Source: Sistotremastrum niveocremeum HHB9708
Taxonomy: Eukaryota > Basidiomycota > Agaricomycetes > Sistotremastrales > Sistotremastraceae
Reading direction: 5' to 3'
Assembly (NCBI GenBank): GCA_001630475.1
Contig: KV419399.1
Location: 1,134,365 to 1,198,364 of the forward strand
Length of the DNA: 64,000 bases
Shown piece after piece: positions 1-64,000 of this stretch (its first letter is position 1; every line of letters begins with the position of its first letter). Both the position numbers and the translations under genes were made by a program. Under the pieces are notes generated by a model. The model was not told the DNA's origin and made no database searches. It was given only the letters and a program-made list of their open reading frames with translations.

Positions 1-32
1 CTATAAAAGCCTACTCATCAATCGAGCCAATA

Positions 33-1077
33 ATGAGCGACACTCCCGACCTCAGTTACGTCTTCACATGCATCAAGCGACTCGAACTTCGTGTAGGCGT
101 AGCATCCTCGCTATACGGTAAGTCGCTCCTCCACGACAACCGCTTCTATACTAAAGCATTCGACCAAAAACCAGGCATGCTGTTCATCCTATTTTTTGTC
201 ACCCTCCGTACCGTCGTCACCCAGTATCACGCTCGCAGCAATATTGGCATACTCCTCTCGATGCTCTTCCTCACATTCGTAATACCCACCGTCATATTCG
301 CCCTCACCATGCGCAACATCTCTACTCAACTCCGACCTGAGAACTCTCTATCGGCATTTAATGGGTGCGACATTGACGTTGATCCTATGTACTTGAGAAT
401 TTTGTTTGTGATTGAGATGTTCATATTGGATACATATACTGTGGGTTTTGATTTCATCCCCAGTAGCGCTTCGAGTGATGATATTTATCAGGTTTATCGT
501 ACATGGCTTATCCATGCTCGAGCGAACAAGATCATCATTGCGCCTGCTGTATTGTCATTTGCTCTATTCGGTCGGTCTCCCATAAATTTGATGGCGTGGT
601 GATCCCTGATGCACAGATCCAGCTTTCATTCCGATCAGTGCCTTCTCCTTCAGAATCCTTCCGGAGTTCTACGACGTCGTGTTGCCCATCTCACTCGTCC
701 TCAACGTTCTTTGTACCAGTTCGTGTCCATCGTCCTGTCGAAACGCATCCCTGATCTTGTTTATAGCCCTGATCTCCAGACGTTTGATCAAAGCTCAGTT
801 TGAAGCTCTTCAATCCAGTCGGGCTATGATCCTGCAATTTGTTATTGTGTACGCCTGTTTTCGTTTATCCGATAACGTACGAGGTTCTGATGATTACTCT
901 AGCTCAGGTGGTCTATACAGCGTTGTCTTATTCTTCCTCCTCATCGGCAGTCTCGGAGGATGGGGTGACGGAGTCTCTCTCGTCGGACCGATAGCTGTGA
1001 GTATTCAACAACTTTTTGGAACCGAATCTGATGAGGGTCTTGCTGAAGGTTTCGTCGGTTGGAGCAATAGCTTTTGA
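33..1077 (+). CDS. Polytopic membrane protein, copy 1 of a convergent pair
   Basis: I do not recognise a named family. The first exon starts at ATG 33 and encodes a short N-terminus (CIKRLELRVGVASSLYG) followed by at least three hydrophobic segments. A donor near 440 and an acceptor near 490 lead into an exon beginning VYRTWLI that ends at a donor after ALFG near 573. Further exons (ISLVLNVL; ALISRRL; SSGGLYSVVLFFLL) carry more membrane segments, about seven in total. The minus-strand gene at 1790-2978 has the same segments in the same order (RVGVAS, VYRTWLI, SSGAIHSIVLL), so the two are diverged tail-to-tail duplicates. Location would be a cellular membrane. Exact exon ends after 600 are uncertain and the C-terminus may lie between 1077 and 1204. 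Function unknown. Confidence 0.55.
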
Positions 1078-1789
1078 CTTGCTGGTCCTTCAGCTAGCCT
1101 TGACCAAGGCTCTCCATCATCACTTCGTGCCGCTGGATGAGGCTGGGCTGGAGTCATTCGAGCTTAAGCGTACCTCTGACCCGGTGATTGATTTAGCTAT
1201 ATGAGCGTTGTTCACGAGACGAGGATCAATCGGTCTAGATCGATGTAGTACGGGGGATTCACGCGCCAGCTTATGTTACGCAGATTTATGTTCCGATTCG
1301 AGCTTATATCGGTATCGATTCTTGCCATTCTTGCTTTGGTGATTTTTTTGAGGTGTCCGTGAGCTGTCGGAGATAAGAACCGTTCCTATATATGAAGCGG
1401 CGACTTTAATTGTGTACGATTCACGTACAACTCTGAACTCCTTGATCGGCAAAATAACCTGTCCATAATCGCGGACTCTTCGAGGAGCAATTTACTTTTA
1501 TGGATGGTGATTTTTCGACTGCAATCTGATTCGTGGACAGATATTCCAGCTCTCCGAAAGATAGAAACCGTAGACGGAGACCTAAACTGATGATGCTCAT
1601 TTCTGGTTGCAAATATTTGGACTTTCCCTAGTCAATTCATCAAGCTTATCTTCTGCCCCTTACTTTCCGAGTACCAGATCCAGAATGGGATCCGCAGTCC
1701 ATTTCTCGCGAACCCCGTCCGAGTGCAATTCCACAGCTGTCACCCCCGACTCGTCAATCGGACTTTCGACTCTGACTAATCCCTTGCTT

Positions 1790-2978
1790 CTATACGTCTT
1801 GGCTAGTGTTAATTGAAGAATCAAGAGATTTAAGGTAATGGCGACGGCGCAGGTAAACTTGAAAACGCATAAGATGTGAATTCAGAAGCAGCTCAGAGAC
1901 CGAAAATCTGCGTACCACGACGGAGCCTACTAATTCTAGTCCATTTGCCCAGCCGGAGGCGATAGGGACGAGGAGCATAAGCAGGACGATAGAGTGAATG
2001 GCTCCGGAGCTATAAACGATCACTTTCGACTCATATTGACAGAACTTTGAATACTTACGAGACTCCAAATTGAACGAGCGGTCTTTTCAAGGACCAGTCG
2101 TCTTGCACCGATTTGAAGTGCGTACGGCTGAGTTTTGCGAAAATCAGAGCTACGAAGGAACGTCAATAAACACAAATATTGATTGAAGAGAGACGAGTTT
2201 ACCGGAACAGACGACATTCAGCGCGAAAGAAGTGGGGATAATGACGAGATAGGTCGTCGAGCCCACTTCTGTTGCGCTGACGAACACCCAAGCTTCCGAG
2301 AAAGCAAGAATCAGCGGAGTTATCGACGACCAAGTGAGTCACTCACCGAAAAGAAGTAGGCAGAGGAAAGCAGGAAATGCAATGATTTTCTTGCTTTGGC
2401 CGAAAATCAGCCAAGTACGATAAACCTTGATTCATGGAAAAATTATGACAGTATTCTCGCATGTAGAGAATACTACTAGGCACCGTGAACATGTCTCCGA
2501 CGAGAACCTGAATAGCCAACGGTACTCTCATATAAGGCGGATCGGGTTGATCGTTACAATGGAAGAAGGATTCGGTGGCGTCGGTCACTGGGTGTATTTG
2601 AACCGAGATGTTGATAGCAGTCATGATGAAGACGATAGTTGAAATGAAGAAGGTGAATCCGAGCATTCCGAGAACGAGCTTGAAGCTATCATGCCCCCGA
2701 TATTGAGCTGAGAACGTTCGGATTGTCACGGCGAATAGCACGAGTAGGAAGGCTATAATTTTGATCAGTTGGGATGAGGATGAACGGAGGGCAATGAATT
2801 GACTGTATATTGCGGAGGCGACTCCAACTCGGGCTTCGAGAGCTTGGATGCATATGTAGACGAATTGCAGATCGGTCGGAAATGCAGGTATGCTGGCGGT
2901 AGTAGTGTTTACGCTAGTCGCATTGAAGCTCGTCGCATTGAAGCTGGTTGCATTGAAGCTGGTCGCATTAGCACTCAT
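1790..2978 (-). CDS. Polytopic membrane protein, copy 2, with repeated N-glycosylation sequons
   Basis: Minus-strand paralogue of the gene at 33-1077. It starts at 2978. The N-terminus carries a 15-bp tandem repeat encoding A-T-S-F-N units that create a run of N-A-T/S glycosylation sequons, consistent with an extracellular N-terminal tail. Hydrophobic segments follow (LIKIIAFLLVLFAVTIRTF; LVLGMLGFTFFISTIVFIM). A donor (gtgcct) near 2485 and an acceptor before VYRTWLIFGQSKKIIA match the intron position of copy 1. Later exons include a TYLVIIPTSFALNVV segment, an ALIFAKLSRTHFKS segment, and a last membrane segment SSGAIHSIVLLMLLVPIASG. Overall about seven membrane segments. Function is unknown. 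The exon order is well supported by the paralogue; the exact 3' end is not. Confidence 0.55.
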
Positions 2979-3807
2979 AGCTGTTGGACGGATTCGAACG
3001 ACTTCGAGCTCGAATCAGCACGAAGGACGCAGAGAATTGAGATAAAGCATGAATCTGAGCCAAGACATTGACGAGGCTGACTAGCGGGGAAGATCGACTC
3101 TAATCATCCAATCGTACTGTTTCGACGGAGGAGACGGCAAGAGGAGAATAGTATGGACTGCGGATGCTAGAAGTGCGCAGCAGTAGCTTGGAATTCCGAG
3201 TCCCTGTGACGTTGATTGCCAGTGATCAGGCCGATCAGGATCCTCGGGCGGTCAGAAGACTAGTATCGAGTCTTGGTTTTGGTTCTAGTTTGCTGGTTTG
3301 AGATAAGAGAATGTCGAGAACTGCGTTACCGCAGCACTACAGGGTAGCATCGTCGAATTCCATAAACCAGGCCAAGAAGAAGGAAAACCGATCGCGCGTT
3401 TGCGCTATGGAGCACCCATGGATAAGAGCAGCAAATGGCGTTGATTCGTCTCCAAAGATTAGATGGATGGATTGACTCGTTCTCCTGCGTCGATTTACGC
3501 AAGGTTGTCTGACATGGTCGACGCCGTGAAAGCCAAGGGCTAATTAGGCGCCCGGGTTGAACCCTTGAATGATGAATCTGAGGTTGAGCGAAACGGAATA
3601 GTCGGGCATGATAAAGAACCTCGATTTCAGAGACACTTTGTGATATTCTCATAAATCCGCGGTTGTCATATAAATTACGTCTAGGGTCTGCATACATAAT
3701 GCGGTAGAGATTTGGTATTTATATCTACAACAACAAGGAAGCCATGCGGCTTCGGCACGAATCAAAAGGCCTGAAAGAGAAGAGTAAAATGCTTAGACCA
3801 TCCAAGT
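2979..3807. other. Intergenic, no gene seen
   Basis: Between the start of the membrane gene at 2978 and the stop of the minus-strand gene at 3808. Open frames here are short, lack splice-supported continuity and show no recognisable domain. The part next to 2978 would hold the promoter of the minus-strand membrane gene. Confidence 0.4.
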
Positions 3808-4712
3808 CTATTCTGCAGCAACACTGACCCTCGGGACCGTACTCGCCCTGGGGCCACTCCTTCGCCCGATACCCATCCAGGAACGGCTTTGATCTCCTCG
3901 TTCCGACATACCGTCTCCGTCTTCGGCTCTTCCGAGAACGTTGCCTCCGCTGGCGTAGCCACTTCGAGCACCACTCACGCCGGAAATGCTTTCGCGCCAG
4001 TTGCCGTCGTCGAAAGTGTTCCAGCCGTGGATGTGTTCCCACCAGGCTTGATTGATGATGGCGAAGCGGAGGGAGATGAAGATGAGGAGGGTTAGCCATG
4101 CCCAGCTGAACCATGCGAATGCGATCATGGCTTGGATGACTTGACAGGCTGTAAATTTGATGCACCACGTTAGATTCGGCCAGATGGACTGTGGACGCAT
4201 GATGGTGAAGGGGACGGAACAGACGTTCAGCGCGTTGTTGAGGAAAAGAATCGGCGACGGAGATGAAGGATGATGTCATGTTAACGTCAGAGCATGCTGC
4301 GAGGAACTAGAATAAAATCATACCGTCGCGATGGATTGGCCAACGGTCAGCATAACCCAGAGTACGCTCAGTACAGCAATCTCGAACCACAGTCGAGTCA
4401 TGAATTCCATCTCAACCTTTTGCCATACGATCCACAAGCTATCGTGGGAGTGAGTTGGATCTGAAGACAATATATATAGAACTAAGGAACTTACAAGCTC
4501 GCACTCGCTACTACGAGCAGAATAGCGGTGACTAGTAGCTCTGGAACGATTGGATCGAAGAAGTTCTTTCCGCCGTTGAGTGGATCGCCTCTGGGTATAT
4601 GGGTGGTGTAGTGAAGCCGACCAGCAGATATACCCATAAGAATAACAGAGAACAAGAATAGCAATATGTAGAGATGGATTCGTAGAGTCGTTAACGAAAC
4701 GCGGTTCGCCAT
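3808..4712 (-). CDS. MARVEL-like four-helix membrane protein
   Basis: Minus strand, start ATG at 4712. Exon 1 (4712-4495) encodes a membrane segment followed by a small loop (RIHLYILLFLFSVILMGISA then GRLHYTTHIP) and a second segment rich in L, V and A; it ends at a consensus donor GTAAGT. Exon 2 (about 4438-4320) gives IVWQKVEMEFM and a third segment (FEIAVLSVLWVMLTVGQ). The last exon has an FFLNNALNVCS start, a fourth segment (MIAFAWFSWAWLTLLIFISL) and a cytosolic tail rich in G, S and R ending VSVAAE. The layout of four helices with short loops and a polar tail is typical of fungal MARVEL-domain-like proteins of the plasma membrane. That family call is inference from topology, not from a signature. 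Small exon boundaries near 4260-4320 are approximate. Confidence 0.55.
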
Positions 4713-5137
4713 CGTCGTTTTTCGGTTTTGGATGTGGTGACAAGTTGAGAGTTTGAGGCGCAGCGAGACGCTCTCGAGCAGGTCTTTTCAACTCATTTGC
4801 CTCGTGGAATCAGCATGGATGGTTCCACCTCATAGAACTGGCGTTTCGACGTCGTAAATGAATCCACGAGGCTTTGCTCTTCAGCGCGGCTGTGACGGCG
4901 AAAGGCAGGTTCGGCTGAATCGGAGATTAGATTCAATCTCCGCTCTCCCGTCCTCTCACCATGCAGGATGGCAGAGCACTTAAGTACGTTCGTTCTACCT
5001 GATCCATACGAAGGCTAATGTAGTTTGATATAGGAATTAGATTGTTTCAACCATGGTGATATAGGTATTTGTCTTATCTGGCTACCAATCCGTCTCTAAC
5101 TCGACTCGTAGATTCTAGCTCAATTTCGCGAAGTATA
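4713..5137. other. Intergenic, no gene seen
   Basis: No splice-supported coding sequence was found. Probably holds the promoter of the minus-strand MARVEL-like gene. Confidence 0.35.
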
Positions 5138-6870
5138 TCATCTTGTCCACCAATATTGATATCTTCGCTGATCTACAACATGCGATATAGCGACTAGAAG
5201 CGCCATTAAATGCTCCCCGCCCACGAATGAATATCCCGAGGCACTCCAGGAATTATGTGCGGTTACTGAAGTCGAGAGTGAAAAGAGTTCGAGGGCCGGG
5301 ATAGAAGGATCAGAGGAACCGTATGTCTCTTCGTTGCGTCTGACATTCGCGTGTCTCATCAAACCCAGTCCAAAGAGGGTCAACATTATGCGAACTGGGA
5401 AGCCTCCTAACGCTAAATCGACCGGTTCCAATCCGTATCCTAGCGAATCTCTCGGTGTCGACTTACATTCCTTTCCGCTCTGGATGTCATACATCGAAGA
5501 GGAGCTCAAGATTCGCGGTATCCAACACACCCGCCATCTCAACGCCCGGATCGCCACCCTCCTTCGTCGAGTCGACCATATCGTACAGACATGTTACCTT
5601 GAGCGACTCGTTTAGAAACAATTGGAGCACGAGTACGAGGAGAGATGGAGGTTCAATCCGGAAGTTGAAAGCTTTCGGGTAGTCCAGCTCGTCGGAGATG
5701 ACGATCAGCGTTTCGAAAGACTCTGCCCGTCCTCCGAGTACGATTCTCCAGAACGAGCAAAGCCAGTATGATGGGAATGGAGGGGAATCACGCTTAGCTC
5801 AGGACAGGTATGCATTCTCGCCGTCTTTCGGTCTCGATTATCTTGACGCTGCCGATATAGATACAGTCCGTCGCATGTCGTTCCGCGAGCTGACTCTCAG
5901 TATCGACGATTCGGTACTGATATACCCTTCTCAACTCAAGTCAATCACGTCTTCGTCGAATAAGCCACGAGGTGGATGTGTGGTGTTTCGTCAAACTACG
6001 TAGGAAACGGACGGGCTTCAGAACTCTCATTCGACGTCGGTGCGTCTACTATATTCCTTATCTTGGAGATGAGTACTTACTGCGCCTCACTCAGGCGTAC
6101 ACCTTGTGTGAAGCGTCCATGTCATACACCCGCAGCATCGTCTCGTCGCCACTATCCGATAGCATCTCCATTTATCCCCCACTTTCAGCATCCTCTGACA
6201 TGAGATATCGCGTCCGGTCTTATTCCGTCGGTGTCTCGTCGCAAATAATTATTGCTAGCAACCGGCGTTCTTCAAATTTGGCTTATGGGTTGAATGGAGA
6301 AGTTGAAGCGGGATTGGATATATCATCGAGCATGGGCTTCGCGTGATGGTTGTCTTCGAGAGATAGGCTCGGAATTATGATTTCTTTAGACCTTGGTCGG
6401 ATTCCAGTATTTGTAGCACTCTTAAAATCCAGCAGAATATTGAAACCTGTCAACACTGTATTCGTTCAAGATGACAAAGTGGATACAGAATGAGAGAAGA
6501 ATAGGACGGGGAACACGAATGGCGACAGCGTCGTTGTCTATAAGGCTATACAGATTCGTCAGGTTGGAACGACGAACGACGAATACCAGGAAGATGTGAC
6601 TCAACGTGAAGAGGGTTACATAACCGATACGCATCCTGTTCAATCCGTATTACTGTAGAACCAACACCGCCCATATTGATCGTAGCTTCCCGTCGTCGAC
6701 TCACGATAATCCTCGAATCCATCGCCTTCGCTGCCCTGCAAGTGATCTCCGGCAGCTCGATGACGAGTAAATCTGTTCAATTTGGGTGAATTTGGTCGGT
6801 GGTGCTTCGTACGAGGCGGATTGTGATGTATCGGAACGAGAATAGAGACATAGGTCGAAGATACCATTCA
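5138..6870 (-). pseudogene. Possible remnant of a minus-strand membrane-protein gene
   Basis: Several minus-strand pieces look coding but I could not join them into one frame. A piece at 6643-6422 has hydrophobic segments (IGYVTLFTLSHIFLVFVV; RPILLSFCIHFVIL). A piece at 5557-5138 has a segment followed by basic residues (FPVRIMLTLFGLGLMRHANV). A consensus minus-strand donor GTAAGTACT lies near 6075. A short minus-strand frame near 6840 resembles the loop after the third membrane segment of the two membrane genes at 0-3 kb (I-x-I-x-L-x-R/x-P). This suggests a third, decayed or heavily interrupted member of that family. It could instead be an intact gene with introns I failed to place. Confidence 0.25.
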
Positions 6871-7420
6871 GCATTGATCACGCGTGAAGCACCGAGTATC
6901 AGGCCGATTTTCTTTGAGCTCTCTAGATGGTCGGATGACCATACACGCTGTCGTTGAGAAAGAGATGAATCTAGATGGAAGTGGGTCTTTGATGCGCGAT
7001 ACAGGGGATCGTTGGTTGGATTGACAGGACGATGAACACGAGTCCGTGCGGACGATGCCGCCGCCGCAACCCGCTACCTCAAGCTCGTTCGTATTCGTCT
7101 CCAGGTTCCTTTCGCTAATCTTACTTCGTCGAGATCGTTTCTGTCATATCCGTCGCCTCCACATCCATATATCGGCATCGTGAGGCCCCTCTTTTCCCTT
7201 ACTCGTGCCGCAAGCTTTACGGTGAACGTTGCTCTAGGGTGGCTCTTTCGCTGAACTGTGATACGGAATCCCATATCGATTGTGAGTGTCGGATTCCCTG
7301 CCATCCCAGTCTTCGATACACGGCTGAAAGAGAGGCCACGCGCCCTTATTAGCTTCTCTTTACTACTCCTCTCATCCATCGCTGTCCTGCTCTCACGTCC
7401 ACCTTGCGGCCATTTAACCG
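6871..7420. other. Intergenic, no gene seen
   Basis: No gene recognised. The part just before 7421 is the likely promoter of the plus-strand gene that follows. Confidence 0.35.
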
Positions 7421-8880
7421 ATGTCATCCCCGACTGAAGGCTCTGAATACCATGCCGATCATCCCGCGTCAATTCTCGACGATCCCATCTCCCCTCCTCC
7501 ACCTTCCACCGAACCATCGTACATCCCTCTTCCCGAAGCACGCGCAGCGATCAAATCCGTGTTGGAGAAAACCACTCCTTCTGCTTCAATTATCATTACC
7601 CAGGAGACTTATGAACAACTGATTCAAGAATTTCCGATGCTGGATCACATGAGCGACGAAAGTTACCCTGTCAAGTGCGTCTCCTCTTTCTCAATTCAAA
7701 GCTGTGTCTGACGCAAGGCGCCGCTCAGACACTACTACTGCACGCAAACGTGTGAACTCTTTCTAGAGTGCGAGACAGAGATACACCAATATCCAGAACT
7801 CTCTCGTCAGATCATCCAAACCATCCAAAGCCGATGCCTTGAAACCTTCCATGCGACATTCAAACTCACCCCTAAGACACACATCGCTCTCCTCCCACTA
7901 TTTGAAGAGTCTGAAGGTCTCTTTCGGTTTGTTGTCTGTCCTCCCCACCATAGCTTTCATATTTAATTTCAACACAGCATCAAACATCATTACTCAGCTC
8001 AAACCCGCACCCTCTTTGTTGAATATCACTCAAAAATCCAAAATTATCCTCGTCACTTCATCCTTACCTCCTGGCTCAACTCACCCGTCCCTGAAGACCT
8101 CGCTAAACATTATGGGACACTTGCTCCGTCGTTATCCGGCCTTGAGCACGTCAATGAGTTTGAAGCATTTGAGGCAGATGGTGATCTTGAGGTCACTGTT
8201 GACGGGTCCATTCGCAGAACAATGGTGCTTGAGGTTGCCTATGCCCAACCCTACAAGGATGCCTTTGAGAAGTGCGCTGTCATGCTCCACACCCACATTG
8301 CCGATGTGGCTGTGCTTGTCAAAATTGAGTATTCGGAGGATGCAGCCCTCACTACAGCCTCTTTTGAAATCCTTGAATGGCGTGGTTCCAAGCTATGTGA
8401 CCCCACACAGCGCCTCCCAGAGCACTCATGCTTCAATGACAGCATGATGGCCAGTATATACGGGACCGTGGCCAAGCAGTCATATTATATCACTCTTCGT
8501 CGATCTGGGCTTCGCACCCTTGTATGTGTCTCAACCATCTCTGTCTTCACTGTCATTTCTCACACTGAGTCCAGCAGCTCCATTCTACCAACCAAATCAA
8601 CCCAGTCAGCCTGAAGTACTACATTGCCTATGGATGTCCTGTTGGGCTCCCCCTTGAAGAACGGAATGTCCTGAGGTCAAAAGTTTGGTGCACTCTACAT
8701 ATGGAGGGACTTCGCGACAAAATTATCCAAGGCAGGCGTGATTTACTGGCCTCCAAAGAACAATACGCTAGCGCAGAGTGGAAAAGAAAGGTTGAGGAGA
8801 GGGAACAAAAGGTACTCAAAGAGGCAGCTGAGGATGCTGCAGCAAATGGGGGTGTTGAGCCCTACGAGGACTATAGCTAG
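7421..8880 (+). CDS. Intact four-exon gene with possible PD-(D/E)XK-like core
   Basis: Start ATG 7421. Exons 7421-7674, 7729-7926, 7978-8521 and 8578-8880 join in a single frame (phases 2, 2, 0) and give 432 aa, with GT donors and AG acceptors at each junction. The N-terminal 60 residues are proline/serine rich. The centre contains DGSIRRTMVLEVAYAQPYKD followed about 20 residues later by VAVLVKIEY. An acidic residue in a strand followed by E-V-A-Y-x-Q and then a second hydrophobic strand with K resembles the core of PD-(D/E)XK nuclease-fold proteins such as the Uma2-like group, but the catalytic pattern is not complete enough to be sure. The C-terminus is a charged helix (EWKRKVEEREQKVLKEAAED), probably coiled coil. 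No neighbour suggests a pathway. The fold call is inference; the gene model is well supported. Confidence 0.6.
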
Positions 8881-8905
8881 TGCTGCCCCTTGAATATATA
8901 TATAT

Positions 8906-8990
8906 AGGGGCAATGACCTTGAAACTATAGTGTATCCAAGCAAATTTCGATTCGAAATTTGTTTTGCCTAGGGGCAATGACCTTGAAACT
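8906..8990. repeat. 21-bp direct repeat flanking a perfect palindrome
   Basis: The 21-nt string AGGGGCAATGACCTTGAAACT-like unit occurs at 8906-8926 and again at 8970-8990. Between them, 8941-8950 and 8952-8961 are perfect inverted 10-mers (CAAATTTCGA and its complement) with one central base. A related CCCCTTG...CAAGGGG palindrome lies near 9192-9208. This may be the edge of a small non-autonomous element, but no target-site duplication was identified. Confidence 0.6.
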
Positions 8991-9262
8991 GAGCTGCGTG
9001 AGTGCGTGGAGGGGGCTTAGGGAAAGAAAAAGCTGGTGAAGGAACTTTGCCAGATCGCCCCAGTTGTACCCAAAGAAGGTCCGCAGGGGCGTTCGGATGG
9101 GGAGGAAAAGTTGCCAGTGACTCTCCCGGACGTGCACAAAGAGAGTTCGAGAGCGTGCGAGCTAGGTGGGGAAAGTCATAATGCACCCATCACCCCTTGA
9201 AACAAGGGGGATGAATACAGAATGAATGGCAGAGGTCATGGATGAGGTGGCAGTCGAAGAGG

Positions 9263-9330
9263 ATCTTGGATGGATTAAAACTAAAGGTAGAACACCTACT
9301 GAGGTGTCTAAATTAGTTTTAATCCAAGAT
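9263..9330. repeat. Long imperfect hairpin
   Basis: Arms 9263-9284 and 9313-9330 pair over 18 bp (ATCTTGGA...TTAAAACTAA) with a 4-nt bulge in the first arm. Inside, ACACCT and AGGTGT form a second small stem. No coding potential. It may be a foldback element or a transcript structure. Confidence 0.55.
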
Positions 9331-9487
9331 AAAAGCATAGTCAGAAAAAGGGATCTGAATGATAATGCCAATGAACTTACAATGATTATTATATGAATAA
9401 CAATCAAGGGAACTTCCTACAATGATGAATACTATGGTCAGAACAGAGTCATAACAATAGTAAACAAGGATCCACTGACCAGTCACA

Positions 9488-9640
9488 CAGGTGTCACAAA
9501 CAGTGAGCAGGATGTCACAAACAATGAGCAGCCTGTCACAAACAGTGAGTAAGATGTCACAAACAGTGAGCAAGCAGTCACAAACAGTGAGCAGAGGGTC
9601 ACAGATGTTGAGCAAGCAGTCACAGACAGTGAGCAAAGGT
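9488..9640. repeat. 21-bp minisatellite, about seven units
   Basis: Tandem units close to GTCACAAACAGTGAGCAAG repeat with a 21-bp period and accumulate substitutions toward the 3' end. Open frames on both strands across it (T-V-S-K-Q-S-Q on plus, S-L-F-V-T on minus) are by-products of the 21-bp period, not evidence of a gene. Confidence 0.8.
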
Positions 9641-9985
9641 GTGTGGGGGATGTGGGGAACAGTGGGCAAGTGGATAGAATGTAGGTGGGGAATCCTCTGG
9701 GAGGGGAGGAATTTATCAGGCGTTTTTTTAGCCTTCGCAAGGTCACTGTTAGGCTGGCCATCCTGCAAGGTCAGATGAAATTTCCTAATTTGGGAAGATT
9801 TCAATGTCCGACAGGAGGGAGCTGGCAAGCTCACCCGCATATTGTGATCAAGTACAGTGTAGAACAACATCTGAACGTAATTACACAACACGGAAATGCT
9901 GGTAACATACGGCTTTTGTTGTATCGGTGGTGTGACCTTACTATATTAGTTTTCCTGAATGGACCATTCAGTAATAAATATCTGA

Positions 9986-10012
9986 CAGCGCGCCCGAGCA
10001 TCGGGCGCGCTG
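9986..10012. repeat. Perfect GC-rich hairpin, 12-bp stem, 3-nt loop
   Basis: CAGCGCGCCCGA at 9986-9997 is followed by GCA and its exact reverse complement at 10001-10012. The neighbourhood has no gene. It resembles the terminal hairpins of rolling-circle transposons in shape, but the expected terminal CTRR shortly after the stem was not found. Confidence 0.7.
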
Positions 10013-10440
10013 GAAACTTCTACAGTTGTTAGATAGTGCCTCTCCGATGCCGTCGATCACCTGGAGCCCCTCCAGCAACCCCCCATTCTTTCTGCGTGAA
10101 ATGGGGAAGGAAATAGCTTAAATATTCTTCTGCGAGCGAGGATCGCTCGTTTTGATGACCCAGACAAGCTAGCGGGCTCATTCTTTTTTGGACAATAGTT
10201 ACTTGGATATACTATTGATATACCGAGTTTGAAGGAATTCGGTTGAGAACTGACTCTTCATAATTGCAAACACGTTTTGAGGGGGTTGTTGACCTCGTGA
10301 TTTTGAAATCATTATCTTACGGTATTTCATTTGCTCCCAAACTTTCACATAAGATTCTCTGTACTTAGGGTAACCTTCTTGCAAAGTATCAAGAGCATCG
10401 AAGCCTAGATGAGCGTGCTAGAAATTGGGGAACGCGAGGA

Positions 10441-10467
10441 GCGCGGCCGCAGGAACTGCGGCCGCGC
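10441..10467. repeat. Second perfect GC-rich hairpin, 12-bp stem, 3-nt loop
   Basis: GCGCGGCCGCAG at 10441-10452, loop GAA, then the exact reverse complement at 10456-10467. Same geometry (27 nt overall) as the hairpin at 9986-10012 but different sequence. Confidence 0.7.
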
Positions 10468-10525
10468 GACTCTCGCGTGACATGCGTTACGCCGCGTCGT
10501 TTCGGTCCTCCCGTTTTCAACCCCC

Positions 10526-12310
10526 CAGCTGAATCCACCTACTTCCAGGCTGATTCCAGTAAGCTCCAGGGCACAGATGCTCTCAAGACCCTCACTTGAT
10601 GCTCGGGTTTTTTTCTTGAAAATTGTCGTGCCCGGGAACAGCACGTACTCGACGAAGTCCAGTTGCCAGTGAGAATCGGCAAAGTGCGCAGCGTGACTGT
10701 CCCTCTGTGCTTTTGGCCTTCACCGTCCCCGTCTACATTGATCCACGTACGTCTGATTCTATCTCTGCTCGTTCCGTCTCACCCCTTCAGCTACCTTCAC
10801 CGTTGGACCGTATTCGCCGTCGCGCGATGCCCACTGCCTTCTCTACGCTCGCCCCGTCGTTCGCGTGGCGCTCAGAGCTTCCGTCTTGTCCTCCACCCCC
10901 TCTGCTCATCTGGCTCTCATCCATCAGTTTCTGTGAGCTTCTGGTTAGCCGTTCGGTGAGCCTTAGCTGTTAGGTGAGGATAGGGTTCGTTTTCAGGTAT
11001 CTCTCTCCCCTGTATTACCCACTCGCTCGTGCTGCAGGCTCCTTCTCTCGCGCCATCAGACCTATCCGTGTGTGCGAGCTCAAGGTTAGCGGTTAGGTGA
11101 CGGTTCGATTAGGTGAGGGTTAGCGGTTAGGTGAGGGATAGGGTTAGTCTAGCGGTATATCTTTTCCCATGTCTCGCTGTCCCGCTCTGACCGTCAACTC
11201 TTCCGCTTTCGCCATCAGACATATCCGTGTGTGCGAGCTCAAGGTTAGTGGTTAGGTGATGGTTCGATTAGGTGAGGGTTAGCGGTTAGGTGAGGGTTAC
11301 GGTTAGTCTAGCGGTATATCTTTCCCCTTTTCTCTCGCCCGCCGGTTGCTGCATCGTTCGCCCGAAAGGTGGCCCCCTCAAGGTCAGTTTCACCCCCCAT
11401 TCATGCCCAATGACACATCGGCTGAATCTCTTGACCTCTCCGCAGCCAGCTCTCGCTCGGTCCCAAATTCCACCCGACGACATAGTCTTCATCCACCAGT
11501 CACTCCCCTCTGCCCTATATTCTCTCCACGCCGGGAATATATATATTTACGGCGACAGGCCCATTTCCTGCGGACAGCAATGATCGCGGAGAGTAGATAG
11601 AAAATGCCTCGTCCTTCACATGTACTCCACCCGGAAAGCAATATTATACATTGCGTCTCCCGTCCCACATACCGAGATCGTGAGTCAGCGCCTATCAGCC
11701 GGGCCTCTTCCTCGGACCGAAGATTGATACGTCCGTCAACCGGCTATGTCGGGTATTTGGGCGTGTCGGGCCCGGGACCAGTGCGACGAACCCGTGTGTA
11801 ATCCACCGACATACAGCGAGGCTCCACTTGAATCCAGCACGCTATCATCACCTCATACACTTTCGTATTGTGTCTGATTTTTTCCAAAGTTTTAAGACAT
11901 CGGGAATCCCTAGCTTGCGATGAGCTCTAGATCAGTAGACGGCGCGGCTCGCCTCGGAAGCTGTGTCACACGCGTGACGTCGGTGCGTTTACTAATGCAT
12001 GAGATCAGCTGAATCCACCCACTCAGACTCTGGCTCCAGTTGAATCCAGGACACACGCACAATGAAAAATGTCTTGAGACGACGTCTGAATTTTCTCGAA
12101 AATTTAGGACTCTCGGAACGACGGTTAACGACAGGTGATCCGCAGCGTTATCCGAGTCACACTGTGACTGGAACTCAGCCGGCGCCGCCACGATAGTGAA
12201 TCCACCCGCTTCCGGACATACTCCAGTTTCCTCCAGGACCAGGTCATCATAGTAGAGGTCTTTAGAGGCTATGTTTATTTTTTCCCAGATTTTTCGAGGC
12301 TGAGAACTCC
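10526..12310. repeat. Diverged repeat family marked by TGAATCCACC and CTCCAG
   Basis: Four related stretches start near 10530, 11800, 12008 and 12195. Each has (T)GAATCCACC or AATCCACC, then about 20 nt later a CTCCA(G)..GAATCCAG or TCCAGGAC block, then a T-rich TTTTTCCA..TTTT or TTTTCTCGAAAATTT block and often a GA(A)CTCGGA-like ending. The last three follow one another with a period of about 190-210 bp. A 213-residue minus-strand open frame across 11910-12551 coincides with this repeat and is not taken as a gene. Confidence 0.45.
10946..11328. repeat. Telomere-like GTTAGGTGAGGGTTAG repeats with a 159-bp duplication
   Basis: Degenerate repeats of GGTTAG, GTTAGGTGAGG and AGGGTTAG are concentrated here. 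Two copies of a block that starts CGCCATCAGAC.TATCCGTG and includes TGCGAGCTCAAGGTTAG lie at about 11051-11168 and 11210-11328, offset by 159 bp. The same block heads the telomere-like stretch at 36404. They resemble interstitial, degenerated telomeric repeats rather than an active chromosome end. Confidence 0.65.
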
Positions 12311-12690
12311 GAGAGTTCGACCAATGCTCCCGCCCAGTCCATTTCGGCAACGCCCGAGTGCCGCTTTCATTCGGCACAGTTTCATGAGACCGGAGCGAGA
12401 GACAAACGACCCGCTCCCCCAGAAGCAAATCAACCTCTATCACTCTCGAAGTCACGGATAGCTGTTTTCCACTCCAGCCACCAACAATATTCCAGTCATA
12501 ATGTACCACCCCATTCACATAATACATGCCGACGACTCTTCCGTATCCCACGTCAACGCGATCGCGTCAATCATCGAACAAGTCGCATCGGGGAACCCAT
12601 AGAATTCGACTTCAATTTTTGACTTCAAATTCCTCCTCTGTTCGTCGAGTCCGAGCAGGGGCCGGCGTTAGCCGGACTTGCGGGTCGGGC

Positions 12691-12830
12691 CTTAAGTCCA
12701 TGTTGTCCGTCCACGGATATAACGCGACTAACTCCGTGGACGGACAACATGGACTTAAGCACCTCGGCGCTTAATTTGGACGGAGAACATGGACTTAAGG
12801 AACGGGGCGCTTAATTTAGGCGGAGAACAC
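12691..12830. repeat. Perfect 27-bp inverted repeat with trailing partial copies
   Basis: Arm 12691-12717 (begins CTTAAGTCCATGTTGTCCG) is repeated as an exact reverse complement at 12733-12759, with a 15-nt spacer. After it, the half-site ACGGAGAACATGGACTTAAG recurs near 12780-12799 and, degenerated, near 12819-12834, each preceded by GGCGCTTAATTT. A nearly identical palindrome (26 of 27 positions within its own arms) lies at 38969-39037. It is unlike anything coding and may be a recombination or binding site, or a mobile foldback repeat. Confidence 0.75.
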
Positions 12831-12894
12831 GGACGAACGGCCCGGGCGCTTCATTTTCAGACCTCACCGTTTGTATGATACCAAATTGGAGCGA

Positions 12895-12907
12895 CGGTAC
12901 CGTACCG
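12895..12907. promoter_or_regulatory. CGGTACCGTACC motif, upstream copy 1
   Basis: CGGTACCGTACCG at 12895-12907 recurs at 20897-20908 and 43329-43340, each upstream of a plus-strand gene start (distances about 440, 128 and 149 bp). A related GGTACGGTAC lies at 14125. The role as a promoter element is inference. Confidence 0.35.
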
Positions 12908-13346
12908 CGGCGGTCCCCTTCACATTCACCTTCTCGCAAGACGTGAAAACACCGCTGGCCTGTTGCCGGATCTCTGACGCAGCGATCTTTTGGCAAGTCT
13001 TTCAGTCGTTCTCGTCCGACATTAGCTCATCGCCCGAAGACAAGCAGCAGGTACCCCGCCAGGGCTTCGTACCCATTACTCGATCTCCTCTATATCTGAC
13101 CTCCCATCGCTCAGATCGTCCCTCGTTCATCTCTCGTTGCCTCTGGGTGCCTCTGGCTCCTATCTCTGGCCGCCATCTTCGCACCCAAATTCTCTTTCAT
13201 CGCTCCGCTTCTGTGACTGCTTTCGTTCTCTCTTTACCCTTTGTACATCACAACGCTTCCCGTTATCGCTCTGCTCCCTCATCCCTTTTCCTACTTCGAT
13301 TAGATCGTTTCCCGCCCTAACTGCATCTTTTTCAATTCACATCCGC

Positions 13347-13757
13347 ATGGATCCCACACCCTCCCCCCCGTTCTCCTGTTCGTTCATCTATTGTACATTT
13401 ACCTCCGACAGCCGGCAGGACCTGCTCACCCACGTTAAACAAGGGCACAAGCAGAGGCCGTCTTGCTCTCACTGTCGCTTGCGCTTTCCGACATTTCGTT
13501 CACGCGACCTCCACCGACGCTTAGAATGCACTTCCAAGGTTAGGTTACAACACAATGGTACGAGCGCGTCCTTCTCACTACTGCCTCTGAGAATCACGTA
13601 TGGCTTGCTCCCAGGCATCTCGTACGGCATTGATCGTCAAGATGGTTTCTTCGCCTGCTTCCTCGACCACTGCTCATTCCATTCGCGCGATCCCTTTGCT
13701 CTGCGTGCCCATCTCCTGCATACACACTCGACCTCAGCCGCTCCCACTTTTGAGTAG
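13347..13757 (+). CDS. Solo three-finger C2H2 protein, paralogue of the N-terminus of the recombinase-helicase
   Basis: Start ATG 13347; intron 13558-13614 (GTACGA to CCCAG); 117 aa. Finger 1 has C-x4-C (CSFIYC) with H-x4-H; finger 2 is CSHCRLRF with a C2HC ending (HRRLEC); finger 3 follows the intron (CFLDHCSFHSRD, H-x4-H). The zinc-finger N-terminus of the gene at 14952 has the same three fingers, the same spacing, and an intron at the same codon (after the G before the ISYGIDRQDG / QSIVVHRQPDG segment). This copy stops shortly after the third finger, so it lacks the recombinase and helicase domains. It could be a truncated duplicate or a stand-alone DNA-binding regulator of the larger gene. 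The reading frame is intact. Confidence 0.7.
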   Translation: MDPTPSPPFSCSFIYCTFTSDSRQDLLTHVKQGHKQRPSCSHCRLRFPTFRSRDLHRRLECTSKVRLQHNGTSASFSLLPLRITYGLLPGISYGIDRQDGFFACFLDHCSFHSRDPFALRAHLLHTHSTSAAPTFE

Positions 13758-14951
13758 AACTCGCCACTCCGAGCACTGAACCTTCTTATAACGTAGAGTC
13801 CACCAATATTTGTACTGCCTTTCGTTTCCCGTGACTCAAGGAATGGTTTCCTGTTAGCAACTCGTAGTCACTGCGTCTGTAACCCCTATATCGTTGTCCT
13901 GATGTCATAAACCCAGTCGCAACCAATTTCTCTCTTTGCTGCACCCACGACTTTGGGCTCACTTGTAATTCTCTTATTCGCGTGAATACAATCACTCTCT
14001 GTCGCCTCCCTGTACCGCTGTAAGCGCCCAAACCCTGTGCCGGCTACATCCGCTTACGGCAATCTCCGGTTAACCGCCTCAGCTCCTCCCCAATCAGCCT
14101 CGTCCCAGTATCGTCGACTCACGATGGTACGGTACATTCTTCCCGACCTTTCATTTCTTTTATGACCTTTATCCATCCCAGCTTCTTTGGAACGAGTACC
14201 GTTATTCGGGTCTGTGTTGAGCCCGATGGCCTCTACCATGACCTGTCAAAACGGTTTGACAGGTCACACTCTGTCCGGCGCCAACACGCAATCCATATAA
14301 ACCTCGTGTCACGGTCCAACTCTCCCTCCCTCTTCCCCTTATCCCCTCACCCACTTCTCGTTTCCTCGCTTTATCGTTTATCTTCACTTTCGTCACCTAT
14401 TTACCGGGTTTTCCTCGCCCTTGCTTTGCTGATTCCCGGTCAGTACATGCACACATTGTTCTCCTCACATACTCATCCATCTCTCTAGACCCGAACCGCG
14501 CAGCGTCGCGTTCTTGTGCCAGTCACTTCTGGCCAGTATTTTTTTTTTTCTCAGCACTTGCGCTTCTTTCTTTTCCCCCACGTCTGACTCTCTCTGACTC
14601 TCTCCTTTATACAGATCCCAACTTGCGTTGTTTGGCCCGCATCGGGTGCTCTATGATCCTATCCTCGTAGAAGGGCCATTAATAGAGCACCCCAGCGTCG
14701 CCTCACAAATTCGTCTAGGTCGATCCCAGGCCCCCCGGACCTCGCTTTTCGCTACTTGTACTCCTTTATTTCCTGACCCTTCTTTGCTCTTTTCCCTTCA
14801 ACCCTTCCAGTCGGTCGATCCGCTGATTTCCTTCCGTAATTCGATCTCCATAACTTTCACCTTTTTCCTTGTCTCCTTTTCGACATTTCTCCCTCTGCAC
14901 TCACTTTTCTTCCTTATCTTCTGATCCCGCTCCCTTTGTTCCTCCTTGGTC
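13758..14951. other. Intergenic, pyrimidine-rich, with two inverted repeats
   Basis: No gene seen. 14239-14266 is a perfect palindrome with 12-bp arms (TGACCTGTCAAA) and a 4-nt centre. 14644-14654 and 14682-14692 are inverted 11-mers (GGGTGCTCTAT). The last 500 bp are rich in C and T, as is common in fungal promoters, and presumably drive the gene that begins at 14952. Confidence 0.5.
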
Positions 14952-17900
14952 ATGTCCGAGCCATCGACGTCGACCACGTCCGAGCCATTGACGTCGACCA
15001 CGTCCGAGCCATTGACGTCGACCACGTCCGATCCACAGACTTTGCCATTTCAATGCAACGTCTTCCTGTGCGCGTCGACTTTCTCCACGGCGAAGGCATT
15101 GGCGGACCACGACAAAAAAACCCACGGCAAGGCTGCCACGTGTCAGAAATGTGACGCCCGCTTTCGCGATGCGAAGACGCGAGATATACACCGGACCACG
15201 CGATGTCAACCTTACACGACATTAAATTTGAACGGTGCGTCACTCGCAAGCCATTCTCTGGCTTTTGCTCACCTTACGATCATAGGACAATCCATTGTGG
15301 TGCATCGACAGCCTGATGGAAGTTTCCGATGTCCTGCGCAGGGGTGCACATATGCTTCGAACGAGGCCAAAAATGTACGCACCCACATCCGGACCCACAG
15401 TAATCCTCCACCGGCGCGTCAAACTCACCGCCAACTCGACACTCTACGCGAATCGCACGAGCCCGACGGCGATGAGACTGCCTCTTTAGCCATGGATCCT
15501 CCACCATCGCCCACCCCATCTGTTTTCACCTCTGCCGAGGATCATCATGAGGCTCGGCCAATGGATGTTAATGCAGACGTCCACATGCGAGAGGTCTCAC
15601 CGTCCCTCCTTCCGAGTGCTGATTCATACGCAAACGATCCCGCCACTGTGATCCCTCCAGTCCTTTCCAAATGCGGCATGATTGTCAACTTAGACTTCCA
15701 TGTTCCTATTTGTAGGATTTGCGCTGTCGCCATTCCGATCAAGGACATTCTCAACCACCCTGCACAGCATGACCTACCGAAACCGCCTCGCGACCCCGTT
15801 GCCGCCATGGTCGAGGAATACAAGCTCGTCGGACCGTCAGGGCTCGTCATGCCCACCGCTCCTTGCCCACCCGTCGTTGGATTGGCACCCCCAGTCGAAG
15901 GCTACATGTGCCCCTATGAGGGATGTCTCTGGTCTTCTAATTACCCCAACAACGTCGTTGCTCACCACGATTCAAAGCACAAGAGTATCGTGTCCAGTGC
16001 CACGCTCCCTCGCACCCTCTTTCAATATTTTTATGCCTTCAACGCACACCGCTGTCCCTTCCCTGTCACGTCCCCGCTGTATACGGACAGCACTGGATCT
16101 CATCTGCCTATGCTGGACGATCTGTGGACCAACCACCGGACGGCAGCCAATGCAGCGATTCTGCGCCCCGCAACCACGCCGGAGCTCAGTGCTTGGTGCA
16201 ACCTCACTCGATGGCACAACTTGACCGCACACTTTAAGGCCTCGGATGAGTTTGAAGACCTCGTCCAACTTGCCTCTGTGCCCTCCAAGGCCCTCAACAC
16301 TGCTGAACCGGACCTCGGGCGACTGGAGACCGCATTTGTCAGCTACTTTGACCACATTTCCAAGGACCTCATTATGAATGTGTCTGGCCTCACGCGGCAG
16401 AAAATACGCACTCACAACAGTAACAGGTCAGTGGGATTTTTGCATCCTTGTCATCCCCCGTAGGCCTGACTTTTGACCCTCTTTGCAGCGTATTCACGAT
16501 ATATCCCTTCGTGGACCTCCAAAACAAGTCCACGATGAAAGACTATGCTCGTTATTCGTGTCGCCTTCTGCACATGATTGTCCGCGGCACCCGGTCCCCT
16601 CACCCAACGTTCCCGCTGCAGCTCACTCTCCCGCAGAAGATTGCCACCGAGACTCTCATCTCCTGTCTGGCTTTACCAGAATCGCCTGAAACAGCTTTGC
16701 AACTTCGACAAGCAATCCACGAACTCTTACTTACACTGTTTGCTGCATACGGTCCCGACCACAAAGGCGACTTTGATTGCGTGGTCGTGCGCTTCCTTGC
16801 CGTGTCCCACATGCACAGAAGCGGTCAATTCTTTGAGCCTGTCGGAATGAGTCACGACTTTGCGGCTCTCCAGTGGTGTGTCAGGGCATGCGCGACCAAA
16901 TCCATTGCGGAGGATCCCCACGGTGAAGATGCGTAAGTGCCTCAGCCTGGTCCATTACCTCCTTTTTCTCATCCAATTCTATCTCTCGTTACAGGGCGTG
17001 GGATCGTTTCAAAGATCTTCTTCGTCAAGGATGTCGCACTCCGTACGACCGCATTCGCCATTATTTGACACACGCTCGCCTCCAAGCCCTGAACCGCATG
17101 AGCGTCGGAGTCATCACATGGGGTCTGGGCTACAAGTACTTGACCGCCAACAATATTACCGTCGTCGTCCTCAACCTCCAGCTGGGGATCCCGGCATTCG
17201 TGAAGGAACTCGAGCAGAACCTGCAGTACCTGCTGATGTCCGGATTTGAACTCCCCGAAGAATGGCACAACTATCTCAACCGGTTCTTGTCGATGGAGGA
17301 GAACAACTCTTGGGTCAAGGATAAAGTCGATTGCGTTGACAATCGCTACAGCTTTATCACAGACCCGGCCAACGAGTTTCACAAATGGAGGGAGTGGTTG
17401 TTGCGCAGAATGCTGGGCCCAAGCCATTGGCAAGGGGGCAAGAACACTCCATTTGTCTTCCAGGGCAAGTTGGATCCTATGACCGTGAGCAAGTTCTTCG
17501 ACGACGCTGCCAGATTTGCGCTCGATCTCAGTGCTCTCATACAATTGAGCTACGGCGGACCAGGACGAGCGACCGAGCTGGCGCCCACGACCTTTGCTTG
17601 CATTCCCAATACGATCCGCAAGCTCTATTTTTACCACGGCAGCACAGTCATTGTGTCGACATACAATAAGACCCGCACCCAGACCGGGAATGACAATTAC
17701 ATCCTGAGGGCATTGCCGGACTGCGTGAGCCGGCTTCTGATCACCTACCTGTCCATTGTGCGCCCTGTCGAGCAGCTGTTGAGTCAAGAGCATTTTGGAC
17801 AGTATCGTGAATGCTATGATACCCATCTATTTGTCGCCCACGGCACACCGCTCACAGCTGAAGACATCTGCTCCCACTTCCTTTCTGTCACCCAGTTCTT

Positions 17901-20699
17901 CATCCAGACACCACTCCCCATTCGTGAATTCCGTCACGTGGTTTGTGCTATCGGACGCCAGTGGCTGTCAGACAAGGACCCCGAGTGCGACAAGTCTCAT
18001 ATAGACACACTGCAGAACCAAATGGGTCACACCGCCGCCATCGCCAAGTCAATTTATGCGGTCCTCACCAATGCGATCAAGCTGCCCCAAGCTCACGACT
18101 TTGACCGCGAGTTCCGTCTCAGTTTGTCCTGGCACAACTACATTGGTTTGGGACGGAAGCAGAAGAAACAACCAGAGATCATTGATTTGTGCGGCACAGA
18201 TGATGACGTTCCACCTGCCAGAGTACGTCTTTTGTTGCGTTCTGTCATAGTCCTCCTGCTGACCAATCTTTCCCAGCTCTCCAAGACCGAAGCCTTTGAC
18301 CCAGTGCTTCAACAACAACAGTTGCTCAGTGGTGTCCACCGGGCCATCGCTCCAGCGCTTCACTCCCTCAGCCTCCAAGTTGAATCTCTTCGAACCAACT
18401 CTCGTCTTGACGCGCAGCCGATCGCGGAGCCCATTGTGTACGAGACCCGCTACGTTGGCACGCTCCGTGCTGCCCTCAAAGACAACACCGCCACGTTCCG
18501 CTCTCCAGAACAGTATGCCTTTGTGAAAGCCCTTGAATCTTCATCTAAAGACATTCTCGCCGTTTTGCCTACCGGTGGCGGGAAAACATTGGGCGTTCAA
18601 GTACCCGCATCCCTCTATCCCGAACGCACGGTGGTTGCTCTTATCCCATTCCTCGCGCTCGCTGAGGATATGCATGCCAAACTTACTGCGATGGGATTGG
18701 AGACGGTCATCTACCGGTACCGGTCCAACAACATCGCGTGGGGCCGAGTGCGAGTGGTGATCGTCAGCATCGAACAATTTGCCAATTATGAGATTCGGGT
18801 GGACCTTGGCAATCACGCGAATTTCATTTCTCGTGTCGTTCTTGACGAAGCTCATCAGGCGCTCACCGCCAGGGTCTTCCGACCGAGTTTCGAAGCCCTG
18901 ACCTTCCTCGGAGCGCTTGGCCCACCTGTCGTACTCCTGACCGGAACTTTGCCCGTGAGCAGCGAACAGGCTTTGCTCAAAGCCGCGTCACTCAACCCCT
19001 CCAACGTCACGCGCATTCGCACACCCTGCACCGGTCGTCCTGAGCTGTGCTACCGTATCAGACAGGTGGACTCGGAGATAGAAGCCGAACTGGCTGCTGA
19101 AAACCATATCAAGGCTCACATCTTTGAACATGCACGCGATCGCGGGATGATCTTTGTGCCCAGCAAGACTCAGGCCATTGCTCTCGCGAAGAGAATGAAT
19201 CTCCCTTGCATCCATGGCGACCTTAAGGCGTCCGCACGTGCAAGCATCTTGACTGCATGGAGGGATGGCACTGGTCCGCGCTGGATCATTGGCACGGATG
19301 CTCTGGCTTCCGGGATCGATTACCCATGGGTCCGCATTGTCATTTACATCGAGATGCCACAAACCATGATGGACTTTGTGCAAGGTAGCGGTCGCGCCGG
19401 ACGAGACAGAAAACCGGCCCTGGTGCAACTCTATTGGTCCAGGGACAACTTACCCCTGCGCAACCCCACCGAAGCCAAACTGGAAGCTGCCCGTCATGCA
19501 TGTCGCGATCAAGTCGACACCTTCCTTGGCTGCGACGTTCCCTGCCAAAGGATGATCCTGAGTTCCTGCTTTGATGCCTACCCATCGAGCTGCACCTCGA
19601 TTCCTCAGGCCCAACTGTGCGATGTTTGCGAGCTTAAATGCGTGCGTTTTCTTTTGTTTCTTTTTTATCCCGTATTTTTGTCTCGTCTCGCTCACATGAC
19701 CAATCGCAGATTGACGAACGTGGTATGCTCCCACCGGCGCAGCTGCCGCTCAGACCCCTGACAGGAAGAGTCCCCGATCCCTCTGGCCCTCTAGGACAAG
19801 CCCATCCTCCTTCTGGCCCGAACCAGGGGGCTGGGCATCCGCCGTCGTCCGACGACACCATTGTCGAGCCAATGGAAATTGACTCTCACCGCGCAACCAA
19901 CGGCCGTCAGAGCTCTGCGACCGGAACAGGATCCAGCGCCGCCACCGTCACTCCCGCGCCGCAATCGCTCAAGCGCAAGACGATGAGCGATGGCAATACA
20001 CGCAATTCAGTGGCCACTTCGTCTTCTGGCAGTCGCCCTGCGCCTTACCAACCCTTGGAGAGGGATGCCGCGTTCAACTATCGTGTTGTGTCTTTCCCCG
20101 CAGACCGACAGATCTCTGTCCCTTTTGCTCTCATCACTGAGCACGAGGTCCTGCTCGCGCAGTTCACCAAAATGAGCATCGCCCACAGAAGGATCGTCAA
20201 AAGTCTGGGTTATGCAAACGGTTGCATAATAGAGTGGTATGCTCGACTCATCAGGGCCCCCGGAAAGCTCTCCCCTTCCGAACACAAGCATCACTTTGTC
20301 TTTGCCTGTCAGGCCAATTATTGGACGCAACCAAGTGCACCGGGTCAAGCCGCCCTTTCCGACATTTACGAACGTGAGTTCAAGAACATGCATTGGCCCG
20401 ACGATCCCAGCAAGGCCGAGTACTGCTTCACTTGTGCTGTACCAACGTACTTGGGAATGTTTCCACATGACTACACACGTCACGACGACCTCTTTAAACC
20501 GTTGTGGTTCTTTATCTTTATTGGCTCCGATCGCAACAACCTCGTTCAGCGTGTCGACAAGACCAAAAGTTTTTCCGACAAGGAGATGCGTGCGTACATG
20601 CATTGGCTCGTCAGTCCTTTACGACCCCTCTCCCCGGTCCGCAATGGTATGGCTTTGGTCTGGGAATTTTATCTGCAGTATGGCATCGTTCAACTCTAG
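14952..20699 (+). CDS. Giant zinc-finger / tyrosine recombinase / RecQ helicase fusion protein
   Basis: Start ATG 14952 (stronger than the in-frame TTG just upstream). Exons 14952-15234, 15286-16426, 16489-16932, 16995-18222, 18277-19641 and 19710-20699 join in frame to 1816 aa. Residues 1-32 are an E-P-L-T-S-T-T-S repeat. C2H2/C2HC fingers: C35/C40/H53/H58, C64/C67/H80/C85, C110/C115/H128/H132, then two more further on (PICRICAVAI; MCPYEGCLW). A tyrosine-recombinase core follows: R814 in GRATELA, K848, R936-H937 in EFRHVVCAI, H968 in MGHTAAIAKSIYA, Y977 as nucleophile; the usual first His of box II is Arg. The RecQ part has Walker A TGGGKT (K1135), DEAH (D1222), TGTLP, and QGSGRAGRDR (Q1401), then a Cys cluster like the RecQ zinc site. 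The last 270 residues are unrecognised, with a K-R-K motif. Known family parts: RecQ helicases, and tyrosine recombinases of Crypton type. Expected to act in the nucleus on DNA. Confidence 0.85.
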
Positions 20700-20896
20700 T
20701 GCACCGAGCGAACGTCCATCTTCCGCCAAATAACCTAGATATTTGTGTCCTTTGTACCTTAGTCTCCTAATATATGAGCTCGCAGTTGCGAATGCGCTGA
20801 ATCGTGAATCACAGTGCTCATGAGAAAGTCAAAGAAAGAACTCAGATCAATCACTGTAGCCCTCTCTGTAATCTGAACCGAGGAACTCCTGCGCCA

Positions 20897-20957
20897 CGGT
20901 ACCGTACCATGGCAATGACGTCATCGGATAACTCTGTGTGTCGCGTGACGTCATCGG
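20897..20957 (+). promoter_or_regulatory. Promoter elements upstream of A1: CGGTACCGTACC and two CRE-like sites
   Basis: CGGTACCGTACC at 20897-20908 is followed by two copies of TGACGTCATCGG at 20916-20927 and 20946-20957, exactly 30 bp apart. TGACGTCA is the consensus of ATF/CREB-type bZIP factors. The cluster ends 78 bp before the A1 start codon. Confidence 0.45.
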
Positions 20958-21035
20958 CCAAAGCCGGACCCGCTATTCCACCACATCCATCTCCTCTCTC
21001 CTTTGCCTCTCGTCCTCTACAGCCATCATCGAGTC

Positions 21036-24000
21036 ATGTCCGCGTCTGCTGTTTCTCTCTCTCAGCTCGATCTCGCACTTCTTCCACCGCGTCGACAGAA
21101 AATTCTACTTTGCGCCCCCATTGTCAACACTGCCTGGCGTAGCTCCTCCCTCATCTTCCGACCTCAGTTTTGGTTATCCCGCCCCAACCTCTCGTTCGCG
21201 CAGGCCGTTACCCAATACGTGGACGGATTCCAGCCTGATCCTGGCCATCGGACACTGTTTCAACATCTTGGACAGCAAATCGACGAATTCGAGTCTACGA
21301 TCGATCGGGATTCCTCTCTAACTGACATTATCTGTGAACCTGGCATTGACAATGATATGTATCCGACACAGGACCCTGCCAGAAAATGCATCCGTCCCTA
21401 TATGCTCTGCGTTCTGCTGGATCGGCTCCTCTGGTCCTTAGAAGACGATTTTCTCGTACTTCCTCCCCAATGGCATCATCCACACTCGACCGTCCAACGT
21501 GCTGATTCTCGCATCTTCCAAGCTCTAGAAACCCTTCCCGCAATCACGCATCAGTTTCTCGTTGACATGGCCGCTTCAGCTTCCGACGAAAACGCCGACG
21601 TGATCGCCATGACCTCTCCCTCGGATTCTCACGTCGCAGCCAGTTTCTACGAGAAGGGAGCAACCTCTCATGCCAAGGGCAATATCCATCACATCACATC
21701 ACATTTTATGTATTGGTGCGGTACCGCCATGGTGGCTGTCAAGGTGTGTCCACCAAATCCTCCCGCATGTAGATCCTTGTTGATTTCCTGATGCTGCTTC
21801 AAGGGCTTTCCCGCCGGCCAATACGAGGAGATTGTTGACATCATTCGGCAAGTTCAATCCCCTTCCTTGTCTTTCTCTTTGACCAATACTCTCTTTCCCA
21901 GGGAGCGCGCCTCTCCAGACCTACGTCGGAAACTCGATCACGACTTGGGATCAATGACATTTCGAGGGCTCCAACCTTTCTTCACAACGATCGCGCACTC
22001 ACCCATCACACTCTTCTCTCCTGCTTTCTTTGCTACAAACAGAACCAGACAAAAGTCTACCGTTGCGGAATGGATGCAGCATGTGGGATGGGCACATTCG
22101 TATCCCAGGCCAGTTCTCAATATTGAACATTCTCTCTGGCAATGTCTCCGTAACGTCGTTGCCGCCGGATTTCAATCCGTCGAGGCCACCACTTCCTCCC
22201 AACATCAGCGGTCCATTGCATTGCTCACTCTCGAGCATATTCCTTTTGGACCACTCCAAACAGCCATCGACGTTCTCCATGACAGCAGCACGGATTATGT
22301 CGCGCATCCTCAGGAACCCTGGCCATTCGATGATTTTGCTCCACCGCCTTCCTCTGCGCAACCGAGAACCCCATCTCCCCCTTGTCCTACCCCTGGTTTT
22401 GCTCGCTTCGCCAGTTCTCCCGACCCCCAGGCCCGTCAGGATACCTATCGCCGACTGGCACATGCCCAGATTCAGGCCCCTGATATGGTCTCTCCTTCCC
22501 TTTATTACAAAAAACAATCCTTCCACTCATCTCTGCTCCCTCCTTAGACTCGTCCCATCCAAGCCAAGTCCAGGAAACGCAAGCGCCGAAATACGCACGT
22601 CGACTTGGTCCGTGAGACCCCGAACATACCGAGCCGCGCATCAACCCAGCCTCCATTGAACCCCACCGCCGCATTCCCGGCTCCTTTGATGCCGCCAAGA
22701 GTCTCAACCTTCTCAACCATTGATTTAGACCTTCCGGTTTTCCCCTTCACAGAAGAAGTCATCGTAGGCCAATCTCACGCTCCTTTTCGTCTCCCTCCCC
22801 TGATCATCTGTTTTTCTCTCTCATCCAGTTGCTGCTGGAATATAGCTGCCACATCACCAGCACATACATGCTAGACGACGACGAGTACACAAACGAGGTC
22901 GAAGAATACGAAATCCAATCTGTCTCTGTAAGCCCGGCTCAGTCCCTCCCCCCTTTTGAACGTCAATTCAACACCTGGCGTGACCGACCGCAGAACCGAG
23001 ACAACCAAGATCTGACTGATATTCTCCAGCAAGCAAACGCGGACGACCATGACAGCGTACAGCTTGCTCCCGATCACTACTTTGTCTCTTATAATGGAAA
23101 TCAGCACCGTCAGCTTCTGGTCGACCCCTTGGAGTCTATATGCAAATTCTTCACCCTTTACCCCCCAGCCGACGCCAGATACACACTCAATCCACAAGTC
23201 GCCCGTTCTGCAAGCCTCAATCTATACACTCGATCTCTGCTATACCACCGATCCGATCGACCATCGCAGTTCCGAACGACGATTGGCGACTTCGTTTCCG
23301 CACCGCTATCACATCGTCTGGGCATGTGCCTGAAAAATCTAGCCGTACCTCATGAACGTGCTGAAATCCCTCTGCCTGTTTGGTGCGTATGACAGACATC
23401 TCGAAACCATTCCATGTCCACTCAACCTGGTAACAGCGAATTGTCCTGCCTATCGTTTGCCATGTCTGGCACAGCACAGCCTCCCTTTGATCCTTCATCC
23501 TTCGTATCTCTGTCCATCTACTCTCAGAGTGCCTTTGACCGATTGAGTTCCTCACCTTGCGGATTCGCCACCTGGATACGGGTAGCTTACGGTGTCTTAT
23601 TGGTGGCCACCATTCCGGAGAGCATCGGGAGCAACGGCTTCATACTTCCCCAACACGTCAACTATCAGCACCAATCCTGGTCCTACGAGGTCCTTCACAC
23701 CGGCGATGCCTAGTGAGCTCGTTCCTACTCATCCCCGAAGCGCTTCTCATGCGCTTTGCATCTAGTATTCTTCCGCCAGGTTCCGTTTACTGCATCTATG
23801 CCCTGACGGACGCCATTGCCAGGAAGGGATTTTTTTATTCTTGGTCAATGATGCGACTGAGCATGCACAGCGACATTGTCGACCACGTTCGCCAAGTCCC
23901 TATCCCTAGGAACCTCTACCATGCTGCCGAGCTTTATCGACATACTTTAGCGCATACCCTCGCCGACATCATCTCCGCCGACAATGCTTTGGGTGCCTCC

Positions 24001-24355
24001 GAAGAGCGGGAATGGTTACTGTTCCCGAGATTGGAGAGCGTGGCTTGTTTGTGTGCATGGATCCGGCTGCACGCAGTTATCCAACCTACCCTCACACGGG
24101 GAGATACTCCTCCCTCACTGGACAGCAGCAGGACCGCCGCCTGTGAACAGGTTTTGCGTTTCAAAGACCTTCCTCAATACCGTGGCTTGTCTCTGGAAGT
24201 GCGTGAGGTCCTGGATCCCATGCAGGCCACTTTGCAGTATGTGCTTACTTGACTAGCTCTTGTCCCTCTCCTGATCTCATCTCTGCAGATCATGCATGTG
24301 TCGCAGTTGCACCCTGCAGAAATCGCCCTTGTATCTCTCAGCTGGTGTCTCTTAG
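21036..24355 (+). CDS. Family A protein, copy A1 (complete, eight exons)
   Basis: I do not recognise this family. Exons 21036-21743, 21804-21847, 21902-22487, 22548-22763, 22829-23382, 23437-23712, 23766-24236 and 24289-24355 give 973 aa. The intron after exon 2 appears to be GC-AG (GCAAGT). The N-terminal helical domain has NTAWRSSSLIF and CVLLDRLLWSLEDD. A second helical part (about 250-340) includes HSPITLFSP and EHSLWQCL. A disordered linker follows with a basic signal KSRKRKRR near residue 453. The C-terminal domain runs through a WIRVAYGVLL strand, EVLHTGDAYILPPGS and a helical part, and ends in C954-x-C956-x-x-C959. All motifs recur in the other copies. The NLS suggests a nuclear protein. 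It lies 337 bp after the recombinase-helicase gene and 144 bp before B1. Confidence 0.7.
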
Positions 24356-24498
24356 CATCTGTGCTTTATCCACATGTAATTATATAAGCTTCAGAGATCC
24401 AAATTCGATTCTACTTTGATGTATTCATTTAAAACACAATTTGGAAACCGGTCGGAGTTACGGAGCTCCTATTCCACCCCAAGTCGTAATTCAGAGAT

Positions 24499-25981
24499 AT
24501 GACTAGGTAGAGACTCGTTCGCATTTGGATTGTCCCCCGGGGTTGACTCCTCCACATAGCTCAACCAGAACCCCCCCTTCGTCACCGCCAGGTCCCGTGA
24601 CTCGCCGGCCACGTCACCGATTAAACGATGAGCCCCACGAAGATGAAGCAGAAGGAGGACCAATAGACCCTCGCTCCCTCAGCGACTTGCAGGACCACTA
24701 TCTCATCGCATCTTCCTCCCGGTCGGAAGCGGAATACAAGCAGAAGCTGGATCATGCCATCCAGCCTTTGTCCCACACGTCAGCCTCATCCAAGTTCCAA
24801 CCATCGCCCATTTCGCTCCCCTCTACCGACGGCGACTTTGTTGCCTTTCTGGAGCAGCGCTACGGAATAAACTGGAGTCGTTACGGGACTGTCAAGTTTG
24901 ATCGGGAGCTTTGGACGCAGAAGAAATCATTGTTTGGGTTCACGTCTGTCGACTCTCCCACTTCTACCGTCGATTACACTACATCGTCCGCTTTCATGGC
25001 CTCTCTCACTGCGCCATGCGGCCAACAATCGTATGATTTCCAAGATCCAGTCTCCCAACTAGCCTCAAAGTCCTTTCCCTCGCTCAGTTCAGTCTATCTC
25101 AAACGGACAGATGGAGAAACCATCCGGTTATACTGTCTCTCGTTCAAACCGTCCCCCCAACACCTCGTCATTCCTAAAGCCGTGGACGTTCTCTCTCTCT
25201 ATCGCCATGAACCCGCTTTCGTCGATCTCTCGGATGCGGCCAACTTTCTTCTGCGGCTCGGCGCTTGCTTTGCCATCATGCAGTCCCCTGATGATCTGGG
25301 ATCCACCAAGACTGCTGCCCCAACGTGCTCCCCCGACTACATGTTTTCGGATCACATGGAGCCCATGCTCGTTTATCGCAGTGTTCCAAGCAAAGATCAT
25401 CGCCACAACGCGACTTTGTATGAAGACTACCAGCGACGATGCCATGCGATCATGACGAGACCCCACGCCCGTGTGGCACTGTCATACGGCGGCTTCATCG
25501 CTCGCATCGCTCGAGAATATATCGATCCGGCAACCTTTCTCGCAGGTCCTTCAGTTGACGCTATGACGCACGGACGCCTGTGGGCAGTCTCCAACGGATC
25601 GTCTTCACTGATCGATGACGTGTTGACCAAGGGGGAGCGTAAAATCATTTCTGGCACCATATATCCTCGTGAGTCGTCCCTGTCAGCTTACATCCACCCT
25701 GCTGACATTGCTCAGTTCAAGGCCGTGCGGTGCATTCGTACTGGCCACCGCTACATTTCTGGACCAAGGTCCAATGTGCAGTCGATATGGGCTACTGGTC
25801 ACCCGCCCTTGAAAGCTTTTTCGTAGAACAGCATAAGGCCTACAAGCAAGGTCGACCTCCCCCTATGCTGGCCTGGTGGCGAAAGTGGATTGGTAAACTA
25901 CAGGGTTATCGTGTCAGCTTCCGAGACAACGCTGAAAGAGCAGCTTCAGAGTTTCTTGATGCCAAACTCTCGCATGTGTAA
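24499..25981 (+). CDS. Family B protein, copy B1
   Basis: I do not recognise this family. The main open frame has no early Met. A tiny first exon 24499-24506 (ATG ACT AG) with intron 24507-24559 restores the frame; exons 24560-25668 and 25716-25981 complete 460 aa. The first 110 residues are low-complexity and rich in P, S, D and E. The core has VAFLEQRYGI, RRCHAIMTRPHARVAL, GGFIARIAREY, LAGPSVDAM-x-x-G, DDVLTKGERKIISG, and after the last intron HSYWPP, GYWSPALESFF, WWRKWI. The same motifs in the same order occur in B2 and B3. Compared with B2 it lacks the N-terminal 170-residue region. The tiny first exon is inferred only from phase; the core model is firm. Confidence 0.6.
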
Positions 25982-26005
25982 ACTACGATACTAGATTTAT
26001 TCGTC

Positions 26006-29000
26006 TTAATAAGCATGTAATCCATATTCATTCGACATTGCCAGACAAAGACACAGTCTCAGCACAAGACAGAACAGACCAAAGAGATGCAGACAGACCC
26101 CAGACCTGTCCCGACCGACATTACCGTATGTTCGCACGTCCCCTTTGTGCTGGGTTCCCTGATCCTCCCCTGCCAACTTTTCACCTTCTGCATGCATCCT
26201 GAGCATCATCGCATACCCCCTATCGGCCACGTCTCCGATCTTCCCGCTGACCAGTTGGCTGCAACGATTGAAACAGATCAACCCTCGGCGTCCTCAGCGT
26301 TCAAAGCGCTCACCTCCTCCACCATCCCATCACATCCGCTTTGACAAAGGTTTGCTCGTCCAGGATCTTCAACAACTCAAAGTAGAATGCCTGCACATCG
26401 AATCCGTCCCCTACGTCCAATTCTCCCAACAGAACCACAGCGATCTGAATCTGAAAACCCGGAACGCATTCATGAGAATACAAACTTACCAGCGCAGTTA
26501 TGTATGCGATGGACTCAATAGTCAAGTCATCGTTTGAGATCTGTCCAGCGTTCACAGTCTTCCACAGCTACCGCGTAGTCAGACGACCAATGCGCATGTT
26601 CCTATACCTACACTCACTCTGACGATAAAAGGTGACTTGAGAATATCGGCCATAGGTGTGTGCTTGTCTTCCACGGTGCAATCCAACCACATGAACATGA
26701 ACATGTCTTTGTGCGTCACCTTGATAGTCTTCGAGATCAATTGAGCCTTGACACTGGCCTCGAAGATGAGAGAGACCATATAAACGAGAACGGCGAGAGA
26801 CACTGACCTGGGGTCCTCCCATTCGAGAGGGTAGGGGGTGATCCAACGTCCGATTCGATCCTTGTTCGCCACGAATTGCGGTGTTAGAGCCTCTCTGATA
26901 GTGAGTACATCGGCAGCGCGCTGCTCCTTGCGACCAGCATCGTACTGAGTTCAGCGAGCTCTCGAATGGGTATGCAGTATAAACACAGAGAGAGAGAGAG
27001 ACGCAACGTAGACACACGCATATACCAGGCGAGGATGCAGTTCTTCAACGTGATTTTGCTTCCCCAGGAGTCCCACATAACGACTCATCGCCTCTTGCTC
27101 AAAAAGCCAGGTCACCTCTTTCAAAACGCGCCGCATCCTGAGACAACGCAGTTCTGTTAATTCACCGTAGCGAAGCGGAGGTGAATTTAAGTGTCCGGTT
27201 CTTCTCTTACGTCATCACGGGGTTAGCGGCGGAAAGGGAGTGCTGGGGGGCTCTCGGATTGAAACTTGTGCATCTGGGATGTCGAGCGTCACTACTCCTT
27301 TTCCTCATCGTTTTTCCCCAAACTAAAGAGACAGATTTGATCTATATACTCTATTGTTCCATAATATCGCGTTCTAGCTGCCCATCCTTGAAATTGAGCG
27401 AGTTGGATCGACGCTGTACCAGCCCGCTCAAAGGCATCCTCGGATCTATCGGCGATGGCCTGGTGACGCAATGCCGTGACCAGCCGTCGACGCGCTGAGG
27501 GCGCTCAATTAGGCGCTCAACGTAGGATCGCGACCTTTGGCTCAGATCGAGAGATGTTGGGACGAAAACAGAGTCTGCGGGCAGCTTGAGCAAGGTGAGT
27601 ACATTATTCGATGATCATTTCTACACTACTCTTAACGGTGACCACCATCATGCCAGTCCATCGCGCGTGCAAGCTGTACCTTCGCTGTCTCAGATGTAAA
27701 GAGAAGCTGACAGACCCTGCCGACGTCCACCAGCATCAGCAACGACATACTCACTGCCCCATACTCACTCCTCCTCCCGATTATTCCTCTGTGGAACGGT
27801 CCTGCGTCACATGCGAGGTCAAATACCCTGAAACCGTACAGCATTATCCCCTCCTCTTTCAGCACCCTCGGCTCACCCCACGGCCACCCGACGATTCTGA
27901 CCTGCGATGTCACCGATGCATCACGAAGAAAACATGCACAGGGTGTTGGAAATCCAAATCCTTATCAGAATTCGACGTAACACGCCATGGGACTATAAAG
28001 GCGGCTTGCGTACTCTGCACACTGAAGGAAACGAAACGACGTAGAGAGAAGAGAGAGGCTGCAAAAGGTAATCCTTGACGAGCAAGACCATTGACATGTC
28101 TGATAAATCTGCCTCCGTTCAGAGACTCGACGCTGCAAGTCTTGCAAACAAATCTTGCCGTACTCCCACTTCAATCGATGGGGAGAAACACAATGGAGAC
28201 GTGATTGCAAGGGGTGCCAGGGCAAGGGAGACGAGATGCAGAGAATGGAGAAACAGTTGAGAGATCATCAAGACGAATTGGATGAAGCAGAGGCACAAGC
28301 TGTCCTTGACGGCGAAACAGCTCTCGACGAAGAAGACTACTGGAACGAATTTGACGAGCTTGACACCACTGCTGCCGCTGCGAGCGATCCCATTGCCCCT
28401 GAACCTTCTTCCGACACCTTCTCTGCTCAGAGTCACGAAGTCGCCGATAAATTCAACGAATCCATACAATCCGTTCGCTATGTCGATTGCGATATCTGTA
28501 GCGAAAAATTCTGGACCGTGAAGCATGACAACACGAGATGCGATCGATGCCAAAGGTCTACAGCGAAAGGCAAGAAGTATTCAGCAGAGAATGATATGGA
28601 CCCAGGTGCGAGTACTGCATATAGTGCCTTGGATGAGCCATCTAATGACCAATTTAGGGAAGGATGTGCCCGACTGCTTGAAAGATCTTACAGATCTTGA
28701 AGAGCAGATGATCTCTCTTACAAAATCGGTGATTCAAGTACGCTACGTTCGAGGAGGGCAAATTCGATATCAAGATCACGTATGCAATTTCGTACAGCAT
28801 GTCGAAGAGCTGCCTCCTCAACTCGATAACGTACCCCAGCACCTCCCCCGCCGCCCCTCCGATCTCGACATTGTTTTAATCCGTCATACAGGCGTAGATC
28901 TCAGTCGACATATCGATTTCAAAGTCCGGAGGGCGCATATACGAGATGCTCTACGTTATTTGTGCCAAAATAACCCTCAATATCGTGATGTGGTAATCGA

Positions 29001-32000
29001 CGAAGACAGGATCGAAGCCCTGCCGGACGACGGGACAATCGTTAACGAAATTACGACTATTGAAAGCCAAGGAACCCATCGCCCCGAAACCTTACCTGCC
29101 CCTGGACCTTCTCAGAGTGTGGGAAATGCAGAGGAGGAACCTGAAGATCAGATCGACATGCACGGCGGTGTGCTCAACCTGACAGATGATCAACCCGAGG
29201 CTTCTGTCATTAATGACGTCCTTCGCAGGTGTGCTCAGTCAGAGACTCTGCCAGTCGACACGACCATCGTAAGTTCTAAACACCATTAAAAATAAACAAC
29301 TGACTAATTCTTCGTCTAGATTCAGGCTCCCACTGTTGAATCCACACCTATCAACGAAAGAACACCAGGATACATTCTCCGAGCTTTCCCCACCCTCTTC
29401 CCGACTGGCATCGCTGACCTCCATGCACCACGCTCAGACCGAATCAAGACTGCCGATTGGTTTGAACATATGCTCCGCTATTGCGATGGTCGCTTCTCAC
29501 GTCACCGGCGATTTGCTTGGTTCGCCTTCAATACCATCCAACGGGCTCGAGCTGCAGAACACTCCAAGACCTATGTACGTCAAGACATTGGCGAAAGCCA
29601 TCTCACAGTTGAGGATCTGCGTGCCATGATTGAAGCTGGCGATGGTGCTTTAGCCGGTCGAATGATGCGTTATGGTCGACAATTACGGGGTACACGAGCA
29701 TATTGGGCTACACGGCGAGGAGAACTGAAGGATATGATCGACGTACTCGGGACTCCACACCTCTTCATCACATTCTCTGCTGCCGACAAGCAATGGGACG
29801 ATCTACACCAACATATGCCCTTTTACTCCAATCAGCCGCACGATAGCCCTCAAGCTCGATCTCAGCGTACTCGTAGTCTGAACGAAAATCCTCACATTGC
29901 TGCCGGGTATCTTGACCTCCGTTTTCGACTATTCATGAACACGGTGATCAAACCTCTGTTTAACGTCAAAGACTTTTGGTATCGCTATGAATGGCAGGAA
30001 CGAGGTAGCGGACATATCCATGGCTTTCTCTGGCTCGATGGCGCGCCAAATCCTGATGACATTGACTTCTCCCACCTCTCGCCGTCCCCAGCCTCGCAGC
30101 CGCCTAAGGAATCCTCTCAGGAAAACAATCAGAAAATACAAGATTTTGTTGAATTCTGGAACGAGCATATATCGGCTATCAACCCAAGGGTCTTCGACGG
30201 CGACCCAAATGTCCCAAATCTCAGTCGTAGCCCGGTATCAATGCCTCGAGAAGAAATGGAACTCAACGAGGCTCAATTGGCCGATATCGTCAACTGCGTC
30301 CAACGGCATCGAGAATGCAAACCGGGCTATTGTCAGGTCAAACGCCGCGGCGAAGTTGTATGTCGATTCGACTTCCCATTTCAAACGTGCGAGCAAGGAA
30401 GAGTTGGTGTGGATTCACTTGGAAGACCTCGGTTTGAAGCACAACGAAATGATCCTTACACAAACTGCTATAATCCGACCTTGCTCATGCTATGGCGCGC
30501 AAACATCGATATCAAACCAGTTCTGAGCCGCTACTACGCTATCAAGTCAATCTCCATTCACTTCATTTGTTTGATGATAGGCTAATCAAGTATTCTTCAC
30601 ACAGATACATCGCAAAATATGCAACAAAGGCAGAGAAAGATGCTCCTACATTTCCCCATATGCTCGACAAGATTATCCAAGACGCCCCCAACGATATGAC
30701 TGCACAAAGCGCATGTACAAAACTCCTGAATAAAATGCTATCCGAACGCAAATATTCTGCACAAGAAACCCATCATCTATTGCTTGGTCTCCCACTGTTC
30801 CGCTCTTCCAGATCGTTCTCATCCCTCGTGCTAAACAATAACGGAGCACTCCGCCTCATTCGCGAGGAACGTGAAGCAGAAGTTAACGCCGATGAACCCG
30901 CACACGCTGCACCAAATTCTCGCCGAATCGTAACCTCGAAATCAGACCTCGATCGATACCGCGAACGACCTGCAGAGATGGAAGAGCTCTCTTTGAATAC
31001 AGTCCTGCGAGAATATCGATGGGAGAAGAACAAGTATGTTCGACGGCGAGATCAAGATACTCAACCGATTTTGAGAGTATGGCCCCGACTCCCTCCCAAT
31101 CCGGATGGTGAAGCATACGACGAGTGGTGCAGAATCAAGCTCACATTGCATCATCACTTCCGAAACCCTGATGACGATCTATTTGGCATGTACGCCTCAT
31201 GGAGCGAAGCTTTTGCTGCTCGCCTCGGTCCACCCCGAATTCTACCCTCGGATACTCTCTGGAATGATTGGACACCGGATCCGGATCCTAAAGATGAAGA
31301 GGATGACGATGAAGAGGTACCGGGTGAAGATCAGACGATGCATCCTGCTGATTGGCAGGTCCTTGCTGCGTGTTTCCCTGGCCAACAGCTTCCCGAAGAC
31401 ACAGATGAACTAGGCCAACGTCACCTGGACTCCCTTCTCAATACAACAGATGGGTGGAATCGATGGGAGAATAGGCATCGAGATGACATGGGTCAATATC
31501 TGATGACAGCACGAAGGGAATACGAAGGGATACCAAATTCTAGCGAAGAAGACCGAGTCGACATCGACAATCTCGTGTCAGCCCAGCGCCAGATTCACGA
31601 TCAGTATCAGGAAGCATACCAGAAAATCATTGACGGAAACCCCAACCCTCCTTTCGCATTTAACATCGACGGCACTGCTGGGACCGGCAAGACTTTCCTT
31701 ATCAAAGCGATCCGTCAGACACTCGGGGACATGGCCCAAACAGCCAATCGTCCTCACCCTCTTCGAGTACTGGCTCCGTCTGGTGTGGCTGCTTTCAATG
31801 TTGAAGGCTGGACTATACATTCCGCGTTATCAATCCCAGTCCGAATCAACAATAAAGACGAAGGCATGCTTCCTCTCAAGAACGAAAAATTGAAGAAAAT
31901 ACAGGAAGAATGGAAAGGAGTCGAGTTCGTCATCATTGATGAGAAATCAATGCTAGGATTAGCTCTATTGGCTCAAATCGACTCTCGCCTGAGACAGCTG

Positions 32001-33545
32001 CGTCCGACGGATACATGGCTTGGTGGATATAATGTCTCGCTTATCGGCGATTTCTACCAGCTTCCTCCTGTTGGCGACATCGGCCTCTTTTCCCCACCTC
32101 CCTCTCTCACAAAAGACTCTCCAAGATCCAACCTCCAACGACATGGCAAATCAGTCTACAATCGATTCAATAAAAGCTTCGAGCTAACCCAACTTCTCCG
32201 GCAACAAGGTGGTGGCGACATCGGTGACCGATTTCGAGAACTCTTGACCTCAGCCCGTAACGGTGAACTCTCACGACCTCAATGGGAGTTCCTTTCGACT
32301 CGACATTGGGAGAAGCTCTCTGCTGAAGATCAACATCGCTTAGACGACTCCGTCTGCCTATTCACGCGAAAGGAGCCCGCACATGCTTACAACGTCCAGA
32401 AACTTGTGATCAGTGGGAAGCCATGTGCCCGAATCAAAGCTACTCATGAAGGAGGCCGGGACGCAGCGACAGCAACATCCGATGTGGCTTCGAACTTAGA
32501 CCCCGAATTACTTCTTAGCATTGGGGCAAAAGTCATGCTCACTAGAAACCTTTGGACCGAGATGGGTGAGAATTGTCTTCTCTCACCTCAACTACTTGAT
32601 TATCTTCAGGCCTTGTGAACGGAACCGAAGCCGTCGTTGAAGATATCATCTGGGGCCCCGAGGCCGAATCGACTTCAAGCCTCCCTTATGTAGTTCTGAT
32701 CTCGGCTCCCAAATACAAAGGTTTGCGCAACATGTAATGAATATTGTACTAACACTTGGTTTAGGACCCAGTCTCTGGCATACCAACGACAACAGAAAAC
32801 TGATTCCTATCGTTCCATTCAAAACTCATTGGCAGCCTTCCGGATCTTCTAGGAAAGACTATAGTCGAACACAAATCCCTCTTCGTCTCGCATGGGCTAT
32901 TACAGTTCACAAATCGCAAGGTCTAACTCTAGGGAATGGCGCGAGAATTGCCCTGGGAAATAAAGAATTCAGCACCGGCCTCACTTTTGTCGCTCTCTCA
33001 CGCGTTCGGACAATCAATGACATTGCTCTTATTGAAACTGTCGACTACAACCGTGTTAAAAATTTGGGTGGGAATGGGAGTACAATGGAGCAGCGCAGAC
33101 AAGATAAACGACAGCGTTATAGTACAACGACTAATGTATTACATGATCCCGAATAAGATCATGACATCATGTACACCGAGTTCGTATAAGACACTTAAAT
33201 TCACCGCCCTTCGCAAGGTGGGATAAAGCACCGCGTGCTACGATGTTATTCTATTCTGCACGGTCGGTAATGAGCGCACCGTCGTCGAGTTTGCTTCTTT
33301 TCCTTCTCCTCTTGTGCTAGTATCGGACTGATCGCCTCGATGTAGGTATAAATATTTTTTTGGGCATTGCCCCATCCCCCCAGTCTGCGTGCTGCTATTC
33401 CGCCAAGGACCGCCATGGCAGTTTGATGGGTCGAGCTACGTGACGGTATCAGATAACTGACAGGTTTCCCATACCCATCGACTTGCCGTTTCCTCTGAGG
33501 CTTCGTTCCTCGTGTTTCGTTCCCATTCGTGCTTGTATTGGGCAT
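26006..33545 (-). CDS. Unrecognised six-exon gene with a Helitron in its first intron
   Basis: Minus strand, ATG at 33545. Exons 33545-33280, 27137-27026, 26944-26618, 26567-26490, 26450-26314 and 26258-26006 join in one frame to 390 aa. Exon 1 ends KEKKQTRR with two bases of a codon; exon 2 completes it and reads MRRVLKEVTWLFEQEAMSRY. Later exons read YDAGRKEQRAADVLTIREAL, RWITPYPLEWEDPRSVSLAV, a hydrophobic VYMVSLIF, and a mixed helical C-terminus. No family recognised. Intron 1 spans 27138-33279 and contains a complete Helitron; without it the intron would be about 52 nt, like the others in this window. The start codon lies 140 bp from the start of A2 on the other strand, so the two share a divergent promoter. 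The last exon may contain one further intron near 26110. Confidence 0.6.
27159..27195. repeat. Helitron 5' terminal structure
   Basis: AATTCACC at 27159-27166 pairs with GGTGAATT at 27180-27187 (13-nt loop), and 27170-27195 is the 5' terminal inverted repeat matching 33190-33214. Confidence 0.7.
27650..33156 (+). CDS. Helitron Rep/Pif1 helicase (replicase)
   Basis: Rolling-circle transposase of the Helitron. Frame starts at ATG 27650 (27611 is an alternative). Introns: 28067-28130 region, after GAATGATATGGACCCAG (about 28604-28660), 29270-29319 region, about 30546-30601, 32576-32621 region and about 32720-32764. The N-terminus has many C-x2-C zinc pairs (CLRC, CHRC, CTGC, CKSC, CDIC). A segment PDCLKDLTDLEEQMISL matches the DUF6570-type region next to Helitron replicases. 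Rep catalytic motifs: HUH site GSGHIHGFLW, and after splicing the paired tyrosines Y-I-A-K-Y. The Pif1-like helicase has Walker A GTAGTGKTF, Walker B VIIDEKSM, GLVNG, and WAITVHKSQGLTL. All motifs are intact, so the element may be autonomous. Confidence 0.85.
33190..33239. repeat. Helitron 3' inverted repeat and terminal hairpin
   Basis: GACACTTAAATTCACCGCCC... at 33190-33214 is the complement of the 5' repeat. The perfect hairpin AGCAC/GTGCT with loop CGC is at 33227-33239. CCTTCGCAAGG inside forms a second small stem. Confidence 0.7.
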
Positions 33546-33623
33546 AGTAAGCGGAGGGTCACCGGAGTTAACGGACCGATATTTCGTCGTATACAAAGTC
33601 ACCAACGCGTGATGTCACAGCGT

Positions 33624-33625
<2 letters not shown>

Positions 33626-33659
<34 letters not shown>
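33626..33659. repeat. (TC)n microsatellite in a divergent promoter
   Basis: A pure TC run of about 17 units lies between the divergent starts of the minus-strand gene (33545) and A2 (33686). CT runs also lie upstream of B2 (47397-47420) and near 60280-60302. CT-rich tracts before start codons are common in fungal core promoters. Confidence 0.6.
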
Positions 33660-33661
<2 letters not shown>

Positions 33662-33685
33662 TCCCGCCAGCCTCTTCATGCGATC

Positions 33686-36160
33686 ATGTCGACGAAGACC
33701 ACTCTGAGACCTAGCCTCCAGTTCTTACTTACCTCTCCACTAATGTGCAACGTCCCTTGGCGTAGTCGCTCTCGCTTTTTCACAGTAGATTACTGGCATC
33801 GGTATACGACGAAAACGACGACGTTTGAGCAAGCCATCCAGGCCTACCTGTACAACCTCCCCGTCACTTACGGCCATCTACAAATGTTCTCCAAACTCGC
33901 CACTTCGATAGACGAACTAGAATGCGCCATCGATAGCCATCCGCACCTCATCACGGAGCTGACCTCGGCCGCCACCGGTTTTCTCCCTCACGCATCAGCC
34001 GAGGATATCTTGGTAAATTTCTCTTCTGCGATCCTGTGCGATCTCCTACTCTGGTCATTGGAGGCCGACTGGGAGCAGCTTCCGATTCAGACTCCTTTCG
34101 ACGCCAACGATGGCTCAGAAAACACCTTGTTCGGCATCGCCTCTGGAATTCGCCAGATCGCCGATAATTATGTTCTCGCGTGTCGCACTTCGAGCATGTC
34201 CCGCATTTCCACAGCCCAAGGGATCTCCTTCACTTCCGCCTTTTCGGTGCTGGCCGAAATCACGCGTTCAACGGCCGAATGTGACGTGGCCACGTCCAAC
34301 ATTTTTCACTGGTGCTCCTGCTTTATGTTTCATCTAATGGTGCGTCCTTTTTTTTTTTTTGCCTTCCTGCCAACCACACTTGTACGATTTTCAGCGCTCT
34401 AATAAATCCGTCATCGAGGACATATATACTTCTTCCCAGTGAGTGATATATATATCTGTAAGTGCGCCTGTGCTTATCGCGATTTTATCATAGGACCGCT
34501 GTGTCCGACAAGCTTGCAATCCGCCTCGATTCCGCTGTATCCTCGCCCTATCAAGAAAGTGAACAGGCTCTCACTCTTATCGCTCTCAACTCCGTGGTTG
34601 AGGTTTTATCACCATCATATCGGTCTAATCTGTCCGACAAGACTTTCGTCCCTGCATCGGATTGGATCGCCCATGCTTGTACAGCCCCCCCTATTCCCCG
34701 GGATGTCCTTGCGTTGGAACATACGGTTCTCAAGGCCATTGTGTCTATCGTCACTTCCGCCTTTGACCGAGACGACGTATTGCGTTTCGCCCTCGAAGAC
34801 CGCGCCGCGGAGGACATTAGACTTTTCGCCATTAACCAGATCGCGAATATACCTGATCCTAATGCACTCTGCTCCCCCCCTCAGGCGTCTTGGGAATGGA
34901 ACGACACAAGCAACTGGCCCCTCTCTCACTCCAGTCAGTTGCTGCCGATCAAATCCTGCATGGACTATTCCATGTGTGACACTCGACCTCTCCCACCTCT
35001 CCATCTGCCAGTCTCGCCAGCTCTTCATCCGCCAGTCTCGCCACCTCGAGCCCTTCCCTTATATTCTCCCCTCGCACACTTTCGGGCAAGTCTTCGATCC
35101 CTCGAGCCCCGACTCGATCGCTTACTCGTCGCTTCGCTTTTTCAGGAATCGAAATCATGCGTTCGGACGCTCCGCTACACCGTCTGGGATCCAGAGGAAT
35201 ACGATTTTCAGTTTCGAAACCAGGAATGGATCATACGCACTGGTCAAACAAGTGCAAGTCCCTTTCCTTGTTCTTTTGCTTGCGCCGGGGGGTTTTTTTT
35301 TTCTTTTATTTGACTTCCATTTTCTAGGCCAACAAATGCATCCATCGGATCCTAACCTCTTCGGAATATGGCTTCAGGAGAGCCGCTGCGTCGCGATTCT
35401 GGCCCTCGATGTCCGATACGTCCGATGCAGTCTATCCGGGCGATATTATCCATTTCTGCGCCGGTAAACACTGCGCACCAGTAATGGAATTTACGACGAA
35501 ATCATGGGTCGAATGCGACCTCGATCCCTCTACCGAGTATCCCCTGTACACGACCCTCCTCAAACGCCCTACTCATCGTGCCGACCTGCGCCTGTTCAGT
35601 CAACTCGCCTCCGCACGGCGACTCGGACTGTATATCCATGATATCCCGACACCAGCGTCATTCCGCACAGTGCCTCCTTTCCTTCCGTAAGTCTCATTCA
35701 ACCATGTCCGCCTCTGTCTCGCATTTATGATTATTTTTTTCGTCAGGACGTCGACCACATCCAATGTGTTCACCACCTCTGTCTTTTCGGCAGGCGCATT
35801 GGCCCATCCTTGGATTTCCCACTCGGAGATGGGGACGTGGAGCCGGGTCGAACAAGGTGTCCAACTGTGGGCATTCATCACGCCGACTCCCACCGGTGGT
35901 CTTTCACCCGCAGACTGCGACTTCTTTCGATTCTCGGCATATCAATGGTCTACTGAGATCCTCCATCCTGGAGACTACATGTACGTCTTTCTTGAACTGA
36001 GAATGCTCGCTGAACGTCTCTCTTTCACTCTCGCAGCGTTTCTCCTCCGTCTTCCGTCTTTTTCATATTCAGCATAACCGACTCCATTAGCACCCATTGC
36101 CGACACGTCACGTCCAATTCCAATGTCAAGCGCGAGCCATCCGAGGAACTTCTTTATTGA
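33686..36160 (+). CDS. Family A protein, copy A2 (C-terminal domain lost)
   Basis: Start ATG 33686. Exon 1 (33686-34339, 218 codons, phase 0) has NVPWRSRSRFF and LCDLLLWSLEADW; exon 2 (34395-34438) is 44 nt, exactly as in A1; exon 3 starts at 34494 and reads SDWIAHAC and LALEHTVLKAIV. Later exons keep the middle strand region (WSRVEQGVQLWAFI) and EILHPGDY. After the next intron, SPPSSVFFIFSITDS aligns to the PPGS-x-Y-C-I-Y-x-L-T-D segment of A1, but the frame stops at 36160 about 20 residues later. The helical C-terminal domain and the C-x-C-x-x-C cluster of A1, A3, A4 and A5 are missing. It is followed by telomere-like repeats, so the end was probably lost by rearrangement. It may be a pseudogene. 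Confidence 0.6.
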
Positions 36161-36403
36161 CCCGCTCACTCACTGCCTGGCATTCTGCATGCTCACCCTG
36201 TCATAGCAATTCATTCATATTATTCAATTCATTATTCTGTCATCGCAATTTATCTCCAAGTCAAACGTACGTCTCGCATCACACCCGATCTTTCGATTGT
36301 TCCATTCAATTCAATGTTTTCAATAATTCTCGCAATCCATACATATGTTACCGTAGTATAGCTCAATAGACTCTGTCAATCCATCCATTTCGAGAGCTTG
36401 ACC

Positions 36404-36535
36404 CATCCGTGTCTGCGAGCTCAAGGTTAGCGGTTAGGTGAGGGTTAGATTAGGTGAGGGTTAGATTAGGTGAGGGTTAGGTTGTTAGGTCGGTTTCGTA
36501 TATCCTCCCTCCCTCCGTACCAGGTTAGGTTAGCT
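36404..36535. repeat. Telomere-like repeats GTTAGGTGAGGGTTAGATTAG
   Basis: CCGTGTCTGCGAGCTCAAGG leads into GTTAGCGGTTAGGTGAGGGTTAG and two ATTAGGTGAGGGTTAG units, then AGGTTAGGTTAG near 36522. The leading block is the one duplicated at 11062 and 11221. It lies between the truncated A2 and the next gene. Confidence 0.65.
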
Positions 36536-36627
36536 CAAGTCGCTGGGAGGGTTTCACCCATATCAGGGGTCTTTAGACAGAGAAAGATACTAGTACATTC
36601 AGGACGAAGGATACAAAACATGAAAAA

Positions 36628-37507
36628 TTACAGAAGATAATCATTGATATCGATCGTACCCTCTGCGAACACGACCTCCATGTCTACCAGAGCATCTCTC
36701 GCATGATCGTACAACTCCACCGTATCGTCGTCTGCGTGCAGCTCGTGCCTCATGATTTCCCGACGAGGTAGAATCATTTTCCCTCCCAAGGGATAGACGA
36801 CTCTGAGCACTCGCCTATGGCAGCATCTGTAAAGCTTGGCCATGGGAAGATCACTCTCCAAGACGAGGACATCGCCGAGGACGATGGTCAGCAAAACGCC
36901 TTGAACGGATCTCTCAAAAAACCGGACCCGAGTGCAACGTCCCGTCCCCACTCTCACAAAGGGAAACTCGTCCGTTGCTCGCATCTCCTCCGTGAGCCAA
37001 GAGTGTTCTTCCCTAGCGTGCCAACCTTGCCTCGCGCTTGTCAGCTCACCGTGGACTGCGTCAAAGGTCGAAGATGGGGCGAAAAAATCCAATCGATGAC
37101 GGTCTTTCTCGTTCGGTGCTGGATTGTCGAAGCGTCTCCACTGAAGGAAAGTCTTGAGAGCGACGCCCGTGAAGACCAAGGGCACTCGATCCATCATACG
37201 CAAGAGCCCACCGACATCCGCAAAGATCGGGCTAAAGTATTCGGACAGACGGGTCCCAATACGCTGAGCCAGTACCAGCCTATCATCCCTCGTGGGGGGT
37301 GTGTCGTCCAACCTCTCACGAATCGTCTTCGGACGGCTAAAATTGGGCGTTAGTACATCACCTGAACGGGCGGCGTCGTGTAGCTACGTACCAGTTGATC
37401 GGCACCTCTGGGCTTCCTCCCCATTGATCAGCGTCACCCCATTGAAAGGTATTAAACGATGGCCGCGAAACGGTGTCTGGATCATCAAGAGACTCTGGTA
37501 GAGTCAT
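36628..37507 (-). CDS. 274-aa protein with weak nucleotidyltransferase-like pattern (family D)
   Basis: Minus strand, ATG at 37507. Exons 37507-37392 and 37336-36628 give 274 aa. The centre reads RLSEYFSPIF, then VFTGVALKTFLQW followed by a charged loop and LDFFAPSSTFDAVHGEL. A glycine-containing strand, helix, then an acidic strand and a helix is the pattern seen in many mushroom proteins thought to have a degenerate nucleotidyltransferase fold (G-x-x-A-L...D/x-D-x-Y/F). The plus-strand genes at 55278 and 60335 have similar length and an equivalent segment (FDFYGHPLAMDRLLYDLV; LYEFIAYPTSAMEFYHQL). The functional call is inference and the catalytic acidic pair is not clearly present. A longer form starting at 37579 is possible. 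Confidence 0.55.
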
Positions 37508-37915
37508 TGCGATCAGAGTCTGTCGCCTCCTACATCGAGCCCCCGATCTGACCTCTGAATCCTGTGCGCCTATCATCACGTCGTGAGCACTCGATCACCG
37601 ATCTACAACAAATACTAACGTGTAGGCCGTCATACGCGGGAGAGGATCGACGTCAGTCATAGAGAATCATCAAGTTGAAAGTTGTCGATATATTTGGCGT
37701 TTAAAACTCCGCCATTCATTCCTCCCTCTTTCATCTCTGTCTCACCTTTGACGCCTGCAAACCCTTGTTTCGGGGTCAACTTTCCTTCCCTCCAGCCAGC
37801 CATACCCAAAGCTGATTGTTGCCCGTAACGTCTGCTATGACTCACTTTTCATCGATTTCTCACTTACGCCGCCACTCAGGTTTGAGACCCCGATTGTAAT
37901 CAAACGACCGATCCG

Positions 37916-38737
37916 ATGGCTCCCGACCCCATACCCAACGACATATTTCTCCACATCTGCGCTTTTCTGGACCCACAAGAGCTAATCGTCTTGGGTCAAG
38001 TGTCCACTGAATACCGAGACGCAGCCCACCAAGCGCTCGATCTCCGAGCGAACATGTCATTAAAGCCATACCTTTCTTCCCCGGGCTCTGCTCGAAATTT
38101 CCTCGAACATCATCGTGCCTTCTTGGGAGGCCCCGCCATCACTCAATTCCTCTTTCTTCATTTTCCTCGCGAGGTGGGACCCCCCCCGCTATACATATAT
38201 TGCCCTCTAAACATGCATCAATCAATCATCAACTTCCTCACCACACACGAGCGTTATCATCATCGCAGATGTCCGATTAACTGTGCAACCGCTTTCAACC
38301 TCGCACAGCCAAAGCTTACACTGAAATCATTCCACACATTTACGCGACCGGATGTGGCGGTCGCCCTCTTTGAAAGCAGGACACACCGAGCCACACTTCC
38401 TTTCCTTCGCCCCGCTTCCTCGGTGGACATGACACTTTTGTCACCGACATTTATAATCTCCCTCTATCCAAAACTAGCGTCCAACTATCAGTACATTCAC
38501 ACCCCGTCTTTTGCCAGCCCCCCCGTTCACCATCCCGAGCTACCTTACTTATACGAAGCACACGCGCACAACCTCCTCGCCTGCTCTCAATGGTGTCAGT
38601 CCTTCCAACGATCTTCCAATGACCGGTTCTCATTGGTCGTTGCACTCTCTTCATCGACTCAAATTCCCCATTACTGCCGATGCCGTTGGGCCTATAAAAC
38701 GAACAAAAAATGCAACTCTCACGCTTCCCGAACTTGA
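37916..38737 (+). CDS. F-box-like protein
   Basis: Start ATG 37916, open for 273 aa. Residues 7-40 match the F-box core (IPNDIFLHICAFLDPQELIV, then LGQVSTEYRDAAHQAL), which in other proteins binds Skp1 in SCF ubiquitin ligases. After it, AFLGGPAITQFLFLHFP then LYIYCPLNMHQSIINFL has the same strand-helix-strand-helix rhythm as the family D protein at 36628-37507. The last 50 residues may be read differently: a possible donor near 38601 would shift to a frame ending at 38744. Role beyond the F-box is unknown. Confidence 0.6.
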   Translation: MAPDPIPNDIFLHICAFLDPQELIVLGQVSTEYRDAAHQALDLRANMSLKPYLSSPGSARNFLEHHRAFLGGPAITQFLFLHFPREVGPPPLYIYCPLNMHQSIINFLTTHERYHHRRCPINCATAFNLAQPKLTLKSFHTFTRPDVAVALFESRTHRATLPFLRPASSVDMTLLSPTFIISLYPKLASNYQYIHTPSFASPPVHHPELPYLYEAHAHNLLACSQWCQSFQRSSNDRFSLVVALSSSTQIPHYCRCRWAYKTNKKCNSHASRT

Positions 38738-38935
38738 GTTATAAAGTGACTGTCGTTTGCAATAGTTAACCTGAAATCTACATATCCGAGTCTGTCGAGT
38801 TCCAGTATTGTTTGTGATCAAATTCCTGTAGTAGTAAACACAGGACCGTAATATCATCGTCTCAACGCATTAATCGCTCAGTCCTCGACGTGCATGATCG
38901 AACTAAAGGCCCCGCCGCAGCTCCCACAAGCCAGG

Positions 38936-39040
38936 AAGTTCGGCATTTGCCGAACCTTCTCCGTCAAGTCCGTGGACGGAGAACATGGAGTTAAGAGCCA
39001 TTCCTCGGTGCTTAAGTCCATGTTCTCCGTCCACGGATTT
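38936..39040. repeat. 27-bp inverted repeat, second copy, next to a smaller palindrome
   Basis: Arms 38969-38995 and 39011-39037 pair at 26 of 27 positions around a 15-nt spacer, and share sequence with the palindrome at 12691-12759 (CTTAAGTCCATGTT-C/G-TCCG). Just before, GTTCGGCATTTGCCGAAC (about 38940-38957) is an additional perfect palindrome. The block ends about 60 bp before the A3 start codon. Confidence 0.75.
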
Positions 39041-39101
39041 TGCCGAAGTCCCCGACTCTCGACTTCCAAGGTTCGCTCAAGCCACGATCATCATCACTTC
39101 A

Positions 39102-42100
39102 ATGCCTCGCGATAGCCTCGTTGCTCTTCTCTCCTCCTCTCTCTTTGCCAATGTGACTTGGCGCAGCCAGTCCCGCGTCTTTCAGCTATCCTCCTGGACC
39201 AATCTCCCAGCCGAACACACTTGGAGACAAAGGATCGAAGAACACGTTCGTAGTTTCGGAGCTTCCGATGCTACAGCAGCTTTGTTTGTGAAATTCTCCG
39301 AGGCCCCTACGCAGTTGGAGGAGCTATATAGCAAAAAGCCAGCGCTTCGCGACCAGTTGGCGAATGGGAAGTACGCACATGCCTACACCCATACCTGGCC
39401 TAGACAATTCTTCATGTGCGTCCTCTGTGATCTTCTGATGTGGGCCATGGAGCCCGACCTTATCCCTTTCCCCGACCTCACTCCTCACCCCCTCTCCAAA
39501 CCCCTCGGTGTCGACGAATTTCCGTCCATGGACAGTCTCGAATCCCAAGTGTTCGACCTGACGAAGGTCTTCGGATCCTCCAACCCCCGCAACCAGATCT
39601 CTCTGAGCGAGAACAGCGACGCAGCCGTCGTTAAGGAGCTGCTGGACGAGATGTTGCGGAGACAGGCTTCAGGCCGCCTTGGCCAGGTTCGAACGAATCT
39701 CTATCTCTTCACCGCGACGACGCTCGCACATCTGTTCGTAAGTTTTTTTCTGCCCCTTTATCTATTTATCGCTGTCGACAACAAATACCGATATCTCTCA
39801 AACAGGAATGGAGTAAAGGCTACCTAGCCAGCACTCTCCAGTGCTTCCAGCACATTTACGGCCACTGCGAAACCATGCCAGAGTCTAGCCTCGCGGTTCG
39901 CGAATTGTTACCCTATTACCGAGCGATCGTTCACTCCCCCCTCCACTTGCTTACCGACTACGCTCGACTTGGCTCGGCCTCGCACGTGACTCTCGGCCGA
40001 CTGGCTGAGCACACTGGGGTCCGAGAAACCCTGACGATCAACGTCCTCAGCCTTGAAAAGGCCGTCCTCGTCTGTCTCAAATCGATGTTGGCGACCGCGC
40101 CGTCATTTATGACTTCGGGCTCCGATTCCGCCCATTCCTCACCCCCGGATCGCTATGCGTACCCCGAGGCCTTTGAGACACTCATCCAAGCAATACAGTT
40201 CGCCGCAGACCATCCCTCCAGCGACACGTACGAGCCAACAGTCATAGGGAGCTCGACTCCAACCCCCACCTTCACCACGGCTTCACAACCCGCCAATTCG
40301 ACAATCGTGCCTTTGATCTCCACGTTCGACGACCTGTCGCAGTCAAACACTGGAGATCCACCCGCAGCTCAGAGTCTTGACCATACATCCTCGAACGCCC
40401 CCACCAACTCGAACGTCACTCCTTCACAGGATGATGACCTACCTATGTCATCTGATCAGGACGATCAACAGATTCAACCCTCTCTGGCGGCAGAAGACAA
40501 CGGCAAGTCGGCAGCGGAGCACGAGGAGGAGGAGCAAGAAGGAGAGAAACCGGAAGAAGCGTCGTCGGCAGCAGGAGAGGAAGAGTCATCGTCGAAAGAA
40601 GGAGAGGAAGAGTCATTGTTGAAAGAAGGAGGGAAGGAGGAGGACTCATTGTCAGTAGGAGAGAAGCAGGAATCATCGTCGGTAGGAGAGAAGGATGATT
40701 CATCGTCGGTAGGAGAGGAGGAGGATGATTCATCGTCGGTAGGAGGGAGGACAGACACGGCTCAGGACGAGGACGAGGAGGAGCGGAAGGAGACTAACAC
40801 AAGCAAGGAAGTGGGTCGGGCATTGGGTGTTGAGAGCGAAGACGAAGTGTGTGCTACCCAAAACAGTGCCGACAAACAAAGTACGCCAGAGGCAGAGGCC
40901 GCCGAAGAAGAAGAAGAAGAAGAAGAAAAAGAAGAACCCGAACCGGAAGAGTCAGTCGTTGACCCTGAGCCTGAGGAACGCCAGACAGACGGACCAGCAG
41001 AAATAGGAGAAGGATCGGAAGTGCCCATTGTACGCTCGCAACACTCTTCAACCCTCTGCTTTCTGACTCTGACCTCTTGACCACAGCTCGGCAAGCGATC
41101 AGCCAGTGAAGCCGCATCTGCTTCCCCGGCCAAAAGGGCCCGTACAAATACGGACGGTTTTTTGACTCAATTTCTTTCATACTCGGAGGACACGGGACGC
41201 GCTCTTTTTCCTATCGGACCTTCTGTACGTCTTTCTTTTATCCCCCGCTTATTTACCCACCCCCCCTTCCCCTCAGATCGAGCACAAGCAGATTGCCCTC
41301 TTTCCTACAAAAAAGTCTAATGGGAAGAAGTCGAAGCAGACGGCGAAGACGAACAAGACTATTACAATTTCCCAAGTGTCAGGCTACGTGAGTGATTGTC
41401 TATGCTTTGGTGCCCACGATGACCGAAAGACGATTTTGATTACCAGAATTTCGTATTTGAGCGCGTTCATCAGATGACCAGCAGTGCACGTGTATCTAGG
41501 ACCGCGTCAAGTGCAAAGCTACCATGCATCTCATTGGAAAGTTGGACCGACGCTTCCATTAACTTCACGTCCCTCGATTCACACTGTCTCTGCGTCGATT
41601 TTGATGACGAGACACAACGTCACTTCGTCCGCCACTTCCATCTGGATAATGAACTCTTGGCGCCGAGGACTCTTTGGCTAAGTGGTTTCTGGTCGAAGGT
41701 CAAGGTTCTGACGACCTGTCGCCAATTTAACTGGATACCGATGGATCGACGATATGGCCTTTTCTTGATGGAACTTCGTGGTTCGTTACACAACTTGCCG
41801 TCGCCCGTTTCGTAAGACATATGACACACTACGCGATGATCCACTCACACTTCTTCGTCCGCAGAAAAGTTTCTCTGCCTGACTGGCCGCCTGAACTCAG
41901 GGCGTCATTTTTCAACGACCCTCGCATCTTCAGACAGCGTATGCTGCTCTCCACCTCCGCATTGACGCCTACGTTGGAGCCGCCCCTTGGCACCTGCACG
42001 TGGCTACGCATCACCTCAGGTCACGTCTTTGTATTCTGCTCCGATGATGACTTTCATAGTCCGGATAGTCAGCCGAAGTGGCAGTTCCAAGAGTTCCGCA

Positions 42101-42881
42101 CTTGCTCCGAGCTGTCAGTTTATTTCCGATATCACTATGCATCTCTGTAACTCATTCATACCCAGAATATTTCCTCCTGGAAAACGCCTTTGCATATTCT
42201 CTCAGACTGACTCCCAGCTGGAAATAGGGTACTTTTATTCTCGGTACAATATTCAGTCGGCTATGAGGGCTGCCCTCCAACAGCACGTTTGCCAGGGCAC
42301 TATTAATGCTTCACTCTCCGTTGCCTGTGAGGCCCTTCTTCACAATGCCTTACTGACGTATTACCGGCAAATACACTTTACTCCCTTCGATCCCAACGAC
42401 GCGGAAAATTCATCGCTTTACCTTTTCGACCGCCTGCAAGCAGCGTATCTGCTGGCCTGGCTCTTTGTCATGCCAGAAATCATCAACACTGGCGAAAAGG
42501 CCCACAAGCAACTTGCCTCGGTAAGAAGCTCAACCGAGGACCTCATCTTCCTCTTTCACCAGGAACATTCCCTGCACTTATCGGCCACCGACTGGGAGAA
42601 AGCTTTGGCCGAATGCGATGCGATTTTGGCGTGAGTTATCCTATCATCACGTCGCGTGACGGTGTCCTGATTATGTTCGCAGAGACTGTAAATGTCGGAT
42701 ATGCAGAAAACGAGGTACAGAGACGCTCACAGCCATGGCTCTTACCTTTCTAAACCCAGAAAGTGGGTTCGAGCATCAAGGTGCACAGGAGGACAATGGT
42801 TCAGAGCAGGCCTCTGCTGCTGGTTCTGGTCCCGGTTCTGGTTCCGATTCAGAAGACGAGTACACCGGTTCAGAGGAGTAG
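39102..42881 (+). CDS. Family A protein, copy A3 (complete)
   Basis: Start ATG 39102 (an in-frame ATG at 38985 lies inside the palindrome and is less likely). Exon 1 is 39102-39737 (212 codons, phase 0) with NVTWRSQSRVF and CVLCDLLMWAMEPD. The next exon keeps the second helical part (LLTDYARLG; VLSLEKAVLVCL) and then an acidic linker of about 200 residues made of E/S/D repeats (40500-41000). A bipartite basic signal GKRSASEA...PAKRAR follows near 41090-41140. The C-terminal domain has CTWLRITSGHVFVF, IFPPGKRLCIFSQTD, FYSRYNIQSAMRAALQQHV and LQAAYLLAWLFVMPE, and after the last intron CKCRICRKRG. The stop is at 42879-42881 after an acidic, glycine/serine-rich tail. Function unknown; the NLS and acidic linker suggest a nuclear, possibly chromatin or DNA-associated role. 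Confidence 0.65.
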
Positions 42882-43328
42882 GCGTACACAGTGTCGTCAT
42901 GTTCAGCTGTTACTTTCACGTTTTAAATCGATTCACCCATCGAACGGGGTCGTCAACTCTGTATCATCCCAAGGCAACGCCTAAGCGGCCGCTCCGCCTT
43001 TACCTCTTTCGCCAAAATAATGACATGTTTGTGTTCAAATTCTTCTAATCTCCCAATATATGAATGCACAGCTATGAATCGGCCGGTTTTTTGAGTGAGA
43101 TGCACCGACGCTGCAGCAGATGCACATCTAAGGAGCTTTCGGGGCTATCGGCACTATTCCGTTATCGTGTGAATTCCTGGTGATTTGACATTATATTCCT
43201 AATTACTTGGAGAACCGGACAAAGTGCTATATTTCCACTCCTGATACACCGAGCTTTTGTACAAACACCAATCCCTTGTGCGTAATCAACTGCAGGACAC
43301 GTGTCGGCTATTTCCTGGAATTGGCCGG

Positions 43329-43340
43329 CGGTACCGTACC
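43329..43340 (+). promoter_or_regulatory. CGGTACCGTACC motif, upstream of A4
   Basis: Third exact copy of the 12-mer also found at 12895 and 20897; it ends 148 bp before the A4 start. The 607 bp between A3 and A4 hold no gene. Confidence 0.35.
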
Positions 43341-43488
43341 ACGGCCCTCAAACCGATTAGCGCCGGCGTTCCTTTCCCTGTCTTTTATTCTTTCCATTAT
43401 CACCTCAACATTGAGCACCATTTCAGTGCAGGGCCGGTTAGATCTGTTCCTGCCTTCATTGCCTCTCCGTCAAACACATTTCTACCCC

Positions 43489-46400
43489 ATGAAGATGTCG
43501 CCACCTCCTACTCTCGGTGCTCGACCGACCCTACGCCAATTGATGACCACCGCTTTCTGGTGCAATACCGTCTGGCGCAGCCATTCTTTTGGCCTGTTTC
43601 ATCTGTCGTCGTGGGAATCCCTCCCCATCAACACGACCTGGGAGGAGAGACTCGAACACGTTCTGCACCAGCTCGCTCCCGACATCGATGTCAGGACCTC
43701 ACAGATGTTCCATCGGTTCGCTGCCGTCGCAGATCGATTGGAGAAATCAATAGCCAAGAGTCCCTTGCTCCTGGAGCAATGTTCGTCTCCATTATCCTCG
43801 TTCTATCCGACCACCGCATTCCGTCTTCCCTGGCATCGCGATTTCTTTCTCTGCGTCCTCTTTGATCGATTATTATGGACTCTTAATGATCAAGTCACTC
43901 CTTTCCCATCCGTTTGTCGACATCCCACAGCGCGGGGCGCTGTCATACCCACACTCGCGGATACACAACAACTCCTCAGTCTTGCCGAGGACTTTTGTGA
44001 CACCCAGACCCCACCATCGCCCTCCTCCCAACCAGATTTCAATATTCCGTCTGATCTCCGTCGCTCATACGACTACCTCTCTCGATCGAACGCTGAAAAG
44101 CGATTGGCAACGTTTGATTTAGTCGTTGCTAATTTTCTCTTCGTCACGGTCGTTGCCGTGCTTGGGTTCAACGTACGCTATCGTCCCTACAACGTGTCTC
44201 CCTGACTGCTCTGACCGTCACGTTCATTTAGAATTGGCAATCTGGCCATCTGGATCGAGTTCGACAGTTGATTGCCAGCTCGCCCGAGTCAAAAGAGAAA
44301 TCCTTTCTACTGAAACGCCTTGACCACAATGACTGGGGTATCCGCCATCTCACTCCTTTCGCAAAGTTTGTCGCCCATAGCCCGATCAACGTTTTGGACG
44401 TCAGTCTTCTTGGCCATTCAGACGATCATCCAAAACTTCGCGATTGGCTCCTTCATCTCGGCGCTCATTCAGATATGTCAGAGCGACGTCTCGTGATCGA
44501 GAGACACGTTCTAGGTGCGCTTGCCACCATGCTCTCCGCTGTCACGCAGCCTCGTAGCACGCCCCAGTTCAATGGCCCGATAGACCTTACCCCGAGCTTG
44601 GAGCAGATATCCGGGCTATCCCAACACATTCGCCTCTCCTCTTCCATGCTTTCTCATTATACGCTTTCTTTCGCAACCCCTCTACGCCTCGACCGGCCAG
44701 GATACTCAGAGATCGACATGATTGACGTTGATCTCACTAGAGAGACAGGTTCCCCCTCGCCCATCTCCTTTAGCCCATTCTCAGGCACCGCGGAGAGCCA
44801 TGACACCGGCTTGGTTTGTCCTTTGGTTCTTTCCAAACGCTCAAACGCTGATCCGCGCCTGTATTCAAGCCTCCTCCCAAATCAGACCTAGGGCAAGTCG
44901 ATGAGCGATCTCCCCCCTCTGCCGACATCGAGACCGACGTGAGCATCACCCAGATCGCTCGCTTGCTTCCGCACTCATCATCCTCGCCAGACCGTCATGA
45001 CGCTCGTTATCGTCACCCAAGTGTCTCCATTTATCTCTCTCTCGTTGCCTCTTCTCGTTCCGGTTTCTGGCGTGAGTCATCCCCTCTCCTTCGCATTTGT
45101 CCGCTATGACTCACATCACGACATCGCCGTCGCAACTCCAGCAATACGCGTTATCCCACCTGCGCAATTTTCTGGAAACCGTGCAAGCCAGCGACGTCAA
45201 CAAATGCCATTTGCTTCAACCGCCAGTCTTCACTTCTTGGCCCACGCGATCAAATTCTGAACGTGACCTTTTCGACGGATCCGTCTACGTCATGATCCCC
45301 CCTCCTGAATCTGACAATAATCAGCCTGTGGTCTTTACCCTCGAATATCTCTACACCATACCAGATATCTGTGCCTACGCTAGCCGAGATGTATATTCCC
45401 AGGAAGCGGACGACCATGTTCCTTTCGAGACCACTAGCCTCACGAAGTTCGTGCAACGGCCCTGGCGTGAGCGTTGTGGCTGTTTCATAAAATGTTTGGA
45501 GGCCCCCATCGAAGTTCGATGGCCCGCTCCCGCGAGGTTTCGTCGGTCCCTCTTCGTTTACCGTTCACCATCGCTGACGTGTTCATCCAGGTCCGTCAAT
45601 CTCGTCAATCGCTTGACTTGCCACGTCACTATGAGTACACCCTTACAAAGCCTGCTACATCACCGTCATCTTTTCGCAAAGTACACCATCTGTCCACAGT
45701 ATTGTGCGAGTCTCGGAACGCATAGCTGGTGGCGAGTGATTGTGGGTGGCGGTATCCTCTTCACACACCAGCCTACACCAGAAACTCCCGATATACTCCA
45801 TCTGCATCACGACATCGGCCGATGGGATTATCTCGTTCTCGATCAGGGCACTGAACTGTACGTCTCCGGCATAGCCGTTCCCATACTGTCATTCACTCGT
45901 CGCTCTCAGGTTGTTTCCCCCGGGTCAAATCAACGTCCTGTTCACGCTCAACGATACGATCGTCGAGTGCGCCTACTATTATTCTCGTCTTCATATCCGG
46001 CAATCTTTTCTGGCCGCCTTACAGAGTCATCGCCGCGGAGACCCTAGATTGTCGGACTATCCCACACAACTCGGCGCTCAGAACATTCTCTTTCGTTCCC
46101 TGTATTCTCTTTGGCTGTGCCACGAGTCTCACCTCGAAAACACGCCCATCGAGTACCCTCCCGACCTCGATCGCACCCAAGCCGGTATTCTTGTTGCATG
46201 GATCTGCTACATGCCGTATTTTGTCAATCCGTTTGAAGGAGCCATCCGCAACCTCGTTCCATGTATGCAGGACGATTGCGCAGAATCTTTTGATGAAAAT
46301 CATAAGGCAGACTGGGAGCTCGTCCAGAAAGCCATCAAGGCCATCCATACAGATGCACGCTTAGTCGACCGCGAGTCGATGAGTTGGGCTATGCAAACCG

Positions 46401-46532
46401 CCCGGGACGTCTTCATGTCAGTGCTACACCCCAGTCTCTACGCGCTTTTGCGTATTAATACTTCACAGGGCATGCTCATGCACCTTATGTCGCGAGTGGG
46501 AAGGAGAGCCGTTGATCGGCATTGTCTCATGA
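43489..46532 (+). CDS. Family A protein, copy A4
   Basis: Start ATG 43489. Exon 1 (43489-44172, 228 codons, phase 0) has NTVWRSHSFGLF, LSSWESLP and CVLFDRLLWTLND. Exon 2 from 44232 has AHSPINVLDVSLLGHSDD and ERHVLGALATML. The linker (44700-45100) is short with small introns I could not place exactly. The C-terminal part has HSWWRVIVGGGILFTH, YLVLDQGTEL, FPPGQINVLFTLND, YYYSRLHIRQSFLAALQSH and AGILVAWICYMPYF. After the last intron the frame reads ACSCTLCREWE and stops at 46532, so the C-x-C-x-x-C cluster is present. Function unknown, as for the other copies. B2 lies 931 bp downstream. Confidence 0.6.
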
Positions 46533-47462
46533 TTGTGATCCTCGGAGTCATTAGCATTGCCTTTTCTTTTCTCTAGCTCTCGTCGTTTCCATAGTTTGTT
46601 AGCGTGCGTAGTACCAGTCAGAACCGTCTCTACGCTGTTTCTTTACCATACTCATTCGCCAACTTGGGCAGACCAACCACCCCCGGCGCTAAGCATGATG
46701 CGTGCGCGGAGTTATCGGGCGCGACTCTTCCCTTCTGTCGACTTTTGGCTGATACTAAGACATTCTCACCATTGACGAAGCTCGAACCCCCCAAACTTGT
46801 CCGATCACGTTCCGGACGCTGTGCACAGGATGCCTTGGAGCCAACCATGACATCCATTGTTTAACGAGAACAACTACAACCCCGTTGCTTTTTCCCTTCG
46901 AGTACGTTCGTTTCCTTTCAAATTCGTCATCACATCCTCATCCAATCCCCTTTACCGCCATATAGTCATTATTCACGTCGGTCAGACTGCGCCGATCCAT
47001 TCTCTCTCACATCTCTGCGTCTTTCCCAACTTTCTTCCAGTGGGACTACCTCATGCAGAATCTGATGAAACCTGCGTCGCGGTTTCATCGAATTTCTTGC
47101 CTTGATCATCCTCCCAGTACCTTAGGTTAGGTTATAGCCGATCCGACTCTTGTGGCGCTCTTCTAGTTACCTTTTAGGAATGCAGCCATCTCTTCCCGCT
47201 TTCTGTATCATCGCTATTCACCATCGAACAACATGAACTCCTATTGCGCAACCCAGATGGGTCTATCCATCTCTCCAGCCATCCATCCCAAAGACCACAG
47301 ACACCAAAGAGATCCTTTGGGGAAAATACTGATCCCAAGAAACCCAAGGAACTGAGTACCCTTGTTCCTCAAATTTTCCGGCCTTTGCCGAACCATCTCT
47401 CTCTCTCTCTCTCTCTCTCCCTCTCAGACTTGTCGAACATCGTTTGTTTAGCGGTCACCGCC
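46533..47462. other. Intergenic between A4 and B2
   Basis: No gene seen. Contains a short CCTTAGGTTAGGTTATA telomere-like scrap near 47122 and a CT run at 47397-47420 that ends 43 bp before the B2 start. Confidence 0.45.
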
Positions 47463-49214
47463 ATGAGCGTCGATGAACCCATTATCGTCTCGACAGAGAC
47501 TCATTGTGTCGAGTTCTCACAATATCGAGCGAGTCTGATCGCCACGCATCACAAGCGACCTCCCAGTCCTGACACCTGCCGGTTGATAAGCCATCGCCAG
47601 CTGGTTGTTGAGAATCATGGGTTTAACCTTCTGTTACCCAATTCGATTGTCAGGGAATGGATTTGGCAATCGTCTGATAATCGTTGGGAAGCTGTCGAGG
47701 TCTCTGAAGCCTGTCAGCAAGACAGATTCGACTCTTATCAGATGAGCCAACGCTATTACAACGCTCGAGAAAACGAGTGGCACCTTTGCTCCAGTTTCAC
47801 TCAACCTGTCGCACTTCGCGACAGCGTCTTACCCATTGTTAAAGTACATAACCAGATACCTTTGCCCCCAACTCACGCCATTGATCGTCCAACCGCCGTC
47901 GCCGCCGCCGCCGCCGCATCAGCAGTTACCTCCCACGGCGGAGATGTTCCCCAAACATCATCATTTGAAGCCAAAGACACGTTTGTGCCATGGCTGATAC
48001 AGTATTATGGCTATGTGCCACGATCTTGTAGACCGGCATCCACCTACCGATCTGGATCGGTCTCCGTACAGCAATGGATGAACCTTCGCAACGTGTTTGG
48101 GTTTTTCCCCTTTGAAGCAGATGCTGACGCTGTGCCCCTGGATGCCCCCGACATCTGCGAGTTTTACGAGAGTCTCATGGCAAACACTCGTGACTCGGAC
48201 GACTTGTTCGACCTCCTGGCCTCACAACATGAGGGCCGGTTGGAACGGACCAGGCGATCAGCCGGCCTCGCTCGTGTTCAACGCCCAGCAAATCCTGCTT
48301 CGCATGACCCACGTCAACTCTTTTACAAACTCTCTTGGGAGCACCAAACCCATCGCCCATGGAACCTCTTGTTCACCAAAGCTACGCAGGCTGTGCATAT
48401 CTATCGCCAGCAATACCCCAACATCATCGTCGCTACATGGTATTGCCTCGAACACGGGATCGCCTTTTCCACGATGGCGACCAAGAGAGATTTGGGCTCC
48501 CCAGATCCCACCGAGAGTCCGCCATATTGGTGTCTCGCTGGATATCAGGAACCAATATTGCATCTCCCGTCTCGCGACGATTTTACCCAGGCTCAGTACG
48601 CCGCCTACGAGAGACTGTGCAAAATCGTGTTGTCCAGACCCAGCGGTCGAGCAGCCCTGTGTGCTGGGGGGATTATAGGTCGCATCGCCCGCGACTACCT
48701 TCCATTTGAGCTCGCGCTCGACGGACCGTCTCGCGATGCCACGCACTTTGGGCGCAGATGGGGGTTTGAGGTCCACACTGGATCGTACCAGGGTCTCATT
48801 TTTGATGACATTCTCACAAGCGACGTCAGTAACGTCCTCAGCGGACGCTATGTCATACGTTCGTCTCCCCCTTTTTTAAAGTCCTGTCCCCACTGATGAA
48901 ACTTTTTGCTTCTTCTCATTGTAGCCACTCCACGCGGTCAGAACAAGGACTTGCTCCTGCCAGACAGCGTCTATTACTACTGGCCGCCAGATTTTATCTG
49001 GGCAGCTGCCGCTAACAAGCAAAATCTCGGCTACTGGACCCCTCGCAACGAACATTGGTTTCGACGACTTCAGGGCCAATACCGAGCTGGTCTCGCACGA
49101 CCCAAGAAGGCCCAAGAATGGAGAACCTTTTTACGATGGGACCAGAACAAAGCCACCCAACTCAAGAACAACTACGAGAACCTCGCAAACGAGTTCACTC
49201 GCCGCTTTCTCTGA
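47463..49214 (+). CDS. Family B protein, copy B2 (longest form)
   Basis: Start ATG 47463. Exons 47463-48858 and 48925-49214 give 561 aa. An N-terminal region of about 150 residues, absent from B1 and B3, includes VREWIWQSSDNRWEAVEVSE and RYYNARENEWHLC; an alanine run encoded by a GCC repeat follows (47895-47920). The shared core has FVPWLIQYYGYVP, LFYKLSWEH, VLSRPSGRAAL, GGIIGRIARDY, LDGPSRDATHFG, DDILTSDVSNVLSGRY, then after the intron SVYYYWPP, GYWTPRNEHWFRRL and a charged helix. No known domain recognised. The intron sits at the same point as in B1, with identical phase. It follows A4 on the same strand. Confidence 0.7.
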
Positions 49215-49801
49215 CAGCACTCAATTCACAAACACGGACCGATCTCGGGGGATGGGATTAGCTAGCTACTGGAAATGTATCTATTCCCCTTCTTCCAACA
49301 TAGCGTGCTGGTCACAAAAACCTGCGCCTGACATGGTGAGAATATGCTGAGCTTGATTCACAAATTTCCCACCATATCGTTGGTTGCGAATATGACGAGT
49401 CTTTTGCGCATCTCTATCCCCAACGAATTCCCGATCGAGCAAATCTTGCGCAAAAGTGAACCAAGCGCAGAACAATCCCAGCTAAATATTCTGGGGATCT
49501 TGCCAATCCAGGCAACCCAAACTCCTGCCTGCGTCTGATCACGGATCCTTTTTTCTCCGGATCAGCCCGTGCGTTACGTCATCACAACACGTGTTCTGAC
49601 TCACATCCGAGATCCGACCCCGTGAGTCACTCCTTTTGCTCTCGGCGCCTAACCTGGAGCTTGACCACGACGACCGCGCCTCGCCCTTTTGCTCGTCCTC
49701 ATCCTCATCATCTCTTCCATCTTCACGTTCGCTGCCTGATTGCCTTGGAGACTCTCACAAGGCGGTTTCCCTTCTTTTCGTTCCTCTCATAATACTGTAA
49801 T
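49215..49801. other. Intergenic between B2 and A5
   Basis: No gene seen. It contains TTACGTCATCACAACACGTG near 49575 (a CRE-like half plus an E-box-like site), which may be part of the A5 promoter. Confidence 0.35.
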
Positions 49802-52800
49802 ATGGTCGCATCGCCAGAGGTCTCTCCTCGCGAGAGAATCTACCGTCTGACGATGTGCCCCTTCTGGTCCAGCACTGTCTGGAGAAGCTCCTCCCTCATT
49901 TTCCATCCTTCCTCCTGGGTCGGAGAAGCGGATCCAAACCTTACCTGGTCGATCCGCATCCTCGAACATATCTCCAAGCTCTCCCACAACCAGCCATCGA
50001 CGATCGCCTTGTTCAAGGCCTTTGGCGACATCGCCGACAAGCTGGCCACTGTGTTCATCGGCAACACCAATCTCCAAAACGATTGTCATCAATCCGAAAG
50101 CGGCTATCCGGATAAACACGTTCAGGGATGGCCTCGCATGTTCTTCACATGCGTCCTTTGCGATCGCCTGATGTGGGCCATGGAATCTCAACTGACACCC
50201 TTTCCAGCCATCTGCAGATCACCGGCCTGCACACCCAAGTCGGTCACAGACTTGACCCCGATCTCTGAATTGGAGGACGCAGCCATTCGATTTAGCCAAA
50301 GCGTCTGTCCACCCAACGCCTCCGGAGACGATCTCGACCAAGTCTTCGTTGCCCATACCATTGGAACACATGCCAAGGCCGTCTCTGATCTTGTCACTTC
50401 CAACTTTCTATACGTCGCCGCCCTCGCCGTGGTCGCATTGAACGTACGTCCCCCTCCCCTTTTCCATCATCGATGCTCATGGTCATGCAGAATTGGGATG
50501 ACAGCTTCATCGCACGCGTGAGATCTCTTTTCGATCACAATCTCATTCCAGCGCACTTTGCCAATGGCCCTCGCCTCGTCACAGACAGCAAGTTTCGCCA
50601 CAACATGCCATACTGGCGAGCGACCCTACATTCTCCCCTCGAGATCTTACGCGAAGATTTGCTTACCAACTCAAAGACTCCCGTTCTGAAAGGCGACTCG
50701 ATCAAAGTACCGTCGTGGCTGCGTCACGTTGGTGCCCTTGACGAACCTCACAGCCTGCGTTCTCTACGCATCGAAAAAATGATCTACGTTCTTATCACAG
50801 AGTTGCTTTCTGCGACATATGAAAAATTCACCATCGACAACAACACTCCTTCCATTGATCTTACATCGTTTCTCGCTCAAATTCCGAAACTGGCAATTGA
50901 CATATCAACTCTCCCTTCGCCCTCTTCCCAAACAGACGCCTATACACCCTCCATTCTTCCGTTTACCCCCCATCCGTCCCCTCAAAGTCTACATGGCCCC
51001 ACGGTCGCAGGATCACCAGATCTGCAAGCCGACCAAGACGACGAACCGTCTTATGCTCCATCTCTTTTCCGCGATGTCCTGACCACCGACCGTACGTCAC
51101 TCTGTTATCATCTCCACCGGTCTTCTCTCGCTGATTGATACCAGTGACTCTGAGCTTGAGCAATCTTGATCTTCAGCCCAAGCCGGTCGAACCCTGCTCC
51201 GAACCTCCGGTCAATACATCGATCGAAACGCCGCAGCATGAACACCCACAGCATGTATGTTGACTCGTTCATCCCCAACCATACGTTTTTAAAATCTCGC
51301 ACAGGCCAGGACAGAGTCCGTGGATCCTCCCCAGCATTTAGCGGATGATACCTCCTCCGCTCACCCTGTGCCGCCACAGTCTCACGAGCACCACCACCAC
51401 CACCACGACGTCGTTCAGCCGGTTTCAGACGAACCAGACGAACAGTCTCGACGTCCAGACGAGCGACCTCCCACTCCGCCCGCATCTTCACCGGCACATA
51501 CACCTCCGCCTCCCGTACGCACCCGCATTCGTTTCCCGTAATCACATCACTGAATTTGTACTATAGAACGAGCTAAAGCGAGCGGCGGGTGAACAATTCG
51601 CAGCAGACCATCCCCAGGTCAAAAAAGCCAAGACCTCTAGTCTTGAATCGTATCTCGATCGAGTTTCCAAAGAACGGATGAATCCTTGCCAATGGGAGAA
51701 CAATCAGTTGGCCCAGGCCGAAACGCGGATTTTGTTACCGACCACCACGGATGGGATCCTACGATTCCACTATCCTTCCAAAGTAATCATCCGGTCATTC
51801 CGATTCGTCCACAAAAGCCTTGCTCACTTCTATCATAGGAATACGAAATTGAATTGTCCGTTCTCCTGTGCCGGGATGAAAATCCGAACCACGTTGGGCA
51901 TGTGAACTGTAGATTCTCCGCCACCACAGGTGCTGTGAGTATTCCAAAGTCTCTCCCTTTTATCTTTCGCATGATGACATGCGGCTATCAGAGCAAAAGC
52001 TTTATCTTGCTAAATCGCATCCTCACTCAGACTGTTGACCCTGAATCGCGCCAGATACTGGCCATGCCTCGATGTTTTCCCTCTGCCTGGCCCACCCAAG
52101 AACGACTTGTTCAGCCATGGAAGCGCACGTATATTCGAATCTCTGTTCGGGGCCCAGATCTCGTGAGACCCCCTGAGAACATCCACCAGTGGATGCCATA
52201 CCTCCGCGAAGTCAACGTGTTTGAACAGCGCCCCATCCGCCTTAACGACGAGGTCATCTCCGGCCTACACTCCACCCTGTTCCAGATATTGCGGGCGGAT
52301 TATCCTACTCGTCGTGCAGTCCATGTCACACCGCTACCAGGCCCAACACTGGAGCAGACACCGTCCTGCATCGCGTAAGTGTTCTAAATCTTCCATCGAT
52401 TCGGTCAGCGTTCTCACTCCTCTCGCCAACACTAGGGATTTGACCGTCGACTCGACTCTCCTTTCTCACTTATCTGACACCTGTGACTTCCATCCCCTCT
52501 TCAATTTTTGCTTTCGATCATTCTTGTCTGTTTCTACTTTAATTCAACCTCCACCGGCGCCGTTGGGAATGTTCTCTCTGTGGGCAGTCAGCGTCGGCAC
52601 AGGATTCGCATTTATATCCAACTCTGTAGCACGGTCGCCAACCGATGACGATGACGTGACACCGCCCGTATTTACCTACGATCTCGTCGATTCCGGTACC
52701 CAGTTGTATGTTGGCCTTTCTTCCGCTCGATCGTCATCCTCCTATTCTGACTTTTGTTTTCTGACAGTCTCCTTCTTCCGGGGGTCTCTTGGCGTTATTA

Positions 52801-53531
52801 CGCTGTTGACGATAGCATCCTCATACATCGATCCTTCTTCTCGAGGTATCATATTCGGGATAGCTTTGAGACGGCGCTGGTCCAACACGTCAGCCTCGCG
52901 CATGACCCCGATCTCGTTCGTCAGGCCGAAGTCCGACTTCACCATATGTTCAAGACGTTCTTGAGGGAATGCGACATTGTATCCACCGTCGACGACGCCT
53001 CTATGACTGACGTTTCCCTCTTACTCGGGCCCATCCAAGCTGCCTATCTAATCGCATGGCTCGCTGTCATCTCCCATCTGACGGTCACAACCCATGAAAG
53101 CAATTTGCGAACACTGCGTCCCGAGACGCAATCCGCACTCAAGTATTCACAGGCTCTTAGGCACAGAGGCCTCGTTGATCGAACTGCCTTTGAGGAAGCC
53201 TTGTCTTACTGCGATGCGGTCCTCCGGTTCGGCTTCTTTTCTTCATTTCCACTCCTGGATCCTGACCCAAACCCTTCTCCTGCAGCGAATGCAATTGTCG
53301 TATGTGTCAGGCACGTCAGGACAAGACCCTTCTCCAGCTCGGATCCGCCGAGTTTCCCGCGTCTTGCCAGGACGTTGGTGCAGACATGATGAACCAATAT
53401 ACGACATTTGGTCAGTGATCACCGCCACTTCCGTCCCTTATCCCCCAATTTTTCCTCATTCATCGACAGGAGAAGACCGTCAATCGTCAACAGAGGATCA
53501 GTCCCTGTTCGGCCACCTCATGTCCTCATAA
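49802..53531 (+). CDS. Family A protein, copy A5 (complete)
   Basis: Start ATG 49802. Exon 1 (49802-50443, 214 codons, phase 0) has STVWRSSSLIFHPSSW and CVLCDRLMWAMESQ. Exon 2 from 50491 has LHSPLEILREDLLT and RIEKMIYVLITELLSATY. The linker contains a six-histidine run (near 51390) and a basic signal ELKRAAGEQ...VKKAK. The C-terminal domain has LWAVSVGTGFAFI, YDLVDSGTQL, LLPGVSWRYYAVDDS, FFSRYHIRDSFETALVQHV and IQAAYLIAWLAVI. After an intron the frame reads ECNCRMCQARQDK, preserving C-x-C-x-x-C, and a final small exon ends at 53531. Function unknown. B3 starts 123 bp after the stop. Confidence 0.65.
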
Positions 53532-53653
53532 ATAATTGTAATCATCGCATATTCCTTTCCTCGATCTCACGTTTTCGTACCTACGTCAATAATTCTTGTA
53601 ACACGCCCAGATCTTTACAATGTAAATTCGTATTGTATAATGTAGCAAATATA

Positions 53654-55123
53654 ATGTTCCAATGGTCCGCCAAGCGACCACTTCCGATAATCCGACGCAG
53701 CTCTCCGCTCGCGGTAGACAATGATCCAGCCCCAAAGGTATTCCACTCTTTTTCTACCTCGCCATAATTGGTCGATCTGAGGTACAAACCGCTACGCAGA
53801 ATCTCGACTGAGTCAAGATTGAGAGACGGCGCTCTTGCACTCCCACGCGCCAATACACCCCCATCCGATCAAGTGATCGCCGTCGACCGATTTGTCAGGT
53901 GGTTAACCCAATATTACGGGTACATTCCGCGCAGGCAGCGACCTTTGGCTGGACATTGCTTCCCCTCGATCAGCGCTCAGCGTTGGTCCGAGCTACGGTC
54001 CGCATTTGGTGCTGCCTCTGAAGCTCTTGACGAATCCATTCCGGCCGAGGCACCCGATATTGCCCAATTCTATCACATCCTTCTCTCGCAAGACAGGTCA
54101 GATCACGGATTATGCGATCTCTTTGCAGAAGTGCACGAAGGCCGACTAGATCCCGACACTAGCACGCAAGCCATCACACGCGTTCTGGCAGCCCCATCAG
54201 CACCAGGCGCACCTCGGCGTCTCTATTATAAACTCTCTTGGAGCGCCGTCTCCCAACCCTTGTGGGAACTCTTTCTGTTCAGGCCAACCGACGTAGTACA
54301 CTTGTACCGCAGTCGCTTCCCCAACGTCATAGTCGCGGCTTGGCATCTGCTCGAGATAGGGATCCCATTCTCGACTATGCTACCCCGCCGCCAGGGTATT
54401 CAACCCCCGAACACTCCCACCTTGAGGCCCTTTTGGTGTCTTCCGACTTATCACGAGCCGATCCTATTCGTTCAGCACATGTCAGATTTTACCGCTTCGC
54501 ATTATACATCTTACGAACGCCAATGCAATTTTGTTTTATCCCGCCCAGGAGCGCGATCCGCGTTGCTTGAAGGTGGAATATTGAATCGGATCGCTCGCGA
54601 TTATGTTTCCTTCCAGCTCGCTCTTGACGGACCATCTACAGACGCCTCGGTGTTTGGTGGATGTGCTTGGGGCTTTCACGCTCGGGGACCACAAGATTTC
54701 ATTCCCACGTTTATGTTTGACGACAGATTATCCCCAGACGTACGTGATGTGTTGTTGGGACGGTACATCGTTCGTCGGTACATTCCCCATTCCAATCTTC
54801 AACCGGACTTCGCTGATGGGCCCGGTTATTCACATGTATCACTCGACTCCAGCAGAGACAACCCCTTCGCCGAGACCAGCGTCTATTATTGGCCCCCAGA
54901 CTGGTTCAGGTCACAAAACTCTCGCGATTTTGGACACTGGACGCCGGCCAATGAACGCTGGTTTCGCACTTTGCAGCAATCCTATCAGAGCGGACAAGGG
55001 ACCCCTCTGCGAGCTTCCGAATGGCATGAGCTTCTCCGACGTCCAACCTCGGCAGGCCATTCTCTCAAAAGCCTGTCAGACGCTTTTGCGGACGAATTCA
55101 CGCAGAGTTTCATCTGTATGTAA
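53654..55123 (+). CDS. Family B protein, copy B3
   Basis: Start ATG 53654 in a short first exon (53654-53737) joined across a 75-nt intron to 53813-55123; 464 aa. The core matches B2: FVRWLTQYYGYIP, LYYKLSWSA, GGILNRIARDY, LDGPSTDASVFG, DDRLSPDVRDVLLGRYI, SVYYWPPDWF, GHWTPANERWFRTL. It lacks the B2 N-terminal region. The intron present in B1 and B2 near the end of the core is not needed here because the frame is open throughout, though a small intron inside that stretch cannot be excluded. Function unknown. Confidence 0.65.
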
Positions 55124-55277
55124 CCCCATTGATACTCTTCTCATATTGTTCCCGCTCACCCGACCCCAGGACCCGCACCGAAAGCCATTCTCGAGGTCAC
55201 CGTGGTATACACATACATAAACACACTTTGCGTCGGAGTTTCAACACACGCTGCTCTTTTCTTCCCTTCAAACGATC

Positions 55278-56146
55278 ATGTCCGTCTTCCGCTTCAATGA
55301 GATGATGTACATCACCCCTCATCCATGTCACCACGGCCACATGCTGACTCTTCTGGCCTCAACAGTTACGACGTTGTTACGACTTTCTCCCCCTTTCTCA
55401 TGCAACACTTCGCGTACGTTGGTTCATCCTGACGACGTCAAGCACGTTTTACCTTGGTTTCCAGCGCGCACATAGTTGACGTTCTCCCGTTCTATAATGG
55501 TATCGACTTTGCGTCTGCGCATGGATTCGAACCCTTGTTCGTCGAACTCGTTATCACCAGCGCGATCCGCTCTCTTCGCCCCATTACACACAACGTCGAT
55601 GACCTCGTCCGCATCTTATCGCAACTCAATGTTCTATGGACCGGCTCTCGGTGTATTCCGTTGATCGGGGGTTTCCGTTCACCCGCAGTCGCCCCCGACG
55701 CTCCGTTCGATTTCTATGGCCACCCCCTCGCAATGGACCGTCTCCTGTACGATCTGGTTGAGATCTTTGGCTTCCAGCGCGTTGGACCATCTACTTACTT
55801 CACCGACCACGAACACACTCGCCGCATATATCCGTATCTATCTCGTGGATTCGTCTACGAATGCGCCACGCTTCAACATCCCACTTCCCGCGTCGTCATC
55901 CGGCTCGCATTCGCCGATCAGTTCCGCAGTTGCCTCCCCACCATGCGATTCCAAACATTCCATCCCCAGAGAATCGTCCTGTTTCTTAACACTGGAGGTG
56001 AGGATATACCTGTTGATTTTGGGCACGGCAACCACCTCATCCACGTGCGCAATTATTTGGGTTATGCATGCGAGCCTCTGGTTCGGCATGAAAATGTTCG
56101 TTATTCGTATCCAGGTTATCATCGCGATCCTTTTTATTACTATTAA
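55278..56146 (+). CDS. 252-aa family D protein
   Basis: Start ATG 55278. Exons 55278-55306, 55366-55413 and 55465-56146 give 252 aa. Exon 2 is 48 nt and the phases match the three-exon gene at 60335-61279 exactly, showing common descent. The core reads DLVRILSQLNVLWTGSRCIP, then FDFYGHPLAMDRLLYDLV, comparable to LCTGPGLV...LYEFIAYPTSAMEF in the other copy. A weak nucleotidyltransferase-like pattern is possible. Function unknown. Confidence 0.6.
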
Positions 56147-56703
56147 CACTCTCCTTTGCTACTCCTTTTCCCATGAATGTACCGTCTCCTTATGTGTACG
56201 CTGCCCTTTCCCGATAGACCAGTCATGTCTTAGATGACGGGGGGGAAATACCCAATTTGATGTGACCTTTATGGAATCAATTGATCAGCAAGTTGTGTCA
56301 CTCAAAGCCGTCCATTCATCCTTCAAATAAGCCCGCAGTCGAGTTTACTTCGCGTGACCCCCCAAGGTACGAATTATTTCACAGTAATCTAAAAGCTAGT
56401 ATCAGCCGTTCTCAAGTGACGCATCCAGGTGCCTTCTGTATTCCCCCGCTAAGCTCTCCATTGCGGATCACAGGCCACAGCTCCTCCTCTTTTTCAAATG
56501 AGAAAAAACAATCATCCTTCTTTTGAAAACGACTGGGACGTGGTTACTTTCCTCGGAGGAACCAGCTCGGTGGGATTCATCGCACTGACCGCGGTTGCAG
56601 ACCGTTGCCTCATCGACCGCCGGTCACTCTCCTCTTTCCGAATATCCTTGTTGTTTGCATTTGTTTCTTCGACCCCCCAACCCGCCCCCCTCGCTTGCAA
56701 AAA
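56147..56703. other. Intergenic, no gene seen
   Basis: No coding sequence recognised in the 557 bp before the dioxygenase gene. Confidence 0.4.
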
Positions 56704-58199
56704 ATGGCTCCCCATTCTTCGAAAAATGGTAAACGCAAGGGAATTTCTGCTCAGAGCCGTCGTTCGCGGTCCGCCTCTCGCTCGCCTTCCATCAGCTCAA
56801 AGGCATCAACGAAAATTAGTCGCCGAACGCCAACTCTCCAAGAAATCGACGAAAGGGCAACCCCAGCAACCCCAGAGTCCCATCTGATGACCATGTGGCC
56901 CAATTGCGCCTCGGAAGCATCGCGACTCCCGTATCGTAGCAATCGCTATAAAGCCAACGCAACAGCGTATCTGGCTCAACAGCGACAACGTGTCGTGGAT
57001 ACGCAAGCCTCATCCATTCTTTGCCCAACCCTCGATTTGGCCAAGATCCGTATGACTCTACCAGGCTACACCATTCACCCCGCAGAGGTGGACTCGGAAA
57101 TCAAACCCGTGCTTTCATTCACAGAATTCACAGAGCAACATACAGATTTTTACCTCTGCGCTGTAGATCCCGCCGGGTCAGTCTGCCTCTCTTTTCTTCC
57201 AAGGCCCTTGCTCATGCCCTCCATCCAGACCGACTGAAACCGCCTTGGTCGATCGCGTGGGTCGAATTTTCGCCCTGCGATCCGTCCTCAGCCTCCGTCG
57301 GCACCCCAATCGTCTTCGCGCGATGGAGACGCTCATCAACCAGCTCGGCGAGTCTCTCCAGGGCGCAACTCCCGGACCCAGTCGAGGGCCCTTCATTTAC
57401 CATTTGTTTGGATTGACCAGCGGCACCGGATGGAAGGTTCGTCAGACAATCTTCTATAGTGCACTGGGGCCTTTCCCTGATCGATCTCCCGCTCATCAAT
57501 CAGCGTCCCGCCAATTACTATCAGTCCGTATCGCACCGCAACGCTTTCCGGGATTTCTTGAACCACCCGATCGTCCGAGACACGATCGAGGAAGCTATGG
57601 GTAAGTATCTGCTGCTCCGCCATCGTCTTGGATATTTGCAAGTGACTGACCACGACCTGCTCGCAGCGACCTTGGAAACCCATTTTCCATTGATTTTCCA
57701 TCACAGCGTCGAACTAAATCAAGATTATTCCACACGTATCCCTGGCCACGACTATCTCGCTCCCGAGTGCCCTTTCATGTCGATCTCGATCAATGTCGGC
57801 CCGAACGCAGTCTGTCGGCCCCATGTCGACATGACCAACTTGGCATTTGGACTCTGTATCATATTCGTCTTTGGCCGGTTCGATGCAACCCTGAGCGGCC
57901 ATCTCGTGCTTTGCGAAGCCAAAATCATTTTGGAGGGCCCCAGTGGCACCGTCTTTTTCATTCCTTCGGGATCCATCCATCATCTCAACACCGCTCTGCG
58001 GTTCTCCCACACGCGATGTGTGATGACGTTGTATACCCAGGCTGGACTCTTTCGCTTCAGAGATCAGGGTTTCAAAACCCAAAGCGAGCTACCCAAAAAA
58101 ACCAAAAAAGCCTCCGACTCTCGTGGCATCCAGCGCTTCCTCACTTTTTCTCAATTGATTTCCCATTGGTCCACGCAGCTTGCCCAAGAGAGCGTTTGA
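56704..58199 (+). CDS. TET/JBP-like 2-oxoglutarate/Fe(II) dioxygenase
   Basis: Start ATG 56704. Exons 56704-57176, 57229-57436, 57504-57600 and 57667-58199 give 436 aa. The first 60 residues are basic and serine-rich (KRKGISAQSRRSRSASRS), a likely nuclear signal. The catalytic core has the iron-binding H312-x-D314 in CRPHVDMTN, a following FGLCIIFVFGRFDATLSGHL strand pair, VFFIPSGSIHHLN with the distal His at 364 or 365, and an Arg (TRCVMTLY) placed to bind 2-oxoglutarate, then TQAGLFRFRDQGF. This layout matches the family of TET/JBP-like dioxygenases that is strongly expanded in basidiomycetes and tied to transposons; known relatives oxidise 5-methylcytosine or thymine in DNA. Activity and base specificity of this copy are inference. 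The reading frame and key residues are intact. Confidence 0.65.
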
Positions 58200-58363
58200 T
58201 CTTCATCTAGTCCATAGCCATTACTTGAGCTTTCTCCAAAATAGAATAAAAGCGGTATTTCTTGCGTGAATTTTCGAACGCCGAATGGTCGGAATCAAAA
58301 CAGGCGCCCAGCAGGTATAAAAGCATTTCCCAGCGCGTCTCCCGCCTGTCGCAAACGGTCATC

Positions 58364-59328
58364 ATGTCTGTCTGGAATAACCCGCAAGAGGACGCTATGC
58401 GCGAAATTTTCAAGCGTCTTCTCGCAGACAGCGTCGATCCTGCGGGCAACCGCACTTGGGAGATTTTAAAACTGACCGCAATGTTCGTCGTCGTCGTCCT
58501 GACGCCCTTTCTCTTCATCTGACCCCAAAACCTTTCTGCAGTTCTCGGCGCTGGCGCGAAATTGCTCGCGGGTCCGCCGAGCTCTGGGTCCATGCCCCGA
58601 CCACCATTTCCAAGGAAATGGCTGCCCTCTTTGTTGCATCCAGTACCAAGCATATCGAGCTCTACGTGAGAGTCTCTCATACGAGTCCATGGCTATCCAC
58701 AGCGTTCCTCACGAAGGTCACTCATCTCCACGTCCCTCTCTGGGACCCTTATTCCCACCACGACGGCCAGGCCATCAACGTATTTTTCCCGATGCAATTG
58801 CCCGCGGTGCAATCTCTCACTTTTCACGCCCCGCTACCCTTCCTCTATCCCAACAGGTGTCTGTATGACAGCATCCGACTTCCAGCTCCCCTTCACGTCC
58901 ATCCACTCTTCCTTCCCAACGTGGAGTCAGTCGCCATCGAGCTGTATCCCAAGAGCGAGATTCCTCTGGCTTACGTGCCTGGCCATATTTCTTCGCTCTT
59001 GGTTCAATATCGCCGCACGAAACAACTCGTCGTCCGCAATTTCCGTTATATGGGGCCCGAACTTCGCCTTGATGGAACGTCTGTCACTTCCGCATTCCTT
59101 CAAGTCTTGACCTACGTCCCTTGGCGCGATCGCCTGCGCTACCTCGATCATGTTGAATTCTGGAATTGCACCAAGACATCGGCAGAGAGTCTCTGTGAGC
59201 GAATCTGGCCGGAGGAACACTCGGGCGAGGTAAAGCTTTTTATGGATGGTGTCCCGTCGTCGGTGCAGCGCACAGTCGACGACTTCTCCATCAGCATTCC
59301 GTCCGAGGTAACTGACTCATCTTTGTGA
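58364..59328 (+). CDS. F-box-like protein with beta-rich C-terminus
   Basis: Start ATG 58364. Exons 58364-58482 and 58542-59328 give 301 aa. The first 60 residues carry a degenerate F-box (MREIFKRLL...ILKLTA) whose second half SRRWREIARGSAELWVHAP is typical of agaricomycete F-box/LRR-like proteins. The remainder is a series of short strands (HIELYVRV; VTHLHVPL; VQSLTFHAP; VESVAIEL; QLVVRNF; LDHVEFWN) spaced like irregular leucine-rich repeats. Likely a substrate adaptor of an SCF ubiquitin ligase; substrate unknown. Confidence 0.6.
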
Positions 59329-60334
59329 TTTTCACTTGCTTGGCTCGCCGCTTCTTCTTCTGCTTCTTCTCCTTCTTCGTGCTTTGCCCCTAAATTCTCC
59401 TCGAGTGTCGAACCATCTTTTTATCAACCTCTCTGCCGATTCGTCTCATATTCGATCCACTTTGACTTTACGGGTCCGGTGACCTTCTCTCAAGCAGTTT
59501 GTTGTTACATTCCCATAATTTGTTTTCCGATATTTCACACGTAGTTTTCGTCTTGCATTACGTTTCCGATCATTCCTTCTCGAATGTCTCTCCACGCAGC
59601 CTTCTGATAATCTGAATTCCGAAAACTTTGTCATCTTTAATGCAATGTAGACCCGTACGCTGTACTAAATAACTATCATGTCTCAATCCAATTATATATG
59701 GCTCCTGAACCAGTCGCATTACCTCTGCCAGGTTTCGGTGATACGCGGCTGACACATTTCGGGATTCTCGGACCACGTCACCTCGTTCATCAATCCTCTT
59801 TCTGAACTATGTCATCCGATTTCGAGGTTTTCCTTCTCAAGGACGAACCATATGCTTCGTTCACCTATCCCAAACTTCCTATTGGTAGTACCCAGGCACG
59901 CAATGATGGTATGGCAAGGGTCCATCCATCTTTCTTTCAATCGCCTACCTTTCTTCTCTCCTTTCCTCTCTTTTTTTTCCCATTTTTTGGCAGTCCGTAA
60001 AGTCCGCAATTCTAGTCCATAGTCCTCAGGCTCATGGGCCCGCATGAATATTGCATTTCTCAACCACGATCAGTATTCCTCAAAAGTAAACGCAATCGAT
60101 AATTCTGCTTGACCACGTCGGCTTGCAGCCGATCGCCCCTGATCAGCATGTCGATCGAATCTGATCTGCACGCCGATGGCTTCTGTGATCCGGCGCTTAA
60201 TCTGCAAGGCCTACGATCGGAGATTTGCCTCCGCCTTTCTATAAAGGCCCCCGTTGGATTCTGTCTTTGCGGTTGTCGCCTTTCTCTCTCTCTCTCTCTC
60301 TCTTGAGCGCCACCCCACTTCGCCCCTCTGAAAT
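59329..60334. other. Intergenic, possibly one small peptide gene
   Basis: The only candidate is ATG 59809 (SDFEVFLLKDEPYASFTYPK), which with an intron ending near 60000 would give about 44 residues. It has no match to anything nearby. A (CT)n tract lies at 60280-60302 just before the next gene. Confidence 0.3.
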
Positions 60335-61279
60335 ATGCCCATATCACCAAGTTTTGATTATCTTGCCGAACTGTGGTTAGTTCCCTTGGGCGAACTCTGG
60401 TCTAAGCATTCAATGAACGTGTTCTTTGTAGGCCGTCGATCACAGCCCGTTCTTCTGGCCATAGTCCCGACGATAGGGCGTATGTATCTGTGAACTTGCT
60501 ATGATATGTGTATCCTCATTCCATCATTCACCATATGCAGTCGTCATCTCGCCACGACGCTGCCTGTGTTGGATGCGTTGCATTTGGCCCGCGCTTACAA
60601 AATTGAACAGCCTACCGTCTTCGAGGCGCTCGCACAATTCCGAAACCATTTTCATCCTCTCGAGCTGCTCGTTCCCACACTCTACGCCTGGGTATCCTCC
60701 TTGTCCATCCTCTGTACTGGACCCGGGCTCGTTGCGCCGTTGACGGAACCAGGAGATGCCGAACTCGACCCCCCCTCCCTTTACGAATTCATCGCCTATC
60801 CGACCTCCGCGATGGAGTTCTACCACCAACTGCGATATACACAGCACTTTATCGTCGAAGATGATTTTGATACATTTTGGAGACACACCATCCCTCTTGA
60901 TCATTTTGTCGGCCTTGATCGCACTCGTTCTAGCCTGCTACGATCGCTGACTCTCCGGCATCCCCACCTCCCTAGTCTTGTTAGGATTGGCTTTGCCAAT
61001 CACTTCCACAGCACGATGCCCACACTGCGAATAGTGACGAGAGATATCTTTGATATCTTCCTGCCCGATGAGCCTCTCGGTCCAGCTGTAGTTTTCGGCA
61101 TCGATGAGACACGCATACGCTTCAGAGACAATCGTCAGCATACTTGCCAACGAGTCATTGATCCCGGGGATGAAGAGGAGGTTGAGCTCGAGCGCTTTGG
61201 GCAGTGGTTAGATGAGCAAGAGCCATCCGATGCTGCGTTCTGGAAATACGAATACCCTCTCTATCAAGGTTCCGATTAA
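60335..61279 (+). CDS. 275-aa family D protein
   Basis: Start ATG 60335. Exons 60335-60375, 60432-60479 and 60541-61279 give 275 aa. Exon 2 is 48 nt with the same phases as in the gene at 55278. The core reads LPVLDALHLARAYKIEQ, ILCTGPGLVAPL, LYEFIAYPTSAMEFYHQL, and an acidic C-terminus (DPGDEEEVELERFGQWLDE). The first part resembles the helical end of some BTB-type proteins only faintly. A degenerate nucleotidyltransferase-like fold is the better guess, from comparison with the other family D copies. Function unknown. Confidence 0.6.
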
Positions 61280-61498
61280 GCCCTTCTTTCTGTACGAACT
61301 CTTTTGTAATGTTCAGCCGTGTTTCTACCAATATAATCATCGATGCGTCGTTCTGTATACATTGGAGTCACAGGGGCGGAAACTACCCTAAACAAACGGG
61401 AGTACCGTAGTGCTCGACTCCCTTCCAGGTCATGGCCATTCAATCTCCGCTTATCGCCGCACCTTTCTCTCCCGCCATCCATCACCATCCTAGTCTCC

Positions 61499-63117
61499 AT
61501 GGATAAAGCTCGCCAGACGACAGACACGACAGAGCCCAGAAAGAAGAAACAGAAAGTCAAACATACACCAGAGCAATTGCAGGCGATCGAGCACAGACTG
61601 GAGGCCGAAGAAAAAGTTCACTTGGAACAAGCTATGAGACAGGCCCATGAACCACTGTCTGACGTAGAGATGATCAGTGATACCTCGGATGAGGACGACG
61701 ACGCTGAGGACGACTACGACATCATGATCAATCAGGACAATACCACAAATCCGTCACAGCGCCCCCCCATTGATCGGTCTCCCTTCCCACCCCAGGATCC
61801 AACTCCTTTCCAAAACCTCGTGTTCAGGCCTAAGGATCTCCCTCCCCCCGATCAGTTCCGTCGCCGTGGCCGTGGCGTCAAACAGGCTTACAGACAGATC
61901 TACGCGTTGTACGAAGAGCACAAAGAGCTCACACCCCCTCGCACCACCAAAAAGACAGCAAAGTACCCGGTTAACAACCCACTTGTTTGTATCCGGCTCC
62001 TAGGCTTGTTACTCATTCATGCGCCAACGAAGGCTGGGTGCATCACAGCCGCCCGCGAGATTTCCCTCTGCCAAGGAGACTTGGACACGCTTTTAATAGT
62101 TGCAGAACGGACGGTTCAACTGCTCATGCGCTGTTGTGAGTGTTCTTGTTTATCTCTTTCATCAAATGTTCATGTTTCCTGCAGTCAAAGTGGGCAGTCG
62201 TGGCCCTACTCCCACCATGGAAGCTCATCCATTGCGCACGTCTTTTGACGACGATGTCACGACCATAAGTAGGGAGATGAAGTCTCCTAGCGAGCTTCCC
62301 GAATCTGTAAGACAGAAGGTTCGTGGAAAATCCCCCAGTCCCCGATCGATCTCGATCATTTACAACCAATGTTACAGATACTGTACACTAGACAGAAGAG
62401 TCTATGCCCCATCGCTGCTGAGAAGTGTCCTCATTTTGAAGTGGCGCATATCATTCCGTGGTCTATCAACTCCGAAATTGACAAGCCAGGACAATTGGCT
62501 AAGGTACATTGAGTATCGATATTGTATCGCCGACGAGAGCTGACCACAGTTTATCGAACAGATGAGCTGGGGCTCCAACGTCTGGGCTTTCTTGAAGTGG
62601 TACGGTGATATCGATCCGAGCCCGTTGCAAGGCAATGGAATTAACGATCCGAGTAACCTCATCGGCATGGCTTTGGCCTGCCATCGATGCTTTGATCGTC
62701 TCGAGCTATGGCTTACTCCAATGGTAAGCATCGTCTTCCTTGGCCGTCATGAAAACTGACTCAACCGTGAACCATTTCCAGGATCCTGACCGCAACCCAC
62801 ATTTGTACAACCTCGGTTTACATCGATCTGTCAGATCCACTATCCTGAACTTGAGTAAGAAAACTGACATGGCGGACATTGGCCTATTCGACGGGAGTCC
62901 GCGACCGGAGCGAACCCCAATCCCGAATCCTAAGTATTTGGCTCTTCACGCGGCGGTCTGTAAAATCTTCAACGACTCTGGGGCTGTATGGTATGTAAAC
63001 AGTCAACTCGAGCATGCTACTTCTACAATGGCAGAGGATGGTTCATCAGCTTGGCTCTTGGCGCAACACCTGCAACTGATCGACAAGCCTCGTCGTCCAC
63101 AGGGAAGGCCAGCGTGA
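61499..63117 (+). CDS. HNH-nuclease-domain protein
   Basis: Start ATG 61499. Exons 61499-62135, 62185-62318, 62378-62503, 62550-62723 and 62782-63117 give 468 aa. The N-terminus is charged, with a basic stretch (EPRKKKQKVKH) that could be a nuclear signal and an acidic stretch. The nuclease part has CPIAAEKCPHFEVAHIIPWS, then NDPSNLIGMALACHRCFD. Paired cysteines, A-H-I-I-P, and N-L-x-x-x-L-x-x-C-H-x-x-F-D match the HNH_2-type endonuclease fold widespread in fungi. The catalytic His of A-H-I-I-P and the metal-binding His of C-H-x-x-F-D are both present. Target and biological role unknown. Confidence 0.65.
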
Positions 63118-64000
63118 CACCGTCGTGAGCGTGGCCAGGCGTTTCGGAAACAGTCGGGATAAAACCGCGAAATGTTATGTTTTCTAGTCATTTCGACATA
63201 TCCTTCTTCTCGCTATCGCATAGCTTTCGGTTTGCATGCCTATGTTTTCATGTATGACCTTGTATGGTCCAAGTCTGTCTTCTATAGCGATTTTGTGTTT
63301 TTTAGCGCTCTTTGTCCATGGGTAAATCTCACCGTTCTCAGTCATTCACGGAAAAATTAAGCACCATGCATGATCGCCTCCGCCAACGCCATCCACTCCG
63401 ATGAGTTCTGTAATGGTGGGTTACTCGTATTCTTATCCCAGTGAGCCACCAATCAGTCCAGTTGATTGGTCAATGTCGCGCGCCAACACGCCCAGAAACC
63501 GCCGTCTGAAGGATTTCACAGTGCAGACCAAGTCCCAGACTCACGACTCATGACCGAAGAATACCAGTCGACCGTGTATAGTGGATATGGAGCTCACCGC
63601 GAACATAGATATCTCTGCCAGGATGTGTTGATTTTTGTTTTTACGCACAAGTAGCCCAATGAAGGGACTCTCGCACGAGACACGTTGCAGCCCGATAAAG
63701 CGCGAGCCGTAATAGTCAGGTTGTCAGAAGCGCAAGTGTAACCCCATATGCCCGGTTAACCGGTGTTCACCCAACCCAACCCAAACCCGTATCAACCCAA
63801 CGGAACCCAACCGTCCGCAACCCAAGTCCAAACCCAACCGAAGACGAAACCGATAAGCCGGCCCCAACCCCACCGTGAACCGCCGCCACCGCCGCGAACC
63901 GAACCGAAACGATCCCCCAACCGACCGACCGATCGACCGACCGACCGACCGACACGACGGTTAGGTTAGGTTAGCGGTTAGCGGTTAGGTTAGTGGTTAG
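63118..64000. repeat. Intergenic ending in CCCAAC-, GACC- and GGTTAG-rich repeats
   Basis: After the HNH gene no gene is seen. From about 63770 the plus strand carries AACCCAACCC-type repeats, passes through a (GACC)n run at about 63920-63950, and from 63959 switches to GGTTAGGTTAGCGGTTAG-type repeats up to the window edge. C-rich then G-rich strands facing each other would form an inverted arrangement of telomere-like repeats. Confidence 0.6.

Follow-up and report, generated by a model that had tools for sequence, protein, structure and literature searches.

The window, by which we mean the whole 64-kb stretch of DNA analyzed here, constitutes the final 64 kb of contig C6 and contains five members of one gene family (family A), all on the + strand: A1 (21036..24355), A2 (33686..36160), A3 (39102..42881), A4 (43489..46532) and A5 (49802..53531). 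Splice sites were picked by hand from reading frames, GT/GC-AG rules and comparison among the copies. The resulting models predict proteins of 973 residues for A1 (8 exons), 1128 for A3 (8 exons) and 1076 for A5 (10 exons), each with a single terminal stop; A1 includes one hand-modeled intron of the GC-AG type (21848-21901). The linker junction was left open in A2 (near 35232-35328) and A4 (44813 to 45139), and the halves of these two genes were therefore modeled apart. Searching the genome assembly (111 contigs, 34.7 Mb) with the A5 protein, the A3 exon carrying PPG and the first exon of A4 revealed at least six copies of the family. The sixth, A6, lies outside the window on the - strand of contig C24, near 362-365 kb, and was likewise modeled as two separate halves.

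The preliminary description had placed five family A genes in the window, and each has an open first exon at the stated place: 21036-21743 in A1 (236 codons), 33686-34339 in A2 (218 codons), 39102-39737 in A3 (212 codons), 43489-44172 in A4 (228 codons) and 49802..50443 in A5 (214 codons), all on the + strand. The reported length range of 212-236 codons and the phase 0 end extend to A6 and thus apply to six of six copies, and the two motifs described as shared, W-R-S-x-S and L-x-D-x-L-x-W, are invariant in the exon 1 alignment of the five copies. In A1-A5 and A6 alike, this exon encodes an all-helical N-terminal domain. No known relative of the domain was found in Pfam, NCBIfam or PDB sequences, and comparison with PDB structures gave no informative fold match. 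The linker that follows is variable, with basic stretches in A1 and A3 (detected by pattern) and in A5 and A6 (by eye), and with an acidic tract in A3.

JmjC-type domains typically occur in protein-modifying enzymes. Profile comparison identifies the C-terminal stretch of family A running from TWxRV through PPG to FYSR as a JmjC-type (cupin) domain. Together with a helical part, this domain occupies 23437..24236 in A1 (two exons, with a phase-2 intron before PPG), 41865..42630 in A3, 45591..46416 in A4 and 52436..53226 in A5, the most diverged copy. In A2 it is truncated (35747..36160), ending after the strand that follows PPS and lacking the helical part downstream of FYS. All five are on the + strand.

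Direct searches of Pfam, NCBIfam and PDB sequences left the A proteins unmatched. No Pfam JmjC or cupin model matched any of the six copies above its cut-off; Cupin_1 appeared below cut-off in two of them (E 0.07 and 0.17), and the 11 matches of Pfam JmjC (PF02373) over the genome include none on an A gene. We take the layout of TWxRV, GDxL, PPG and FYS to resemble that of a JmjC-like family of mushrooms, and a hand-written consensus was used to search for relatives in the same genome. It hit four places, with E between 1.0e-4 and 3.2e-4 at three of them; read in frame, these three (L053, L054 and L055) keep HxD and P-G-x-x-H. Against Pfam JmjC_2 (PF08007, cut-off 22), one relative scores 22.2 bits and the others 13.2 and 17.6. 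A profile built from the six A domains and one built from the three relatives align over 101 columns with a probability of 96% (E 4.5e-9). As controls, the reversed A profile gave E 0.38 and family B, described below, E 0.85. A separate JmjC subtype of the same genome matched over 14 columns only (E 0.035).

When the relatives' profile was run against open frames from the window plus nine other genomic pieces, exons of A copies took the first five ranks (A6, E 1.8e-5; A4, 0.008; A1, 0.017; A2, 0.085; A3, 0.32), with the best reversed frame at E 2.7; A5 was absent from the best 20 matches. Among the six spliced C-terminal parts, five match at E 7.7e-5 or better, while A5 taken alone does not (E 0.18 and 0.56). 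The relatives share with family A the strand order, the succession W...GDxL...PPG...Y/FYP/S with a histidine after it, and the phase-2 intron before PPG, which matches in position and phase in L054 and L055 and, judged by eye, also in L053. The sequence comparisons thus support JmjC homology of family A indirectly, through relatives that match JmjC_2. The label "unrecognized family" in the preliminary description stands as far as direct Pfam, NCBIfam and PDB matches go; its GTxL, PPG and YSRxxI motifs, however, are those of the JmjC-type domain of the same-genome relatives. The sharing of motifs with an already named family, which it had named as something that would refute it, was found in part, via these relatives at JmjC_2, one of them above cut-off. 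Within the roughly 3.2 kb of each relative, we found neither a match to the A N-terminal profile nor a CxCxxC in the coding direction.

Unlike family A, the relatives retain HxD...H. All three relatives have H, D and H in the three ligand columns, a combination found in none of the six A copies, where these columns hold PAW (A5), LPL (A3), YAN (A4), SSY (A1), TSY (A6) and WSF (A2). Given this absence, iron binding in the JmjC manner is unlikely, and the contrast with the relatives indicates that the A proteins are most likely pseudoenzymes. With the iron ligands missing throughout, family A is classed as JmjC-derived and not as a JmjC enzyme.

A C-x-C-x-x-C cluster had been noted at the end of four of the five window copies, which our models bear out: CMCRSC in A1, CKCRIC in A3, CSCTLC in A4 and CNCRMC in A5. 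The clusters stand at 24293, 42687, 46473 and 53290, all on the + strand, near the start of the exons at 24289..24355 (A1), 42683..42881 (A3), 46469..46532 (A4) and 53286..53410 (A5, the last exon but one). A2 has a short C-terminus and ends at 36160 without the cluster; A6 ends in CTCDLC, bringing the total to five of six known copies. As in the earlier description, the cluster has an exon to itself. The motif count is weak evidence when taken alone, with 12 matches in the six frames of the window versus 0-6 in 20 first-order random sequences. The case against chance lies in the recurrence of the position among copies and in its presence in A6, which was not part of the original sample. The cluster offers three cysteines in five of six copies, and a histidine follows FYSR in all five copies that have that part; that this histidine serves as a fourth ligand is our guess from the sequence.

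The window copies share 19-33% identity in exon 1. The nearest copy to A6 is A1, with 48% identity in exon 1 and 42% in the C-terminal part; a tree separates A1, A6 and A2 from A3, A4 and A5 with support of 0.997 (0.989 for exon 1 alone). Intron phases are kept: a phase-2 intron precedes the JmjC-like exon in all six models (optional in A4, where the frame is open), another lies directly before PPG in all six copies, and a third precedes the cysteine exon in the five copies that have it. Codon position 3 differs more than position 2 in 30 of 30 comparisons, which cover 15 pairs in two regions and are non-independent. At 15-48% identity, silent sites among the copies are probably saturated. The third-position excess, the kept intron phases and the recurrence of the cysteine exon in A6 support the earlier proposal of old duplications retained as genes.

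A second family, B, accompanies family A. B1 (24507..25826) is an open frame, B2 has its first exon at 47463..48896 and, by eye, a second to about 49215, and B3 spans 53768..55123, all on the + strand. Three of the five A genes in the window, A1, A4 and A5, thus have a B gene downstream; the 30 kb around A6 gave no B match. Identity is 44% between B2 and B3 and 30% between B1 and B3. Family B has no Pfam match (best E 0.035, below cut-off), and could be modeled only poorly; B-like stretches on C13, C81 and C88 have longer frames, also without a Pfam match. A and B may plausibly have been duplicated together as a unit. An open frame at 57417-58199, which we take to resemble the 2-oxoglutarate oxygenases associated with transposons in fungi, had no Pfam match at E 0.01. 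Between A1/B1 and A2 lies a Helitron (27599-33156) that carries Helitron_like_N together with a PIF1-like helicase, and an inverted repeat was seen by eye upstream of A3 (about 38965-39045). In the frames at 14925-19761 there is an OrsD domain, along with a DEAD/Helicase_C helicase, which we liken to the subtelomeric RecQ-type helicases of Agaricus bisporus reported in PMC7473861.

The contig ends in telomere-like repeats (63960..64000, + strand), in which GGTTAG is mixed with GGTTAGCGG repeats. This end is a variant of a repeat whose exact 19-mer, GGTTAGGTTAGCGGTTAGG, occurs 38 times on 13 contigs across the whole assembly, C6 not among them. All 38 copies sit no more than 142 bases from a contig end and are oriented as in telomeres; 20 of them are at contig starts, and the ends of five contigs hold the other 18. 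Since the 19-mer is confined to contig ends and C6 itself ends in telomere-like repeats, the family A array is probably subtelomeric. The repeat units are a mixture of TTAGG and TTAGCGG in place of TTAGGG, and the string TTAGGTTAGCGG was not found in the literature text searched.

Several other accounts of these genes were weighed. Chance resemblance of an unrelated new fold to JmjC would fit the absence of direct database matches and the finding of the relatives by means of a hand-written consensus; we consider it very improbable, given the controlled 101-column profile match and the common place and phase of the intron. A live oxygenase that uses alternative metal-ligand residues would account for the retention of fold-forming positions, and A2 does have a His and a Glu a few residues away from the HxD place. 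The three ligand columns nevertheless vary among the six copies, with H, D, H in none, which makes such activity highly improbable. Decay into pseudogenes, which the shortened A2 and the open linker junctions of A2 and A4 might suggest, is hardly credible for genes whose spliced A1, A3 and A5 copies stay open across 973-1128 codons and whose divergence is greatest at third codon positions.

A further account, conceivable if unlikely, treats A and B as accessory genes of an element that is subtelomeric or linked to transposons; they would then be maintained or spread along with that element and not for a role in the host. The region does contain the OrsD/helicase pair and the Helitron, subtelomeric RecQ helicases exist in mushrooms (PMC7473861), and the B-like stretches elsewhere lie 2.5-15 kb from contig ends (C88 and C13) or, on C81, some 29 kb away from an end that is telomere-like. 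Against this, just six A copies were found (at least six being present), all old and diverged, and A6 occupies 362-365 kb on a contig of 489 kb, where the surrounding 30 kb contain no B gene.

We therefore favor, with a probability of about 0.7, the reading that family A comprises dead JmjC-type proteins with a helical N-terminus and mostly a CxCxxC tail, which are old duplicates acting as nuclear, non-catalytic binders. These would be large proteins (973-1128 residues in the three complete models) in which the helical domain and a variable linker with basic stretches lead to a JmjC-type domain without iron ligands and then, in most copies, to a short tail encoded by its own exon. We infer that they may act in the nucleus through binding, as a chromatin reader or protein scaffold, and not through oxidation; the cysteines, perhaps with the invariant histidine after FYSR, could form a metal site and so brace the JmjC fold, in the way that the Cys/His zinc site beside the JmjC active region does in KDM4A. 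Old duplication close to a chromosome end would have given rise to the genes, in part jointly with B genes. A more far-reaching proposal, in which A and B duplicate together as a subtelomeric module whose dead JmjC protein, with its metal-braced tail, regulates chromosome-end chromatin non-enzymatically in a fungus with a non-canonical telomere repeat, is distinctly unlikely as a whole.

JmjC-derived proteins are a known kind, and the family A architecture with its dead site looks new; the titles and abstract openings covered by our literature search do not describe the family. An apparently unknown fungal family, kept close to a chromosome end at 15-48% identity, thereby becomes testable as JmjC-derived pseudoenzymes of unusual architecture. 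If the A proteins act on chromatin, they would be a case of local duplication turning the JmjC fold to a non-catalytic use.

Two characterized proteins offer points of comparison, both likened here by description. In KDM4A (JMJD2A), a zinc ion beside the substrate region is held by Cys234, His240, Cys306 and Cys308, according to PMC6010108, so that its JmjC-domain zinc site includes a Cys-x-Cys pair with which the CxCxxC of family A may be compared; KDM4A, unlike family A, is an active demethylase. Fission yeast Epe1, a JmjC protein described in PMC6576747 as restraining heterochromatin, serves solely as a model for how a JmjC-derived A protein could work. By this analogy, a chromatin-associated scaffold role in the nucleus may be envisaged for family A; Epe1 is credited in the same paper with JmjC-mediated demethylation, in contrast to the non-catalytic action that we infer for the A proteins.
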